64,000 bases of DNA from Streptomyces sp. NBC_01275 (GTDB lineage: Bacteria > Actinomycetota > Actinomycetes > Streptomycetales > Streptomycetaceae), in contig NZ_JAPEOZ010000001.1 of assembly GCF_026340655.1 (NCBI RefSeq), positions 4,030,001 to 4,094,000 of the forward strand. The letters run 5' to 3'. The notes under the pieces are model-generated. The model saw only the letters and a list, made by a program, of their open reading frames with translations, ran no database searches and was not told where the DNA came from. The position numbers were made by a program, and so were the translations under genes. Below, piece by piece: positions 1 through 64,000 of the stretch (position 1 is the stretch's first letter; every line of letters begins with the position of its first letter).

Positions 1-1188
1 TGAGGTGGCCCGGGGCGCGACCGGCGCGGTCACGTAGGTCGGCAGCGGTACCGGTACCGGGTCCCAGCTCTCGCCGTGGCCGGGCCGGCGCTGCCGCTCA
101 CGCTGCTGATCGACCCACTCCGCGTGGTCGGTCTGCTCGACGAGCGCCCTGCGGTCCGCGGCCAGCGCCAGCAGCCCGGGGTCGGTCTCCGGTTCGGGGT
201 CCTCGTGCGGCTCCTCTGCGCCGGCGTCCGGGCCGGTGTCGGCCGAGGCGTTCGCGGACGCCGAGGCCCGCCTGCGCGGCTGGCGCTCCCGCAGCCGCTG
301 CGCGGCGACCTCGGCCCGCCTGCGGTCCATCTGGTAGGCGAAGCGCCGGTGCTCCTGGGAGCGCAGGTACGCGATGTAGGCGCTGAGCAGGACGGCGGGC
401 ACGGCGGGCGCCCAGAGGAACGTGAGTCCGCCGACGGCCGCGACGACCGCGCCGAGCGTGAAGGCGAGGAAGAGCAGGACGGTGGTGCGCCGACGGCGTG
501 CGAGCGCCTTCGAGCGCTGGGCGCGCGCGGCGGCCGCCTGTGCGGAGGGCGTCGTGCGTCTCGCGACGGGGACCCGTGCCGGCGCACGTTCCGGCATGCG
601 CTCCGCCCCACGCTGGTGCGCCGACGCGGCGCTCGCTTCATACCCGTGCCCCGATGCGGACGCGGGAGCCGATTCGGGCGCGGAGGCCTGCTCGTGCGGG
701 GACTTGACCGCGTGCTCGCGCGCCGGCTTCGCCGCCTGTTCGCGCGCGGGCTTGGACGCCTGCTCACGGGTGGGCCGGGACGCCTGTTCGCGCTCCTGGC
801 CGCGCGCCGGTTCACGCGTCGGCTCCGGGCGTTCCTGCCCGCGCTCCTGCCCACGTGCCGGTCCGCGCTCCTGCGGACGCTCCTGAACCGTCGCTTTCAC
901 CTGCGGGCGGGTCGGAGGCATGGCGAAGGCCCGGACGTCCACCGATGCGGTGACGCCGTCCGGCGGCACGTCGGAGTCGGGCTCGCCCTCCTCGGTGGAG
1001 CGCGCCCGCAGGTCCTTGGCGTACCGGCGCTCCATGCCCGCCCGTCCGGACAGCAGCCGGATGGCGGTGCTGAAGCGTTCCGTCGGACGGGCTTCGTTCA
1101 GCTCGTCCTGCCTACGGAGCCACATCGGCACCAAGTAGGCGGCCCAGGCCCCGACGATGACTGCGTAGATGAGGCCGCTGCTGCTCAC
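1..1188 (-). CDS. sepX: SepX/GlpR-type septum membrane protein (3' end beyond window)
   Basis: The reading frame is open from a GTG at 1188 to the left edge, 396 codons, so the C-terminus is missing. A hydrophobic segment starts at residue 3 (GLIYAVIVGAWAAYLVPMW). A charged linker follows, rich in Glu, Arg and Gln with repeated REQA(S/A)KPA units at about residues 100-150. Two adjacent membrane segments occupy about residues 235-275, then a polar tail. This layout and the neighbourhood (rimJ, mog, moaC, gephyrin-like moeA) match SepX of Streptomyces, the homologue of corynebacterial GlpR. That family is a membrane protein of cell division that partners the gephyrin-like protein Glp. The sequence GTGAGGC lies close upstream of the start as a ribosome site. 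The frame check is solid; the name rests on architecture and context. Confidence 0.8.
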   Translation of the reverse strand, partial: MSSSGLIYAVIVGAWAAYLVPMWLRRQDELNEARPTERFSTAIRLLSGRAGMERRYAKDLRARSTEEGEPDSDVPPDGVTASVDVRAFAMPPTRPQVKATVQERPQERGPARGQERGQERPEPTREPARGQEREQASRPTREQASKPAREQAAKPAREHAVKSPHEQASAPESAPASASGHGYEASAASAHQRGAERMPERAPARVPVARRTTPSAQAAAARAQRSKALARRRRTTVLLFLAFTLGAVVAAVGGLTFLWAPAVPAVLLSAYIAYLRSQEHRRFAYQMDRRRAEVAAQRLRERQPRRRASASANASADTGPDAGAEEPHEDPEPETDPGLLALAADRRALVEQTDHAEWVDQQRERQRRPGHGESWDPVPVPLPTYVTAPVAPRATS

Positions 1189-1393
1189 GCCTCACACGGT
1201 AGAGGGGTTTGCGTGAGGCCATCCGCCAATTGGGCCGGTGTGTCGCACGATCTGGCTGATATTTCGAGCTTTTTTTGTGACCGATGCGATCAACGGGCCG
1301 CCGAGGGAGTGAATTCAGCGCTCCGAGACCGCTACTAGAACGCCTCCAGAACGCCCCTAGACGGTCACCACTCGATCACTTTCGAACACTTAT

Positions 1394-2056
1394 TCAATTT
1401 CTGGGGCCGCCGTGATTCCCGGGAGTGTTCTGGGAGGCGTTGCGGGGGTTGTTCTGGGGGTCGCGGGGCTCACTCCGGGAGCGCGTGCGCCGCCAGCGGC
1501 TCAGCAGACCCTCCGGCACCTCCTCCGCGGTGAGTGCGAAGACGAGGTGGTCGCGCCAGGCGCCGTCGATGTGGAGATAGCGCGGCCGCAGCCCCTCCTC
1601 GCGGAAGCCGAGTTTCTCCACGACCCGGCGGCTGGGCCCGTTCTCGGGCCGGATGCAGACCTCGATGCGGTGCAGCCCGACCCTGCGGAAACAGTGGTCC
1701 ACGACGAGCGCCACGGCCGTCGGCATCACCCCGCGGCCGGCCACCGACTCGTCCACCCAGTAGCCGACGTGCCCGGAGCACATGGAGCCCCAGGTGATGC
1801 CGGCGACCGTCAACTGCCCGACGAGCCGCCCCTGGTACTCGATGACGAACGGCAGCATCCGCCCCGCGTTCGCCTCGGACCGCAGATGCCTCACCATCTG
1901 GCGGTACGTGGGCCGGTGCGCGATCGGCCCGCTGGGCGCGGGCGGCGGGATGGTCGCCTCCCAGGGGCGCAGCCAGTCCCGGTTGCGCCGGTTGACCTCA
2001 CGCCAGGCCCGCTGGTCGCGCACCTTTATGGGCCGCAGGACGATGTCGCCGTCCAC
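1394..2056 (-). CDS. GNAT acetyltransferase, RimJ/RimL type
   Basis: The 220-residue protein has the RimJ/RimL pattern: an N-terminal LRPIKVRDQRAWREVN segment, acceptor-side residues, an acetyl-CoA loop at GRGVMPTAVALVVD, and the C-terminal motif NGPSRRVVEKLGFREEG. Such enzymes acetylate protein N-termini or small amines. The tail beyond about residue 185 is rich in Arg, Asn and Pro and probably unstructured. GTG at 2056 is used as the start; the frame stays open upstream ([11 protein letters not shown]) into the mog stop, so a non-standard upstream start cannot be excluded. It lies 26 bp after mog and 205 bp before sepX, in the same position as mycobacterial rimJ (Rv0995) between moeA1 and the glpR homologue. 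The substrate is unknown. Confidence 0.82.
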   Translation of the reverse strand: MDGDIVLRPIKVRDQRAWREVNRRNRDWLRPWEATIPPPAPSGPIAHRPTYRQMVRHLRSEANAGRMLPFVIEYQGRLVGQLTVAGITWGSMCSGHVGYWVDESVAGRGVMPTAVALVVDHCFRRVGLHRIEVCIRPENGPSRRVVEKLGFREEGLRPRYLHIDGAWRDHLVFALTAEEVPEGLLSRWRRTRSRSEPRDPQNNPRNASQNTPGNHGGPRN

Positions 2057-2082
2057 CAGCTCGACAGGCCACGATGGGCTGT

Positions 2083-2625
2083 TCAGCTCGCACCCCCCGT
2101 GCCGGCCCCGGGTCTGGGGTGGTCGCCGCCGCGGATCTGGTCGACGGCGTGCGTCAGCAGGGGCTCCAGAACGGCCAGCCCGTCCTTCACCCCGCCGGTG
2201 GAACCCGGGAGGTTGACGATCAACGTGCCGCCCGCCACTCCGGCCAGGCCCCGGGAGAGCGCCGCGGTCGGCACCTTCTCCCGGCCGTACGCCCGGATGG
2301 CCTCCGCGATGCCCGGCACCTCGTGGTCGATCACCGCGCGGGTCGCTTCGGGCGTGCGGTCGGTGGGGGAGATCCCGGTGCCGCCGGTGGTGACGATCAC
2401 GTCGTATCCCGCCTCGGCCCCCGCCCGCAGCACCGCCTCCACGGGGTCCCCGTCCGGCACTACCTGCGGCCCGTCGACAGCGAAACCGAAGCCCTTGAGG
2501 CCTTCGGCGATCAGGGGCCCGCCCCGGTCCTCGTAGACCCCGGCGGCGGCCCGGTTGGAGGCGGTCACGACCAGCGCGGCGTACGGCGCGAGCAGCGCGC
2601 CGCCGATCGACGCATCGAGTGTCAT
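2083..2625 (-). CDS. mog: Molybdopterin adenylyltransferase (MogA/MoaB family)
   Basis: The 180-residue protein activates molybdopterin as its AMP ester in molybdenum cofactor synthesis. The family signature [17 protein letters not shown] is at about residues 78-94, followed by VPGIAEAIR and the end motif [16 protein letters not shown]. Length fits the MogA/MoaB single-domain family. ATG at 2625 overlaps the stop of moaC (ATGA type), so the two are probably translationally coupled. It could serve the housekeeping Mo-cofactor route or only support the neighbouring gephyrin-like protein. Assignment within MogA versus MoaB is not resolved. Confidence 0.88.
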
Positions 2626-3119
2626 GCCCGGCTCCAGTCGCCCGACTTGCCGCCCGTCTTCTCCTCCACGCGCACGTCCGTGATGACCGCTCCCTTGTCG
2701 ACCGCCTTGACCATGTCGATCACGGTGAGCGCGGCGACGGAGACCGCAGTGAGGGCCTCCATCTCGACTCCCGTGCGGTCCGTCGTCCTCACCGTGGCGG
2801 TGATCTCCACGGCGTCGTCCGCGACCGACAGGTCCAGTTTCACACCGGACAGCGCCAAGGGGTGGCACAGCGGGATGAGGTCCGGGGTGCGTTTGGCGCC
2901 CATGATGCCCGCGATCCGCGCGGTGGCCAGCGCGTCGCCCTTGGGAACGCCCTCGCCGCGCAGCAGCTCGATCACGCGGGGCGAGACCAGGACGCGACCG
3001 CCGGCGCGCGCCGTGCGCGCGGTCACGTCCTTGCCGGACACGTCGACCATGCGGGCGGCGCCCGCCTCGTCGATGTGCGTGAGTCGGTCCTGCGCGTCCT
3101 GCGCGTCCTGCGTGCTCAT
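2622..3119 (-). CDS. moaC: Cyclic pyranopterin monophosphate synthase MoaC
   Basis: The 165-residue protein completes the first stage of molybdopterin synthesis, forming cyclic pyranopterin monophosphate. Diagnostic segments are [14 protein letters not shown] near residue 25, [18 protein letters not shown] in the middle (with LCHP), [17 protein letters not shown] and a C-terminal KTGGKSG. Length matches MoaC. The short N-terminal extension carries DAQDAQDR from a duplicated GCGTCCT-type repeat. The gene ends in a 4-bp overlap with mog and starts 131 bp downstream of the gephyrin-like gene. Confidence 0.93.
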
Positions 3120-3250
3120 GTGTTCTGTGGGCTCCCGGTCCGGGTCCGTCGCGGTACGGCGCACGGGCCTGTTGTGCGCGACACGGTACCCCCATGTCGG
3201 GGCGCTCAGCGGCACGGGATCGTCCTGCGGACGACTCCGCGCGCGGGTGC

Positions 3251-4573
3251 TCAGCCCAGCAGGACGACCTCGACCTCGGCGCCGGGCTCGACGGACTCCA
3301 CGTCCTCGGGTACGACGATCAGCGCGTCCGCGTGCGCCAGGGCCGCGACGAGGTGGGAGCCCGCGCCGCCGACCGGGCGGACGGCGCCGTCGGCGTGCAC
3401 GGCGCGCAGGAACTGTCTGCGGCCCTTCGGGGAGGTCAGCGCCTTGTCCGCGGTGAGCTTCGCGCGCGTGGTGGGCCGGTGGACGTCCTCGAGCCCCATC
3501 AGGGTGCGGATGGCGGGCCGCACGAACAGCTCGAAGGAGACGTACGACGACACCGGGTTGCCGGGCAGGGCCAGCAGGGGGATGTGGTCGGGGCCGATGG
3601 AACCGAAGCCCTGGGGCTTGCCGGGCTGCATGGCGAGCGTGCGGAACTCGATGCCGCTGCCCGCCTCGTCCTCGTCCCCGACGGACGACAGCGCCTCCTT
3701 GACGACGTCGTAGGCCCCGACGCTCACGCCGCCGGTGGTGACGAGGAGGTCGGCGCGGACGAGCTGGTCGTCGATGGTGGAACGGAGGGTCTCGGCGTCG
3801 TCGGCGACCGCGCCCACCCGGTAGGCGATGGCGCCGGCGTCCCGGGCGGCCGCGGTGAGGGCGAAGCTGTTGGAGTCGTAGATCTGGCCGCTGCCCAGCT
3901 CCTCGCCGGGCTGGACGAGTTCGCTGCCGGTGGACATCACGACCACGCGCGGGCGCGGGCGCACGCGTACCGAGGCGCGGCCGATCGCGGCGAGCAGGGC
4001 GATCTGGGGCGGTCCGAGGACGGTTCCGGCGTCGAGGGCGCGGTCGCCGGCCTTGACGTCGCTGCCCTTCGCGCGGACGTGCGCGCGAAGGGCAGCGGGC
4101 CGGTGCACGCGCACGTGCCCCGAGGCCTGCTCGGGGGCGAGGCTGCGGGCGCGCATCGAGCTGACCGGGCCCTCGCCGAGTCCCCCGTCCGTCCACTCCA
4201 CGGGGACGACGGCCTCGGCGCCGGGCGGCAGCGGGGCGCCGGTCATGATCCGGGCGGCCTGTCCCGGCCCCACGTGGAGCAGATCGGCATGGCCCGCCGC
4301 GACGTCTCCGACGACCTCCAGCACCGCCGGGAACTCCTCGCTCGCGCCTGCGACATCCGCGACCCGCACCGCGTACCCGTCCATGGAGCTGTTGTCGAAC
4401 GGCGGCAGGGAGACCGGCACCGTGACGTCGTCGACCAGGACGCAGCCCTGGGCGTCGGGCAGTTGCAGCTCGATGGGCTCGAGAGGGCGGACGGTGGCGA
4501 GGATGTCCTCCAGGTGCTCGTCCACCGACCAGAGGCGGTCCTGGCCGGTGGTACGGGGCGCGGCGGTGCTCAA
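3251..4573 (-). CDS. glp: Gephyrin-like molybdopterin molybdenumtransferase (Glp/MoeA)
   Basis: The 440-residue protein has all MoeA parts: [13 protein letters not shown] near residue 58, a [19 protein letters not shown] stretch near residue 108, MSTGSEL near residue 213, [18 protein letters not shown] near residue 278, [18 protein letters not shown], and a C-terminal domain. MoeA inserts molybdate into molybdopterin. In Actinobacteria the copy next to the sepX/glpR gene is the gephyrin-like Glp, shown in Corynebacterium to work in division with GlpR. Here sepX lies about 2 kb downstream in the same direction, which favours Glp. The gene starts 5 bp after galU, so galU-glp are almost certainly cotranscribed. 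Whether it keeps enzymatic activity cannot be told from sequence. Confidence 0.87.
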
Positions 4574-4578
4574 AGTGG

Positions 4579-5481
4579 CTACATCTCCTCGGTGACGTAA
4601 CTGCGAAGCCAGGTCCGGAAGTCCGGACCCAGATCTTCACGTTCGCACGCGAGTCTGACAATGGCACGCAGGTAGTCGCCGCGGTCGCCGGTGTCATAGC
4701 GGCGGCCCTCGAAGACGACGCCGTGCACCGGGCCGCCGGCCTTCTCGTCCTGGGCGAGCTGCTGGAGGGCGTCAGTGAGCTGGATCTCGCCGCCGCGGCC
4801 CGGCTCGGTCTTGCGCAGTATGTCGAAGACGCCCGGGTCGAGGACGTAGCGGCCGATGATGGCGTAGTTCGACGGGGCGTCGGCCGGGTCCGGCTTCTCC
4901 ACCAGGCCGGTGACCTTGACCACGTCGCCGTCCGCGGTGGTCTCCACGGCCGCGCAGCCGTAGAGGTGGATCTGCTCGGGGGCGACCTCCATGAGCGCGA
5001 CGACGCTGCCGCCGTGCTGCTCCTGGACCTCGATCATCCGCTGGAGCAGCGGGTCGCGGGGGTCGATCAGGTCGTCGCCGAGCAGGACGGCGAACGGCTC
5101 GTGTCCGACGTGCGGAGCGGCGCACAGGACCGCGTGTCCAAGGCCCTTGGGGTCGCCCTGTCGCACGTAGTGCATGGTCGCGAGGTCGCTGGACTGCTGG
5201 ACCTTGGCGAGCCGGTCGGCGTCGCCCTTCTTCTGCAGCGCCGACTCGAGTTCGTAGTTGCGGTCGAAGTGGTCCTCAAGGGGGCGCTTGTTGCGGCCGG
5301 TGACCATGAGGACGTCGTCGAGACCCGCGGAGACGGCTTCTTCGACCACGTACTGGATCGCGGGCTTGTCGACGACCGGCAGCATCTCCTTGGGAGTGGC
5401 CTTGGTGGCCGGCAGGAACCGGGTGCCGAGGCCGGCTGCGGGGATGACAGCCTTGCTGATCCTGAGGGGGGACTGAGTCAT
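4579..5481 (-). CDS. galU: UTP-glucose-1-phosphate uridylyltransferase
   Basis: The 300-residue enzyme makes UDP-glucose for cell-wall and storage polysaccharides and for glycosylation. The nucleotidyltransferase signature [20 protein letters not shown] is at residues 15-34. [11 protein letters not shown], the GLGHAVLCA uridine-binding segment, GDDL, and VEKPD plus [12 protein letters not shown] in the second half are all present. Length is normal for bacterial GalU. The ATG at 5481 faces the cyclo-ligase gene, leaving about 90 bp or more for two divergent promoters. It heads the leftward galU-glp-moaC-mog-rimJ-sepX block. Confidence 0.95.
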
Positions 5482-5574
5482 GGCCGCAACCTTATCCGGT
5501 GGCTTTGAGAGGAATCTGTAGCTCCGGTTAATAGGTGTTCATATGAGCGTATTGGAACGGTGCAGGTGCGACAC

Positions 5575-6270
5575 ATGAAACACAGCCACGACAGCCAGGA
5601 CAGTCACGACAGCCAGAGCAGCCAGAGCAGCCAGAGCAGCCAGAGCAGCCAGAGCAGCCAGAGCAGTCCGGACCGAGCGGAGTCTGACAAACATATGTTG
5701 CGGCGAGAGTTCCTCGCCGTGAGGAACAGGTTGACGGCGGATGACGTGCGGGCGGCGGGCGACGCACTGGCCGCACATGCCCTGGAACTGCACGAGTTGG
5801 CGCACGCGCGCGTGGTGGCGGCGTACGTCTCGGTGGGAGCCGAGCCCGGCACCCTGGCGCTGCTGGACGCGCTGCGCGCCCGGGGCGTACGCGTCCTGCT
5901 GCCCGCGCTGCTGCCCGACAACGACCTCGACTGGGGCGCGTACGAAGGCAAGGGTTCGCTCGCGCGCGTGCGCCACGGCGGGAAGATGGCCCTTCTGGAG
6001 CCCGTCGGCGAGCGCCTCGGCCCGGACGCCGTGACGGGCGCCGACGTGGTGCTGCTGCCCGGGATCGCGGTCGACGCGCGGGGCAGGCGCCTGGGGCGCG
6101 GCGGAGGCTCCTACGACCGGGTGCTGGCGCGACTGGAGCAGGCCGGCGCGCACCCCTCGTTGGTGGTGCTCCTGTACGACGCGGAGGTCGTCGAGCGCGT
6201 CCCCGAGGAGGCGCACGACCGGCCGGTGCAGGCGGTGGTGACGCCGTCGGGGGTGCGCCGCTTCACCTGA
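5575..6270 (+). CDS. 5-formyltetrahydrofolate cyclo-ligase
   Basis: The enzyme converts 5-formyl-tetrahydrofolate to 5,10-methenyl-tetrahydrofolate with ATP. Conserved parts are MLRREFLAVRNRL at the start of the core, a VLLPALLPDNDLDW segment, GADVVLLPGIAVDARG and the glycine-rich RRLGRGGGSYDRVLA. The usual family length (about 190 residues) matches a start at ATG 5695. The in-frame ATG at 5575, used here, adds 40 residues dominated by a Ser-Gln-Ser repeat encoded by six perfect 9-bp units. Neither start has a convincing ribosome site, so the repeat may be leader DNA rather than protein. The gene is divergent from galU, as Rv0992c is from Rv0993 in mycobacteria. Confidence 0.88.
   Translation: MKHSHDSQDSHDSQSSQSSQSSQSSQSSQSSPDRAESDKHMLRREFLAVRNRLTADDVRAAGDALAAHALELHELAHARVVAAYVSVGAEPGTLALLDALRARGVRVLLPALLPDNDLDWGAYEGKGSLARVRHGGKMALLEPVGERLGPDAVTGADVVLLPGIAVDARGRRLGRGGGSYDRVLARLEQAGAHPSLVVLLYDAEVVERVPEEAHDRPVQAVVTPSGVRRFT
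5611..5664 (+). repeat. Six perfect tandem copies of AGCCAGAGC
   Basis: The 9-bp unit is repeated six times without change, preceded by two diverged copies. It is in frame with the cyclo-ligase gene and would encode Ser-Gln-Ser units if translation starts upstream. A repeat this perfect suggests recent slippage and possible length variation between strains. Confidence 0.95.
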
Positions 6271-6338
6271 ACCCATGAACCCCGTGAACTCCATGAACAC
6301 AGAACGCACGGACGCACGGACACGTGCCCGGACACGCG

Positions 6339-6372
6339 AAGGGGCCCTCCACGCGCGCGTGGAGGGCCCCTT
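6339..6372. terminator. Bidirectional terminator between convergent genes
   Basis: A perfect 15-bp inverted repeat (AAGGGGCCCTCCACG and its complement) with a 4-base loop lies midway between the cyclo-ligase stop (6270) and the stop of the leftward acylase gene (6388). Its A and T ends give both strands a short terminal T run. Confidence 0.85.
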
Positions 6373-6387
6373 GGTCCGACGTCCGGC

Positions 6388-9174
6388 TCAGGGTTTGAGC
6401 ACGAGAGTGTCACTGGTACTGGCGTCGACGGCCTTCTCGGAGAAGGACCAGTCGAGGAGTTCGCCCTTGGCCCACTTGCCCGTCTGGTCGGTGTAGTGCG
6501 CGCTGAAGGCGTGCCCGGAGGCGCCCGTCAGGTTGATCCACTTCGACTTGTCGGGATCGTCGAGGTTGACCACCATGCGCATCGACGGCACCCAGACGAC
6601 GCCGTAGCCGCCGGCCGCGTTCCAGCCGGTCGCGTTGACCGTGCCCTCGCCGCCGCTGAGCTTCCACGGGCCGCGGTTGAGGATGTACTGGAGGGCGCCG
6701 GGGCCGCTGGTGCCCAGGGTCTGGTTCTTCAGGAACAGGCGGTGCAGCCGGCCCCAGCTCCAGGTGTCGATGTCCTTGCCGAGCTTGGCGGTCAGCTCCC
6801 AACGGGCGTCGATCATGGCGCGCTCGAACAGCTTGTCGCGGTCGTGGACGGCCTTGGGACGGGTGCCCGACGCGGGCGTCGTCCACCAGTCGCTGTCCTT
6901 CTTGTCCAGCAGGTTGCGCACGACCTGGAACCAGCGGTCGCCGCCGTCCGGCTGCGCCTGGTCGGCGTCACGCTGGCCGCACTCGCGGACCTTGTCGGTG
7001 TCGTCGACCGGGCCGGTGCTGTTGACCGGGTCGACCCACAGGCACTGCCCCTCGACCCGCAGCTCCTTGGGCAGCTTGTTGCCGAAGGCCAGCTTGAGGA
7101 TGTTGCGCCAGACCGCGTTGAAGTAGGCGGCCGCGGCCGAGTCGGCGTCCTGGGTGTAGCCCCAGCCCTGGAGCAGCTTCTGCGCCTCACGAACGTCCGG
7201 GTCGTCGGGGTTGAGCTTCAGCAGGATGGGCACGAGCAGCTGGGCGATCTCGCTGCTGTTGTCAAGCTGCATCTGCCGCATGTCGTCGGTGGAGATCTTG
7301 CCGCCGCCCTTGATCTTCCCCTCGATCAGGTCGGTGATGCGCTGGCTGCGGGCGCCGTAGCCCCAGTCCGTGGTGAGCGTGTAGGGGTAGTCCTTGCCGA
7401 CCACGGCCTGATTGGCGGTGACGATGTAGCCGCGCTCCGGGTCGTACTCGTAGGGCAGCTCGTCGAACTTGATGAAGCCGGTCCACGCGTACTTGGATTC
7501 CCAGCCCGGCACCGGGATCGAGCCGTCGTCGCCCTTCGCGCGCGTGGGGATCTTTCCGGGCAGCTGGTAGCCGATGTGGTTCTTGGTGTCCGCGTAGACC
7601 AGGTTCTGCGAGGGCACGTCGAACAGCTTCGCCGCATCGCGGAAGTCGTTCCAGTCGGTCGCCCGGTCCATGGCGAAGACGGCGTCCATGGTGGTGCCGG
7701 CCTTCAGCGCGGTCCACTTCAGCGCCACGGCGTAGCCGTCGCCGCGGTCGGGCGCCGCATTGTCGACGGTGGCCTTCTTGCCGACCTTCACGAGCTCGTC
7801 GTCGCGGTCGGACAGCAAGGGCATCTCGTCCTCGGTCTGCCGGACGACGATCTTCTTGGACGCGCCGCCGGCGACCTTGATGGTCTCCTCGCGCGTGGTG
7901 AAGGGCCTGACCTTGCCGTCGTACAGGTAGCCGTCGCCGGAGAGCTTCTCCAGGTAGAGGTCGGTGACGTCGACGCCGGAGTTGGTCATGCCCCAGGCGA
8001 TGTCCTGGTTGTGGCCTATGACCACGCCGGGCATGCCCGCGAAGGTGTAGCCCGTGACGTCGTACTGGCACTTGCTGGAGACCGTGCGGCAGTGCAGGCC
8101 CATCTGGTACCAGACGGAGGGCAGCGAGGCCGACAGGTGCGGATCGTTGGCGAGCAGCGGCTTGCCGGTGATGGTGTGCTTGCCGGCGACGACCCAGGAG
8201 TTGGAGCCGATGCCGCTGCCGTTCACGCCGACGGCCGCGGGGAGGTCGTCCAGGACGTCGTAGAGGCCCGAGAGCTGGCTCGTGAGGCCCGAGGAGGACG
8301 AACTCGACCCGGACGTCCCCGAGGTCCCCGACGTGCCGCTCGTGGAGCCGCTGGTGCCGCTCGAGGCGCTGTCCTGCTTGAACGTCTCGGAGAGCTCGTC
8401 GTACTGGCCCTCCTGGACGATCGTGTTCGGCTCGTCGTCCTCGCCGACCGTGTACGGGTACTGCGGGTACAGGTCGGCGATCTGCTGCGGGCCGAGACGG
8501 CTGGTCATCAGGGCGCGGTCGATCTCGTCCTGCATGTTGCCGCGCAGGTCCCAGGCCATCGCCTTCAGCCAGGACACCGAGTCGACCGGGGTCCACTCGG
8601 CGGGCTTGTAGTCGTTGGTGAAGCCCAGGGCCGCGTACTCCAGGGAGATGTCCGCGCCGTCCTTGCCCTTGAGGTAGGCGTTGACTCCCTTGGCGTACGC
8701 CTGGAGGTACTGCTTCGTGGAGTCCGACAGTTCCTCGTCGTACTCCTTCTTCGCCACGCGGTCCCAGCCCAGGGTGCGCAGGAACTCGTCGTTCTTGACC
8801 TGGCTCTTGCCGAACATCTCGGACAGGCGCCCGGACGTCATGTGACGGCGTACGTCCATCTCGTAGAACCGATCCTGCGCCTGGACGTAGCCCTGCGCCA
8901 TGAACAGGTCCGTGTCGGAGGAGGCGTAGATCTGCGGGATGCCGTAGCCGTCCCGCTTGACGTCGACGGGCCCGGAGAGGCCTTCGAGCGTTATCGAACC
9001 CTTGGTCTGCGGGAAGGAGGCCCGGACGGTGCTGATGGACCAGTACGCGCCGTAGGCGATGCCGCCGATGATGGCCAGCACCAGTACGAGCACGATCAGA
9101 CGGGCTTTGCGCCCCTTCTTCCTGCCGGACTTGCCGGGCTTGTCACCCGATGTGGCGGTGGTGTTGGGGGGCAT
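6388..9174 (-). CDS. Penicillin acylase (S45) family Ntn amidohydrolase
   Basis: The 928-residue precursor belongs to the family of penicillin G, cephalosporin and acyl-homoserine-lactone acylases, which cleave amide bonds after self-processing. An N-terminal membrane anchor or signal (ARLIVLVLVLAIIGGIAYGAYWSI, residues about 25-48) follows a Lys/Arg-rich start. The family signatures GPVDVKRDGYGIPQIYA and MAQGYVQAQDRFYEMD lie in the alpha part. The presumed nucleophile is the Ser after Gly in GIGSNSWVVAG, near residue 322. Just before it is a Ser/Thr/Gly-only stretch of about 25 residues, probably the excised spacer. ATG 9174 has a good AAGGACA site; a longer frame exists upstream but lacks family similarity. 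The substrate is unknown; quorum quenching or peptide deacylation are options. Confidence 0.87.
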   Translation of the reverse strand: MPPNTTATSGDKPGKSGRKKGRKARLIVLVLVLAIIGGIAYGAYWSISTVRASFPQTKGSITLEGLSGPVDVKRDGYGIPQIYASSDTDLFMAQGYVQAQDRFYEMDVRRHMTSGRLSEMFGKSQVKNDEFLRTLGWDRVAKKEYDEELSDSTKQYLQAYAKGVNAYLKGKDGADISLEYAALGFTNDYKPAEWTPVDSVSWLKAMAWDLRGNMQDEIDRALMTSRLGPQQIADLYPQYPYTVGEDDEPNTIVQEGQYDELSETFKQDSASSGTSGSTSGTSGTSGTSGSSSSSSGLTSQLSGLYDVLDDLPAAVGVNGSGIGSNSWVVAGKHTITGKPLLANDPHLSASLPSVWYQMGLHCRTVSSKCQYDVTGYTFAGMPGVVIGHNQDIAWGMTNSGVDVTDLYLEKLSGDGYLYDGKVRPFTTREETIKVAGGASKKIVVRQTEDEMPLLSDRDDELVKVGKKATVDNAAPDRGDGYAVALKWTALKAGTTMDAVFAMDRATDWNDFRDAAKLFDVPSQNLVYADTKNHIGYQLPGKIPTRAKGDDGSIPVPGWESKYAWTGFIKFDELPYEYDPERGYIVTANQAVVGKDYPYTLTTDWGYGARSQRITDLIEGKIKGGGKISTDDMRQMQLDNSSEIAQLLVPILLKLNPDDPDVREAQKLLQGWGYTQDADSAAAAYFNAVWRNILKLAFGNKLPKELRVEGQCLWVDPVNSTGPVDDTDKVRECGQRDADQAQPDGGDRWFQVVRNLLDKKDSDWWTTPASGTRPKAVHDRDKLFERAMIDARWELTAKLGKDIDTWSWGRLHRLFLKNQTLGTSGPGALQYILNRGPWKLSGGEGTVNATGWNAAGGYGVVWVPSMRMVVNLDDPDKSKWINLTGASGHAFSAHYTDQTGKWAKGELLDWSFSEKAVDASTSDTLVLKP

Positions 9175-9431
9175 CGCTGTCCTTGCTGTCCTAACGCGAG
9201 CGGCAGGCGGTCCTGGAGTGCTGGAGCAACCATAGGCGCAGGGCCTCGCGCCACTTGACGCGGAGTCGGGTACCGGCACGGAAGGATGTTCGATCTTGCC
9301 TCGCCATGCGTCAAGAAATCGTCAAGAGTTAGGTAAGGTAACGAAGTAGTTGGGTACAGAAGCGCCCCGCTTCGTGTCCGATGTACCTGTGCGCCCGCGC
9401 GCGTGACGCGCGCCGTGGAAGGGAACAGCCC

Positions 9432-10934
9432 CTGACCGTCCACCACCTCAACCAGCTTCTGCTCGTCTGCTCGCTCGTCCTGCTCGTCGCCGTCGCAGCG
9501 GTCCGGATCTCCTCGCGCAGCGGGCTCCCCAGCCTGCTCGTGTACCTGGGCATCGGCGTCCTCATGGGCCAGGACGGCATCGGCGACATCCACTTCGACA
9601 ATGCCGAGATGACCCAGGTCATCGGCTACGCCGCCCTGGTCGTGATCCTCGCCGAGGGCGGCCTCGGCACGAAGTGGAAGGAGATCCAGCCGGTCCTGCC
9701 GTCCGCCTCCGTGCTGGCGCTGGCCGGGGTCGCGGTGAGCGTCGGCGTCACGGCCGCGGGCGCGCATTACGTGACGGGACTGGAGTGGCGGCAGGCGCTG
9801 ATCATCGGCGCGGTGGTGTCCTCGACGGACGCGGCGGCGGTCTTCTCCGTCCTGCGCAAGATCCCCCTCCCCACGCGCGTGACGGGCACGCTGGAGGCCG
9901 AGTCGGGCTTCAACGACGCCCCGGTGGTCATCCTGGTGGTCGCCTTCTCCACGGCGGGCCCCGTGGAGCACTGGTACGTGCTGCTGGGCGAGATAGCGCT
10001 GGAGCTGGCCATCGGCGCGGCCATCGGCCTCGCGGTGGGCTGGCTGGGCTCCTGGGGGCTGCGGCACGTCGCCCTGCCCGCCTCCGGCCTCTACCCGATC
10101 GCCGTCATGGCGATCGCGCTCACGGCGTACGCGGCGGGCGCGCTGGCGCACGGCAGCGGCTTCCTGGGCGTCTACCTCGCCTCGATGGTCATGGGCAACG
10201 CGAAGCTGCCGCACTGGCCCGCCACACGCGGGTTCGCCGACGGGCTCGGCTGGATCGCCCAGATCGGCATGTTCGTCCTGCTCGGCCTGTTGGTCACCCC
10301 GCACGAGCTGGGCGACGACGTGTGGCCCGCGCTGGTCATCGGCCTGGTGCTGACCATGGTGGCCCGTCCGCTGAGCGTGGTGCTGTGCCTGACGCCGTTC
10401 CGGGTGCCCTGGCAGGAGCAGACGCTGATGTCCTGGGCCGGGCTGCGCGGCGCCGTGCCCATCATCCTGGCGACGATCCCCATGGTGAGCGGCGTGGTCG
10501 GCAGCCGCCGCATCTTCAACATCGTCTTCGTCCTGGTCGTCGTCTACACGCTGATCCAGGGCCCGACGCTGCCCTGGCTCGCCCGCAAGCTGCGCCTGGG
10601 CGAGGACTCCGAGGCCGCCGACCTCGGAGTCGAGTCGGCGCCGCTGGAGAGACTGCGCGGGCATCTGCTGTCCGTCGCGATCCCCGAGGGCTCCAAGATG
10701 CACGGCGTCGAGGTCAACGAGCTGCGCCTGCCGGCCGGGGCCGCCGTCACCCTCGTCGTACGGGAAGGAAAATCGTTCGTTCCGCTGCCGACGACGGTGC
10801 TGCGGCACGGCGACGAACTCCTCGTCGTCGCCACCGACCCCGTCCGCGACGCGGCCGAACAGCGCCTGCGGGCCGTGGGCCACGGCGGCAAGCTGGCCGG
10901 CTGGCTGGGCACGGGCGGACGGGGCGCACGTTAA
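9432..10934 (+). CDS. Cation/proton antiporter, CPA1 type with TrkA-C domain
   Basis: The protein has about 12-13 hydrophobic segments of the Na+(K+)/H+ exchanger family. The functional core includes SSTDAAAVFSVLR and LEAESGFNDAPVVILV, which hold the Asp residues of the ion path, and SWAGLRGAVPIILA. A TrkA-C regulatory domain follows at the C-terminus (LRGHLLSVAIPEGSKMHGVEVNELRLPAG through DELLVVATD), typical of NhaP2/KhtU-like K+/H+ exchangers. The start is uncertain. CTG 9432 gives the natural N-terminus LTVHHLNQLLL and has GGAAGGG 8 bases upstream; an in-frame ATG at 9381 would add 17 non-conserved residues without a good ribosome site. The gene is divergent from the acylase. Confidence 0.88.
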   Translation: MTVHHLNQLLLVCSLVLLVAVAAVRISSRSGLPSLLVYLGIGVLMGQDGIGDIHFDNAEMTQVIGYAALVVILAEGGLGTKWKEIQPVLPSASVLALAGVAVSVGVTAAGAHYVTGLEWRQALIIGAVVSSTDAAAVFSVLRKIPLPTRVTGTLEAESGFNDAPVVILVVAFSTAGPVEHWYVLLGEIALELAIGAAIGLAVGWLGSWGLRHVALPASGLYPIAVMAIALTAYAAGALAHGSGFLGVYLASMVMGNAKLPHWPATRGFADGLGWIAQIGMFVLLGLLVTPHELGDDVWPALVIGLVLTMVARPLSVVLCLTPFRVPWQEQTLMSWAGLRGAVPIILATIPMVSGVVGSRRIFNIVFVLVVVYTLIQGPTLPWLARKLRLGEDSEAADLGVESAPLERLRGHLLSVAIPEGSKMHGVEVNELRLPAGAAVTLVVREGKSFVPLPTTVLRHGDELLVVATDPVRDAAEQRLRAVGHGGKLAGWLGTGGRGAR

Positions 10935-11209
10935 GTGCGCGTTTCGCACCGTTCACACCCCAGCCAATCGGAGGCCATCAGCTCCGTGGTGCTCATTTTC
11001 ACAGGTACGGCGGACATCGACCCCTGTACGATGAAGGCGCACCTTGATCGAACCAACTCTGCCTGACGCAGAGCTGGCGCGACCGTATGGCGGCCGGAAC
11101 GCTTCCTCAGTGACGCCGGTATCTACCGCAGTAGCGCAAGAGGACAGCTCTCGGCGCCCCTCGCCCGCACAGTGGGGTCGCGCTACCAGGCGGCAGAAAG
11201 GCACGGGCC

Positions 11210-12466
11210 GTGGCATCCACGGTCTCCATCGGATACGGACAGCTGCTGCGCACCCGCGGCGCATGGACGTTCCTGCTGCCCGGCTTCGCGGCACGCCAGC
11301 CGTTCGCGATGCTCACCATCTCCATCGTGCTGCTCGTCCAGCACACCACCGGCTCGTACGGGGCGGCGGGCGCCGCCGCGGCGGTCACCGGCGTCTCCAT
11401 GGCGCTGTGCGCGCCCTACAGCGGCCGTCTCGCCGACCGCTACGGGCAGCGCGCGGTGCTGATCCCGGGCGTTCTCGTGCACACCCTGTCGGGCCTCACC
11501 CTGACCGCGCTCGCGCTGTCCCACGCTCCCCTGTGGGCGCTGTTCGCGGCCGCCGCGCCCACGGGCGCCTCGGTCCCGCAGATCGGGCCCATGGTGCGCG
11601 CCCGCTGGGGTGTGACGCTGAAGGACTCGCCTCTGCTGACCACCGCGGCCGCCTTCGAGTCCGTCACCGACGAGCTCACCTTCGTCTTCGGCCCCCTGCT
11701 GGCGACCGCCCTGTGCACTGCCGTGAACCCGGCCGCCGGCCTGGTGACGGAGGCCGCGCTCACCCTGGTGGGCGGTCTGCTGTTCGCCGCGCAGAAGAGC
11801 ACCCAGCCCCAGGTCCACCTCGCCGGGCACGCGCGCGTGGAGCACGCCTCGGCATTGAGCGTCCCCGGCGTGCGCGTGCTGATCGTGACCTTCCTGGGCA
11901 TCGGTTCCGTCTTCGGCGGCATGCAGGTGTCGCTGGCCGCGTTCACCGAGTCGATCGGCGAGCCCGGCCTGAACGGCGTCCTGTACGGCACATTCGCCGC
12001 CGGCAACATGCTCTCCGGCCTGGTCTGCGGCGCCGTCGCCTGGAAGGCCGCCCCGCAGCAGCGCCTGGTCGTCGGGTACGCCGCACTGGCGCTGACCGCC
12101 TCCGGCCTGTGGGCCGCGCACTCGGTGCTCGTGCTGGCCGGCCTCGGCCTCCTGGTCGGCATGTGCATCGCGCCCGCCCTGATCACCGGCTACACACTGG
12201 TCGAGGGGCTGGTCCCGGCCGGGGCGCGCACCGAGGCGTTCACCTGGCTGACCGGCGCGGTGGCGCTAGGGCAGGCGGTGGCCGTGACGGTAGCCGGGCA
12301 GCTGGAGGACCGCTTCTGGGGCGGCGCCGGGTTCCTGGTGCCGATGGGCGGCACCCTGTTGGCCCTGGGCACCCTGTTGGCGCTGCGTTCACAGCTCGCG
12401 GCGCGCCCCCGCGGCCGTACTGTCGCACGTGGCGTCGGTCACCGCGTGCCGGTGACAGTGGACTGA
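11210..12466 (+). CDS. MFS transporter
   Basis: The 418-residue protein has 12 predicted membrane helices and the MFS loop 2-3 motif as YSGRLADRYGQRAVL near residue 70. It resembles sugar- or drug-efflux type MFS proteins of Actinobacteria; the substrate cannot be read. GTG 11210 is preceded by AAAGG at 12 bases. The 275 bp between the antiporter and this gene contain no clear gene. A 15-bp inverted sequence right after the antiporter stop (GTGCG-N5-CGCAC) may be a weak terminator. Confidence 0.83.
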   Translation: MASTVSIGYGQLLRTRGAWTFLLPGFAARQPFAMLTISIVLLVQHTTGSYGAAGAAAAVTGVSMALCAPYSGRLADRYGQRAVLIPGVLVHTLSGLTLTALALSHAPLWALFAAAAPTGASVPQIGPMVRARWGVTLKDSPLLTTAAAFESVTDELTFVFGPLLATALCTAVNPAAGLVTEAALTLVGGLLFAAQKSTQPQVHLAGHARVEHASALSVPGVRVLIVTFLGIGSVFGGMQVSLAAFTESIGEPGLNGVLYGTFAAGNMLSGLVCGAVAWKAAPQQRLVVGYAALALTASGLWAAHSVLVLAGLGLLVGMCIAPALITGYTLVEGLVPAGARTEAFTWLTGAVALGQAVAVTVAGQLEDRFWGGAGFLVPMGGTLLALGTLLALRSQLAARPRGRTVARGVGHRVPVTVD

Positions 12467-12496
12467 TCCCGGGGAATGCGTCAGTATGGACCGTCG

Positions 12497-12523
12497 TTAG
12501 CACTCATTGAGTGAGAGTGCCAG
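12497..12523 (+). promoter_or_regulatory. CIRCE-like operator for HrcA
   Basis: TTAGCACTC, nine spacer bases, then GAGTGCCAG. The first arm matches the CIRCE consensus (TTAGCACTC-N9-GAGTGCTAA) at 9 of 9 positions and the second at 7 of 9, with the exact 9-base spacing. It ends 11 bp before the GTG of the FmdB-family gene, overlapping the region where its ribosome site begins. Confidence 0.85.
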
Positions 12524-12534
12524 GAGGAAGACAA

Positions 12535-12864
12535 GTGCCGACCTACCAGTACCAGTGCACCGAGTGCGGCGAGGGCCTCGAGGCGGTGCAGAAGTTCACC
12601 GACGACGCCCTGACCGAGTGCCCCAACTGCGGTGGCCGCCTCAAGAAGGTGTTCTCCGCGGTCGGCATCGTCTTCAAGGGCTCCGGTTTCTACCGCAACG
12701 ACAGCCGCGGCTCCTCGTCGAGCAGCTCGCCGGCCACGTCGAAGTCGTCCTCGGAGTCGAAGTCCTCGGACTCGAAGCCCTCCACCTCGTCGACGTCGTC
12801 CTCGGACTCGAAGTCGAAGTCGTCGAGCACGGGCTCCTCGTCCAGCAGCAGCTCCGCCGCGTAA
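12535..12864 (+). CDS. FmdB-family zinc-ribbon protein with serine-rich tail (Ruc/Rv0991c-like)
   Basis: The 109-residue protein has an N-terminal zinc ribbon with two CxxC pairs (YQCTECGEG at residues 5-13 and ECPNCGG near residue 26). A disordered tail of nearly only Ser, Lys, Asp, Thr and Pro follows from about residue 58. The same layout defines M. tuberculosis Rv0991c (Ruc), a redox-regulated chaperone controlled by HrcA. The CIRCE element directly upstream fits that regulation. GTG 12535 is preceded by a strong AGGAGG site. A terminator follows the stop. A chaperone role here is inferred from architecture plus operator. Confidence 0.88.
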   Translation: MPTYQYQCTECGEGLEAVQKFTDDALTECPNCGGRLKKVFSAVGIVFKGSGFYRNDSRGSSSSSSPATSKSSSESKSSDSKPSTSSTSSSDSKSKSSSTGSSSSSSSAA

Positions 12865-12880
12865 CCCTTATTGCTTAAGG

Positions 12881-12908
12881 GACCCCTCTGTCGTACGGCG
12901 GAGGGGTC
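12881..12908 (+). terminator. Terminator of the zinc-ribbon gene
   Basis: GACCCCTC and GAGGGGTC form a perfect 8-bp stem with a 12-base loop, starting 17 bp after the stop and followed by TTCGG. Confidence 0.7.
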
Positions 12909-12983
12909 TTCGGCGTGTCCGGCTCTTTCCTGCCTCTCCGGGGACGGTCCCGCGTGTTTTCGGTGCCAGCTACTGTGCGGGGC

Positions 12984-13817
12984 ATGGCGAACGCAGAGAT
13001 CGGCGTAATCGGCGGCTCGGGCTTCTACTCGTTCCTCGACAACGTGACCGAGATCCAGGTGGACACCCCGTACGGGTCGCCCAGCGACTCCCTCTTCCTC
13101 GGCGAGATCGCCGGCCGACGGGTGGCCTTCCTGCCCCGGCACGGACGTGGACACCATCTGCCGCCCCACCGGATCAACTACCGGGCCAACCTGTGGGCCC
13201 TGCGCTCGGTCGGAGTGCGCCAGGTCCTGGGCCCGTGCGCCGTGGGAGGCCTGCGCCCCGAGTACGGGCCGGGCACGCTGCTGGTGCCGGACCAGCTGGT
13301 CGACCGTACGAAGTCGCGGGTGGGGACGTACTTCGACGGGCTGCCCCTGCCCGACGGCACGGTGCCCAACGTGGTGCACGTGTCCCTGGCCGACCCCTAC
13401 TGCCCCACCGGGCGCGCGGCGGCTCTGAAGGCGGCGCGCGGCCGGGAGTGGGAGCCGGTGGACGGCGGGACGCTGGTCGTGATCGAGGGGCCGCGGTTCT
13501 CCACCCGTGCCGAATCGTTGTGGCATCAGGCGCAGGGCTGGTCGGTGGTGGGCATGACGGGCCATCCGGAGGCGGCGCTCGCCCGTGAACTCGAGCTCTG
13601 CTACACGTCGTTGACCCTGGTCACCGACCTCGACGCGGGCGCGGAGTCCGGGGAGGGCGTGTCGCACGAGGAGGTGCTGCGGGTGTTCGCGTCCAACGTG
13701 GACCGGCTGCGGGACGTGCTGTTCGACGCGGTGGCCGCGCTGCCCTCGACCGGAGAGCGGGACTGCCTGTGCACGAACGCGCTGGGCGGGCTGAACCCGG
13801 GGTTCGAGCTGCCGTAG
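12984..13817 (+). CDS. S-methyl-5'-thioadenosine phosphorylase family enzyme
   Basis: The 277-residue protein belongs to purine nucleoside phosphorylase family 2, which splits methylthioadenosine (or related nucleosides) with phosphate. It has the phosphate loop IGGSGFYSFL at residues 8-17, FLPRHGRGHHLPPHRINYRANLWALRSVGV, the ribose/phosphate segment VVIEGPRFSTRAESL, and VVGMTGHPEAALARELELCY. In that last segment the usual MTxxPE core reads MTGHPE. ATG 12984 is the only start giving the proper beta-strand N-terminus. Substrate choice between MTA and other nucleosides is open. Three near-identical 11-bp GAGGCGTCGGC-type repeats follow the stop (about 13830-13865). Confidence 0.88.
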   Translation: MANAEIGVIGGSGFYSFLDNVTEIQVDTPYGSPSDSLFLGEIAGRRVAFLPRHGRGHHLPPHRINYRANLWALRSVGVRQVLGPCAVGGLRPEYGPGTLLVPDQLVDRTKSRVGTYFDGLPLPDGTVPNVVHVSLADPYCPTGRAAALKAARGREWEPVDGGTLVVIEGPRFSTRAESLWHQAQGWSVVGMTGHPEAALARELELCYTSLTLVTDLDAGAESGEGVSHEEVLRVFASNVDRLRDVLFDAVAALPSTGERDCLCTNALGGLNPGFELP

Positions 13818-13886
13818 CGCGGCGCGACGGGGCGTCGGCGAGGCGTCGGCGAGGCGTCGGCTAGGCATGGGCAGTGCCTCGGCGGG

Positions 13887-14579
13887 GTGGAACTCATCGT
13901 TCGGGTGAGCGAGTTGTCCACAGCCGCGGGTCTGTCCACCAGCTCCGGCGGGCGGCGGCGGAAAGGCTCATCGTGGATCATCGCGGCTTCGCAGGCCGGT
14001 CCCTCGTCGCAGGTGGTGATCCCGTTGTCCCTTCGTCCTCCCTCCGCTCTCCCCGTCCCTCCGCGGTGCGAGGTGCCGCAGTTCGCCCCCGTGCGGGTCC
14101 GAGGCGGGTGGTACGGGCTGCACCGGCTGGTACGCAACCGTCGGCGGGCCCTCGCGCTGGGCCTCGCTGTCACCGCCGCCGCGCTCGTGGCGGGGGGACC
14201 GGGGAACAGCGGTCCCGCGCGCGGGCATCCGGACAGCGGCGCGCACACCTGCGCACAGCATGCGGCGAACGCCCCCGCCCCCGGGCGCCCCGCCGCCCGG
14301 ACGGTGGCGGCCCCGGTACGGATCGCGGACGCGGAGACCGTACGACTCCTACGGCCCGGCGACCGGGTCGACGTCATCGCCGCCGAGCAGCCGGCGGTGG
14401 GGGACGGAGAAGCCCGTGTCGTGGCGCACGGGGCTCGCGTGTCGAAGGTGCCGGAGCCGCTGTCGGCAGTCGGTGGGGGTGACGGCGGCGCGCTGGTCGT
14501 GCTGTCGGTGCCCCCGTCCACCGCGGCCCGTCTGGCGGGCGCGAGCGCAACGGCCCGGCTGACGGTGACCCTGTGGTGA
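13887..14579 (+). CDS. CpaB/RcpC-like membrane-anchored protein
   Basis: The protein of up to 230 residues has one hydrophobic segment (RALALGLAVTAAALVAGG, about residues 87-104). A C-terminal part follows with TVAAPVRIADAETVRLLRPGDRVDVIAA, which resembles the SAF/RcpC region of Flp-pilus assembly protein CpaB. The first 80 residues are rich in Pro, Ser and Arg. The start is uncertain: GTG 13887 is the earliest in frame and has no strong ribosome site. No other pilus genes are nearby, so the pilus role is doubtful. It lies directly upstream of mscL. Confidence 0.6.
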   Translation: MELIVRVSELSTAAGLSTSSGGRRRKGSSWIIAASQAGPSSQVVIPLSLRPPSALPVPPRCEVPQFAPVRVRGGWYGLHRLVRNRRRALALGLAVTAAALVAGGPGNSGPARGHPDSGAHTCAQHAANAPAPGRPAARTVAAPVRIADAETVRLLRPGDRVDVIAAEQPAVGDGEARVVAHGARVSKVPEPLSAVGGGDGGALVVLSVPPSTAARLAGASATARLTVTLW

Positions 14580-14717
14580 ATCTCATCGTCCGCGTGCTGC
14601 GCGGATTGCTGTCAAGCCCCTCGTTCGAGCTACGGAATTGGACACGCTGGCCTCATCTTGACGTAGGTTGCGGAGCTGTTCGTTCCACAACCCGTAAAAA
14701 TGAGGAGTGTCCCCGAG

Positions 14718-15197
14718 GTGAGCGAGAAGAAGAAGGATCCGAGCCTCTGGCAGGGCTTCAAGGCCTTCCTGATGCGCGGGAACGTCGTCGATCTGGCAGT
14801 CGCGGTGGTGATCGGCGCGGCCTTCACGAACATCGTCAACTCGGTGGTGAAGGGACTGATCAACCCGCTGGTCGGGGCGTTCGGCACCAAGAACCTCGAC
14901 AACTACAGCTCGTGTCTGAAGGACCCGTGCAAGGTCGCGGCGGACGGCACGGTGACGAGCGGCGTGCCGATTCTGTGGGGCTCCGTCCTCAGCGCCACCC
15001 TCACCTTCGTGATCACCGCGGCGGTCGTCTACTTCCTGATGGTGCTGCCCATGTCGAAGTACCTGGCGAAGCAGGAGGCACGCAGGAAGGCGAAGGAGGG
15101 CACGCAGGAGGTCATCGAGGTGACCGAGCTGGAGGTCCTGAAGGAGATCCGCGACGCGCTGATCGCCCAGCGCGGCTCCGGGCACGACGGGCGCTAG
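14718..15197 (+). CDS. mscL: Large-conductance mechanosensitive channel MscL
   Basis: The 159-residue protein opens a wide pore on membrane tension to relieve osmotic shock. The N-terminal helix and first membrane segment (FKAFLMRGNVVDLAVAVVIGAAF) contain the MscL signature. The second segment (LTFVITAAVVYFLMVLPMSKY) and a charged C-terminal helix follow. The periplasmic loop has two Cys (SSCLKDPCK) and is slightly long. GTG 14718 is chosen because GAGGAG sits 10 bases upstream; the ATG at 14700 overlaps that site. Its place near the zinc-ribbon, cyclo-ligase and galU genes matches mycobacterial mscL (Rv0985c). Confidence 0.95.
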   Translation: MSEKKKDPSLWQGFKAFLMRGNVVDLAVAVVIGAAFTNIVNSVVKGLINPLVGAFGTKNLDNYSSCLKDPCKVAADGTVTSGVPILWGSVLSATLTFVITAAVVYFLMVLPMSKYLAKQEARRKAKEGTQEVIEVTELEVLKEIRDALIAQRGSGHDGR

Positions 15198-15303
15198 CGG
15201 GACTGCCCGGTGCCCGGCGCGCGGCGAAGGCGCTGCTCGGAGCGGCCCTGCGGGCGGTGCTGCGCGGGGCCCGCGGGGTTCGGCTGGGTGGGGCCCGCGG
15301 GGT

Positions 15304-15516
15304 TCAGAGGTGGTGGGGCGGCTTCTCGTCGAGGAAGCGCTTGAGGTCGGCCGCGCTGTCGGCGGACGCGCCCGGTCGCTCGCCCCACCCGCGGTCCGTG
15401 TCGTCCGAGGACTGCTGGTCCAGCGGGTCGTCGAAGATCAGCGCGGCTTTCGGCCCACGCGGCTCACGTGGCTCGTTCGGGTCACGCGGGTCGGGGGCGG
15501 CGGCAGGGGTGCTCAT
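15304..15516 (-). CDS. Small conserved hydrophilic protein, function unknown
   Basis: The 70-residue protein is acidic and Pro-rich (DPRDPNEPREPRGPK), then has KAALIFDDPLDQQSSDD and ends ADLKRFLDEKPPHHL. It has no membrane segment or known motif. It lies between mscL and the LtrA gene, facing left. The GGAGG sequence is only one base from the ATG, so the start may be less certain than the frame. The ordered C-terminal LKRFLDEKP suggests a genuine small protein rather than noise. Confidence 0.6.
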   Translation of the reverse strand: MSTPAAAPDPRDPNEPREPRGPKAALIFDDPLDQQSSDDTDRGWGERPGASADSAADLKRFLDEKPPHHL

Positions 15517-15572
15517 GCCTCCAGGGTACGGTCAGCGCGATTTTCCGGCGGTTATCTGTTGTGCTGGGGCCC

Positions 15573-16781
15573 ATGACGTCCAGCCACGACTCCACCGCAC
15601 CGCTGCGCAGGCTCACCGCGCGCGGGCCGGGCGAGGCGCATCGGGTCGCCTCGCCGCTCGAGCTCTTCTTCGACCTGTGCTTCGTCGTGGCCATCGCCCA
15701 GGCGGGCGTCCAACTGGTGCACGCCGTGGCCGAGTCCCACGCGGGCGAGGGAATCCTCAACTACGCGATGGTCTTCTTCGCCATCTGGTGGGCCTGGATG
15801 AACTTCACCTGGTTCGCCTCGGCGTACGACAACGACGACATCCTGTACCGGCTCGTCACGCTGCTGCAGATCGCCGGCGTCCTGATCCTCGCGGCGGGGG
15901 TCTCCCGGGCGTTCGAGGACCACGAGTTCGTGGCCGTCTGGTTGGGCTACGCGATCATGAGGTTCGCGTTGAGCTCGCAGTGGCTGCGGGTCGCGTGGTC
16001 GGCCGAGGGCGCGGAGCGGACGATGGCGCTGCGGTACGTGGGCGGGGTGCTGATATGCCAGGTCGGCTGGCTGGGGCTGCTGCTCCTGCCCGAGGACGGC
16101 AGGCTGTGGCTGTTCTTGGTGATGGCGCTGTTGGAGATGTGCGTGCCGCTGTACGCGGAGAAGGATCATCCGACCTCCTGGCATCCGCATCACATCTCGG
16201 AGCGCTACGGGCTGTTCACCATCATCGTGCTGGGCGAGACGATCGCCGCGGCCACGGTCGCCGTGAAGTCGGGCTTCGACGAGAACGACGAGTTGGGCAA
16301 GGTGCTGCCGATCGCTGCGGGCGGCCTGTTGACCATCTTCGCGGCCTGGTGGATCTACTTCGTGGTGCCCATCCACGGTCATCTGCGCTCCAGCAGGCAG
16401 GCGTTCCTGTGGGGCTACGGCCACTACGTCGTCTTCGCCTCGGCGGCGGCGATCGGGGCGGGTCTGGAGGTGGCGGTCGAGCAGGCGGTGGGTCAGGCCT
16501 CGATCTCGACGCTCGCCGCGTCGGCCGCCGTGACCCTGCCGACGGCGCTGTACCTGATCGCCGTCTGGGCGCTGCACGCCCGCCACTACAAGGTGGGCCC
16601 TGCCCAGCAGGCGGTGCTGCCGGTCACCGCGCTGCTGGTGGTCTGCTGCACCTTCCTGGGCGGCTGGGCGGTCCTCGCGGCCGGCCTGGTGTCGGCGCTG
16701 GCGGTGGCGACCGGGGTGACGCTGACGGCGCGCGCCGCCGCACGGGAGGGCGCGGCGCGGACTTCGAGCGCGGCGGTGTGA
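15573..16781 (+). CDS. Low temperature requirement protein A (LtrA) family membrane protein
   Basis: The 402-residue protein has about 11 hydrophobic segments. It carries the LtrA signature RVASPLELFFDLCFVVAIAQ near residue 28, MVFFAIWWAWMNFTWFASAYDNDD near residue 70, and HHISERYGLFTIIVLGETI near residue 210. The molecular function of LtrA is not established; the name comes from cold growth in Listeria. ATG 15573 is chosen because the upstream frame has no family similarity. Confidence 0.88.
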   Translation: MTSSHDSTAPLRRLTARGPGEAHRVASPLELFFDLCFVVAIAQAGVQLVHAVAESHAGEGILNYAMVFFAIWWAWMNFTWFASAYDNDDILYRLVTLLQIAGVLILAAGVSRAFEDHEFVAVWLGYAIMRFALSSQWLRVAWSAEGAERTMALRYVGGVLICQVGWLGLLLLPEDGRLWLFLVMALLEMCVPLYAEKDHPTSWHPHHISERYGLFTIIVLGETIAAATVAVKSGFDENDELGKVLPIAAGGLLTIFAAWWIYFVVPIHGHLRSSRQAFLWGYGHYVVFASAAAIGAGLEVAVEQAVGQASISTLAASAAVTLPTALYLIAVWALHARHYKVGPAQQAVLPVTALLVVCCTFLGGWAVLAAGLVSALAVATGVTLTARAAAREGAARTSSAAV

Positions 16782-16822
16782 CACCCACCGTGCGCGGTGC
16801 GGACTGGGCGAGACTGGCCGGC

Positions 16823-17872
16823 ATGACAGTTGACGCTCTGACGGACGTCGCCGGCCTCCGGGTGGGACACGCCACCCGCACCGGCGACGGTTGGCTCACC
16901 GGCACCACGGTCGTGCTCGCCCCCGAGGGTGGGGCGGTGGCTGCGGTGGACGTGCGCGGCGGCGGCCCCGGCACGAAGGAGACCGACGCCCTGGATCCGC
17001 GCAACGTGGTGCAGCGGGTCGAGGCGATCGTGCTGACCGGCGGCAGCGCCTACGGGCTCGACGCGGCGTCCGGTGTGATGGCCTGGCTGGAGGAGCAGCG
17101 GCGCGGGGTGCGGGTCGGGCCCGATCCGGCGCACGTCGTGCCGGTGGTGCCCGCTGCCTGCGTATTCGACCTGGGGCGGGGCGGCGACTTCCGGGCCCGC
17201 CCGGACGCGGCCACCGGCCGGGCCGCGGTCGAGGCGGCCGCGGCGACCGAGTTCGGTGCGCGGGTGCGGCAGGGGTGCGTGGGCGCCGGGACGGGCACGG
17301 TGGCCGGGGCGATGAAGGGCGGGGTGGGCAGCGCCTCCGTCGTCTTGGACTCGGGGGTAACGGTGGCCGCGCTGGTGGTGGCCAACGCGGCGGGGTCGGT
17401 GACGGATCCCGAGACGGGCGTGCTCTACGGGGAGTTGTTCCAGGGGCGCGTCGAGTACCCGGAGGCGCGGGTGCACGAGGCCGCGCGCCGGCGCATCGCC
17501 GAGGCCGCCGCGAAGAACCCGCTTCCCCCGCTGAACACGACCCTGGCGGTGGTCGCCACCGACGCGGACCTGTCGAAGGCGCAGGCTCAGAAGCTGGCGG
17601 GCACGGCGCACGACGGCATCGCGCGTGCCGTACGGCCGGTGCACCTGCTCAACGACGGGGACACCGTGTTCGCCCTGGCCACGGGTGAGCGCCCGCTCGA
17701 CCGTGAGCACCCGCTCGCCCTGAACGACATCCTCGCCGCGGGCGCGGACATGGTGACCCGCGCGATCGTACGAGCCGTACGCGCCGCGGAGCCGGTGGAC
17801 GGACCGGGCGGGGCGTGGCCGTCCTACTCGGAGTTGTACGGGGGCGGTGGAGAGGGGCGGGTGCATGGTTGA
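16823..17872 (+). CDS. P1 family peptidase (DmpA/BapA-like, Ntn-type)
   Basis: The 349-residue protein belongs to the self-processing S58/P1 aminopeptidase family, which releases N-terminal residues, including beta- and D-amino acids in some members. It starts [13 protein letters not shown], then has [22 protein letters not shown] and [23 protein letters not shown]. The Gly-Ser in GGVGSASV is the presumed cleavage site and nucleophile (near residue 172). It ends with a [22 protein letters not shown] region. ATG 16823 follows the LtrA stop by 41 bp. A very long open frame runs upstream in phase, but the family N-terminus fits only this ATG. Confidence 0.88.
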
Positions 17873-17882
17873 CGCCCCAGCG

Positions 17883-18022
17883 TCATTCCCCCGGGCCGAC
17901 CACCCAGAAGACCTCGCCCGGCTCTCCTGGGCGTCGGCGCCGGAGGACCGCCACTCCACCACTCCACACGCCGCCCCGACGACCACAGCCACGTACCCCA
18001 CGAACAGGAGCCGGTCAGTCAC
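17883..18022 (-). pseudogene. Possible small membrane protein with a one-base deletion
   Basis: From ATG 18022 the frame reads [24 protein letters not shown], a clean single membrane helix. It then runs on without stop into antisense of the P1 peptidase. Shifting one base after VEW gives [19 protein letters not shown] and a stop at 17883, a natural-looking polar tail. This suggests a protein of about 46 residues interrupted by one missing base. It is also possible that no gene exists. The remaining DNA between 17873 and 18188 shows no other gene. Confidence 0.3.
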
Positions 18023-18188
18023 ACGGACAAGTGTGCGGGCGCAGGAGCGCCGAGCAACAGGGGTTCCACGGCGTCCCCGTATGTCACGGCGTCTCTGTAA
18101 GCCACGGCGTCCCCCGCAGTCGGGTCGCGTCGGGCCGGGCCGCGAAAACCGTTTCGAGCGCCGTGGCGGTCGCTTCTACCGTGACCTG

Positions 18189-18718
18189 GTGACGGCTCAG
18201 GTGATCGTGTTGAACGGCGGGTCCAGCTCGGGCAAGTCCGGGATCGTCCGGTGTCTGCAGGCGGTGCTGCCGGATCCGTGGCTTGCCGCCGCGATCGACT
18301 CGCTGGTGGAGGCGCTGCCGGCTTCCCTGCGGCCGTCGGACGCGGGGATCGAGTTCGCCGCGGACGGCGGCGTGAACATCGGATCGGAGTTCCGGGAGCT
18401 TCAGGCGGCGTGGATGGAAGGGGTCGCCGCGATGGCCCGTGCGGGCGCCCGGGTCGTCGTCGACGACGTCTTCCTCGGCGGAGCGAGGTCTCAGGAGGGG
18501 TGGCGGCAGGTTCTCGGTGGGCTGGACGTGTTGTGGGTCGGCGTCAGGTGCGAGGGCGCGGTCGCCGCGGGCCGCGAGGTCGCCCGCGGGGATCGGATCC
18601 TGGGAATGGCCGCCTCGCAGGCGGAGACGGTCCACCGGGGGGGCTACGACCTGGAGGTGGACACCTCGCGCACGGGTCCCTGGACTGTGCGCGGACCGTC
18701 GCCGCCCGAGTCACGTGA
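18189..18718 (+). pseudogene. Chloramphenicol phosphotransferase-like (CPT) kinase, frameshifted near the C-terminus
   Basis: From GTG 18189 the protein reads [20 protein letters not shown] (P-loop), then a ...[10 protein letters not shown]... strand and [34 protein letters not shown], as in CPT-family small-molecule kinases of about 178 residues. The expected end [13 protein letters not shown] with stop at 18718 is in a different phase. The annotated frame instead runs on far into the next gene. One base appears to be missing around 18671-18680 (ACGGGTCCC). Either the gene is broken or the read is wrong. If intact, it would phosphorylate a small hydroxylated compound; the substrate is not known. 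Confidence 0.72.
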
Positions 18719-18873
18719 TCGAGGCGGAAGTGACGCCAGGGCGTGGGTGATTGTCCCGGTTCTGTCACGTCATGGCGTTCGCGGGGGCTGCGGGGAACCT
18801 CGGCGGGTGTCGGGGCCCTCCTTCTCCACGTACTGCAGCGAACCACGCCCATCACATGAAGCTGGAGCAGCCC

Positions 18874-20094
18874 GTGACAACGCCGGACAAAGCAGCGCGC
18901 CGCGCACTGGGAGCCTGTGCCGTTCTGGCGGTCGGCGCCCTGACCCTGACCGCTTGCGGCGGGAGCGCCAACGCCAAGAGCGACGACGCCAAGGGCGGCA
19001 AGAGCACCGCCAAGACGTCCTCCGCGAAGATCGTCATCTCGGCGAAGGACGGCTCGACGGGCGCGTCGATCAACGCGACCGGCGTGAAGGTCAGCGACGG
19101 CACGCTGACCGACGTGAAGATGACGGTCGCCGGGTCGGGGCAGGCCGTGCCGGGCGCGATATCCGCGAACGGCAGCGTCTGGAAGCCGAAGGAGCAGCTG
19201 GAGCGCGGGACGAAGTACCAGATATCGGCGACCGCGAAGGATGCGAGCGGCAAGACCGCCGCCGCCAACTCCATCTTCACCACGGTCTCTTCGGCCAACA
19301 GCTTCATCGGGACGTACACCCCGGACAACGGTACGACGGTGGGTGTGGGGATGCCGGTGTCGTTCACCTTCGACAAGGTGATCGGCGACAAGAAGGCCGT
19401 GCAGTCGCACATCTCGGTCACCTCCAGCAGCGGTCAGCAGGTGGTCGGGCACTGGTTCGGGGCGCAGCGGCTCGACTTCCGGCCCGAGGAGTACTGGAAG
19501 GCCGGCTCCAAGGTCACGATGAAGATCGACCTGGACGGTGTGGAGGGCGCGAACGGCGTCTTCGGCGTCCAGGAGAAGACCGTCAGCTTCACCATCGGGC
19601 GGTCGCAGGTCTCCACGGTCGACGTGAACACGCAGACCATGACGGTGGTGCGGGACGGGCAGACCCTGAAGACGGTGCCGATCTCGTCGGGCAGCGCGCA
19701 GCACACCACGTACAACGGGCAGATGGTGATCTCCGAGAAGTTCACGCAGACCCGGATGAACAGCCAGACGGTCGGTCTGGGCGGGGAGTACGACATCCCG
19801 GATGTGCCGCACGCGATGCGGTTGACGCAGTCCGGCACCTTCATCCACGGCAACTACTGGTACAACAAGGGCAATCCGCCGTTCGGTCGCGAGGGCACCA
19901 GCCACGGTTGCGTCGGGCTCGCGGACGTGCAGGGCGCGCAGGGCGACACGCCCGCCAAGTGGTTCTACGACCACTCGCTGATCGGCGACGTGGTGATCGT
20001 CAAGAACTCCCCCGACAAGACGGTGTCCCCGGACAACGGACTCAACGGGTGGAACCTGCCGTGGGCGGAGTGGACCGCCGGGAGCGCCGGGTAG
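18874..20094 (+). CDS. L,D-transpeptidase lipoprotein (YkuD, Ig-like domains)
   Basis: The 406-residue protein is a secreted cell-wall crosslinking enzyme. A lipoprotein signal ends in LTLTACGG with Cys near residue 27. A Lys/Ser-rich linker and two Ig-like domains (about residues 45-235) follow. The YkuD catalytic domain has [17 protein letters not shown] and the motif SHGCVGL with the nucleophilic Cys, near residue 345. GTG 18874 is preferred because GGAG lies 6 bases upstream; ATG 18856, six codons earlier, has no ribosome site. The preceding frameshifted kinase would read into this gene in another phase. Confidence 0.92.
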
Positions 20095-20265
20095 CGTCGG
20101 GTAGCGCCGCCCAGGGCCTCCCCCAGAGGTCGCCCGACCTGCTTGACAGAAGCAGGTGTTTCGATGGAACCGGCCGCTGACCGGCGGTTTCTGACAGATC
20201 GTCGGGCCGTGCGGGAACTTTCCGTGCGGTCCGCGCGTTTTCCCGGCGTACGTTTTCTCGGTTCC

Positions 20266-20280
20266 CGGACATGATGTCCG
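20266..20280. promoter_or_regulatory. Perfect palindrome upstream of the DUF6227-type gene
   Basis: CGGACAT-G-ATGTCCG is a 7-bp inverted repeat around one base, 58 bp before the TTG start. It resembles a dimeric regulator site; no regulator can be named. Confidence 0.35.
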
Positions 20281-20337
20281 ACCGAGGGGCTACGGTATGC
20301 ACCCACAAGGTGACATGCAGCAACGCCGGGAGAAACC

Positions 20338-21084
20338 TTGAGCGTTCCGTACGAGACGGCAGCGTACGAACCAGCCGAGTCGCCCGAGTCTCCGGAGGAG
20401 CACCTCGCGCGACTCCTCGGTCGTGCCCTGAACTCGTTCGAGCTGCCCGACGACACCGTACGGCGGCTCGACTGCGCGCTGGCGCATGACAGTTCCCTGC
20501 ACTCCGCGCACCACAGCGCGGGCCTGCACCGGGAGACGTACCGACACACCTGGCTGCTCGCCGACGGCTGTGCGCTCACCCTGTGGGAGCTCGTGCACAA
20601 CGCCACGCCGGGCAGCGAGCCGCAGCACGAGGTGTACGTCGACGAGGAGGAGCTGCGCGCCGCCACGGCCCGGCTGCCGCTGCCGCCGGACACGCCGGAC
20701 TTCGAGCTGCCGGTGATGGTGCAGCTGTCCCCGGTCCGCGCACCGCGGCATGTGTACGTTCCGGACGACTCGGCGGACCATGCGCGTCGGCTCCTGCGCC
20801 GCGCGGAGAACTCCGACGGGCCGGACCCGGACACGGCGGCGCTGCTGGCGACGGCGTTCGCGCACCAGATCACCCAGGCCTTCGGGCGGCCGTGCCGCGC
20901 GGGGCGGATCGGTCTGGGCTTCTCGCTCTACGAGCACGCGTTCCTGCTGGGCGACGGCCAGGAGATCTCCCTGTGGGAGGTCGAGCACACGGCGACGCCC
21001 GACGGACGGCACATGTGCGAGGTGTATCCGTCGGAGGCGGAGGCACGGGAGGCGATGGAGCGGCGGGCGGCGCAGGTGTCGTAG
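20338..21084 (+). CDS. Conserved Streptomyces protein, probably DUF6227
   Basis: The 248-residue protein contains two similar halves. Each holds a pattern of the type LHRETYRHTWLLADGCALTLWELVHNATPG (first) and FSLYEHAFLLGDGQEISLWEVEHTATPDG (second), each followed by EVYVDEEELR or EVYPSEAEAR. This is an internal duplication of about 110 residues. No membrane segment or enzyme motif is visible. TTG 20338 is the start, with GGGAGAAA at a good distance. The family name is from memory of Streptomyces annotations. Function unknown. Confidence 0.75.
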   Translation: MSVPYETAAYEPAESPESPEEHLARLLGRALNSFELPDDTVRRLDCALAHDSSLHSAHHSAGLHRETYRHTWLLADGCALTLWELVHNATPGSEPQHEVYVDEEELRAATARLPLPPDTPDFELPVMVQLSPVRAPRHVYVPDDSADHARRLLRRAENSDGPDPDTAALLATAFAHQITQAFGRPCRAGRIGLGFSLYEHAFLLGDGQEISLWEVEHTATPDGRHMCEVYPSEAEAREAMERRAAQVS

Positions 21085-21159
21085 GCCGCAGCTGTCGTAA
21101 GGCGTGGGGGTCGCGGGCCGCGGGGGCAGCGCAGGGGGCGTAGGCCCGCCCGGGGGTGT

Positions 21160-21393
21160 TCAGGTGACGTCGTCGAGGCGGCGTACGAGGCCGGTGAAGG
21201 CGTCCTGTTCCGCGGGGGTCAGCTCGACGGCCTCCTGGTGGGGGCCTGTCCGACGTCGGTACGGGAGGGCGGTGCGGGCGGCGGCGGAGCGGTTGCGGCG
21301 CAGGATGCGGGTCATCCACAGCAGCCAGCCGACGGACGCCGTGCCGAGGACGGTCAGGACCGTCAGCTGAGGAATCGTGAAGAGCTCAGGCAT
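21160..21393 (-). CDS. Small single-pass membrane protein, function unknown
   Basis: The 77-residue protein starts MPELFTIPQLTVLTVLGTASVGWLLWMTRIL, one membrane helix. A basic linker follows (RRNRSAAARTALPYRRR), then an acidic helix VELTPAEQDAFTGLVRRLDDVT. This pattern is common for conserved small Streptomyces membrane proteins. It follows fruA in the same direction, but a strong terminator (21416-21443) separates them. Confidence 0.65.
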   Translation of the reverse strand: MPELFTIPQLTVLTVLGTASVGWLLWMTRILRRNRSAAARTALPYRRRTGPHQEAVELTPAEQDAFTGLVRRLDDVT

Positions 21394-21415
21394 GCGTTCC
21401 AGTAGACACGACAGC

Positions 21416-21443
21416 ACGGTCCGGGACGGAAGTCCCGGACCGT
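21416..21443 (-). terminator. Terminator downstream of fruA
   Basis: ACGGTCCGGGAC and its perfect complement form a 12-bp stem closed by a GGAA loop, 40 bp beyond the fruA stop. It should end the leftward fru transcript. Confidence 0.8.
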
Positions 21444-21483
21444 GACATATCTGACATCCCTCAGGTCGTGGCTCTGACAGACC

Positions 21484-23637
21484 TCAGGCCGCGACGGGCT
21501 GCTTGGCCTCCGCCGTCGCCGTGGCCATGCCCTCCGGCGCTCCGGAGACCGCCGTCCCGGGAGCCGGCTTGCGCAGGCCCTTGAGGACGACGACCAGGGC
21601 CGTCGTGACGCACACGCCCGCCGCGATGGCGACCAGGTAGAGGAACGGGTTGCCGATCAGCGGGACCACGAAGATGCCGCCGTGCGGGGCGCGCAGGGTG
21701 GCGCCGAAGGCCATCGACAGGGCGCCGGTGATCGCGCCGCCCACCATCGAGGAGGGGATCACGCGCAGCGGGTCGGCCGCGGCGAACGGGATCGCGCCCT
21801 CGGAGATGAAGGACGCGCCCAGGACCCAGGCGGCCTTGCCGTTCTCGCGCTCGGTCTCGGTGAAGAGCTTGCCGCGCACGGTGGTGGCCAGGGCCATCGC
21901 CAGCGGCGGGACCATGCCGGCCGCCATCACCGCGGCCATGATCTTCATCGCGGAGTCGCTGGGGCTGGCGACCGCGATGCCGGCGGTGGCGAAGGTGTAC
22001 GCGACCTTGTTGACCGGGCCGCCGAGGTCGAAGCACATCATCAGGCCGAGCAGGGCGCCGAGGAGGACGGCGTTGGAGCCGGTGAGGCCGTTGAGCCAGT
22101 CGGTCAGGCCCTTCTGCGCGGAGGCGATGGGCTTGCCGATGACGACGAACATCAGGAATCCGACGATCGCCGAGGAGATCAGCGGGATCACCACCACCGG
22201 CATGATGCCGCGCACCGACGCCGGGATCTTCACCCGCTGGATCGACAGCACCACGCCACCGGCGATCAGACCGGCGGCCAGGCCGCCGAGGAAGCCCGCG
22301 TTGATGGTGACGGAGATCGCGCCGCCGACGAAGCCCGGGACGAGACCGGGGCGGTCCGCCATGCCGTAGGCGATGTAGCCGGCCAGGACCGGGACCAGGA
22401 AGCCGAAGGAGACGACGCCGATCTGGAAGAGCAGGGCGGCCCAGCTGTCGGTCTGGGTCCACACGAAGTGGTCCATGACCGACGGCGCCTTGTTGATCTT
22501 GTAGCCGCCGATGGCGAAGCCGAGGGCGATGAGCAGACCGCCCGCGGCAACGAACGGGACCATGTAGCTGACGCCGGACATCAGCCACGTACGGAGCTTG
22601 CTGCCGTAGCCCTCGGTGGAGTCGCCGGCGCGTTCCACCGGGGTGCCCGCGCCTGCGCGCGCTCCGGCGCTCACCTCGCCGCGCGCGGCCTTCCCGCGCA
22701 CCTCGGTGATCAGCTCGGCGGGACGGTTGATGCCCGCCTTCACGCCGACGTCGACGGTGGGCTTGCCGGCGAAGCGGTCCTTGTCGCGCACGGGGACGTC
22801 GTGGGCGAAGATCACGCCGTCCGCGGCGGCGACGACGGCCGGGTCGAGCCGGGTGAAGCCGGCCGAGCCCTGCGTCTCGACGGTCAGTTCGACGCCCGCC
22901 TCGCGGCCGGCGTTCTCCAGGGACTCGGCCGCCATGTAGGTGTGGGCGATGCCGGTGGGGCAGGAGGTGACGGCGACGATCCGGAACGGGCGCTCGGCCT
23001 CGGCGGACGCGGCCTTGCCAGATGCGGCGGACGTGTCGGTCGTACCCGCACCCGCACCCGCACCCATACCCGGACCCATACCCGGACCCGGACCCGGGGC
23101 GGTTGCCGTGGCGGTGTCGGCGGAGGCCGCCGCCGACACCGCCACGGAGTCTTCGGAGGCTCCCCCGGAAGCACCCGCTGGCGCTGCCGCCGGCGCCTCG
23201 TCGCCGCGGATCAGCGCGGCCGCTGCCGCCGCGTCGCCGGCCGACCGCAGTGCGTCGGTGAACTCGGCGTTCATCAGCTGGCGGGCCAGCGACGACAGGA
23301 TCGTCAGATGGGCGTCGTCGGCGCCGGCCGGAGCGGCGATCAGGAAGATCAGGTCGGCGGGGCCGTCCGCAGCGCCGAAGTCGATGCCCTCGGCGCTGCG
23401 CCCGAAGGCGAGCGTCGGCTCGGTGACGTGGGCGCTGCGGCAGTGCGGGATGCCGATGCCGCCGTCGAGGCCGGTCGGCATCTGGGCCTCGCGGGCGGCC
23501 ACGTCGGCGAGGAAGCCCTCCAGGTCGGTCACCCGGCCCAGGGCCGCCATGCGCTCGGCGAGGGATCGCGCCGCCGCTTCCTTCGTTGGGGCGGACAGGT
23601 CGAGATCGACCAGGTCCGCGGTGATCATGTCGCTCAT
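21484..23637 (-). CDS. fruA: PTS fructose transporter subunit IIABC
   Basis: The 717-residue protein takes up fructose and phosphorylates it to fructose-1-phosphate. Domains in order: EIIA (residues 1-150, phosphorylated His in GIGIPHCRSAHV), a flexible Ala/Gly/Pro linker, EIIB (about 217-315, Cys in VTSCPTGIAHTYMAAE) and EIIC (about 330-690, with many membrane helices). The linker has alternating GPGPGMGPGMGAGAG from a short DNA repeat near 23045-23100. ATG 23637 is used. fruK lies 121 bp upstream in the same direction; that gap holds GGTGAGGGT-type repeats but no gene. Confidence 0.95.
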   Translation of the reverse strand: MSDMITADLVDLDLSAPTKEAAARSLAERMAALGRVTDLEGFLADVAAREAQMPTGLDGGIGIPHCRSAHVTEPTLAFGRSAEGIDFGAADGPADLIFLIAAPAGADDAHLTILSSLARQLMNAEFTDALRSAGDAAAAAALIRGDEAPAAAPAGASGGASEDSVAVSAAASADTATATAPGPGPGMGPGMGAGAGAGTTDTSAASGKAASAEAERPFRIVAVTSCPTGIAHTYMAAESLENAGREAGVELTVETQGSAGFTRLDPAVVAAADGVIFAHDVPVRDKDRFAGKPTVDVGVKAGINRPAELITEVRGKAARGEVSAGARAGAGTPVERAGDSTEGYGSKLRTWLMSGVSYMVPFVAAGGLLIALGFAIGGYKINKAPSVMDHFVWTQTDSWAALLFQIGVVSFGFLVPVLAGYIAYGMADRPGLVPGFVGGAISVTINAGFLGGLAAGLIAGGVVLSIQRVKIPASVRGIMPVVVIPLISSAIVGFLMFVVIGKPIASAQKGLTDWLNGLTGSNAVLLGALLGLMMCFDLGGPVNKVAYTFATAGIAVASPSDSAMKIMAAVMAAGMVPPLAMALATTVRGKLFTETERENGKAAWVLGASFISEGAIPFAAADPLRVIPSSMVGGAITGALSMAFGATLRAPHGGIFVVPLIGNPFLYLVAIAAGVCVTTALVVVLKGLRKPAPGTAVSGAPEGMATATAEAKQPVAA

Positions 23638-23758
23638 CGCGGGCTCCTTCGCACGCGTATCGCCCGGGGTTCGAGGTGGGCGAGGGTGAGGGTGGGGACG
23701 GGAGTGGGGGTGAGGGTGGGGCGGGGAGAGACGAGGGCTCCCGGTAACAGAAGGGATG

Positions 23759-24706
23759 TCATGACACCGGCTCCTTCAGTTCGCGGTCCACCGGCACCTC
23801 CGCCGTGACCGTCACCGCCGCCGGGTCCAGGTCGGCCGGGGTCGGCATCACACTGCCGGGCAGCTGGACGGCTGCCGCGCCGTGGGCGACGGCCGAGGCG
23901 AGTGCCGCCGGACCGCTGCCGCCGGCGATGAGGAAGCCGGCGAGCGAGGAGTCGCCCGCTCCCACATTGCTGCGTACGACGTCGACGCGCGCGCTCGCGA
24001 ACCAGATGCCCGTGTCCTCCACGAGCAGCTGCCCGTCGGCGCCCAGGCTGGCGAGCACGGCGCGGGCGCCCATCCCGCGCAGTTCCTCGGCGGCCTTCAC
24101 CGCGTCGCCCACCGTCGCCAGGGGGCGTCCGACGGCTTCGGCGAGTTCCTCGGCGTTGGGCTTCACCACGTCGGGCCGCTCGCGCAGCGCTTCGAGCAGG
24201 GCGCGCCCGGAGGTGTCGAGGGCGATGCGTGCGCCCCCGGCGTGCGCCCGGGCGACGACCTCGGCGTACCAGGACGGCGCGAGGCCCCGGGGCAGGCTGC
24301 CGCAGCAGGCGATCCAGTCGGCGTCGCGGGACTGCTCGCGCACCGTCTCCAGGAGCAGTTCCTGCTCGGCGGCGGAGAGTTCGGGGCCTGGTGCGTTGAT
24401 CTTCGTGAGGACTCCGTCGGACTCCGCGAGCGCGATGTTCGAGCGGGTGGCTCCGGCGACCGGGACCGGCGCGACCTCGATGCCCTGCGCGTCGAGCAGG
24501 TCGGCGACCAGCGCTCCCGGCGCACCGCCCAGCGGCAGGACGGCGACCGTGCGCCGGCCGGCGGCCGCCACGGCACGCGAGACGTTCACGCCCTTGCCGC
24601 CCGGGTCCATGCGCTCGCCGGTGGCCCGGATGACCTCGCCGCGGTCGAGCGAGGGGACCTCGTAGGTACGGTCCAGGGAGGGGTTGGGGGTGACGGTGAG
24701 GATCAT
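23759..24706 (-). CDS. fruK: 1-phosphofructokinase
   Basis: The enzyme phosphorylates fructose-1-phosphate to fructose-1,6-bisphosphate. It is a PfkB-family protein of 315 residues from ATG 24706: MILTVTPNPSLDRTYEV at the start, MDPGGKGVNVSRAVAA near residue 31, and VGAGDSSLAGFLIAG with the catalytic Asp near residue 250. The alternative ATG at 24754 would add 16 Ser/Arg/Thr-rich residues and overlaps the fruR stop in an ATGA arrangement, so translation may begin there by coupling. It sits between fruR and fruA. Confidence 0.93.
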   Translation of the reverse strand: MILTVTPNPSLDRTYEVPSLDRGEVIRATGERMDPGGKGVNVSRAVAAAGRRTVAVLPLGGAPGALVADLLDAQGIEVAPVPVAGATRSNIALAESDGVLTKINAPGPELSAAEQELLLETVREQSRDADWIACCGSLPRGLAPSWYAEVVARAHAGGARIALDTSGRALLEALRERPDVVKPNAEELAEAVGRPLATVGDAVKAAEELRGMGARAVLASLGADGQLLVEDTGIWFASARVDVVRSNVGAGDSSLAGFLIAGGSGPAALASAVAHGAAAVQLPGSVMPTPADLDPAAVTVTAEVPVDRELKEPVS

Positions 24707-24750
24707 GCTCGCCCTGCTCGTGCCGGCCCTGCTCGTGCTCGTCCTGCTGT

Positions 24751-25512
24751 TCATGCGCGCACTACTTCCGGGCCGCCCTGCTCGATGGCGGCCGCGTCGT
24801 CGGGGCTCAGCCCGTTGTCGGTGATCAGCAGGTCCACGTCGCCCAGGTCTCCGAAGCGGGCGAAGTGCTCCTGGCCGTGCTTGGAGGAGTCGGCGAGCAG
24901 CACCACCCGGCGGGCGGCCGCCATCGCCGCCCGCTTCACCGCGGCCTCGGCGAGGTCCGGGGTGGTCAGCCCGTGTTCGGCGGAGAAGCCGTTGGCGGCG
25001 ACGAACAGGACGTCGGCGCGGATCTCGCCGTACGCGCGCAGCGCCCAGGCGTCGACGGCGGCGCGCGTACGGTGCCGTACGCGCCCCCCGACGAGGTGGA
25101 GCTGGATGCCGGGGTGGTCCGCGAGGCGGGCCGCGATGGGCAGGCTGTGGGTGACGACGGTGAGCGTCGCCTCCAGCGGGATGGCGGCGGCGAGGCGGGC
25201 GACCGTCGTGCCGGCGTCGAGGATCAGCGTGCCCTCGGACGGCAGTTCGGTGAGCGCCGCCTTGGCGATGCGGTCCTTCTCGTCGGCGGAGGCGCCCTCG
25301 CGTTCGGCGAGGTCCGGCTCGAAGTCGAGGCGGCCGGCCGGGATGGCGCCGCCGTGCACCCGCCGCAGAAGGCCCGCGCGGTCCAGGGCCTTCAGGTCGC
25401 GGCGGATGGTCTCCGCGGTGACCTGGAACTCCTCGGCGAGGGACAGCACGTCTACCCGGCCGCCGTCACGGGCGAGCCGGAGGATCTCCTGCTGCCGCTC
25501 CGGTGCATACAT
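24751..25512 (-). CDS. fruR: DeoR-family regulator of the fructose operon
   Basis: The 253-residue protein has a DeoR winged helix at the start (APERQQEILRLARDGGRVDVLSLAEEFQVTAETIRRDLKALDRAGLLRRVHGGA). A sugar-phosphate-sensing domain follows, with LDAGTTVARLAAAI near residue 92 and DLLITDNGLSPDDAAAIE near the end. ATG 25512 gives the usual N-terminus (YAPERQQEI). As the first gene of fruR-fruK-fruA it probably represses the operon and is released by fructose-1-phosphate. The inverted repeat at 25536-25605 is the likely target. Confidence 0.9.
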   Translation of the reverse strand: MYAPERQQEILRLARDGGRVDVLSLAEEFQVTAETIRRDLKALDRAGLLRRVHGGAIPAGRLDFEPDLAEREGASADEKDRIAKAALTELPSEGTLILDAGTTVARLAAAIPLEATLTVVTHSLPIAARLADHPGIQLHLVGGRVRHRTRAAVDAWALRAYGEIRADVLFVAANGFSAEHGLTTPDLAEAAVKRAAMAAARRVVLLADSSKHGQEHFARFGDLGDVDLLITDNGLSPDDAAAIEQGGPEVVRA

Positions 25513-25535
25513 GTCCGTTCGCCTCCGACTGATGC

Positions 25536-25605
25536 CCGAACCTGTTGTTTCTGCTGGTTTCAGTCGGAGGCTACGCCCGGATTTCCGGAAAGTAAACAGG
25601 TTCGG
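25536..25605. promoter_or_regulatory. Candidate FruR operator pair upstream of fruR
   Basis: CCGAACCTGTT at 25536-25546 is mirrored exactly by AACAGGTTCGG at 25595-25605, 24 bp above the fruR start. Between the arms are TTGTTTCTGCTGGTTTCAG-type half repeats. An 11-bp perfect inverted pair with a 48-bp spacer fits two operators bridged by a DeoR-type oligomer. Confidence 0.65.
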
Positions 25606-25680
25606 ACGCGATGTGGGCACAAACGGGCGCGCGCCCTCGTGGAGACGGACGCGCGCCGGGACGGGGAGACGGGCTCAGGG

Positions 25681-25750
25681 CACTCAGGGCACTCACGGCG
25701 CTCACAGCACTCACAGCACTCACAGCACTCACAGCACTCACAGCACTCAG
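25681..25750. repeat. Tandem 9-bp repeat (CACTCACAG) abutting an MFS stop codon
   Basis: About seven and a half copies, the last four perfect, overlap the stop codon (25747-25749) of the leftward MFS gene. The remaining 25606-25680 stretch shows no gene. The array lies between fruR's upstream region and the MFS 3' end. Confidence 0.9.
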
Positions 25751-27318
25751 GAAACGAGTTCCGGTGCCTTCTTCTCCGTCAGTCGCCCTTCGTCGAGCCC
25801 CTCGCCCGCGCCCTCCACATGCTGGGCCGGTCGCTTCGGCAGGGCGAACATCAGCAGGAAGATGGCGGCCATCAGCAGCGCCACCCAGACCAGGGCGTGC
25901 TGGAAGGCGTTCACGAAGGCCGGCCCCACCTCGGCGGACCGCAGCCGGTCGCCGATCACGCCGAAGAAGACCACGGACACCAGGCCGAGGCCCAGCGCGT
26001 TGCCCATCTGCTGCACGGTGTTGATCAGCCCGGACGCCGAACCGGCGTGCTCACGCGGGACCTCCGACAGCACCGCGTCCGTCAGCGGGGCCACGATCAG
26101 GCCCATGCCGACGCCCATCACGACCAGCGGAAGCGCCATCTGCCAGGAGGCGATGCCGAGGCCGTAGCGCTCGGACTCCCCGATGTAGAGCAGGACGCCG
26201 AGCCCCATCAGCAGCGCGCCCGCCTGGAGCACCTTGCGCCCGAAGCGCGGGACCAGCTTCTGGACGGAGAGCCCGGCGGCCGTGGAGACGGCGAGGGAGA
26301 AGGGGACCCCGGTCAGACCGGCGTGCAGCGGGCTCCAGCCCAGGCCGATCTGCATGTACAGCGTCCAGACCAGGAAGAACACGCCGAGGCCGACGCCGAA
26401 GACGGTCTGCACGGCGATGCCGGCCGCGAAGCTCTTCACCCGGAAGAGGGAGAGCTCGATCAGCGGCGAGCCGTCCCGTGCGCCCTTGCGCCGCTCGTAC
26501 ACCACCAGCGCCCCGAAGACGCCGAGCGCGCCGACCATGGACGCGTACCCCCACAGCGGCCAGCCCAGCTCACGGCCGCGGGTGAGCGGGTAGAGCAGCA
26601 TGAACAGGCCGAGGGTGACCAGGGCGACGCCGACGAGGTCCAGCCTCAGGGCGCGCGGGGCCTTCGACTCGGTGATGAAGCGGGCGCCGAGGATCAGGCC
26701 GACGACGCCGACCGGCAGGTTGATCAGGAAGATCGGCCGCCAGGCGAGGCCGAAGAGGTCCCACTCGGTGAGCAGGGCGCCCAGCAGCGGGCCGGAGACC
26801 GCGCCGAGCCCGACGATCGCGCCGAACAGCCCGAACACCTTGCCCCGCTCGTGCGCCGGGAAGGTGGCGTGCACGATCGACAGCACCTGCGGGACCATCA
26901 TCGCCGCCATGCCGCCCTGCAGGATGCGGGAGGCGACCAGCATCTCCGGGTTCGCGGCGAAGCCGCACAGCGCGGAGGCGAGGGTGAAGCCGCCGATGCC
27001 GACGAGGAAGAGCCGCTTGCGGCCGTGGATGTCGCCGAGCCGGCCGCCGGTGATGAGCCCGGCGGCGAAGGCCAGCGCGTAGCCGGCGGTGATCCACTGG
27101 ATCTGGCCGACGGAGGCGCCCGCGTCCTGCTGGATGGAGGGGATGGCGATGTTGACGATCGTGACGTCGACGAGGTCCATGAAGGCCGCGGTCATCACGA
27201 TCGCGAGCGCGAACCAGCGACGGCGGTCACCCAGGTCGCCCGGCGCCGCGTCGGGACGGGCCTTCCCATGGGCGGTGGGCGTCGCCTCGGGGACGGGCGT
27301 GGTCTCGTTGGAGGTCAT
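25747..27318 (-). CDS. MFS drug-efflux transporter, DHA2 (EmrB/QacA) family
   Basis: The 523-residue protein has 14 predicted membrane segments. Family motifs are AFMDLVDVTIVNIAIPSIQQD in helix 1, LITGGRLGDIHGRKRLFLVG (loop 2-3) and GPLLGALLTEWDLFGLAWRPIFLINLPVG (motif C region). It probably exports hydrophobic cations or antibiotics. ATG 27318 is chosen over an upstream frame because family members begin just before the charged RRRWFALAIV. It is divergent from a WYL regulator only about 60 bp away, its likely controller. Confidence 0.9.
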   Translation of the reverse strand: MTSNETTPVPEATPTAHGKARPDAAPGDLGDRRRWFALAIVMTAAFMDLVDVTIVNIAIPSIQQDAGASVGQIQWITAGYALAFAAGLITGGRLGDIHGRKRLFLVGIGGFTLASALCGFAANPEMLVASRILQGGMAAMMVPQVLSIVHATFPAHERGKVFGLFGAIVGLGAVSGPLLGALLTEWDLFGLAWRPIFLINLPVGVVGLILGARFITESKAPRALRLDLVGVALVTLGLFMLLYPLTRGRELGWPLWGYASMVGALGVFGALVVYERRKGARDGSPLIELSLFRVKSFAAGIAVQTVFGVGLGVFFLVWTLYMQIGLGWSPLHAGLTGVPFSLAVSTAAGLSVQKLVPRFGRKVLQAGALLMGLGVLLYIGESERYGLGIASWQMALPLVVMGVGMGLIVAPLTDAVLSEVPREHAGSASGLINTVQQMGNALGLGLVSVVFFGVIGDRLRSAEVGPAFVNAFQHALVWVALLMAAIFLLMFALPKRPAQHVEGAGEGLDEGRLTEKKAPELVS

Positions 27319-27380
27319 GAGAGGACAGTAGGACCGCAATAGGTCAGATCATGTCCTACTTCTACGGCATCCTCGGGTCC

Positions 27381-28388
27381 ATGACGACGGACACTCCGGC
27401 ACGGCTGCTGCAGCTCCTCTCCCTCCTCCAGACGCCCCGCGAATGGCCCGGCGGCGAGCTCTCCGAGCGGCTCGGCGTGTCCCGCCGTACGGTCCGCCGG
27501 GACATCGACCGGCTGCGGGAGCTGGGGTATCCCGTCCAGGCGACCAAGGGCTCGGACGGCGGGTACCGGCTGGTCGCGGGCAAGGCGATGCCGCCGCTCG
27601 TGCTCGACGACGAGGAGGCGGTGGCGATCGCGGTCGGCCTGCGCGCGGGGGCCGGGCATGCGCTGGAGGGCGTGGACGAGGCGTCGGTGCGGGCGCTGGC
27701 CAAGCTGGAGCAGGTGCTGCCGGCCCGACTGCGCCACCGCGTCTCCACGCTCCAGGCCGCGACCACCCCGCTGACCAGCGGAGACGGAGCGAGCATCGCA
27801 CCCGAGACGCTGACCGCCATCGCCTCGGCGGTGGCCGGACAGGAACGGTTGCGGTTCGCCTACCGGGCGAAGGACGGCACGGAGTCGCGCCGGCTGACCG
27901 AGCCGCACCAGCTCGTGTCGACGGGCCAGCGGTGGTACCTCGTGGCGTACGACCTCGACCGCGCCGACTGGCGGACGTTCCGCGTCGACCGGGTGGCGGA
28001 CCCGTTCGCGACCGGCGCGCGGTTCGCTCCGCGGGAGCTGCCGACGGGGAGCGCGGCGGAATACCTGCGCCGGTCGATCCGCCGACAGCCGGAGGCATAC
28101 GAGTACGAGCTCGACGTCGTCTTCGAGGCGTCGGCGGAGTTCGTCGGGGCGCGGCTGCCCGCTTGGCTCGGGCAGCCGGCGGACGACCCGGGGGGCGATC
28201 CGGGGGGCGACCCGGCGAGCGACGGCGGGGCCCGGTCCAGCCTGCGGGCGTCGATCACCCATCCGGTGGAGTGGGTGGCGGTACGGCTGGCGATGCTGGG
28301 GTGCGAGTTCTCGGTCCGGGGGCCCGGTGAACTGGTGCAGTGCGTACGGGAGTTGGGCGGGAGGTTGAGTCGGGCGGGAGGTGGGTGA
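27381..28388 (+). CDS. HTH/WYL-domain transcriptional regulator
   Basis: The 335-residue protein has an N-terminal winged helix (PARLLQLLSLLQTPREWPGGELSERLGVSRRTVRRDIDRLRELGYPVQA). A WYL sensor domain lies at about residues 150-215 (RLRFAYRAKDG and RWYLVAYDLDRADWRTFRVDR). A C-terminal extension has a Gly/Asp repeat DDPGGDPGGDPASDGG. ATG 27381 is used; ATG 27351 would add ten residues and overlaps the divergent promoter zone. It likely controls the adjacent MFS gene. The ligand is unknown. Confidence 0.87.
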   Translation: MTTDTPARLLQLLSLLQTPREWPGGELSERLGVSRRTVRRDIDRLRELGYPVQATKGSDGGYRLVAGKAMPPLVLDDEEAVAIAVGLRAGAGHALEGVDEASVRALAKLEQVLPARLRHRVSTLQAATTPLTSGDGASIAPETLTAIASAVAGQERLRFAYRAKDGTESRRLTEPHQLVSTGQRWYLVAYDLDRADWRTFRVDRVADPFATGARFAPRELPTGSAAEYLRRSIRRQPEAYEYELDVVFEASAEFVGARLPAWLGQPADDPGGDPGGDPASDGGARSSLRASITHPVEWVAVRLAMLGCEFSVRGPGELVQCVRELGGRLSRAGGG

Positions 28389-28394
28389 GGTGAG

Positions 28395-29162
28395 TCACCC
28401 CGCTGCCCCCTCCGCCCCCTCCGCCTTCTCGCCCTCGCCCTCGCCCTCGCCCCAGGAAATCCCCCGCAGCGCACCGAGGTTGCGCAGTGCCAGTTCGGCC
28501 GGGCCGTTCGGACCGGTGGGCGGGAGGTCGGTCGAGGCCCAGCTCTCCACGGCGACCCGGACGACGGCGCTGGCGACCGCCGCGGTGAAGCGCCGGTCGG
28601 GGTCAGGGGGGATGGTGGGGACAGCCGGCGCGGCAACGTTGTCGGGGGCCGGAGTCTCCGCCGAGGTCTCCGAGGACGCCCCCTCCCGCCCTACCCGCCC
28701 CGCCCGTTCCGCCAGCACCTCCGTGAGCGTGTGCTCCGACGTATGGCAGACCTCCGCCCAGACCTTGCCCAGGGCCGGGCTGGTCTGGGCCAGGCGGATC
28801 AGGGTGCGGACCCATTCCCAGGACGCGGCCGACACTCCGAGGCCGGGCGTGAGGGTGTGCCGTAGCGCGTGTTCCAGGGCGTCCGGCAGGGGCAGTTCGG
28901 CCGGGGCCTCGCGGACCGCCTCCGCCCAGCGCTGGGCGCCCGCGGCGTAGAGCGGGGCGACGGCCTCCTCCTTGGTGGCGAAGTACCGGTAGAAGGTGCG
29001 GGGGGCGATGCCCGCGGCGTGGGCGATGTCCTCGGCGCGGGTGGCCTTGAGGCCACGGCTCACGAAGAGGCCCGCCGCCGCTCTCGCGATCTCCATCCGG
29101 GTCGCCGCTTTGCGCCGCTCGGTCAGCGAAGTCGAGGAGTGGGTGGAGGTGGAGCTGATCAC
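28395..29162 (-). CDS. TetR-family transcriptional regulator
   Basis: The 255-residue protein has the TetR DNA-binding domain at residues about 15-62 (RRKAATRMEIARAAAGLFVSRGLKATRAEDIAHAAGIAPRTFYRYFATKEEAV). A ligand domain with a long Ser/Glu/Ala/Pro-rich insertion near residues 165-195 follows, and the end is GEGEGEKAEGAEGAAG. GTG 29162 is the start. It converges with the WYL gene (stops 6 bp apart). No divergent target gene is adjacent, so its regulon cannot be guessed. Confidence 0.85.
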   Translation of the reverse strand: MISSTSTHSSTSLTERRKAATRMEIARAAAGLFVSRGLKATRAEDIAHAAGIAPRTFYRYFATKEEAVAPLYAAGAQRWAEAVREAPAELPLPDALEHALRHTLTPGLGVSAASWEWVRTLIRLAQTSPALGKVWAEVCHTSEHTLTEVLAERAGRVGREGASSETSAETPAPDNVAAPAVPTIPPDPDRRFTAAVASAVVRVAVESWASTDLPPTGPNGPAELALRNLGALRGISWGEGEGEGEKAEGAEGAAG

Positions 29163-29333
29163 ATCGGCAGGCTATGCCCATGTGGCACAATCTGCCATCC
29201 GGGCGGGCCACCCCGTGGTTCAGGTACGGGGTGCCCCGCCCATCTCAGCGTGCCCGGCGTGTCCGTACACGCCTTTTGTGCGATGTGCGCCCGCAACCCC
29301 GGCGGCCCCGCCGCCGTCCTCGTCCTTGAAAAA

Positions 29334-29382
29334 CGAGCCGGGCCCCGGCGCCCAGGGGGGGAGGGCGCCGAAGCCCGGCTCG
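29334..29382 (-). terminator. Rho-independent-type terminator for the hrdD transcript
   Basis: CGAGCCGGGCCCCGGCGCCC pairs with GGGCGCCGAAGCCCGGCTCG (two mismatches, 9-base loop). On the minus strand the stem is followed by TTTTTC, so it serves leftward transcription. The closest leftward gene ending before it is hrdD, 352 bp upstream. Confidence 0.75.
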
Positions 29383-29430
29383 GGGAGAGTCCCGGCGCCG
29401 GGGGGAATGTGCGTCGGGACTTGGCTTGGG

Positions 29431-29505
29431 TCCGGCCTGGATCCGGCGTGGATCTGACATCGGATCCGGCGTGGATCCGAATCGGGTCCGGCGTGGATCC
29501 GGCTC
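29431..29505. repeat. Direct repeats of GGATCCGGCGTGGATC
   Basis: Three near copies at about 23-bp spacing lie in the 3' flank of hrdD. They contain no open frame of note. Confidence 0.7.
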
Positions 29506-29734
29506 GGAGTGGGACGGAGCTCTGCGGAGGGGCTATCCGGTCTCGAAGGGAAGGCTGCGGGGCGCGGTGGGCCCGAACTCCCGTGCCAACAAGTCTTGTT
29601 CCCCCGTCCGGCCACTTGAAGCGGCGTTGTACCGCCATGTTTGCGCGGGCTTCGGCCACCCCGCGCACGCGGGCGGGACCACTCCGCTCGGAGTGCGCCC
29701 GCCCGGGCGCCCCGACGTCGCTCCGCCGCCCGTG

Positions 29735-30733
29735 TTACGCCGCCGCCTCGAAGCCCGTGTCCCGTGCCAGCTTCTTCAGCTCCAGCAGGGCGTGCTTCTC
29801 GATCTGGCGGATCCGCTCCCGGGTGAGCCCGTGCTCCTTGCCGACCTCGGTCAGCGTGCGCTCCCGGCCGTCCTCGATGCCGTACCGCATCTTGATGATC
29901 GAGGCCGTGCGGGGGTCGAGGCGGCCGATGAGGTCGTCCAGTTCCTCGCTGCGCAGGAGGGTGAGGACGGACTGCTCGGGGGAGACCGCGGAGGTGTCCT
30001 CGAGGAGGTCGCCGAACTGGGTGTCGCCGGCGTCGTCGACCGCCATGTTCAGGGAGACCGGGTCGCGGGCCCAGTCCAGGACGTCGATGACGCGCTCCGG
30101 GGTGGAGGCGAGCTCGGCGGCGATCTCGGCGGGCTCGGGGTCCCGGCCGTTCTCCCGGTTGAACTCACGCTGGACGCGGCGGATGCGGCCCAGCTCCTCC
30201 ACGAGGTGCACGGGCAGCCGGATGGTGCGCGACTGGTCCGCTATCGACCGGGTGATCGCCTGACGGATCCACCAGGTCGCGTACGTCGAGAACTTGAAGC
30301 CCTTGCGGTAGTCGAACTTCTCGACCGCGCGGACCAGGCCGGCGTTGCCCTCCTGGACCAGGTCGAGCAGGGGCAGACCGCTGCGGGGATACCGGCGGGC
30401 GACCGCGACGACCAGGCGGAGGTTGGAGCGGATGAAGACGTCCTTGGCGCGCTCGCCCTCGTCGATCAGGGCCTGGAGCTCCTCGCGGGAGGCGTCCGCC
30501 GTGGAGTCCTCGTCTCCGTCGAGGACCTGTCGCGCGAACACACCCGCCTCGATGATCTGCGACAGCTCGACTTCCTTGGCTGCGTCGAGCAGCGGTGTGC
30601 GCGCGATCTCGTCGAGGTACATGCCGACCAGATCGCGGTCGGCGATCTCGCCGCCGCGAACGCGAACACTGCGGGCCGCGTCGGCCGTCTCGCCGGAGGC
30701 GGACTGACGACGGGCGACGGCACGGGTTGCCAT
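29735..30733 (-). CDS. hrdD: RNA polymerase sigma factor HrdD (group 2, sigma-70)
   Basis: The 332-residue protein is a non-essential primary-like sigma factor. Region 1.2 starts at DRDLVGMYLDEIARTPLL. Region 2 holds FIRSNLRLVVAVARRY, the -10 recognition helix and FKFSTYATWWIRQAI. Region 4 holds LTEVGKEHGLTRERIRQIEKHALLELK for -35 contact. The short N-terminus (MATRAVARRQ) distinguishes it from HrdB, and the sequence is as I remember S. coelicolor HrdD (SCO3202). ATG 30733 has AAGGGAG 5 bases upstream. An ECF-sigma-like promoter lies about 85-110 bp upstream, in keeping with SigE control of hrdD in S. coelicolor. Confidence 0.93.
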   Translation of the reverse strand: MATRAVARRQSASGETADAARSVRVRGGEIADRDLVGMYLDEIARTPLLDAAKEVELSQIIEAGVFARQVLDGDEDSTADASREELQALIDEGERAKDVFIRSNLRLVVAVARRYPRSGLPLLDLVQEGNAGLVRAVEKFDYRKGFKFSTYATWWIRQAITRSIADQSRTIRLPVHLVEELGRIRRVQREFNRENGRDPEPAEIAAELASTPERVIDVLDWARDPVSLNMAVDDAGDTQFGDLLEDTSAVSPEQSVLTLLRSEELDDLIGRLDPRTASIIKMRYGIEDGRERTLTEVGKEHGLTRERIRQIEKHALLELKKLARDTGFEAAA

Positions 30734-30817
30734 GCGTGCTCCCTTGCGATGGTGGGCTGGCGGGTGGTCCTTCAGACACTCGGCACTCTTCTCGTGTGCC
30801 CTGCATCCGATGGAAAC

Positions 30818-30843
30818 AACGACTGGAATCAGGACAGAATTCC
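30818..30843 (-). promoter_or_regulatory. ECF (SigE-like) promoter for hrdD
   Basis: Read on the minus strand: GGAAT, 15 bases, GTCGTT, close to the SigE pattern GGAAC-N15/16-GTCNNN. It lies 85 bp upstream of the hrdD ATG in the hrdD/PAT intergenic region. Confidence 0.45.
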
Positions 30844-30904
30844 CAACCCGCACCCCGATTTTTCTGATCTTGCAGTACCCTGCCCGGCCACATGGGGAGG
30901 CGCG

Positions 30905-31423
30905 ATGCCGTCGGAACATACAGAGGTGCAGGTCAGGCCGGGAGTCGAGGGGGATCTCAACGCCCTCACCAGCCTCTACAACCACTACGTACGTGAGACG
31001 TCCATCACATTCGATACCGCGGTCTTCACTTCGGAGGAGCGCCGTCCTTGGCTGCTCTCCCACCCTGAAGACGGCCCGTACCGGCTGAAGGTTGCCACCG
31101 GCGCGGACTCACAGGAGATTCTGGGGTACGCCACATCCAGCCCTTACCGGCCGAAGGCCGCCTACTCGACCTCGGTGGAGACGACGCTCTACGTCGCTCC
31201 GGGCGCCGGCGGGCGCGGCATCGGCACGCTCCTGTACAAGGCGCTCTTCGAGGCGCTGGCGGGCGAGGACGTGCATCGCGCGTACGCGGGCGTCGCGCAG
31301 CCGAACGAGGCGTCGGTCCGGCTGCACGAGCGCTTCGGTTTCCGGTACGTCGGGACGTACCGAGAGGTGGGCCGCAAGTTCGGCCGCTACTGGGACGTGG
31401 CCTGGTACGAGAAGGACCTTTGA
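30905..31423 (+). CDS. GNAT N-acetyltransferase, phosphinothricin acetyltransferase (PAT) type
   Basis: The 172-residue protein has the PAT/bar family pattern: VRPGVEGDLNALTSLYNHYVRETSITFDT at the start, ILGYATSSPYRPKAAYSTSVETTLYVAPGAGGRGIGTLLYKALFEAL with the acetyl-CoA loop GAGGRGIG, then PNEASVRLHERFGFRYVGTYREVGRKFGRYWDVAWYEKDL. Close relatives acetylate phosphinothricin or methionine sulfoximine. ATG 30905 has a strong GGGGAGG site. It is divergent from hrdD. Housekeeping detoxification is likely; a specific antibiotic target is not shown. Confidence 0.87.
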   Translation: MPSEHTEVQVRPGVEGDLNALTSLYNHYVRETSITFDTAVFTSEERRPWLLSHPEDGPYRLKVATGADSQEILGYATSSPYRPKAAYSTSVETTLYVAPGAGGRGIGTLLYKALFEALAGEDVHRAYAGVAQPNEASVRLHERFGFRYVGTYREVGRKFGRYWDVAWYEKDL

Positions 31424-31438
31424 GCCTGGGCTCAGCCC

Positions 31439-31528
31439 TACGTCACCGCCCAGCCGTACGTCACCGCCCAGCCGTACGTCACCGCCCAGCCGTACGTCAC
31501 CGTTCAGCCGTACGTCACCGTTCAGCCG
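31439..31528. repeat. Five tandem 18-bp repeats between convergent genes
   Basis: TACGTCACCGCCCAGCCG is repeated three times, then twice with CC changed to TT. The array fills nearly the whole gap between the PAT gene and the leftward dioxygenase and overlaps the dioxygenase stop codon (31522-31524). Confidence 0.95.
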
Positions 31529-32331
31529 AACTGCACCGACCGCTTCGCCAGTCCCAGCCAGAACCCGTCGATCACGGACTTCTGCGCGTCCAGCTCGCCG
31601 GACGCCTCCGCCGCGCCCATGGTGACGAAGAGCGGGGCGAAGTGCTCGGTGCGCGGGTGGGCGTAGCGGCCGGCCGGGGCCTTGTGGAGGAAGTCCAGCA
31701 GGCCGTCCCAGTCGCGGGTCTCCAGGGCGCGCCGGCCCCAGTCGTCGAACTCGGCCGACCAGGTGGGCACTCCCCCGCCGGTGTGGCGCAGGGCGGCGAG
31801 GTTGTGGGTGAAGAAGCCGGAGCCGACGATGAGGACGCCCTCGTCCCGCAGGGGTGCGAGCCTGCGGCCGACCTCCATGAGCTTCACGGGGTCGAGGGTC
31901 GGCATGGAGATCTGCAGCACGGGGATGTCGGCGGCCGGGAACATCTCGACGAGCGGGACGTAGGCGCCGTGGTCGAGGCCGCGGTCGGGGATGTCCTGCA
32001 CGGGCATGCCGGGGGCGCGCAGCAGCTTGCGCACGCTCTCGGCGAGCTGCGGTGCGCCGGGGGCGTCGTACGTCACCTGGTAGTAGTGCTCGGGGAAGCC
32101 CCAGAAGTCGTAGACGAGGGGGATCGGGTCGACGGCGCCGAGGGCCAGGGGGGCCTCCTCCCAGTGGGCGGAGACCATGAGGATCGCCTTGGGGCGGGGG
32201 AGGCCGGCGGACCAGGCGGCCAGTTCGCCGGGCCAGACCGGGTCGTCGGCGAGGGGAGGGGCGCCATGACTGAGGTACAGGGCGGGCATGCGCTCCTGCG
32301 GGACGGCGCGCTCCTGAGTGGCGGCGGACAT
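31522..32331 (-). CDS. 4,5-DOPA extradiol dioxygenase family protein (LigB-like)
   Basis: The 269-residue protein belongs to the class III extradiol ring-cleavage family. Metal-binding candidates are YLSHGAPP near residue 21, VSAHWEEAP near residue 55 and the conserved GSGFFTHNLAALR near residue 175, with GLDHGAYVPL near residue 120. Such proteins cleave DOPA or other catechols, but many bacterial members have unknown substrates. ATG 32331 faces a MarR gene over 156 bp that carries 10-bp repeats, suggesting MarR control. Confidence 0.87.
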   Translation of the reverse strand: MSAATQERAVPQERMPALYLSHGAPPLADDPVWPGELAAWSAGLPRPKAILMVSAHWEEAPLALGAVDPIPLVYDFWGFPEHYYQVTYDAPGAPQLAESVRKLLRAPGMPVQDIPDRGLDHGAYVPLVEMFPAADIPVLQISMPTLDPVKLMEVGRRLAPLRDEGVLIVGSGFFTHNLAALRHTGGGVPTWSAEFDDWGRRALETRDWDGLLDFLHKAPAGRYAHPRTEHFAPLFVTMGAAEASGELDAQKSVIDGFWLGLAKRSVQFG

Positions 32332-32370
32332 GGCGGCGACTCCCTCCGGGCCATCGGCCCCTGGCGGGCC

Positions 32371-32412
32371 GTTGATCGAAGTCAGTTGAAGTTGATCGAA
32401 GTTGATTGAAGT
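32371..32412. promoter_or_regulatory. Four 10-bp direct repeats in the dioxygenase/MarR intergenic region
   Basis: GTTGATCGAA, GTCAGTTGAA, GTTGATCGAA and GTTGATTGAA follow each other without gaps, one per helical turn. They are followed by AAGTCTAAAACTT, a small inverted repeat. The position between divergent starts suggests a regulator-binding array. Confidence 0.5.
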
Positions 32413-32487
32413 CTAAAACTTTTGCTCCACTCCACCCTATGCGCTATTGGTTTAAATTTCAAAGACAGGACCTTTACAGTGGAGTAC

Positions 32488-32997
32488 ATGACGAAGGCAT
32501 CCACCCCCGCTGACGAACCCCAGTGGCTCACCTCCGAGGAGCAGCTCATCTGGCGCTCCTACCTGCAGGCCACGACCCTCCTCGAGGACCACCTGGACCG
32601 CCAGCTCCAGCGGGACGCGGGCATGCCCCACATCTACTACGGCCTGCTGGTGAAACTCGCCGACGCCCCCCAGCGCCGGCTGCGGATGACCCAGCTCGCC
32701 ATGTACGCGAAGATCACCCGTTCCCGGCTCTCCCACGCCGTCGCCCGCCTGGAGAAGAACGGCTGGGTACGGCGCGAGGACTGCGCCTCCGACAAGCGGG
32801 GCCAGTTCGCGGTGCTGACCGACGAGGGCCTGGACGTGCTCAAGCGCGCCGCGCCGGGCCATGTGAAGGCCGTACGCAACGCGGTGTTCGACCGGCTCAG
32901 CCCGGAACAGCAGAAGTCCCTCGGCGAGATCATGCAGATCGTCGCCGAGGGACTCCAGCCGAACGAAGCGGGTGCGGACCTGCCCTGGTTGCGCTGA
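32488..32997 (+). CDS. MarR-family transcriptional regulator
   Basis: The 169-residue protein has the MarR winged helix in the middle (HIYYGLLVKLADAPQRRLRMTQLAMYAKITRSRLSHAVARLEKNGWVRREDCASDKRGQFAVLTDEGLDVLKRA). Dimerisation helices flank it on both sides. ATG 32488 is preceded by GTGGAG; a GTG three codons upstream is a possible alternative. It probably represses itself and the divergent dioxygenase, and may sense a phenolic compound. Confidence 0.88.
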   Translation: MTKASTPADEPQWLTSEEQLIWRSYLQATTLLEDHLDRQLQRDAGMPHIYYGLLVKLADAPQRRLRMTQLAMYAKITRSRLSHAVARLEKNGWVRREDCASDKRGQFAVLTDEGLDVLKRAAPGHVKAVRNAVFDRLSPEQQKSLGEIMQIVAEGLQPNEAGADLPWLR

Positions 32998-33049
32998 CCG
33001 GTCCCGGCCGGGCGGCCGCCTCAGCGGGCGACCGCCCCAGCCGCGTGCG

Positions 33050-34618
33050 TCAGTGGGCGACCACCGGCACCGGGATCGCGTCCTCGGCGTCCAGCGCCCC
33101 CGACCCGGCGACCGGACCCATGTCCGGGCGGCCGGCGTTGACGAAGGTCAGGGCGATCGTGGCGGCGGCGACGAGGATGCCGACGGCGAACCAGATGGCG
33201 CTGGTGTACCCGTGGACCATGCCCTCCAGCTGCACCAGCTGCTGCTGGGGCTTGGAGGCGGCGGCGCCGATGTGGTCCTTGATGTACGACGTCGTCGCGG
33301 ACGCGGCGATCGTGTTCAGCAGGGCGGTGCCGATCGCGCCGCCCACCTGCTGCGAGGTGTTGACCATCGCGGAGGCGACGCCGGCGTCCCGCGGTTCGAC
33401 GCCCTGGGTGGCCAGGGACATGGCCGGCATGAACGCCGTGCCCATGCCGAGGCCGAGCAGCACCATCGCGGGCAGGATCACGGAGGCGTACGAGGAACCG
33501 ATCTCCAGCTGGGTCAGCAGCAGCATGCCGAGCCCGGCGACCAGGAAGCCGGGGCCCATCAGCAGGCGCGGCGCGACCCGGGTCATCAGGCGGGTGCCGA
33601 TCTGCGTGGAACCCACCATCATGCCGCCGATCATCGGCAGGAAGGCGAAACCGGTCTTGACCGGCGAGTAGCCCTTCACGATCTGCAGGTAGTAGGTCAG
33701 GAAGAGGAACAGGCCGAACATCGCGATGATCGCGAGGCCGAGGGAGAGGTAGACGCCGCCGCGGTTGCGCTCGGTGATGACGCGCAGGGGCAGCAGCGGG
33801 GCCTTGACCTTGGACTCGGTGATGACGAACGCGGCGAGCAGCACGGCCGAGGCCACGAACAGGCCGACCGTCACGGAGTCGCCCCAGCCGTCGGACTCGG
33901 CGCGGGTGAAGGCGTAGACGAGCGTGACCAGACCGAGGACGGAGAGAATGACGCCGGGCACGTCGAGCGGCGAGCGGTTGCGGCCGCCCTCCGGCTCACG
34001 GATGACGAAGTACGCACCGGCGGCCGCGATGATCGCGAACGGGATGTTGACGAAGAACGTCCAGCGCCAGTCGAGGTACTCGGTGAGCACGCCGCCGAGG
34101 ATGAAGCCCACCGCGCCGCCACCACCGGCGATGGCGCCGTAGATGCCGAACGCCTTGGCGCGCTCCTTGGCCTCCGTGAACATGACGGCGAGCAGCGAGA
34201 GCGCGGCGGGCGCGAGCAGCGCGCCGAACGCACCCTGGAGGGCGCGGGCGCCGAGCATCATCGCCTCGTTCGTGGCGGCGCCGCCGAGGGCGGACGCCGC
34301 GGCGAAGCCGATCAGACCGGCGACGAAGGTGCGCTTGCGGCCCCAGATGTCGGCGATACGGCCGCCGAAGAGCAGCAGGCCGCCGAAGGCCAGCGCGTAG
34401 GCCGTGATGACCCACTGCCGGTTGCCGTCCGATATACCCAGGTCCTGCTGGGCGGAGGGCAGGGCGATGTTCACGATGGTCGCGTCGAGGACGACCATCA
34501 GCTGGGCGAGAGCGATGAAGGTGAGCGCTTTCCAGCGGTTGGCGTCCGGTGCGCCGGCCAGACCGGACGGACCGGCCTTTCCTGGAGCCTTGGAAGCCTT
34601 GGAGGCTGTTTCAGACAT
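33050..34618 (-). CDS. MFS transporter, DHA2 (EmrB/QacA) family
   Basis: The 522-residue protein has 14 predicted membrane segments. It carries ALAQLMVVLDATIVNIALPSAQQDLG in helix 1, LLLFGGRIADIWGRKRTFVAG and GAVGFILGGVLTEYLDWRWTFFVNIPFA (motif C). Its 30-residue N-terminus is rich in Ala, Lys and Ser. It lies downstream of a TetR gene in the same direction, separated by a 163-bp gap filled with a 17-bp repeat. Probably a drug or metabolite exporter under TetR control. Confidence 0.9.
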   Translation of the reverse strand: MSETASKASKAPGKAGPSGLAGAPDANRWKALTFIALAQLMVVLDATIVNIALPSAQQDLGISDGNRQWVITAYALAFGGLLLFGGRIADIWGRKRTFVAGLIGFAAASALGGAATNEAMMLGARALQGAFGALLAPAALSLLAVMFTEAKERAKAFGIYGAIAGGGGAVGFILGGVLTEYLDWRWTFFVNIPFAIIAAAGAYFVIREPEGGRNRSPLDVPGVILSVLGLVTLVYAFTRAESDGWGDSVTVGLFVASAVLLAAFVITESKVKAPLLPLRVITERNRGGVYLSLGLAIIAMFGLFLFLTYYLQIVKGYSPVKTGFAFLPMIGGMMVGSTQIGTRLMTRVAPRLLMGPGFLVAGLGMLLLTQLEIGSSYASVILPAMVLLGLGMGTAFMPAMSLATQGVEPRDAGVASAMVNTSQQVGGAIGTALLNTIAASATTSYIKDHIGAAASKPQQQLVQLEGMVHGYTSAIWFAVGILVAAATIALTFVNAGRPDMGPVAGSGALDAEDAIPVPVVAH

Positions 34619-34695
34619 GGAGATACCCGCTTCGGGACTTCGTGACGGAAAAAACGTGAGGTAAGAGACGGCTCGTCGCCGATGACGGCCGTGAA

Positions 34696-34777
34696 GAACT
34701 GGTACGCGTGACGGACTGGTCCGCGTGGCGAACTGGTACGTGTGACGAACTGGTACGTGTAACGAACTAGTGCGTGG
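34696..34777. repeat. Five tandem 17-bp repeats upstream of the MFS gene
   Basis: Units of the type GAACTGGTACGTGTGAC run without gaps, the last shortened. Units 3 and 4 differ by one base; units 1, 2 and 5 are more diverged. The array lies between the TetR stop and the MFS start, so it could be an operator array or simple slippage DNA. Confidence 0.9.
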
Positions 34778-34780
34778 AGG

Positions 34781-35425
34781 TCAGGCCTTGCGGAGGTCCT
34801 CCAAGGTGACGGCCCTGCCCGGCAGGACGGAGGGGGCCGGGGCCCGCAGTCCGTCCAGGAACAATTGCAGGTGGCGGTGGACGAAGCGGTCGCCGCTCAG
34901 GCACGCCGTGCCCGCCGGGGGCCGGCTGAGCTGAGCGACCGCGATCATCAGGTCGCCCACGCCCACGTCGGTCCGGAGCTGCCCGGCCGCCTTGGCGCGG
35001 TCCATGACCTCTCCGATGATCTGCTCCACGCGTTCGCGTGCGGCCTCCAGGTCGGGGTGGTACTGGTCGAAGGTGCTGGAGATCATCGGGCACAGCGCGC
35101 TCAGCCGCTCGTCGGCGGAGGCGTGCACGAAGCGCTCCAGCGCCCCGAACGCGTCGCCGGTCTCGGCGAGGGCGAGCTGACCGGCGACGACCGTACGGTC
35201 CAGCACCGAGCAGACGACCTCGCGGACCAGCGCCTCGCGGTCGGGGAAGTGGCGGTACACCGTGGCGTTGCCGACGCCGGCCCGGCGGGCGATGTCGTCG
35301 AGCGGCACGTCGGCGCCGAGCTCTACGAACATCTCGCGGGCGGCGGTGACGATCCGCTCCCGGTTGCGCAGAGCGTCGGCGCGGGGCCGGGTCACCTTGC
35401 GCGCTGCGGGGATCGCGGTCTGCAC
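34781..35425 (-). CDS. TetR-family transcriptional regulator
   Basis: The 214-residue protein has a TetR DNA-binding domain (RADALRNRERIVTAAREMFVELGADVPLDDIARRAGVGNATVYRHFPDREALVREVV, residues about 14-68). A helical ligand domain follows. GTG 35425 is preceded by AAGGAG at 6 bases, so the longer upstream frame is rejected. It precedes an MFS gene in the same orientation and probably represses it, as in many actinobacterial efflux pairs. Confidence 0.88.
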   Translation of the reverse strand: MQTAIPAARKVTRPRADALRNRERIVTAAREMFVELGADVPLDDIARRAGVGNATVYRHFPDREALVREVVCSVLDRTVVAGQLALAETGDAFGALERFVHASADERLSALCPMISSTFDQYHPDLEAARERVEQIIGEVMDRAKAAGQLRTDVGVGDLMIAVAQLSRPPAGTACLSGDRFVHRHLQLFLDGLRAPAPSVLPGRAVTLEDLRKA

Positions 35426-35703
35426 GGCGTACTCCTTGGGGCGGGACGGATGACTCTCGGGTGTGCGATCCGGGGAAGGTCTCCCCGTTTCACTCGGACA
35501 CCTGGCTAAACGGGGAAGGCATCCCCGGTTATTTCCCGGTCGCGAAAGTTTTTCGATGTGACCTGGGTCACGCATGCGGAGACCTGCGGGAAGGGGCGTC
35601 CCACGATCGGTCTCCTCCAGCGCGCGCCCGCGTGCACCCCGGCACAGGGTGATCGCAAGGGTGCAGTCGGTGACCGGTGGCTGCCCGGAGCGAAAGGCCC
35701 TGC

Positions 35704-37017
35704 ATGCAGCCGCAGCCCGTGCGCACCGCCCCGGAACCCCTCCGCCGTCGGATACGCCCGCGCCGCGCCGCCGTTCTCGTCTCCGTCACCGCCCTGACGT
35801 TCGCGGTCAGCACCTCGGCCGGATCGGGACGCCTGGTCCCCGCCTCCGGCCCGACGGCGGCCGGGGCGGGACCGATCTCCCTGGCCCGTTCCTCCGCCCT
35901 CGCCCCCTGCATGATCAACGGCGATACGGCGGTCCAGATGTCCGAGGGCGTGCCGACGTCCGGCGGCTACTCCCGCTCCACCGGCGCCGTCCGCGCCCTC
36001 ACCCTGATGGTCGACTTCCCGGACGCGCCGGGCCGGGGCAGCGCGCTGGAGCGCTACCGGGAGTTCTTCCCGCAGACCCGGGAGTGGTTCCGCACCGCCT
36101 CCTACGGCCGTCTCGACTACCGCGCCGAGACCCCGATCCGCCGCTGGCTGCGCATGCCCAAGGCGTTCCGGGACTACGGCATAGAGCGCGGCGCCCCCTT
36201 CGACCCCGGCTACCGCGATCTCGTCCAGGACATCGTGGCCGCCGCCGACCCGAGGGTGGACTTCCGCTCGTACGACCTCCTGAACGTGCTGGTGACGCCG
36301 AACGCCGGGCCTTCCGCGCTGGACACGGTCCTGTCGGTGACGTTCGCCGGGAACACCGAGGCCCCGGTCGCCGACGGGGTGACCGTGGCGAACGCGTCCT
36401 TCGTCTACTCCCGGCAGGACGACGGCTCCGGCTCCTACGACCGCACCGGCTACCGCGTCCTGCCCCACGAGAACGGGCACGTCTTCGGCCTGCCCGACCT
36501 CTACACCCAGGAGGGCGGGGGCGCGGTCGGCCACTGGGACATCATGAGCGAGGACTGGGGGGCCAACAACGACCTGCTGGGCTGGCACAAGTGGAAGCTG
36601 GGCTGGCTGGACGCGTCGCAGATCGCCTGCGCGGCGCGCCCCGGCACGACCGAGTACACCCTCACCCCGCTCGCGCGCGCGGGCGGCCCGAAACTGGTCT
36701 TCGTACCCCTCGGCGGCCGCACCGGGTACGCGGTCGAGCTGCGCACCCGCGGCGGCAACGACGAGACGGTGTGCCGTCCCGGAGTCCTCGTCTACAAGGT
36801 CGACGCGGACGTCGACACCGGCATGGGCCCGGTGACGGTGTACGACTCCCACCGGGACAGCGGGGGCTGCACCCGCAGCCCGAACGTCCACGCGGAGCTC
36901 TCCGACGCGCCGTTCTCCCCCGGCGAGACCTTCAAGGACCCCCGGCACGGCATCCGCATAGCGGTGACGGGAGCGAACCTGAAGGGCGACTACCTGGTGC
37001 GGGTGACACGGCGTTAG
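35704..37017 (+). CDS. Secreted M6-family zinc metalloprotease
   Basis: The 437-residue protein has a basic N-terminus and hydrophobic signal (AAVLVSVTALTFAVSTSAGS, about residues 28-47). The M6 domain holds the zinc motif in LPHENGHVFGLPDLY (His, Glu and His near residues 254-258) and a downstream MSEDWGANND. It relates to immune-inhibitor-A-type proteases, which act on extracellular proteins. ATG 35704 has AAAGG 7 bases upstream. It follows the divergent TetR gene. The physiological substrate is unknown. Confidence 0.85.
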   Translation: MQPQPVRTAPEPLRRRIRPRRAAVLVSVTALTFAVSTSAGSGRLVPASGPTAAGAGPISLARSSALAPCMINGDTAVQMSEGVPTSGGYSRSTGAVRALTLMVDFPDAPGRGSALERYREFFPQTREWFRTASYGRLDYRAETPIRRWLRMPKAFRDYGIERGAPFDPGYRDLVQDIVAAADPRVDFRSYDLLNVLVTPNAGPSALDTVLSVTFAGNTEAPVADGVTVANASFVYSRQDDGSGSYDRTGYRVLPHENGHVFGLPDLYTQEGGGAVGHWDIMSEDWGANNDLLGWHKWKLGWLDASQIACAARPGTTEYTLTPLARAGGPKLVFVPLGGRTGYAVELRTRGGNDETVCRPGVLVYKVDADVDTGMGPVTVYDSHRDSGGCTRSPNVHAELSDAPFSPGETFKDPRHGIRIAVTGANLKGDYLVRVTRR

Positions 37018-37048
37018 CCCCGGTCCACGGGGATACGGTGTCCCCGAG

Positions 37049-38719
37049 ATGTCCACACCTCCCCACTCCCCCGCCGCTCCCCCCGCCGCTTCCCCGGTCG
37101 GCGCCGCCGCCGTGCCGCCGCCCGAGGCCGTCGCCCCGCTGGTGCGCGGCGTCGCCGTGCTGCGCCGGCTCACCGAGGCGAACGGCGTGCTCAGCCTCAG
37201 CGCCCTGGAACGCGCCACCGGCCTGGCCCGCTCGACCGTCGACCGGGTCGTCGGCACCCTCGTCCGCATGGGGTACGTCCGTCTCGACGGCCGGGACGCG
37301 ATCCTCACCCCCCGGGTGATGGAACTGGGCAACGCCTACCTGGCCGCCCTGCGGCTGCCCGCCCTGCTGGACTCGCGGGCGGACGCCCTCGCCGACGAAC
37401 TGGACGAGTCGGTCTCCCTCGCGGTCGCCGACGGCGACGCCGTCCGCTTCATCCACCAGGCGACCCGGCGTCGCGCGATGTCCCTGAGCTTCCGCATCGG
37501 CGACCTCCTGCCGGCCGAACGCACCGCGCCGGGCCCGCTGTTCGCGACCGAGTGGACGGACGCGGACTGGTCGCGCTGGCACGATCGCCGGGCGACGGAC
37601 CCCCAGAACCGGGCCTTCACCGCCGTACCCCCCGCCTCTCGCATTTCACCGGACGAGGACCCGGGCAAGGACCCGGACGAGGACTTCGTGCGGCGGGCCG
37701 GGCGGGCGGGGGCGGACGGCTGGGCCCTGGACGACCAGCTGATCGAGCCGGGCCTGGTGGCGCTCTCGGCACCCGTACGGGATCCGCGCGCCGGACGGAT
37801 CGCCTGCGTCGTGAACATCGTGAGCCACACGAGCCGGCACACCGCGCCGCAGTTGCACGACGCCCTCCTGCCCCGCCTGCGGACGGCGGTCGCGACGATG
37901 GAGGCGGACCTGCGCCAGGCCCCGCCCGCGCAGCCCGGCCCGCCTCCCGCGGGCCTCGCCCTGTGGACGGGCGCGTCGAAGCAGGAACTGGGCCGCGAGT
38001 TCATCGAGTCCCTCGCGCGCGGACTGACGGTCCTGACGGCGTTCGGCGAGGGACGGGCCGCGCTGACCCTGGCGGAGACGGCCAAAACGACGGGCCTGGC
38101 CCGGGCGACGGCCCGCCGCGCTCTGATCACCTACGAGCACCTGGGCCTCGTGACCCAGACCCCCGACCGAAGGTTCGCCCTCACCCCCCAGGTCCTCTCC
38201 CTGGGCTTCCCGCCCCTCTCCCGTACGTCCCTCCCCCGCATCGCGGCCCCCCACCTGACGGCGCTGGCGGAACGCGTCCACGAGTCGACCTCGCTGGCCG
38301 TCCTCACCGAACGGGGGGACGAGATCCAGTACACGGCCCGGGCGACCGCCCCGCACGTCATGAGCGTGGACATCACCGTGGGCACACGCCGACCGGCCGG
38401 CCCGACGGCCCTGGGCCAGGTCCTGCTGGCCGGTGCGTCTTCCGGCGCCTCTTCCGGCGGTGCTTCCGCCCGTGCTTCTTCCGGCCATGGTCACGCCCTG
38501 GTCGACGAGGAGCTGGAGCAGGGGCTGCGGTCGATCGCGGTCCCCGTCCGCGACCGCACGGGCCGGGTGGTCGCCGCCCTCGACGCGGCGACCCACGTCG
38601 CCCGGCGCACCCGGGAGGAGTGCGAACAGGACATCCTTCCCGAGCTCCTCACCACCGCGGCCCACATCGAGTCCGATCTCCACGTGGCCGCGCGCTTCAC
38701 CCGGGTCCCGTTGAGCTGA
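37049..38719 (+). CDS. Double IclR-type transcriptional regulator
   Basis: The 556-residue protein contains two IclR modules in a row. Module 1 (about residues 28-300) has VRGVAVLRRLTEANGVLSLSALERATGLARSTVDRVVGTLVRMGYV and an effector domain. Module 2 (about 310-550) repeats it (LARGLTVLTAFGEGRAALTLAETAKTTGLARATARRALITYEHLGLV). In module 2 the part of the effector domain after GQVLLA, about 30 residues in normal IclR proteins, is replaced by GASSGASSGGASARASSG. Tandem IclR proteins of about 550 residues occur in Streptomyces and often control aromatic-acid catabolism. The target is unknown. It starts 31 bp after the protease gene. Confidence 0.82.
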   Translation: MSTPPHSPAAPPAASPVGAAAVPPPEAVAPLVRGVAVLRRLTEANGVLSLSALERATGLARSTVDRVVGTLVRMGYVRLDGRDAILTPRVMELGNAYLAALRLPALLDSRADALADELDESVSLAVADGDAVRFIHQATRRRAMSLSFRIGDLLPAERTAPGPLFATEWTDADWSRWHDRRATDPQNRAFTAVPPASRISPDEDPGKDPDEDFVRRAGRAGADGWALDDQLIEPGLVALSAPVRDPRAGRIACVVNIVSHTSRHTAPQLHDALLPRLRTAVATMEADLRQAPPAQPGPPPAGLALWTGASKQELGREFIESLARGLTVLTAFGEGRAALTLAETAKTTGLARATARRALITYEHLGLVTQTPDRRFALTPQVLSLGFPPLSRTSLPRIAAPHLTALAERVHESTSLAVLTERGDEIQYTARATAPHVMSVDITVGTRRPAGPTALGQVLLAGASSGASSGGASARASSGHGHALVDEELEQGLRSIAVPVRDRTGRVVAALDAATHVARRTREECEQDILPELLTTAAHIESDLHVAARFTRVPLS

Positions 38720-38735
38720 TTCCCGGTCCGGACGA

Positions 38736-38800
38736 GGCAGGCAGACAGGAAGTCAGGCAGACAGGCAGACAGGAAGGAAGGAAGGAAGGAAGGAAGGAAA
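38736..38800. repeat. GGCAGACA and GGAA microsatellite
   Basis: Short GGCAGACA-type units grade into eight or so GGAA units. The array lies between the convergent IclR and StrR-type genes. Confidence 0.85.
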
Positions 38801-38846
38801 AGCCGGAACAGGAAAGGCCGGAAGGGGGAAGAACCCTGCGCGGAAT

Positions 38847-40013
38847 TCACGCGCTGAGCGATCCGTCGTCCTCGCCCAGGTCGTGCATCTCCTCGACCTG
38901 CTGCACCAGATCTTCGGCAAGCCATCGCCACATCCCGGCGTATCCCTGAGCGAGCCGCGCCACGGACTCCTTGCAGTGCGCGGGCACCGCCTCGGCGACC
39001 TTCCGCCGGTCCCGGGTGATCAGTGCGCAGACGTCGAGCAGGCGCAGGAGGGAGCGCCCCGAGGCGTTGTGACGCAGCGAAGGATCGCGGGTCAGCATGC
39101 CGGTGATCTTCATGACGTCCTCCAGCGCCATGACCGGCGTCTTCTCATCGGCCAGAGCACGCCGCCGTGCGGCCGGCAGCCGGGTGATCGTGGCCCCGGT
39201 CGCGGGCGCCCGGACCGGAACCGCTTCCACCGCCGATGTGCGGCTCACGGCCTCCGTGGCCTGAGCCGCGCGACCCCGTACGCCGCTCGGCACCGGGCTC
39301 TCGCCGCGCTGGATCCGGTTGCGCACGTCCGCGACGGTCGCCGGGGCCAGACCCACCTCCGCCGCGATCTGCCGCAGGGAGAAGCCGGGATTGCTCCGGA
39401 TCAGCTCACCGGCCTGTTCCCGTCTGCGGGCGGAGTCGATGGGCCGGACCCGGCCGTCCCGTCCGACTCTGCGGTCGGACTGCGGCAGCGCCATCTCCTT
39501 GCGCAGCCGTGCGACCTTCTTCGGGGAGAGGCCGGCGACCGCCGCGACGGCCCGGTCGGACCACTGCGGATGCGAGGTGAAGATCCGCATCGCGGCGGCC
39601 GCCCGGTCGGTCGTGGACAGTGTCCGCCCGTGGGCGATGTTGGCTGCCACCGCAAGGAGCCGGGCGTCCTCCTGATCGCCGTCGAAGAACCGCGCCGCGA
39701 TGCGGTCCTCCCCCAGGAGCTCGACCACGCGCAACCGGTGGGCGCCGTCGATGACGGTCATGCTCGCGCGGTGCACAAGAATCGGCGGGAGCTCGTCTGC
39801 GGTCTCGGCCAGGACCCGAATGTGGTCGGCGTCCTCACCGTGTACCCGTGGGGAGAAACCGGTCCGGAGGCGTTCCACCGGGACCCGCTCGACAGGCAGT
39901 TCTTTGAGGATGGATTGCAGCTTTATCAAGTAATCTGAATCTGCTCGGTCCACGGCCATTCCCATCGCACGAAGCCAATCCGATTCACAAGGGGTGACTT
40001 CACTGCCATCCAT
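38847..40013 (-). CDS. StrR-type pathway-specific activator (ParB-like N-domain)
   Basis: The 388-residue protein is built like StrR, NovG, Bbr and Tei15*. It has a ParB/sulfiredoxin-like domain (PPILVHRASMTVIDGAHRLRVVELLGEDRIAARFFDGDQEDA), a DNA-binding helix-turn-helix (HPQWSDRAVAAVAGLSPKKVARLRKE), a second one (GFSLRQIAAEVGLAPATVADVRNRI) and a C-terminal domain (DPSLRHNASGRSLLRLLDV). Family members activate antibiotic clusters through GTTCGA-type palindromes; a matching site is at 45696-45724. ATG 40013 is chosen; it lies inside the end of a small upstream ORF, so translation may be coupled. Confidence 0.87.
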   Translation of the reverse strand: MDGSEVTPCESDWLRAMGMAVDRADSDYLIKLQSILKELPVERVPVERLRTGFSPRVHGEDADHIRVLAETADELPPILVHRASMTVIDGAHRLRVVELLGEDRIAARFFDGDQEDARLLAVAANIAHGRTLSTTDRAAAAMRIFTSHPQWSDRAVAAVAGLSPKKVARLRKEMALPQSDRRVGRDGRVRPIDSARRREQAGELIRSNPGFSLRQIAAEVGLAPATVADVRNRIQRGESPVPSGVRGRAAQATEAVSRTSAVEAVPVRAPATGATITRLPAARRRALADEKTPVMALEDVMKITGMLTRDPSLRHNASGRSLLRLLDVCALITRDRRKVAEAVPAHCKESVARLAQGYAGMWRWLAEDLVQQVEEMHDLGEDDGSLSA

Positions 40014-40179
40014 GGTCGTTCTCAGTGATCGAGAATGCATCCGAGTCGGCGGCCAGCAGCTGGACTTCCTGCGCCCGGGAGTCGGCGTGCTCGACCTGCA
40101 CGGCAAATCCGGTCGCCGTCACAAGAACACCGGCCAGGATCACGCCGCGAAAGACATTGCGCGGAATCAGGTAGGACAT
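40000..40179 (-). CDS. Small membrane-type or secreted peptide upstream of the StrR-type gene
   Basis: This 59-residue frame reads MSYLIPRNVFRGVILAGVLV followed by TATGFAVQVEHADSRAQEV and ends in SITENDHGWQ. It has one hydrophobic helix after two Arg, like a signal or anchor, and an acidic tail. ATG 40179 is preceded by AAAGGAGAAGGGG, a strong ribosome site. The last 14 bases overlap the start of the StrR-type gene, so the two are likely one transcript with coupled translation. Homology unknown. It could be an anchor peptide, a leader ORF that tunes the regulator, or a signal. Confidence 0.6.
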   Translation of the reverse strand: MSYLIPRNVFRGVILAGVLVTATGFAVQVEHADSRAQEVQLLAADSDAFSITENDHGWQ

Positions 40180-40281
40180 CGGATACCCCTTCTCCTTTGC
40201 TGGATCTCGCTGACAGGAATGAGATTGCCGTCAGCGCAGGGAGAAGAAAAGTAGGCAGGCGGGAGGTAAACCGGCCATGAC

Positions 40282-40611
40282 CTACTCTGTCCACCCCAGC
40301 CCTGGGGACGGACCTGCCTCGAGGTCAGGCCTGAACAAGGGGATCTCGGCACGGACCAGCTCCCAGGCCTGCAGCTCCGCCACGGCGGAGCTGGCATGCC
40401 CCCACAGAGAGAGGGCCGCCGTCTCGGCCTCCTTCAATGATTCGGCATGCACATAAAAGCCGATGATGGGGTGGGGCGCCATATCCGGGTGCACGCTCAC
40501 ATGTTCGAAGCCGTGCCGGCCGGCGCAGGACCGGGCAATGGACTTCGCGACCGAGGAAGGTACTACCGCATCGGGCCAACGCGGCCGGAGAGATACGTGG
40601 ACGAGAAACAT
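40282..40611 (-). CDS. Hypothetical protein, about 109 residues
   Basis: From ATG 40611, with AAGGACA 4 bases upstream, the protein reads MFLVHVSLRPRWPDAVVPSSV, then GFEHVSVHPDMAPHPIIGFYVHAESLKEAETAALSLWGHAS. The alternation of short beta strands and helices looks like a compact ferredoxin-like fold. No catalytic motif is seen. It lies between the StrR-type operon and the divergent LuxR gene. Function unknown. The upstream ATG at 40626 is an alternative start. Confidence 0.6.
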   Translation of the reverse strand: MFLVHVSLRPRWPDAVVPSSVAKSIARSCAGRHGFEHVSVHPDMAPHPIIGFYVHAESLKEAETAALSLWGHASSAVAELQAWELVRAEIPLFRPDLEAGPSPGLGWTE

Positions 40612-40830
40612 AGATGTCCTTGCCATCCGAATGCCTGGTGTTCGGACGATGTCATTCCGCAGCCGCCGAGCTGGTCCCGACCACCGTCTGCGTGTCCTGA
40701 GAGTACACAGGGTGGGCCAACTGGGCACATATGAAGCAACTCTGTTCAACTCCGGCAACCCCTTGCTTTGTTGCAGCTTGATCACATAAACTCAAGGGAA
40801 TGTCTTGAATACATGCACAGCGGGGGCGGC

Positions 40831-41859
40831 ATGGTTGACACAGAGGCAATACATCCGGGTTCCCTGGGCTCACTCGGCTTGGAGCCGGTCATCGAGTCCG
40901 TCTACATCGCGTTGCTGGACAGGACGCAGGGCGTAGCCGACATCTGCCGCCGCCTGGACCTGCCGGAACACGTCGTCCGCAACGCCCTCGACCGCCTCAG
41001 CGAGTTGGCCCTCGTGCGCGCGTCGGTCGGATCCCCGCATCGTCTGCACGCGGTCAGCCCGCACGTGGGCATGGAGTTCCTGATCGCCCAACAGCGCTCC
41101 GAACTCGCCAGACACCAGCAGAGGCTGGAAGCGGCGCAGGCCGCAGCGGCCAAGTTCATCCTGGACTACGACGGACGTCAGCCTCCCGGCGCCGACGGGG
41201 CCGAGGGCAAATACCTCGTAGGGCTGGACGCGATCCGGGACCATCTGAGAGTCCTCAACGACCAAGTGGCCGAAGAACTCCTCACCTTCGCGCCCGGCGG
41301 CCCGCAGAAGCGGGAGAACATGCAGGCGTCCCGGCCGCTCAACCAGCAACTGCTCAGACGTGGCGTACGGATGCGCACGGTCTACCTGAACAGCATTCGC
41401 ACCGACCGGCCGACCATGGAACACGCACGCTGGCTGACCGCACAGGGATGCGAGGTCCGCACCGTCCCGTCACTGCCGAACCGAATGATCATCTACGACC
41501 GTAAACTCGCGATGATCGCCTCCAACGCCGCGGACACCGCCGCCGGAGCCGTCCAGGTGAGCTCACCGGGTACCGTCACGGCGCTGCACAGTCTGTTCGA
41601 GAGCGTGTGGCAGTCCGCGGAACAGCTCGAGGCGCCGGTGCAGCCGGCCCCGGGAGAGCTGACCGCTCAACAGGCCGAGGCGCTCCGGCTTCTGGCGCTC
41701 GGTCACACCGACGAGGCCATCGCCACGCGCCTGGCAGTGTCACCGCGCACCGCCCGCCGCATCACGTCCAGCCTCATGACCCACCTCGGCGCGCGCAGCC
41801 GTTTCCAGGCAGGCGTGCTCGCCATACAGCAGGGATTCCTCCCTTCTCTCTCCGAGTGA
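40831..41859 (+). CDS. LuxR-type HTH regulator with TrmB-like N-terminal half
   Basis: The 342-residue protein has an N-terminal winged-helix-like segment (ESVYIALLDRTQGVADICRRLDLPEHVVRNALDRLSELALVRA) and a coiled region (AQQRSELARHQQRLEAAQAAAAKF). A middle domain follows, with YLVGLDAIRDHLRVLNDQVAEELLTFAPGG, resembling phospholipase-D-like TrmB sensors. It ends in a LuxR HTH (LTAQQAEALRLLALGHTDEAIATRLAVSPRTARRITSSLMTHLGARSRFQAGVLA). ATG 40831 is used; ATG 40813 is possible. It probably acts as a second cluster regulator. Confidence 0.82.
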   Translation: MVDTEAIHPGSLGSLGLEPVIESVYIALLDRTQGVADICRRLDLPEHVVRNALDRLSELALVRASVGSPHRLHAVSPHVGMEFLIAQQRSELARHQQRLEAAQAAAAKFILDYDGRQPPGADGAEGKYLVGLDAIRDHLRVLNDQVAEELLTFAPGGPQKRENMQASRPLNQQLLRRGVRMRTVYLNSIRTDRPTMEHARWLTAQGCEVRTVPSLPNRMIIYDRKLAMIASNAADTAAGAVQVSSPGTVTALHSLFESVWQSAEQLEAPVQPAPGELTAQQAEALRLLALGHTDEAIATRLAVSPRTARRITSSLMTHLGARSRFQAGVLAIQQGFLPSLSE

Positions 41860-42288
41860 CGCCCCGAGGGAAGCCCGAGTGACTCCCCGGGAGACTCCCC
41901 GAGGGACGCCCGAGAAGACGGCGTAGCGCCTCTTCCCGCCGGGTCCGGCCGGAGCACGCTGCCGCCTGACCGCCAGGTCCGGGGACAGCACGCTGCCGCC
42001 TGCTGTCCAAGTGGTTCCGGAATTCGCTTGAACAGCGGGGTCGATGTGCAACCATCCCTGCCGGCAGGCACGTTGACACTCCCGGTCGCTCATGGTCTCG
42101 TGGCGCACATCACCGAGATCTCCGTAGAAGACCTTTCCGAATTAGGCGATGGAGCAGATTCGGCGCCGCCTCAGGGTTGGTTGTTCGCCGCGACGCCTGC
42201 TCTTTCTCCGCCGAAGCAGGAGTGGGGACTTCCCTCTTCTCCGACGCTTGCGGACCGCCGCCTTGAGTATCGTGTGGAGTCGAACCAG
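41860..42288. other. Upstream region of the A-T-C NRPS, coding status uncertain
   Basis: 41860-42027 has CCCGAG(T/G)GAC-type repeats and no gene. From TTG 42028 a frame runs in phase into the NRPS and contains [16 protein letters not shown], acidic and leader-like, then a Pro/Ser-rich linker. It may be an N-terminal extension of the NRPS or leader DNA. Many codons here end in T, unlike the surrounding genes. Confidence 0.4.
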
Positions 42289-45200
42289 ATGCGTGATTCG
42301 CTTTCCCTTCACGGGCGGTTTCATGAGCAGGTCGGGCGTACTCCGGATGCGGTGGCGGTGCGTTCCGCGGGGCGTGAGCTGACCTATCGGGCGCTGGACC
42401 GGCGGTCCGATGCGCTGGCGGGTGTCCTCATCGGCCTGGGGGTGGGCCCGGAGGCGCCGGTCGCGGTGCTGACCGACCGCAGTGTGGACGTCACGACGGC
42501 GTTCCTGGGCGTCCTCAAGGCCGGCGGCTGCTACGTGCCCCTGCACACCGGGTTCCCGGCCGAGCGGATGGAACGGATCATCCGTCAGACGGGCGCACAG
42601 GTCCTGCTGACCGATGCGGTGTCGGCCGCCCAGGGGCTTCCCGAGGGCGATTTCACCGTGGTGCGGGTGGACGAGCCGGTACGCGCCGGCGCAGCGCCCG
42701 GGCCGGCCGGAGTGGTGTGCGCGCCGGACCGGTTGGCGTATGTGATGTTCACCTCCGGCTCCACCGGGGAGCCCAAGGGCGTCGCCGTCAGCCACCGCAA
42801 CGTGCTGGATCTGGTCGACGACTCACTGTTCGACACCGGGCATCACGACCGGGTCCTGATGATCGCCCCGTATGCGTTCGACGCTTCGCTGCACGGCCTG
42901 TGGATGCCTCTGCTGCGCGGCGCCACCTCGGTCATCGCCGCCGCTGACGACGTGTCCGCGCCCCGGCTGCGAGAGCTGTTCGACACGGAGGAGATCACCA
43001 GTGTGGAGATGACCGCCGGTCTGCTGCGGACCATCGCCGAGGGCGCTCCGGAGACCTTCCACGGGCTGCGCGAAGTGTCCACCGGCGGCGACGTCATCTC
43101 CCCGGTCGCGGTGCGGCGGATCCTCCAGGCCTGCCCCGGCACGGTGGTGCGCGCCACGTACGGGCCCACCGAGACCACGCTGTTCGCCACCCAGCACGCC
43201 TACACCGACGCCGCCCAGGTCGCCGACCGGGTCCCCATGGGCCGTCCGCTGGACGACATGCGCGCCTACGTCCTGGACGGGCAGCTGGCCCCGGTCCCCG
43301 TCGGCGGCCCGGGCGAGCTGTACATCGCCGGGGCCGGCCTGAGCCGCGGCTATCTGCACCGCCCGGGTCTCACCGCCGAACGCTTCGTCGCCGACCCCCA
43401 CGGGCCGGCCGGCAGCCGCATGTACCGCACCGGCGACATCGCGTGCCGGAACCCGGACGGCATGCTCGAGTTCCTCGGCCGCGCCGACGACCAGGTCAAG
43501 ATCCGCGGCTTCCGCGTCGAGCCGGGCGAGATCGAAGCCGTCCTGTCGACGTTCCCGGGGCTCGCCCAGGTCGTGGTCACGGCCCGGGAGGCAGACGGCG
43601 ACAAGCGCCTGGTGGCCTACGTCGTCGGCGACAGGGCCGTCGACGTCGGCGCGCTGCGCGAGCACGCCGCGGCCGCCCTGCCCGAGTACATGCTCCCTGC
43701 CGCTTTCGTGACCCTGGACGCCTTCCCCCTCACCCCGAACGGGAAGGTCGACTACCGGGCCCTGCCCGCACCGGAGTTCACCGCGACCGCCGCCTACCGC
43801 GCCCCGCGCACCCCGGACGAGGAGACGCTCTGTGCTCTCTTCGCGCAGGTCCTCGGCGTCGAGCGGGTCGGCATGGACGACGACTTCTTCGACCTCGGCG
43901 GCCACTCCCTCCTCGCCACCCAGCTGATCGGCGAGCTGCGGACCGCCTTCGACGCGGACGTGTCCATCCGGCTGCTGTTCGGCGCCCCGACGGTCGCCGC
44001 GCTGCTTCCGCTGCTCCGGGCGCAGGATCCGAAGGCCCGCCGCCCGGTGCTCGCCCGGAGCGGGCGCCCCGCCCGCGTCCCGCTGTCCGCCGCCCAGCAC
44101 CGGATGTGGTTCCTGGAACAGTGGGACGGCCCTTCCCCCCTGTACAACCTGCCCGTCGTCCTGCGGCTGAGCGGCGACCTGGACCGGGACGCGCTCCAGG
44201 AGGCGGTCCGGGACGTGATCGTCCGGCACGAGAGCCTGCGCACCGTGGTGGGGGAGGCGGCCGGCGAGCCGTACCAGGTGGTGCTCGACCCGGCCGACCT
44301 GCACCTCGTCCTGCCCGTCAAAGCCCTGGACGAGGCGGAGCTCGACGCCGCGGTACGGGAGGCCGGCGGCCGGCCGTTCCGTCTGAAGGCCGACCCGCCC
44401 CTGCGTGCAGAGTTGTTCGTCCTGAACGAGCGCGAGCACGAGCACGTGCTGGTGCTGACGCTGCACCACATCGCCTCGGACGGATGGTCCAAGGCGCCGC
44501 TCAGCCGTGATCTGGCCACCGCCTACACGGCCCGGCGGGCCGGCCGGGCCCCGGCGTGGTCCGAGCTTCCCGTGCAGTACGCGGACTACACGCTGTGGCA
44601 GCACACGCTCCTCGGCGACCCCGGCTCCCCCGACAGCCTCGCCGGGCGTCAGCTCGCGTACTGGAAGGACGCCCTGGACGGTGCACCGGACGAGCTGGCC
44701 CTGCCCTTCGACCGGCCGCGCCCCGCGGACAGCGCCCACCGGGGCGAGGCCCTCCCGCTGCGGCTCGACGCCGAACTGCTCGCCTCCGTAGTCGAGTTGG
44801 CGCGACAGCAGGACGCCACGCCCTTCATGGTGCTGCAGGCCGGACTCGCGATGCTGCTGCACCAGCTCGGCGCGGGAGCGGACATCCCCCTGGGCAGCGT
44901 GGTGGCCGGGCGCGGCGACACGGCGCTCGACGACCTGGTCGGCTTCTTCGTGAACACCGTCGTCCTGCGCACCGACCTGTCAGGAGACCCCTCCTTCACC
45001 GAGCTGCTCGCCCGGGTGCGGGAGACCGCCCTGGGCGCGTACTCCCACCAGGACGTGCCCTTCGAGCAGGTCGTAGGGGCCGTCAACCCGGCCCGTTCGC
45101 TGTCCCGGCACCCGCTCTTCCAGGTCATGCTCGTCCTGCAGAACGTCACCGGCTACGAGTTCGCGATGCCCGGCCTCGACGTCTCGGTCGTCGAGGAGGC

Positions 45201-45423
45201 CACGTCGACCTCGAAATTCGACCTGCTCTTCAGCATCACCGAGCAGTACGACGAACAGCGTCGCCCCGTCGGCGTCACCGGCTACGTCGAGTACGACACC
45301 GCCCTGTTCGACGCGTCGACGGTCGAGGGGATCCGTGACCGCTTCGCCACGCTGCTCACGAAGGTCGTGGCCGACCCGGGGCAGCGGGTCTCCGCGCCCT
45401 TTCTCCTCACCCCGGTGAGCTGA
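42289..45423 (+). CDS. Nonribosomal peptide synthetase, one module A-T-C
   Basis: The 1044-residue protein has an adenylation domain (residues 1 to about 510; [18 protein letters not shown] near 155, [27 protein letters not shown]). A carrier domain has its pantetheine Ser in [13 protein letters not shown] (near 539). A condensation domain has the active-site motif [11 protein letters not shown] (near 727). The A-domain pocket, read by eye against GrsA, is roughly D-A-H-E-S-G-T-L-F-K; four pocket positions besides Lys match what I remember for Dpg-type codes. With C at the end, this protein should donate its residue to the one on the separate A-T protein. No epimerase or thioesterase domain is present. 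ATG 42289 sits right before the A domain, with GTGGAG upstream. Confidence 0.9.
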
Positions 45424-45791
45424 CCGCAGCCGAGCGGATCGCCGCCCGGATCGCCGCCCGGGCCGCATGCCGCTGCCGCGCTGCCGCGCGCCGCCGAACT
45501 CCTCGTCTCCTTCTCGGCGATCCTCGAGGCCGGCGCCCGCCCCTGCGGCCTGGCGCGGCGGAGCCCGGCGGACCCGGGCGACTCCGGCCACCTCGCCCCG
45601 CGCCGGCGAAGGGGACGTCATACCGGCTGAATCGGTGCCGGGAAGAAAGCGCACGGCAATGAAGACAACGCACGGCAATGCGACTCAAGCACGCGGTTCG
45701 GCGCATTGCACGGCATTGGCGAACCACGAGTGATCGTGTGATGCTGAGGCCTCCAAAACAGCCTCAATTCATTGGCGCCTGGGGGAATTTC
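45424..45791. other. Intergenic region with the StrR-type operator
   Basis: This 368-bp gap between the NRPS and the aminotransferase has GATCGCCGCCCG repeats at its start, GCACGGCAAT repeats near 45650-45720 and the operator at 45696-45724. No convincing gene is seen. It is the likely promoter region of the rightward precursor operon. Confidence 0.6.
45696..45724 (+). promoter_or_regulatory. StrR-type operator upstream of the aminotransferase/dpg operon
   Basis: GTTCG, 19 bases, CGAAC. The full halves are GTTCGGCGC-N11-TTGGCGAAC, matching the spacing of the StrR consensus GTTCGACTG-N11-CAGTCGAAC. It lies 68 bp upstream of the aminotransferase ATG, in activator position. The cluster's own StrR-type protein is the obvious candidate to bind it. 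Confidence 0.65.
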
Positions 45792-47126
45792 ATGCCAGGA
45801 ATCACCGTTGCCGCCGACACCCGTTCGCGGGATTGGCTGGAAATGGCAGAGCTGCACGGCAGTGTTTCCGAGCCGGTGCTGGACACCATGAACTTCCTCA
45901 ACGAGGTGACCCATCGCTATCCGGACGCGATTTCGTTCGCACCGGGGCGGCCGTACGACGGATTCTTCGAGACCGAGCAGGTCTTCGCCTGTATCCGCCG
46001 CTATCTGGACCACTTGGCGGAGCAGGGCGGCTCGACGGCCGACATCCGCACCGCGCTGTACCAGTACGGGCCGACCGCGGGGCTGATCCGCGGCATCATC
46101 GCCGACTCGCTGCGGGCCGACGAGGACACCGACGTTCCGGCCGAGTCCATCGTGGTGACCGTCGGCGCCCAGGAGGCCATGCTGCTGGTGCTGCGCGCGC
46201 TCATCGCCGGCCCCGACGACGTGCTGCTGGTCTCCAGCCCCTGCTATGTCGGGATCACCGGCGCCGCCCGGCTGCTCGACGTGACCGTACGCCCGGTGGA
46301 AGAGCGCGAGGACGGGTTCAGCGCCGCCGATCTGGAGGCCGCGGTGCTGGCGGAGCGGGCGAACGGCCGCCGCCCCCGGGCGTTCTACGTGGTGCCCGAC
46401 CACTCCAACCCGTCCGGCAACACCATGGGGCCCGAGGCCCGCGAGGAGCTGCTGAAGCTCGCCGAGCGCCACGACTTCCTGGTGCTGGAGGACAGCCCGT
46501 ACCGGCAGGTGAGCCCCGGCACGCCGCTGCCGACCCTGAAGTCCCGGGACCGCGCGCGCCGGGTGGTGCATCTGGGCTCGTACTCCAAGACGGTCTTTCC
46601 CGGCGCCCGGGTCGGCTTCGTCGTCGCCGACCAGCGCGTGCGTGACGCCGGGGGCGGCGAGCATCTGCTGGCCGACGAGCTCGCCAAGATCAAGAGCATG
46701 GTGACGGTCAACACCTCGTCGCTGAGTCAGGCGGCCGTGGCCGGCGCGCTGCTCGGCGCCCAGGGCCGGCTGTCGCGGCTCAACGCGGAGGCGGCCGCCT
46801 ACTACGGCGACGCGATGCGGGAGATGCTGCGGCAGCTCGACGCCCGGCTGCCCGCCGACCGCCGCGAGGCCCTCGGCGTGCGCTGGAACGAGCCGACCGG
46901 CGGCTTCTTCCTCACCATGCGGGTCCCGTTCCGGGTGGACAACGCCCTACTGGCCCTGTCCGCACAGGACTTCGGCGTGATCTGGACGCCGATGACGCAC
47001 TTCTATCCCGGCGCCGGAGGCCTCCACGGCATCCGGCTGTCGACCAGCTATCTGACGCCTGCCGAGATCGAGGAGGGCGCCGCGAGGCTTGCGCGCTTCG
47101 TCGAGGCGCAGAGCGCGGCGCTCTGA
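45792..47126 (+). CDS. PLP-dependent aminotransferase, HpgT/PgaT-like (arylglycine forming)
   Basis: The 444-residue fold-type I enzyme carries WLEMAELHGSVSEPVLDTMNFLNEV near its start, VTVGAQEAMLLVLRAL, YVVPDHSNPSGNTM and the PLP lysine in LGSYSKTVFPGARVGF (near residue 265). In glycopeptide-type pathways the HpgT-like enzyme aminates 4-hydroxy- or 3,5-dihydroxyphenylglyoxylate. With dpgA-C immediately downstream and no hydroxymandelate genes visible, the Dpg role is most likely. ATG 45792 has GGGGGAA 4 bases upstream. A StrR-type operator precedes it. Confidence 0.88.
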   Translation: MPGITVAADTRSRDWLEMAELHGSVSEPVLDTMNFLNEVTHRYPDAISFAPGRPYDGFFETEQVFACIRRYLDHLAEQGGSTADIRTALYQYGPTAGLIRGIIADSLRADEDTDVPAESIVVTVGAQEAMLLVLRALIAGPDDVLLVSSPCYVGITGAARLLDVTVRPVEEREDGFSAADLEAAVLAERANGRRPRAFYVVPDHSNPSGNTMGPEAREELLKLAERHDFLVLEDSPYRQVSPGTPLPTLKSRDRARRVVHLGSYSKTVFPGARVGFVVADQRVRDAGGGEHLLADELAKIKSMVTVNTSSLSQAAVAGALLGAQGRLSRLNAEAAAYYGDAMREMLRQLDARLPADRREALGVRWNEPTGGFFLTMRVPFRVDNALLALSAQDFGVIWTPMTHFYPGAGGLHGIRLSTSYLTPAEIEEGAARLARFVEAQSAAL

Positions 47127-47218
47127 CCAGCGGCGCAGACAGCGCAACTCCCAGCGAGAGAGGACGTGCACATGTCCGGACCGAGTCGGAATCGACGACC
47201 GCGGAGCAAGCCGCGTAC

Positions 47219-50270
<3,052 letters not shown>

Positions 50271-50272
50271 CG

Positions 50273-50311
50273 GTGCGGCCGGTCGAGTGCGCCTGGCGCG
50301 ACCGGCCGCAC
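50273..50311 (+). terminator. Hairpin between dpgC and cysC
   Basis: GTGCGGCCGGTCG and its exact complement form a 13-bp stem with a 13-base loop right after the dpgC stop. There is no T run, so it may stop or only reduce transcription into the cys genes. Downstream, to 50428, GGCCGAACTCTCC and GAGTGGGAAATCC repeats are seen. Confidence 0.6.
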
Positions 50312-50428
50312 GCCTGCGCCTGGCCGGCCGAACTCTCCGACCGAACCCTCTGGCCGAACTCTCCGGCCGAACTCTCCGAGTGGGAAATCCGGGTGGGAAA
50401 TCCGAGTGGGAAAGAGGTTGACCCGATC

Positions 50429-51055
50429 ATGGTTCGCTCCGGTCCGACGGTTCGCTCCGGTCCGACGGTTCGCTCCGGTCCGACGGTTCGCTCCGGTCCG
50501 ACGGTTCGCTCCGGTCCGTGGGAGCGCGGTGCCACCGTCTGGCTGACCGGCCTGCCGAGCGCGGGCAAGACGACCATCGCGACCGCGGCCGCCGGGCGGC
50601 TGCGCGCGGCCGGGCGCCGGGTGGAGGTGCTGGACGGGGACGAGATGCGTGAGTTCCTCTCCGCCGGGCTCGGCTTCTCCCGTGCGGACCGCCACGCCAA
50701 CGTGACCCGCATCGGCTTCGTCGCCGAGCTGCTGGCCTCGCACGGCGCGCTCGCCCTCGCTCCGGTCGTCGCACCGTACGCGGAGAGCCGGGAGGCGGTG
50801 CGCCGGCGTCACGAGGCGTCCGGCACGCCGTATCTGGAGGTGCACGTGGCCACGCCGGTGGACGTGTGCTCCGGTCGCGATGTGAAGGGCCTGTACGCCA
50901 GGCAGGCCGCCGGTGAGCTGACCGGGCTGACCGGGGTGGACGACCCCTACGAGCCGCCGACCGATCCGGAGCTGCGGATCGCGGCTCACCTGCAGAGCGT
51001 GGACGAGTCGGCGCAGGCGCTGCTGGATCTGCTGAAGAGAAAGGGCATCGCATGA
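50429..51055 (+). CDS. cysC: Adenylyl-sulfate kinase CysC (with repeat N-terminus)
   Basis: The enzyme phosphorylates APS to PAPS, the sulfonyl donor. The P-loop is WLTGLPSAGKTTIA near residue 40; VLDGDEMREFLSAGLGFSRADRHANVTRIG and PYAESREAVRRRHEA follow, then EVHVATPVDVCSGRDVKGLYARQAAGE. The 208-residue protein begins with about five VRSGPT units encoded by 18-bp tandem repeats. No good ribosome site lies before ATG 50429, so the true start is uncertain. Its stop overlaps the cysD ATG (ATGA). It probably supplies PAPS for the cluster's sulfotransferase rather than for assimilation, since no cysH is adjacent. Confidence 0.9.
   Translation: MVRSGPTVRSGPTVRSGPTVRSGPTVRSGPWERGATVWLTGLPSAGKTTIATAAAGRLRAAGRRVEVLDGDEMREFLSAGLGFSRADRHANVTRIGFVAELLASHGALALAPVVAPYAESREAVRRRHEASGTPYLEVHVATPVDVCSGRDVKGLYARQAAGELTGLTGVDDPYEPPTDPELRIAAHLQSVDESAQALLDLLKRKGIA
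50432..50521 (+). repeat. Five 18-bp tandem repeats at the cysC 5' end
   Basis: GTTCGCTCCGGTCCGACG is repeated four times exactly, then once with changed last bases. In the cysC frame it encodes VRSGPT units. Confidence 0.95.
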
Positions 51056-51987
51056 CGTCATCGACCGCCGTGGCCGAGGAGGTGGGCAGGCCGTGCGTCC
51101 TCACCCACCTCGACGCCCTGGAGTCCGAGGCGGTGCACATCTTCCGTGAGGTGGCGGGCGAGTTCGAGCGGCCGGTGATCCTTTTCTCCGGCGGCAAGGA
51201 CTCGATCGTGATGCTGCATCTGGCGTTGAAGGCGTTCGCGCCGGCGCCGGCGCCGTTCGGGCTGCTGCACGTGGACACCGGGCACAACTTCCCCGAGGTG
51301 CTCGCCCACCGCGACCGGGTGGTGGCCGAGCACTCCTTGCGGCTGCAGGTGGCGTCCGTCCAGGACTACATCGACCGCGGCGAGCTGCGCGAGCGTCCCG
51401 ACGGCACCCGCAACCCGCTGCAGACGGCGCCGCTGACCCACGCCATCCGCGAGCAGCGGTTCGACGCCGTGTTCGGCGGCGGGCGGCGGGACGAGGAGAA
51501 GGCCCGGGCCAAGGAGCGGGTGTTCAGTCTGCGGGACGAGTTCTCGCAGTGGGACCCGCGCCGCCAGCGCCCCGAGCTGTGGAACCTCTACAACGGCCGG
51601 CACGCCCCCGGTGAGCACGTACGGGTCTTCCCGCTGTCCAACTGGACCGAGCTGGACGTGTGGCAGTACATCGCCCGCGAGGGCATCGGGCTGCCGGAGA
51701 TCTACTTCGCGCACGAGCGCGAGGTGTTCCTGCGGGGCGGCATGTGGCTGACCGCCGGCGCATGGGGCGGTCCGAAGGACGACGAGCCGGTGCAGAAGCG
51801 CCGGGTGCGCTACCGCACCGTGGGCGACATGTCCTGCACCGGCGCGGTGGACTCCGACGCCGTCGATCTCGACGCCGTGATCGCCGAGATATCCGCCTCC
51901 CGGCTCACCGAGCGGGGGGCGACACGGGCCGACGACAGGCTGTCCGAGACCTCGATGGAAGACCGCAAACGCGAAGGGTACTTCTGA
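51052..51987 (+). CDS. cysD: Sulfate adenylyltransferase subunit CysD
   Basis: The 311-residue subunit carries the catalytic ATP-sulfurylase site that makes APS from ATP and sulfate. The PP-loop motif SGGKDSIVMLHLA is near residue 45. LLHVDTGHNFPEVLAHRD, FDAVFGGGRRDEEKARAKERVFSLRD and FPLSNWTELDVWQYI follow. It ends MEDRKREGYF, as usual for CysD. ATG 51052 overlaps the cysC stop. cysN follows after 2 bp. Confidence 0.95.
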   Translation: MTSSTAVAEEVGRPCVLTHLDALESEAVHIFREVAGEFERPVILFSGGKDSIVMLHLALKAFAPAPAPFGLLHVDTGHNFPEVLAHRDRVVAEHSLRLQVASVQDYIDRGELRERPDGTRNPLQTAPLTHAIREQRFDAVFGGGRRDEEKARAKERVFSLRDEFSQWDPRRQRPELWNLYNGRHAPGEHVRVFPLSNWTELDVWQYIAREGIGLPEIYFAHEREVFLRGGMWLTAGAWGGPKDDEPVQKRRVRYRTVGDMSCTGAVDSDAVDLDAVIAEISASRLTERGATRADDRLSETSMEDRKREGYF

Positions 51988-51989
51988 CG

Positions 51990-53432
51990 ATGACCAGCAC
52001 CACGGAACAGACGACCGGCACCACAGAGCAGCGGACCGCCGACACGGAACAGCCGACCGGCACAGGGGACCAGCCGACCGGCACAGCGGAACAGCCGACC
52101 GCCGCAGCGGAACAGCCGGCGGCGGCCACGCTGCTGCGCTTCGCCACCGCGGGATCCGTCGACGACGGCAAGTCGACGCTGGTGGGCCGGCTGCTGCACG
52201 ACTCCAAGTCGGTGCCGGCCGACCAGCTGGAGGCCGTCGAGCACGCGTCCCGAAGCAGGGGCCAGGACGCCCCTGACCTGGCGCTGCTCACCGACGGGCT
52301 GCGGGCGGAGCGGGAGCAGGGCATCACGATCGACGTCGCCTACCGCTACTTCGCCACGGCCCGCCGCCGTTTCATCCTCGCGGACACCCCCGGGCACGTG
52401 CAGTACACGCGCAACATGGTCACCGGCGCCTCGACCGCCGAGCTGACCGTCGTCCTGGTCGACGCCCGCAACGGCGTCGTCGAGCAGACCCGCCGCCACG
52501 CGGCGGTCGCCGCGCTGCTGCGGGTGCCGCTCGTCGTGCTGGCGGTGAACAAGATGGACCTCGTGGGCTACGCGGAGGAGACCTTCGCCGCCATCGCCGA
52601 CGAGTTCACCGCCTACGCCACGAAGCTGGGCGTGCCGGAGGTCGCCGCGATCCCGATCTCGGCGCTCAGGGGCGACAACGTCGTGGAGCCCAGCTCGCAC
52701 ATGGACTGGTACGGCGGCCCCACCGTGCTGGAGCATCTGGAGACCGTCCCGGTCGGCCACGAGACGGCCGGCTGTCCGGCACGGTTCCCGGTGCAGTACG
52801 TCATCCGCCTGCAGACCCCCGAGCACCCCGACTACCGCGGCTACGCCGGCCAGATCGCCGCCGGCTCCTTCCGCGTCGGCCAGGAGGTCACCGTCCTGCC
52901 GTCGGGCCGGACGACCGCCGTCACCGGCATCGACCTGCTCGGCGAGAGCGTCGACGTCGCCCGCTCCCCGCAGTCGGTGACGCTGCGCCTGGCCGACCAG
53001 CTGGACGTCTCCCGCGGCGATCTGATCGCCCCGACCGCCTCCGCGCCGGCCGTCACCCAGGACATCGAGGCCACCGTCTGCCATGTCGCGGACCGGCCGC
53101 TCACCCCGGGCGCCCGCGTACTGGTCAAGCACGCCACCCGCACGGTCAGGGCGATCGTCAAGGACATCGTGTCCCGGGTCGCGCTGGACGACCTGTCCCC
53201 GTGTCCGGCGCCCGGCTCGCTGGCCGCCAACGACATCGGGCAGGTGGTGATCCGCACCGCGGAGCCGCTGCCCGTCGACGGCTACGCCGACTCCCGCCGC
53301 ACCGGTTCCTTCCTGCTCATCGACCCGGCCGACGGCGCCACGCTGACCGCCGGGATGGCCGGCCACGCCTTCGCCGGGCAGGCCGCCGAGGAGCCGGCGA
53401 AGGCGGAGGACGCCGAGGGGTGGGACTTCTGA
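51990..53432 (+). CDS. cysN: Sulfate adenylyltransferase subunit CysN (GTPase)
   Basis: The 480-residue GTPase drives APS formation by CysD. G motifs are TAGSVDDGKSTLVGRLLHDSK near residue 55, ILADTPGHVQY and VLAVNKMDLVGY. Elongation-factor-like domains 2 and 3 follow. There is no fused APS kinase domain; cysC is separate. The first 45 residues are low-complexity, with repeats of the type TEQPTGT from degenerate 24-bp DNA units (52005-52125). ATG 51990 lies 2 bp after the cysD stop. Two hairpins follow the gene. Confidence 0.94.
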   Translation: MTSTTEQTTGTTEQRTADTEQPTGTGDQPTGTAEQPTAAAEQPAAATLLRFATAGSVDDGKSTLVGRLLHDSKSVPADQLEAVEHASRSRGQDAPDLALLTDGLRAEREQGITIDVAYRYFATARRRFILADTPGHVQYTRNMVTGASTAELTVVLVDARNGVVEQTRRHAAVAALLRVPLVVLAVNKMDLVGYAEETFAAIADEFTAYATKLGVPEVAAIPISALRGDNVVEPSSHMDWYGGPTVLEHLETVPVGHETAGCPARFPVQYVIRLQTPEHPDYRGYAGQIAAGSFRVGQEVTVLPSGRTTAVTGIDLLGESVDVARSPQSVTLRLADQLDVSRGDLIAPTASAPAVTQDIEATVCHVADRPLTPGARVLVKHATRTVRAIVKDIVSRVALDDLSPCPAPGSLAANDIGQVVIRTAEPLPVDGYADSRRTGSFLLIDPADGATLTAGMAGHAFAGQAAEEPAKAEDAEGWDF

Positions 53433-53446
53433 TTCCGAGGACGGCG

Positions 53447-53478
53447 CACAGGCGGCCTTGGGCACGGTCCGCCTGTGC
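53447..53478 (+). terminator. Hairpin after cysN
   Basis: GCACAGGCGG and CCGCCTGTGC form a perfect 10-bp stem with a 12-base loop, 15 bp after the cysN stop. Confidence 0.7.
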
Positions 53479-53569
53479 ACGCGAAGGTCGCCAAGGGCGC
53501 GAAGGTCGACAAGGGCGCGCAGCCCGGCCGTCGCGCCCGCAGCCCGGCCCTCGCGCCGGCAGACGCCCC

Positions 53570-53604
53570 GGAGGGCGGCCGCTCCCAGGGAGCGGCCGCC
53601 CTCC
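53570..53604. terminator. Long palindrome before the TOPRIM gene end
   Basis: GGAGGGCGGCCGCTCCC and its exact complement are separated by one base. It lies 13 bp before the stop end of the leftward TOPRIM gene, so it should terminate the leftward operon and perhaps rightward readthrough. Confidence 0.75.
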
Positions 53605-53616
53605 GTCGGCGCGAGG

Positions 53617-54222
53617 TCAGACGATGTCGAGCAGGTCCTCCAGCGGCGCGGGCACACGGTCGTGCGGGAGCGCCTCGATGAGCACCCGGCCGTAGTGGAT
53701 CTTGCGTCCCCCCTTGGTGCCGAGGAACCGCCGCAGCTGCTGCTGCGGGCTGCGTCCCCGCTGCCCGGGCTGGGACAGGAAGGTCTGCAGGGGACGGAGT
53801 TCGCCCTCCTGCCGGATGAGCTCCGTCACCCGTTCCACGCCCAGAGCGCGGATGAGCTCGTCCTCCAGGTCCGCATCGCACACGAAGAAGTCCGGCGGCA
53901 GCCCGGCCCGTGCCCAGCCGCGGGCGTAGTAGCCGCGTTCCCTCTCGTCGCACAGACCCGTCAGATGCAGGTCCAGACCGTCCGGCCCGAGGCAGTCGAT
54001 GAAGCGGGCCACGTTCATCGCGCCGCCCATCGCCAGGACGCAGACCCCCTCCTCGACCAGGTCCCGGCCGTGGCCCTCCGCCAGCGCCTCGACCGCGGCG
54101 ACGTCGCTCGGTCCTTCGAGCAGGACGGCTCCCCGGACGGGCAGCAGCGCGGCCAGCTCGTACGCCGGGTCGCCGGAGCCGCCCGCCGCCCAGGCGATGA
54201 CCGCGTTGCGGAAGGACCTCAT
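53617..54222 (-). CDS. TOPRIM (OLD-nuclease-like) domain protein
   Basis: The 201-residue protein has the TOPRIM pattern of OLD-family nucleases: VLLEGPSDVAAVEALAEGHGRDLVEEGVCVLAMGGAMNVARFIDCLG near residue 33, a first Asp in LTGLCDERERGYYA, and a second acidic cluster in FVCDADLEDELIRALGVE. No ATPase domain is attached. ATG 54222 begins one base after the stop of the A-T NRPS, so it is the last gene of that operon. A role in a peptide pathway is not obvious: DNA protection, repair of self-damage, or an unrelated rider are all possible. Confidence 0.8.
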   Translation of the reverse strand: MRSFRNAVIAWAAGGSGDPAYELAALLPVRGAVLLEGPSDVAAVEALAEGHGRDLVEEGVCVLAMGGAMNVARFIDCLGPDGLDLHLTGLCDERERGYYARGWARAGLPPDFFVCDADLEDELIRALGVERVTELIRQEGELRPLQTFLSQPGQRGRSPQQQLRRFLGTKGGRKIHYGRVLIEALPHDRVPAPLEDLLDIV

Positions 54223-54223
54223 G

Positions 54224-56083
54224 TCAGCCAAGGGACGCGCCCGCCTGCGCGGGCAGCGACCGCCGGGTCGCTGCCGGGGACGACGGGGCGCCCGCCTCGC
54301 CGAGGGCTGCCAGGTCGGGGGCGTGACGCTCGACCAGCTCCGCCAGTTCGGCCACGGTGGCGCCCTCGAAGAACTCGGCCGCCGACAGATCCACGTGCAG
54401 CACGGTCCGGATGCGGGCGAGGAGGTCCATGCCCAGCAGCGAGTTGCCGCCGATCTCGAAGAACTCGTCGTCGACGCCGACCTCCTGGAGGGCGAGCTCG
54501 TCGGCCAGCAGGTCCGCCAGCAGTTCCTCGACGGGGGTGCGCGGGGCAACGTAGGGTGTGTCCGCGGTCCGCGGCAGGTGCGTGGGGGACGGCAGGGCGC
54601 GCCGGTCCGTCTTGGAGCCCAGCGTCAGCGGGAACTCGTCCATGACGACGATGACGGACGGGTGCATGTACCGGGGCAGCTTGTGGTGCAGGGCCAGGCG
54701 CAGCCTCGGCACCAGTCCTTCGGCGGGGCCGTTCGGCACGACGTACGCCACCAGGACCTTCCGTCCGGGCATGACGTCGTCGCGGGCCAGCACGACGGCC
54801 TCCTTCAGATCCGGCAGGCCGGACAGGGCCGCCGCGATCTCACCGGGCTCGATCCGGTAGCCGTCGACCTTGACCTGGTCGTCGGCCCGGCCGCGGAAGT
54901 CCAGGGCGCCGTCGGCGTTGAGCCGGACCACGTCGCCGATGCTGTACATCCGCTCGCCGGGGACGAACGGGTCGGGGACGAACCGCTCGGCGGTGAGCGC
55001 CGGGCGTCCCACATAGCCGCGGGCCACGCCGCTGCCGCTGGTGTAGAGCAGACCCCACTCGCCGTCGGGGACGGGCTCCAGCTTCTCGTCCAGGACGTAC
55101 AGCCGGGTGTCGGTGACCGCGCGTCCGATCGGGACGCTGTCGCCGATCAGGTCGGTCACCACGTGGCAGGAGGTGAAGCAGGTGTCCTCGGTGGGCCCGT
55201 AGCCGTTGACCACCAGCAGGTCCGGGTAGGCCCGGCGCAGCGTGTTGATGTGCAGGGGGGACAGCGGCTCTCCGCCGGCGAGCATCTGGCGCAGCCCGGC
55301 CATGCTGTCGAGATGGTCGTCGACCAGGCGGTGGAACAGGCCGGTGGTCAGCCACAGCGTGGTGATCCGTTCCTTCTCCAGGAACGCGGCCAGTTCGTGC
55401 ATGGCCACCGTGCCCGGCGGATAGACGACCAGCTTGGCCCCGTTGAGCAGCGATCCCCAGATCTCGAAGGCGGAGGGGTCGAAGCGCAGCGAGCAGAACT
55501 GCAGGAAGGTCTCGTCGGCGGTGAGCGAGGCGTAGTCGCCGTCCGGCACCAGGCGGACCACGCCGCGGTGCCGCACGCCCACGCCCTTGGGCATGCCGGT
55601 CGAGCCGGAGGTGTAGCAGACGTAGGCCAGGTTGTCGGGGCCGGTGCCGGGCTCGATCGGCCCGGCGACGGGTGCCGTCTCCCAGGCGCGATCGAGGTTG
55701 ACCACGGTGCCGTCGATCTCGGGCACCCGGTCGCTCAGCCGGTCGTGGGTCAGCAGGACGCGGGCCTGCGCCTGTTCCAGCATGTAGCGGAACCGCTCGG
55801 GGGGTTCGTTCTGGTGTACGGGCAGATAGGCGCCGCCCGCTTTCAGGATGCCGACGAGCGCGACGATCATCTCGAACGAGCGCTCGACGAACAGGCCGAC
55901 GACACTCTCCGTGCCGACCCCGAGCGCACGCAGGTGCCGGGCCAGCAGATCGGCCCGCCGGTCGAGCTCCGCGTAGCTCATGTCGACGCCGTCGAAGCGC
56001 AGGGCGGTCGCCTCGGGGCGTAGCCGCACCTGTTCGTCGAACAGATCGGTGATGGTCGCGTTCCGCCAGTCGTCCATGGTCAT
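54224..56083 (-). CDS. Nonribosomal peptide synthetase, A-T didomain
   Basis: The 619-residue protein has an adenylation domain (VCYTSGSTGMPKGVGVRHRG near 155, [27 protein letters not shown]). A carrier domain has its pantetheine Ser in FFEIGGNSLLGMD (near 546). No condensation or thioesterase domain is present. The pocket, read by eye, is about D-P-F-W-L-G-G-C-F-K, which I cannot assign with confidence. It should load the acceptor residue for the C domain of the A-T-C protein, giving a two-residue line. ATG 56083 overlaps the stop of a 53-residue ORF (ATGA). Confidence 0.92.
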   Translation of the reverse strand: MTMDDWRNATITDLFDEQVRLRPEATALRFDGVDMSYAELDRRADLLARHLRALGVGTESVVGLFVERSFEMIVALVGILKAGGAYLPVHQNEPPERFRYMLEQAQARVLLTHDRLSDRVPEIDGTVVNLDRAWETAPVAGPIEPGTGPDNLAYVCYTSGSTGMPKGVGVRHRGVVRLVPDGDYASLTADETFLQFCSLRFDPSAFEIWGSLLNGAKLVVYPPGTVAMHELAAFLEKERITTLWLTTGLFHRLVDDHLDSMAGLRQMLAGGEPLSPLHINTLRRAYPDLLVVNGYGPTEDTCFTSCHVVTDLIGDSVPIGRAVTDTRLYVLDEKLEPVPDGEWGLLYTSGSGVARGYVGRPALTAERFVPDPFVPGERMYSIGDVVRLNADGALDFRGRADDQVKVDGYRIEPGEIAAALSGLPDLKEAVVLARDDVMPGRKVLVAYVVPNGPAEGLVPRLRLALHHKLPRYMHPSVIVVMDEFPLTLGSKTDRRALPSPTHLPRTADTPYVAPRTPVEELLADLLADELALQEVGVDDEFFEIGGNSLLGMDLLARIRTVLHVDLSAAEFFEGATVAELAELVERHAPDLAALGEAGAPSSPAATRRSLPAQAGASLG

Positions 56084-56237
56084 GAGATGCCCGCCTTGTC
56101 GAACGCCGTTTCGAACTCCCGCTTCGGGGAGCCGGCGAGGTCGAAGACCTCGGTTTCCATCCTGTCCGCGTCAGCACGCCGCGCCGGAGTCATCGAACCC
56201 GCCAATTTCAGTGCCGGACACGACCGGCTCGCGGTGG

Positions 56238-56241
<4 letters not shown>
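56080..56241 (-). CDS. Small coupled ORF between N-hydroxylase and A-T NRPS
   Basis: The 53-codon frame starts at a GTG overlapping the hydroxylase stop (GTGA) and ends in a TGA overlapping the NRPS start (ATGA). It reads VTTASRSCPALKLAGSM, then TPARRADADRMETEVFDLAG and SPKREFETAFDKAGIS. The double overlap favours real translation. It is not an MbtH-like protein. Internal ATGs could give shorter products of 37 or 26 residues. It may be a small docking or accessory protein, or only a coupling ORF. Confidence 0.5.
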
Positions 56242-57551
<1,310 letters not shown>

Positions 57552-57569
57552 GCGGCACCTCGGCCTTCG

Positions 57570-58487
57570 TCATCCCGCGTCAGCATGGTTCCTCCGTTCC
57601 GCGCGCCGGCCGGCGATCAGTGCCGGGTCCGCCCGCATCTCCTCGTACCAGTGCCGCCACTTCGCCACGTCGTCGGCGAGGCCCGCGGCGGCGATCGCCG
57701 TCTCCTCCCGCTCCCAGCTGACCTCGCCCCGGGGCTGGATGCCGCTGCTGCCCAGGACCTTGCGGTAGAACGGGTCGTCCTCCTTGCGGACGTCGCTCAT
57801 CAGCGCACCCACCTCGGGCGAGACCAGTTGCAGGCCCGGACGAGGGGACCAGTTCTCCAGTCCCCCGACCGACGGCAGTCCGACCGCCGCCGTCAGGGCG
57901 GCCGTGACACCGGCCGGGTCGGCCCGCAGGTCGTCGGAGTCGACCAGCACGTACGGGATGTCCCGCGCCCGGCACAGCTCCACCTGCTCGCGCAGCGACT
58001 GCCATCCGCTCTCGAAGGGCGGGAAGGTCTGCGCGCCGTTGAGCTCCCGCACGATGCGCAGCCGGGAGGTGGTCGACAGCCGGGGGTCGCAGATCACGAA
58101 GATCGGCGGAGCAGTGGCGAGCCCGACGAGCTGCGCGAACTGGGTCTCGCTGAGCTGGAAGCTCATCTCCTTCATCAGCAGGCCGCCGCCCCGCTCCACG
58201 TCGGCCAGCGCGACCCGCTTGCCCGACGCGACCTCCATGGGGTTGGACAGAATGCCTTCGACGACTTCCGGGCCCTGGTCACCCCAGTAGCACGCCTCGA
58301 AAGGCTCGTGGCAGTGGTGCGTCACCGACGGGTGCTGCCACAACAGTCGCGCCACGGCGGTCGACCCGGTACGTGGTGGCGATATCAGCGCCAACCGGTT
58401 CTCGTACACCTGGGTCAACACAGTTTCCAATTCCACTGTCTCCTCCTGCTGACTCAGCTCGGCAACGGCCGAAGCCATGGATTTCAT
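57570..58487 (-). CDS. PAPS-dependent sulfotransferase
   Basis: The 305-residue protein has a 5'-phosphosulfate loop at ALISPPRTGSTAVARLLWQHP (near residue 35) and a 3'-phosphate segment in FVICDPRLSTTSRLRIVRELN (near residue 130). HHCHEPFEACYWGD may hold the catalytic base. With cysC, cysD and cysN in the same cluster, it should transfer sulfonate from PAPS to the peptide or a building block. ATG 58487 is used; an ATG three codons later and longer upstream frames are alternatives. It is 18 bp upstream of the N-hydroxylase gene and in the same operon. Confidence 0.82.
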   Translation of the reverse strand: MKSMASAVAELSQQEETVELETVLTQVYENRLALISPPRTGSTAVARLLWQHPSVTHHCHEPFEACYWGDQGPEVVEGILSNPMEVASGKRVALADVERGGGLLMKEMSFQLSETQFAQLVGLATAPPIFVICDPRLSTTSRLRIVRELNGAQTFPPFESGWQSLREQVELCRARDIPYVLVDSDDLRADPAGVTAALTAAVGLPSVGGLENWSPRPGLQLVSPEVGALMSDVRKEDDPFYRKVLGSSGIQPRGEVSWEREETAIAAAGLADDVAKWRHWYEEMRADPALIAGRRAERRNHADAG

Positions 58488-58506
58488 CGGAGGTTTCACA
58501 GGACTC

Positions 58507-59805
58507 TCACCGCGCCTGCAGCGCCTGGTCGAGATCCTCGATGACATCGTCCAGATGCTCGATTCCGATGCTCAGCCTGATCATGTCCGCCGGCACCGGA
58601 ACCCGGTCGGGATCGGCGTCCGCGGCCTGCTTGTGCGTGGTGGCCCCGGGAATCGTGGCCGTGCTCTTGACCTGGCCGAGGTTGTTCGCCCGCCAGACGA
58701 GCCTGAGGCGGTCCATCACCTCGTGCGCGGCCCGGACACCGCCGGCCGGGCGGAAGCAGAGAAGGAAACCGAACCGGTTCTCCGCCTCTCCCCCGTCCCG
58801 TTCGCTGTCGACCAGCCGCATGTCCCGCGCGGCGATGCGGTGGGACCGGTGGCTCTCCAGTCCCGGATAGAAGACCTCGACGACGCCGGCGTGCTCCGCG
58901 AGGTACCGGGCCACCCCGTGCGCGGTGCGGGACATGGCGTCCACCCGGCCGCGCAGTTCCCGGATGTCCGCAAGGATCGTCCACGCGTTGAACGGGCTGA
59001 TGACCGCGCCCATGTCCCGCAGCGGACCACGGCGCAGCCAGCCGGCGTAGTCGGCCGACAGCTGCGCAGGCTGCCCGCGCAGCCCCAGGTCGTGTCGGGC
59101 GATCACCGCTCCGCCCATGCTCCGGCCGCTGGCGCCGGCCGCCTTGGTGAGCGAGTGCACCACCACGTCCGCGCCGAGGGCCAGCGGGCGCAGCAGCGCG
59201 GGCGTCGCGAGGGTCGCGTCGACGATGAGCGGGATGCGCGCCTGCCGGGCCAGCGCCGCCAGCGCCGGGATGTCCACGAGCTGCACCGTCGGGTTCGACG
59301 GGACCTCCGCGTAGAGGAACCGGGTCTCGCCGTCGACCAGGCGGGCCCAGTCCTCGACCGACAGCGGGTCGCCGACCCAGCGCACGTCGACGTCCCGTTC
59401 CTCCCCGTACCGCTTGTCGAAGACCATCGTGGTGGAGCCGTAACACTGCGGCGACGCCACGATGTTGGGCTTGGGCCCGGCGGCGGCGGACAGCAGCGGC
59501 GTCGTGGCCAGGGTGATCGCGCCCATCCCGGTCGCGGTGAGGGCGGCGCTCACCTCCGCGTCGACCTGGTATCCCTCCAGCGCGGCCACGGTCTGCTCCA
59601 GGAGGCGGACCGTCGGGTTGCCCCGACGCGAGTACACCCAGCCGTCGCCGTCCTCCGCGGTGGCGGCGAGCATGGCGTCCATCGACGGGAAGCTCTGCGC
59701 TGTCGCCAGATGGGCGGGCTCGCTCAGCGAACCGAGGTGACGGGCCGACTCCGCATGGTCGTAGGACCCGCTGACGGCCAGGGTCGTGAATCGGGCGTCC
59801 GTCAC
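58507..59805 (-). CDS. Cys/Met-metabolism PLP enzyme (cystathionine gamma-synthase family)
   Basis: The 432-residue protein has the family features VYSRRGNPTVRLLEQTVAALEGY near residue 57, TRFLYAEVPSNPTVQLVDIPALAALARQARIPLIVDATLATPALLRPLALGADVVVHSLTK with the PLP lysine near residue 220, and a C-terminal MIRLSIGIEHLDDVIEDLDQAL. Members do gamma-replacement or gamma-elimination on homoserine esters or split Met/Cys derivatives. In some natural-product pathways they build unusual amino acids by gamma-substitution. It may make the second residue of the peptide. It starts the leftward run toward the NRPS, 190 bp after the DUF885 gene. Confidence 0.87.
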   Translation of the reverse strand: MTDARFTTLAVSGSYDHAESARHLGSLSEPAHLATAQSFPSMDAMLAATAEDGDGWVYSRRGNPTVRLLEQTVAALEGYQVDAEVSAALTATGMGAITLATTPLLSAAAGPKPNIVASPQCYGSTTMVFDKRYGEERDVDVRWVGDPLSVEDWARLVDGETRFLYAEVPSNPTVQLVDIPALAALARQARIPLIVDATLATPALLRPLALGADVVVHSLTKAAGASGRSMGGAVIARHDLGLRGQPAQLSADYAGWLRRGPLRDMGAVISPFNAWTILADIRELRGRVDAMSRTAHGVARYLAEHAGVVEVFYPGLESHRSHRIAARDMRLVDSERDGGEAENRFGFLLCFRPAGGVRAAHEVMDRLRLVWRANNLGQVKSTATIPGATTHKQAADADPDRVPVPADMIRLSIGIEHLDDVIEDLDQALQAR

Positions 59806-59995
59806 CGCAGCGACCTGCCTTCCGCCTCCGTCGGCCCGTTGCTCACGACTGCTTCCTTTCCGTCCCGGCGATGCCGTGGACTGATGGTCTGCGGGGCGGC
59901 GGACGGCACGAGGGCGGGTTCGCCCTTCACCATGGGCCGCTTCGTGCCGGGGTGTCTTCGGCCGCCGAACGCGCCGCGGCCGGCGGGCCGGACGG

Positions 59996-61726
59996 CTAGA
60001 GCCGGGCCAGTTCGTCCTGGAGGTCGTCGAGACCGAGTGGGCCGAGCGACAACGCGGCCGTGTGCCAGGACTTCAGGTCCAGCCGCTCGCCGCGGGCGGC
60101 GTGCGCCGCCCCGGCCGCGGCCCGGCCGTCCAGCCAGGCCCGCTCCCCCAGCTTGTAGGAGATCGCCTGACCGGGCAGGCCGAGATACCGTCCTATCTCA
60201 CTGTCCACGAACTCGGCCGACTGCCCGCTGTGGAAGGCGAGGAACTCCTTCGCGAGCTCGGGAGTCCAGGTCCGCCCCGCGCCGACCGGGGCGTCGCGCG
60301 GGATGTCGAGGGCCAGGTGCACTCCGGTGTCGATCAGGACCCGCACGGCGCGCAGCATCTGCCAGTCGAGGAAGCCGAGGCGCTCGCCGGGGGTGCGCAG
60401 GTAGCCGAGCTCGTCCATCAGCCGCTCCGCGTACATCGCCCAGCCCTCGGTGCAGGCGTCGATGCCGCCGAGAGTGGCCTGGTACGTCGACAGCCGGTCG
60501 CTGAGGTGCCTCCACTGGGCGAGTTGCAGATGGTGGCCCGGCACGCCCTCGTGATACCAGACGCTGCGCAGGCTCCACAGGGGGAACCGGGTGCGTCCCT
60601 GGGTCGGCAGCCAGGTCCGGCCGGGGCGCGAGAAGTCCACGCTCGGCGGGGTGTAGTACGCCGCCGAGCCACTGCCCGCCGGCGCGATCGCGGATTCCAC
60701 CACCCGCACCGGCGGCGCGAGTTCGAAGTACGTGCCGTCGAGGTCGTCGAGCGCTTCGTCCATCCAGCCCTGCAGCCGCAGCCGGACCTCTTCCACTCCG
60801 TCCACCGCCTCGCCGTGCCGGTCGAGGTGGTGCATCGCCTGGCGTGCCGTGGCTCCGGGCAGCACGGACTCCGCCTCGGCGCGCATCTCGGCCCGGATCC
60901 TGCGGTACTCCTCCCAGGCCCACGCATGGGTCTCCTGCAGGTCGAGTTCGGCGCCCGTCCAGAACCGGGCCCAGGTGCGGTACCGGTCGGCGCCCACGCC
61001 GTCGGGCCGGCCCTCGACCCTGGGGAGATAGTCGGCGCGCAACCAGTCCCGCAGCTCGGCCAGCGCCGCGACGGCCAGGCCCGCCGACGCGTCCAGTTCG
61101 GACCGCAGCGACGGCGGCACGTCGGCGTCCGCGCAGAAGCCGGCGTGCCAGCCCCGGCCGTCGCCGTCGCGGATCCACGCGTCGAGCTGGTCGGCGACGA
61201 CGCGGACCTGTCTCGGCGCCGCGGCGAAGCGGTCCTTCTCCAGCGCTCCGGTCAGGGAGTCCCGGAAGCCGTCGACCGTCCGCGACACACGGCTCATCCG
61301 CCGCGCGGCCGCTGCCCAGTCGTCCGCGTCGCCCGTCGGCATCAACTGGAAGATGTCCTGGACGCGTTGCTGCAGGCCGTAGACGTTGACGACCTCACGC
61401 AGGTACTCGTCGTCGGCGCTGACGGCCAGGTCGGCCTGAAGGCGCTCGCGCAGCAGCCGCCCGCACCGTCGCTCCTCGGCGGTCAGGGGGCCCGCCGCGG
61501 CCTGCTCGGCCCTGTCCAGGTCGAGGAGGGTGGCGCGGGACAGGTCGTCCAGCCGGGCGCGGCCTTCCGGCGACAGGTCGGGCATCTCGTCCTGCCCCAC
61601 CGGCACACCCAGGTAGGTGGCGATGCCCGGGTCCACCCGGGCGAGCCCTGTGACATAGGCGTCAGCCACATCCCGCACCGCGCGGGAGTCGGCAGATATG
61701 TCGTCGCCCACCTGTCTCCACCTCAT
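59996..61726 (-). CDS. DUF885 family metallopeptidase-like protein
   Basis: The 576-residue protein is largely helical. It has the zinc-type motif in VWYHEGVPGHHLQLAQW (HEGxPGHH, near residue 393) and GWAMYAERLMDELGYL downstream, as in DUF885 gluzincin-like proteins. Members are thought to be carboxypeptidase- or oligopeptidase-like, but the biochemistry is poorly known. Within this cluster it could trim a protected precursor, recycle aborted peptides or give self-protection. ATG 61726 is preceded by CAGT repeats. The 59806-59995 gap downstream has no clear gene. Confidence 0.85.
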   Translation of the reverse strand: MRWRQVGDDISADSRAVRDVADAYVTGLARVDPGIATYLGVPVGQDEMPDLSPEGRARLDDLSRATLLDLDRAEQAAAGPLTAEERRCGRLLRERLQADLAVSADDEYLREVVNVYGLQQRVQDIFQLMPTGDADDWAAAARRMSRVSRTVDGFRDSLTGALEKDRFAAAPRQVRVVADQLDAWIRDGDGRGWHAGFCADADVPPSLRSELDASAGLAVAALAELRDWLRADYLPRVEGRPDGVGADRYRTWARFWTGAELDLQETHAWAWEEYRRIRAEMRAEAESVLPGATARQAMHHLDRHGEAVDGVEEVRLRLQGWMDEALDDLDGTYFELAPPVRVVESAIAPAGSGSAAYYTPPSVDFSRPGRTWLPTQGRTRFPLWSLRSVWYHEGVPGHHLQLAQWRHLSDRLSTYQATLGGIDACTEGWAMYAERLMDELGYLRTPGERLGFLDWQMLRAVRVLIDTGVHLALDIPRDAPVGAGRTWTPELAKEFLAFHSGQSAEFVDSEIGRYLGLPGQAISYKLGERAWLDGRAAAGAAHAARGERLDLKSWHTAALSLGPLGLDDLQDELARL

Positions 61727-62072
61727 CTTGTGTCGTCAGTCAGTTAGTCAGTCAGTCAGTAATCAGAAACAGTCAGTCAGTCAGTCAGTCACTGGCTCTG
61801 TCCGGGGGCACGGCGTTACGCCATGGACCACGCAGCGGACTCTGGAACGCGGTGCACCGCACCGCCGAGGAACAGATCATGGCGCGACGCGATGGGCCGG
61901 TCAATCAAGGCCGATTGAACGCCGATCGGGCAGAACGCGGCGGTACGGCCACGCCGGTTCGGCGACGCGGCGACGGCGCCGGACGCCTTCAGCCGAAGCG
62001 TCGACCGCAGGCGCCGGCGCCGACCGGGAACGGGAGGGAACGGGAACGGGAGGGAACGGGAACGTGGAGCCG
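61727..62072. other. Non-coding gap with CAGT and CGGGAA repeats
   Basis: A CAGT microsatellite covers about 61735-61795, and CGGGAACGGGAGGGAA-type repeats cover about 62024-62064. No frame between them looks like a real gene. It separates the cyclodeaminase-family gene from the DUF885 gene. Confidence 0.6.
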
Positions 62073-63095
62073 TCAGCGGGCCAGGAGCACTCCGGCGTCC
62101 TCGTCGCGGGCGAGGGAGTGGACGCGGGTCGCGAGGGCCACGTCGTGGACGCCCATGCCGAACGGGTTGATCACCGTCCGGTCGGCGAGGGTGATCGGGC
62201 GCGCGTAGGCCCCGGACAGGAGCGTGGCGAGGTCCGCGTCCACCTGGCGGGCTCCCGGGGCCTCGACGCCCGGGCCGGTGGCGCGGCCGGACCGGGCCAG
62301 GCGGCCCAGGAGCCGGGTGTCGTCCTCGCTGACCAGGCGCCAGTCGTCGACGAACAGGTGCTCGACGCCCAGGAGCACGTCCTCGGCGGCGTCGTCCAGG
62401 GACACGTTGAGGAAGACGGAACCCTCCGGCAGCCAGGCCAGGGGCACGTACGAGGTCGTGGTCGTCGTGGTGGCCAAGGAGACCGGGGCCGAGCGGACCG
62501 CTGATTCGGGGTCGGCGGCGATCTCGACGTCGATCTCCGGCAGCGATGCGCGCAGCTCGTCGGCGAAGGCCTGGCGCCGGGACGGCGACAGGTCGTAGGC
62601 GATCACCGACTTCACCGCGCCCTGGGCCGCCAGCAACCCCAGGTGCGTACGCGCCTGGACACCGCACCCCAGCAGGGCCACCCGGTCCACCGTGGGCAGA
62701 GGGCGGACCGCGCGCAACGCCGCCACGGAGACGGCCGCGGTGCGCAGGGCGCTGATGTACGCGCCCTCCATGATGCAGACCGGCTCGGCCGTCTCCCTGT
62801 CGTACAGGAGGATCAGGCCGGCGGCACGGGGCAGGCCGCGATCCGGGTTGCCCAGACTGGCGTTGATGATCTTGCATCCGTACGCGCCCTCGTGCCAGGC
62901 GGGCAGGACGAGGCTGCGGGCCGCGGCTCCGTCCGGGGCGGTCCAGCGCAACGCCGCCTCGGTCGCCACTCCGGAGAGGTTCGCACGAACGGCGAGGAAG
63001 GCCTCGGTGACCGCCTCGAGCGGGTCGATCCGCGCGCACAACGACGCGACGGTCGCACCGTCGAGGTACCGCAGCGGCCTGGAGGAGGCTTGCAT
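62073..63095 (-). CDS. Ornithine cyclodeaminase / SbnB-like dehydrogenase family protein
   Basis: The 340-residue protein has RTAAVSVAALRAVRPLPTVDRVALLGCGVQARTHLGLLAAQG (NAD motif near residue 140), preceded by AYGCKIINASLGNPDRGLPRAAGLILLYDRETAEPVCIMEGAYISALRT. A conserved NPFGMGVHDVALATRV lies near the end. Family members include ornithine cyclodeaminase (Orn to Pro), alanine dehydrogenase and SbnB (release of 2,3-diaminopropionate). The fold cannot tell which. An SbnA-type partner is not in the window. ATG 63095 has AGGAAGC upstream. Divergent from the thioesterase. Confidence 0.87.
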   Translation of the reverse strand: MQASSRPLRYLDGATVASLCARIDPLEAVTEAFLAVRANLSGVATEAALRWTAPDGAAARSLVLPAWHEGAYGCKIINASLGNPDRGLPRAAGLILLYDRETAEPVCIMEGAYISALRTAAVSVAALRAVRPLPTVDRVALLGCGVQARTHLGLLAAQGAVKSVIAYDLSPSRRQAFADELRASLPEIDVEIAADPESAVRSAPVSLATTTTTTSYVPLAWLPEGSVFLNVSLDDAAEDVLLGVEHLFVDDWRLVSEDDTRLLGRLARSGRATGPGVEAPGARQVDADLATLLSGAYARPITLADRTVINPFGMGVHDVALATRVHSLARDEDAGVLLAR

Positions 63096-63149
63096 TGCTG
63101 CTTCCTTTCTCGTTACGGAACAAGGGAGATAGGGACATCCGGACAGTCC

Positions 63150-63239
63150 GAACTCGGAACTCGGAACTCCGAACTCCGAACTCCGAACTCCGAAATCGGA
63201 ACAAGGGACGTCGGAACTCGGAACTCGGAACAAGGGACG
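63150..63239. repeat. 7-bp tandem repeats (GAACTCG/GAACTCC) in a divergent promoter region
   Basis: Two blocks of 7-bp units are each followed by GAACAAGGGACGT. They lie between the cyclodeaminase-family gene and the thioesterase, where both promoters must be. Confidence 0.9.
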
Positions 63240-63297
63240 TCTGACAAAGGAATGGCGACCTTGAAGCGCTCAGACGGCCTCCTCTACGGTCGCCCGC

Positions 63298-64000
63298 ATG
63301 AACTCTCCGGAATCTCGTCCCAAGAAGCCGCCGCGCTGGCTCCTGCGCCGCCCGGATCCCGACGCACCGGCCCGCCTCTTCCTTTTCCCCTACTCGGGGT
63401 GCGGCGCCTCGATGTACCAGGCGTGGCCGCGCCGCATCGGTGCGGTCGACGTCTGCCTGATCCAGCCGCCCGCCCGGCAGAACCGGATCGCCGAACCGCA
63501 CTACGGGACCTACGAGAACATGGCGCGGGACCTCGTCGAGTACCTGCGGCCGCACCTGGACCGGCCCTTCGCGTTCTTCGGGCACTGCGGCGGAGCGCTC
63601 CCCGGCGTCGAGGTGACCCGGCAACTCGCCGCGGCCGGGCTCCCGTTACCCGAGAGGGTCTTCGTCTCGGCGCAGGTGGCGCCGCACGACGGGCCGTACG
63701 GGCGGCTGCTCGAACTGGACCGGAACGGGCTGCGCGCCGAACTCGGACACATCATCGCCAACCTCGGCGGCGAGCCGAGCGGACCGCTCATCGAGATGGG
63801 CCTCCAGGTCCTCGTCAACGACCTCGAGGCGAACAAGCGGTACTCCCCCGGCCGTGTCGCCCTTCCCTCGGGCATCACCGCGATCGGCTGGTCCGAGGAC
63901 GTCGAGATCCCCACGAAGCTCATGGGCGGCTGGCAGGACACCTCGGCCGACAGCCGGCTCGTCGAGCTGAAGGGCGACCACTTCGCGTTCCTCTCCGCGC
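63298..64000 (+). CDS. Type II thioesterase with Cys nucleophile (3' end beyond window)
   Basis: The frame is open to the right edge, 234 codons. It matches GrsT/RifR-type thioesterases: RLFLFPYSGCGASMYQAW near residue 29, FAFFGHCGGALPGVEVTRQLA near residue 94, GWSEDVEIPTKLMGGWQD and KGDHFAFLS with the catalytic His. The usual GHSxG is GHCGG, so the nucleophile is Cys near residue 97. Such proteins normally clear blocked carrier domains. As no thioesterase domain is on either NRPS, this one could also release the product. No clear ribosome site precedes ATG 63298. Confidence 0.88.
   Translation, partial: MNSPESRPKKPPRWLLRRPDPDAPARLFLFPYSGCGASMYQAWPRRIGAVDVCLIQPPARQNRIAEPHYGTYENMARDLVEYLRPHLDRPFAFFGHCGGALPGVEVTRQLAAAGLPLPERVFVSAQVAPHDGPYGRLLELDRNGLRAELGHIIANLGGEPSGPLIEMGLQVLVNDLEANKRYSPGRVALPSGITAIGWSEDVEIPTKLMGGWQDTSADSRLVELKGDHFAFLSA

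Follow-up and report, generated by a model that had tools for sequence, protein, structure and literature searches.

The window analysed here, 64,000 nucleotides of the genome of Streptomyces sp. NBC_01275, combines genes for the supply of Dpg and of PAPS with an amino-acid N-hydroxylase, a sulfotransferase and two NRPS proteins, which raises the question of what such a set could make. The listed genes are borne out by gene calls and family profiles. Following the genome contig past the window, we found that the NRPS cluster spans positions 38847 to ~101836 in window numbering (~63 kb); the window holds its left part, and the right part is cut off by the window edge. Outside lie three further NRPSs, with an acyl-starter domain, two Dab-type modules and additional T and C domains, together with a penicillin-amidase-type acylase (g52), P450s, SbnA (g57), EctB (g62) and an exporter. 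An FGE-like protein and a second N-hydroxylase also belong to the cluster. The NRPS layout is FAAL-T-C-A-T-C / A-T-C-T / C-A-T-C-T-C / A-T-C / A-T, in which the acyl-starter domain and four amino-acid A domains lie outside the window's two. The first-pass annotation had proposed a two-adenylation system for a very small peptide; this finds no support because of the three NRPSs beyond the edge, which complete a line with an acyl starter, four more amino-acid A domains and T domains predicted to be loaded in trans. We reject a two-residue product as an effect of the window edge, and the extension past the window corrects the size estimate for the cluster.

A near-complete gene set is common to S. 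albiflavescens, S. griseus BIG105 and S. silvae (64-94% identity), and the cluster is large, conserved in Streptomyces and apparently devoted to an acyl-capped peptide. The layout does not match the heptapeptide line of the glycopeptide antibiotics, which has seven modules in a known order. The gene content and its conservation, the domain architecture, the dead or missing A domains, the Cys nucleophile and the sulfotransferase fold were computed directly; gene starts are approximate, since they come from a codon-usage script that was also used to call the genes of the relatives.

The left end of the cluster carries two regulators. The ParB-domain/HTH protein g34 (38847..39929, minus strand), whose HTH_23 (23 bits) and ParB (22.8 bits) matches both lie under the cut-off, is presumably StrR-like, and its orthologs, 75-83% identical, close the Dpg block in three relatives. 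The LuxR-type regulator g35 (40768..41859, plus strand; GerE 28.8 bits, cut-off 23.5) has a TrmB-like N-terminus (24.1 bits, slightly under the cut-off of 25.6) and is conserved at 78-83% in relatives. The A-T-C protein g36 (42028..45423, plus strand) is a candidate Dpg module with the code DAHESGTLFK, read, like all A-domain codes here, via anchor motifs and alignment to g36 rather than with a trained predictor. Its A domain clusters with phenylglycine-type A domains of other dpg loci (best identity 52%) in a tree without support values and among a comparison set without any characterised Dpg A domain; the code shares seven of ten letters with DAYHSGTAFK of locus G398.

The Dpg-forming set, all on the plus strand, is complete: DpgA (g38, 47219..48316; NF042429 658 bits, cut-off 425), DpgB (g39, 48310..48990; NF042431 319 bits, cut-off 140) and DpgC (g40, 48987..50270; NF042432 748 bits, cut-off 530) are joined by the HpgT-like aminotransferase g37 (45678..47126; Aminotran_1_2 94 bits), recognised by comparison with other dpg loci and 73-75% identical to the enzyme adjoining dpgABC in loci G398 and G056. 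Consecutive on the same strand follow the PAPS genes, encoding the APS kinase CysC (g41, 50525..51055, a domain boundary with uncertain start; PF01583 179 bits), CysD (g42, 51052..51987; TIGR02039 448 bits, cut-off 397) and CysN (g43, 51990..53432, start from the codon-usage script; TIGR02034 535 bits, cut-off 336). Two further CysD genes score over the cut-off elsewhere in the source genome, and the PAPS module with its sulfotransferase is thus additional to other sulfate activation, in line with the first-pass annotation. That Dpg supply belongs to the cluster also held up: the window version and the three other streptomycete versions all carry both the Dpg block and the cassette block described below, the dpg genes of S. 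silvae lying on a separate contig. In all four, cysC and cysD are attached to the dpg genes, as is cysN where the contig reaches. A search for A domains to compare with g36 near the Umezawaea DpgC locus (G300:C5; 120 kb in six stretches) found no A-domain frame. Dpg looks like an addition specific to the Streptomyces version of the cluster.

The portable cassette consists of the A-T didomain g45, the N-hydroxylase g46, the sulfotransferase g47, the PLP enzyme g48 and the free thioesterase g51. The proposed loader of the cassette residue, g45 (54224..56083, minus strand), has the code DPFWLGGCFK, with pocket letters identical in nine of nine orthologs, the window included. In contrast to Dab codes, D235 is the sole acidic residue, and the pocket does not look built for a basic residue; g45 may load the finished product or something of non-Dab origin. 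The FAD-dependent enzyme g46 (56238..57551, minus strand; PF13434 282 bits) belongs to the Lys/Orn N-hydroxylase family, has MbtG, lysine 6-monooxygenase, ornithine 5-monooxygenase and KtzI as its nearest solved proteins, and is proposed to act on Dab. The PAPS sulfotransferase g47 lies at 57570..58436 on the minus strand, with a GTG start set by homology (the longest open reading frame begins at 58547). In its family alignment (A1) the motif SPPR..ST is present in 17 of 18 rows, the remaining row beginning downstream of it, and P117, S123 and R124 of a second stretch are invariant in all 18; we take the two stretches to be PAPS-binding. Beyond its sulfotransferase-fold matches, a single-sequence search of g47 against PDB sequences gave nothing, its profile gave only a weak match to CurM (E 0.11), and plasmids gave no match. 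The PLP enzyme g48 (58507..59805, minus strand; PF01053 284 bits), of the Cys/Met-metabolism family, has an SLTK motif aligned with the Lys motif of its relatives and matches 4kam and 87 other solved sequences at E <= 1e-10.

Three neighbours, all on the minus strand, flank these genes. The 201-residue protein g44 (53617..54222) has a weak OLD-like TOPRIM match (PF20469 30.9 bits, cut-off 23.2) and is conserved at 76-86% in three relatives; g49 (59996..61726) is a DUF885 peptidase-like protein (PF05960 443 bits); and g50 (62073..63233) is an SbnB-like dehydrogenase (OCD family 108 bits) that falls under the SbnB equivalog cut-off (TIGR03944 181 bits against 327). A possible partner for g50 is the SbnA protein g57 (TIGR03945 350.1 bits, cut-off 349.95).

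Outside Streptomyces, the cassette recurs in Umezawaea, Actinomadura, Amycolatopsis and Symbioplanes, at loci that carry no dpg genes. We compared 13 loci with a close sulfotransferase (at least 50% identical) and six with a distant one (29-36%), leaving out ten weak matches (E 1e-5 to 5e-4) of a sulfotransferase search that gave 14; the examined stretches run from 7.6 to 115 kb, and absences are weak evidence because of these unequal lengths. A relative of the N-hydroxylase is present in the examined stretch of 12 of the 13 close loci, and in the thirteenth (Symbioplanes) it lies 41 kb off on the same contig; none was found in the six stretches with a distant sulfotransferase. The two genes adjoin in nine of the 13, among them Amycolatopsis MtRt-6, where they form a single open reading frame that could reflect loss of a stop codon or an error of assembly; one gene intervenes in two further loci, and the genes are separated in Actinomadura terrae and Symbioplanes. 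Neither dpgA nor dpgC was found in the examined stretch of ten close loci (S. silvae being counted as having them on its other contig), and five of these ten genomes have no DpgC over the cut-off at all. Dpg might be joined to an N-hydroxylated amino acid, as the first-pass annotation suggested, but judged from this gene content it is not needed for the N-hydroxylase/sulfotransferase chemistry. In the ~21 kb examined at three loci with both enzymes (S. aurantiacus, Lentzea, Nocardia) no g48 relative was found; not every use of the sulfonated product is therefore linked to g48. In Rhizomonospora the N-hydroxylase, sulfotransferase and PLP enzyme are present without a g45 or g51 ortholog; EctB is missing from the examined stretches of Symbioplanes, Actinomadura KC216, Rhizomonospora and S. 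aurantiacus. A Burkholderiaceae MAG carries nine same-strand genes for EctB, an MFS protein, an ATP-grasp enzyme, an L-PSP/RidA protein, the sulfotransferase, a 2OG oxygenase, the N-hydroxylase, the Cys/Met PLP enzyme (32%) and CysC (39%).

The architecture of the NRPSs bears on how the cassette residue is delivered. The cluster's A domains include the codes DIWELTADDK and DIWEVTADDK, which we take to be Dab codes. In both Streptomyces and Umezawaea g53 is C-A-T-C-T-C, with one T domain lacking an A domain, and some T domains of the predicted line must be loaded in trans. The proteins g45 and its eight orthologs are A-T only and separate from the line. The short NRPSs adjacent to the cassette in Actinomadura (two), Amycolatopsis and Symbioplanes all have a second A domain without the SGSTG core, so that in all four the receiving module has a dead A domain. 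The RifR-type thioesterase g51 (plus strand, 63298..64000 in the window, ending at 64083) has a Cys nucleophile (GHCGG): Ser is replaced by Cys in nine of nine orthologs, the window included, within a His-Cys-Gly or His-Cys-Ser motif, and His and Asp are kept in the alignment. The second thioesterase, g64, has GHSMG in five of five.

The shuttles CmaE and SyrC of coronamic acid and syringomycin biosynthesis use a Cys nucleophile. By description, g51 resembles these proteins, which take an aminoacyl group off an A-T protein and pass it to a different T domain (as PMC8748450 recounts for CmaE). In the legonindolizidine system, also according to PMC8748450, the type II thioesterase LgnA takes Thr from LgnB, an A-T protein, to LgnD-T1, using Ser (GHSxG). 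Shared by the legonindolizidine system and the present cluster are the separate A-T didomain, the free thioesterase of the RifR/LgnA family and, beside a C domain, a receiving T domain whose own A domain is absent or inactive. Unlike LgnA, g51 has Cys and lacks the canonical Ser triad of this thioesterase type; LgnA uses Ser, and Cys is therefore not required for shuttling. A further difference is that the N-hydroxylase, sulfotransferase and PLP enzyme here travel with the trans-loading set. By this analogy we infer that g51 would load the cassette residue in trans, as LgnA does.

We propose that the cluster makes an N-acylated, Dab-rich peptide and that the cassette makes and delivers one unusual residue, a reading that, taken whole, we regard as evenly balanced. 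EctB would supply L-Dab, whose side-chain amine would be hydroxylated by g46; N4-hydroxy-Dab is known from actinopyridazinone (PMC11705231), where Apy11 and Apy9 belong to a pathway in which Dab N4-hydroxylation likewise opens activated-nitrogen chemistry. According to PMC11705231, an ATP-dependent enzyme there links the hydroxylamine to alanine through an ester, whereas here g47 would transfer sulfate to the hydroxylamine oxygen from PAPS supplied by g41-g43. The PLP enzyme g48 would then act on the N-sulfooxy amino acid and close a ring, with sulfate as the simplest leaving group, giving an aziridine via the beta carbon or another nitrogen-containing ring. The residue activated by g45 would be kept on its own T domain until the Cys of g51 carries it to the A-less T domain of g53, and Dpg (g36-g40) would be a residue that the Streptomyces version has in addition. 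Outside the cell the acylase g52, which has an N-terminal hydrophobic stretch, may cut off the acyl chain introduced by the FAAL domain, in a prodrug logic. In this scheme Dab as the substrate, the order of steps, the shuttle role, ring closure and deacylation are the inferred parts. The broader idea, that PAPS-dependent O-sulfonation of an amino-acid hydroxylamine places a sulfate leaving group on nitrogen, that a Cys/Met-type PLP enzyme closes the aziridine or other ring, and that this forms a portable electrophilic-nitrogen cassette for several peptide and ATP-grasp pathways, is put forward tentatively, as possible rather than probable.

The sulfonated nitrogen might instead be retained, as in monobactams, with the Cys thioesterase closing a C-terminal beta- or gamma-lactam that carries an N-sulfooxy or N-sulfo group. 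Sulfazecin biosynthesis, as described in PMC11298585, combines an NRPS and Dap supply genes with a PAPS sulfotransferase that acts in trans on a diamino-acid nitrogen, and the ring is closed by a Cys thioesterase, SulTE, which groups with type II thioesterases. The present cluster likewise has SbnA and the SbnB-like gene together with a sulfotransferase and a Cys thioesterase, and SbnA accompanies the distant sulfotransferases in five of the six stretches. According to PMC11298585, however, the monobactam thioesterase is an in-cis domain with a Gln-Cys-Asn motif, whereas g51 is free-standing and RifR-like; we rejected filing the cluster with the SulM-type monobactams because this motif is missing. 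The present cluster also differs in the N-hydroxylase beside its sulfotransferase, the additional PLP enzyme, for which the monobactam scheme has no place, the A-T didomain and the supply of Dab. SbnA is missing from the examined stretches of nine of the 13 close loci, and the cassette is therefore not bound up with Dap; of the four short NRPSs, three have their own GWSFG thioesterase domain and the fourth is cut by the contig end. Monobactam-like closure thus seems unlikely to us.

Less probable still is a pair of independent clusters lying side by side, a Dpg/A-T-C unit with the regulators and a larger cassette cluster. The Umezawaea version, with a different A-T-C-A-T protein and no dpg block within 80 kb, would suit such a division, as would the relative block order, which differs between the window and two relatives (a search for inverted repeats bordering the inverted block gave nothing, best match E 0.13). 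The constant pairing of both blocks in the four streptomycete versions, with PAPS genes attached to dpg, speaks against it, as do cysCDN genes of lower identity (42-48%) that lie at the Umezawaea cluster end. An acyl-peptide siderophore with hydroxamate ligands from the two N-hydroxylases is very improbable. A FAAL starter, Dab codes, an acylase and an FGE-like protein are features of pyoverdine (PvdL/PvdQ logic), and their presence here together with EctB and N-hydroxylases is reminiscent of it; the modules, the aromatic residue and the PAPS genes differ, however. No acetyl- or formyltransferase family was among the Pfam matches of the scanned cluster genes (g60 left out), the second N-hydroxylase has no counterpart in two of three streptomycete relatives, and O-sulfonation by the sulfotransferase that travels with the N-hydroxylase would abolish the ligand. 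We consider it least probable of all that g47 sulfates a Dpg phenol, as Teg12-type enzymes do on glycopeptide aglycones, with the N-hydroxylase serving a hydroxamate elsewhere: the fold matches of g47 include Teg12 and Teg14 and the dpg and PAPS genes are consecutive, but most close loci show neither dpgA nor dpgC in the examined stretch, and the sulfotransferase keeps to the N-hydroxylase, to the point of a single reading frame in Amycolatopsis.

Under the preferred reading, the portable gene set seems to equip one amino acid with a hydroxyl and then a sulfate on its side-chain nitrogen. Animal toxicology knows sulfonated hydroxylamines as strong nitrogen electrophiles; the papers drawn on here describe no biosynthetic use of them by bacteria. 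The literature searched held no description of hydroxylation followed by sulfonation of an amino-acid nitrogen in a bacterial pathway, sulfotransferase, PAPS and sulfate were not mentioned anywhere in a review of N-N bond formation, and, as the first-pass annotation had supposed, no described pathway with the same gene set was found in that literature (MIBiG and antiSMASH lay outside its scope). If the proposal is true, an N-hydroxylase gene adjoining a sulfotransferase gene, often with PAPS genes, would be a recognisable genetic signature for a building block found at three or more types of locus, namely those of acyl-peptide NRPSs, those of short NRPSs in which one A domain is dead, and ATP-grasp ligase clusters with no NRPS in the examined stretch. 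It would provide a handle for genome mining and a possible enzymatic route to strained nitrogen rings.

The genes that the first-pass annotation had listed for an NRPS cluster at the right side of the window are present, within the limits of a check of its observations. The cluster is real and conserved but larger than was thought, running beyond the window edge to about 101836. The window covers positions 4030001-4094000 of a 10.4-Mb contig (G000:C1), and its numbering was extended past 64000 through adjoining stretches of the same contig; AMP-binding matches in the whole genome number 81. Past the edge lies g52 (64136-66382, or L002:8136-10382), a penicillin-amidase-type acylase whose N-terminus has a hydrophobic stretch; it is 81-89% identical in four relatives and is probably an extracytoplasmic deacylase. 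Three NRPSs follow: g53, with docking region and C-A-T-C-T-C domains (66442-72822), the A-T-C-T protein g54 (72819-76193) and a FAAL-T-C-A-T-C protein (76190-82585), its FAAL domain assigned from a DIP2-like match and a motif. To their right are found a P450, SbnA, an FGE/EgtB-like protein and a second DUF885 protein, and then an MbtH-like protein (87310-87687) recognized by motif only. Next come, mostly on the opposite strand, a cupin-like protein, EctB, an MFS exporter, a type II thioesterase, a KAS III-like protein and a second N-hydroxylase, g66 (L003:18016-19293). The remainder comprises g67, in which a free A domain of Pro-like code is joined to an FMN-binding domain (L006:1377-3491), two free T domains flanking the 233-aa protein g69 (L006:4003-4704), a second P450 and the dimethylargininase-like hydrolase g72, which ends at 101836; "Pro-like" and "Dab" are our putative assignments for A-domain codes of the cluster. 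A search of g69 against Pfam and NCBIfam gave no match; its AYCAASA stretch is invariant in all four orthologs, the window's included, and it is perhaps a second Cys-type shuttle. We also noticed, amid the biosynthetic genes, a conserved 201-aa protein with a weak OLD-like TOPRIM match (g44, 53617-54222).

Genes g34-g72 are one cluster, since the near-complete set recurs in Streptomyces albiflavescens, S. griseus BIG105 and S. silvae, at identities of 64-94%. Comparison with the window's genes showed g34-g72 complete in S. albiflavescens, where an additional A-T-C protein separates g68 from g69. The set in S. griseus BIG105 and S. silvae lacks g66, g72 and the FMN-binding domain of g67. Of the four streptomycete versions, those of the window and of S. 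albiflavescens are the only ones with g66 and with an FMN-binding domain fused to the Pro-like A domain. S. silvae also lacks g43, at a contig end, its cluster being spread over two contigs. In Umezawaea tangerina g45-g62 are present at 73-85% identity, except for g49; the 80 kb compared contain no g44, g49 or dpg block, the cluster ends with a different A-T-C-A-T protein, and a DpgC gene is located on a separate contig. Umezawaea and all three streptomycete relatives encode the final T domain of g54 as a stand-alone protein.

The position of the regulator/Dpg/PAPS block g34-g43 differs. The two relatives with an unsplit cluster, S. albiflavescens and S. griseus BIG105 (L060-L061), have it attached at the g71/g72 end, whereas in the window (38847-53432) it is attached at the g44 end. 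A single inversion of the ~48-kb rest in the window's genome, or possibly a misassembly, explains the differing junction; no inverted repeats were found at the borders of the inverted part.

We traced the cassette (A-T didomain g45, N-hydroxylase g46, sulfotransferase g47, Cys/Met-type PLP enzyme g48, Cys thioesterase g51) with its sulfotransferase as query. Matches at E <= 0.001 occur in 14 of 297 genomes of the family, where only the window's own protein and two more fall below 1e-160; among 84,980 species genomes scanned, 18 loci were found. With G184 from the family search, 19 loci in 20 stretches were compared with the window's genes; absences are counted within these stretches, whose lengths vary from 7.6 to 115 kb. 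At 13 of the 19 loci the sulfotransferase is 50-89% identical. An N-hydroxylase relative lies within the stretch in 12 of these 13 and on the same contig, 41 kb off, in the last. The PLP enzyme is found at 70% identity or more in nine, at 32% in one and is absent from the stretch in three; the A-T didomain and Cys thioesterase are both present in the same eight loci. EctB reaches at least 59% in six and 49% in one, and is absent from the stretch in four; two matches at 34-38% are perhaps other aminotransferases. The sulfotransferase adjoins the N-hydroxylase in 9/13 loci, and in Amycolatopsis MtRt-6 the two form one 735-aa open frame. Co-occurrence, adjacency and the single frame make it likely that the two enzymes act on the same nitrogen.

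Analysis of the NRPSs points to how the cassette residue could be loaded. The lone A-T didomain g45 (full code DPFWLGGCFK) has identical pocket letters in the window and eight orthologs. Two Actinomadura loci and those of Amycolatopsis and Symbioplanes have an A-T-E-C-A-T NRPS (E domain by motif), with a GWSFG thioesterase on three of the four, the Amycolatopsis NRPS being truncated at a contig end. Judging by domain content, one T domain in each line must be loaded from outside, because the second A domain of these NRPSs has lost its SGSTG core (4/4) and, in the Streptomyces and Umezawaea line, a T domain of g53 lacks an A domain. In the RifR-family protein g51, His and Asp are retained and Ser is replaced by Cys in 9/9 sequences; Ser is present in 5/5 sequences of g64, the second thioesterase. 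The type II thioesterase LgnA has been shown to transfer Thr from the A-T protein LgnB to the T domain LgnD-T1 (PMC8748450). Like LgnA, g51 is a free thioesterase accompanying a separate A-T didomain, and by this analogy we take it to be an aminoacyl shuttle that would serve the T domain without a working A domain. The g51 model does not explain Rhizomonospora, where the stretch compared has the N-hydroxylase, sulfotransferase and PLP enzyme, together with a T-C protein that shares 71% identity with the g53 end, and contains no ortholog of g45 or g51. Incorporation of Dpg by g36 is plausible, as its A domain falls among those of the phenylglycine type from further dpg loci (best identity 52%). 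Given the terminal C domain of g53 and the A-T-C layout of g36, Dpg may follow the cassette residue in the peptide.

The S. aurantiacus and Nocardia loci combine N-hydroxylase, sulfotransferase and an ATP-grasp ligase. Both also encode MurA-like enolpyruvyl transferases (L036:13183-14454 and L040:16516-17841), which at 148 and 170 bits do not reach the 297-bit cut-off. Each is possibly a resistant copy of a target attacked by electrophiles, fosfomycin among them, or else a biosynthetic enzyme. A compact run of nine genes in a Burkholderiaceae MAG (L039:5862-14824), with a TGA inside the sulfotransferase frame, may be a minimal pathway starting from Dab.

At the other six of the 19 loci the sulfotransferase is merely 29-36% identical, with an N-hydroxylase in none of the six stretches and SbnA in five. 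There thus seem to be two sulfotransferase subfamilies, one linked to N-hydroxylation and the other to Dap. Five stretches with a distant sulfotransferase and SbnA (L027, L042, L043, L044 and L045), some also with an SbnB-like gene or cysC/D/N, are candidate Dap N-sulfonation pathways.

In the literature searched we found no description of a pathway with this gene set. The cluster would be a variant form of NRPS cluster with trans-loaded building blocks, and hydroxylamine sulfonation could be the part that is new in kind.
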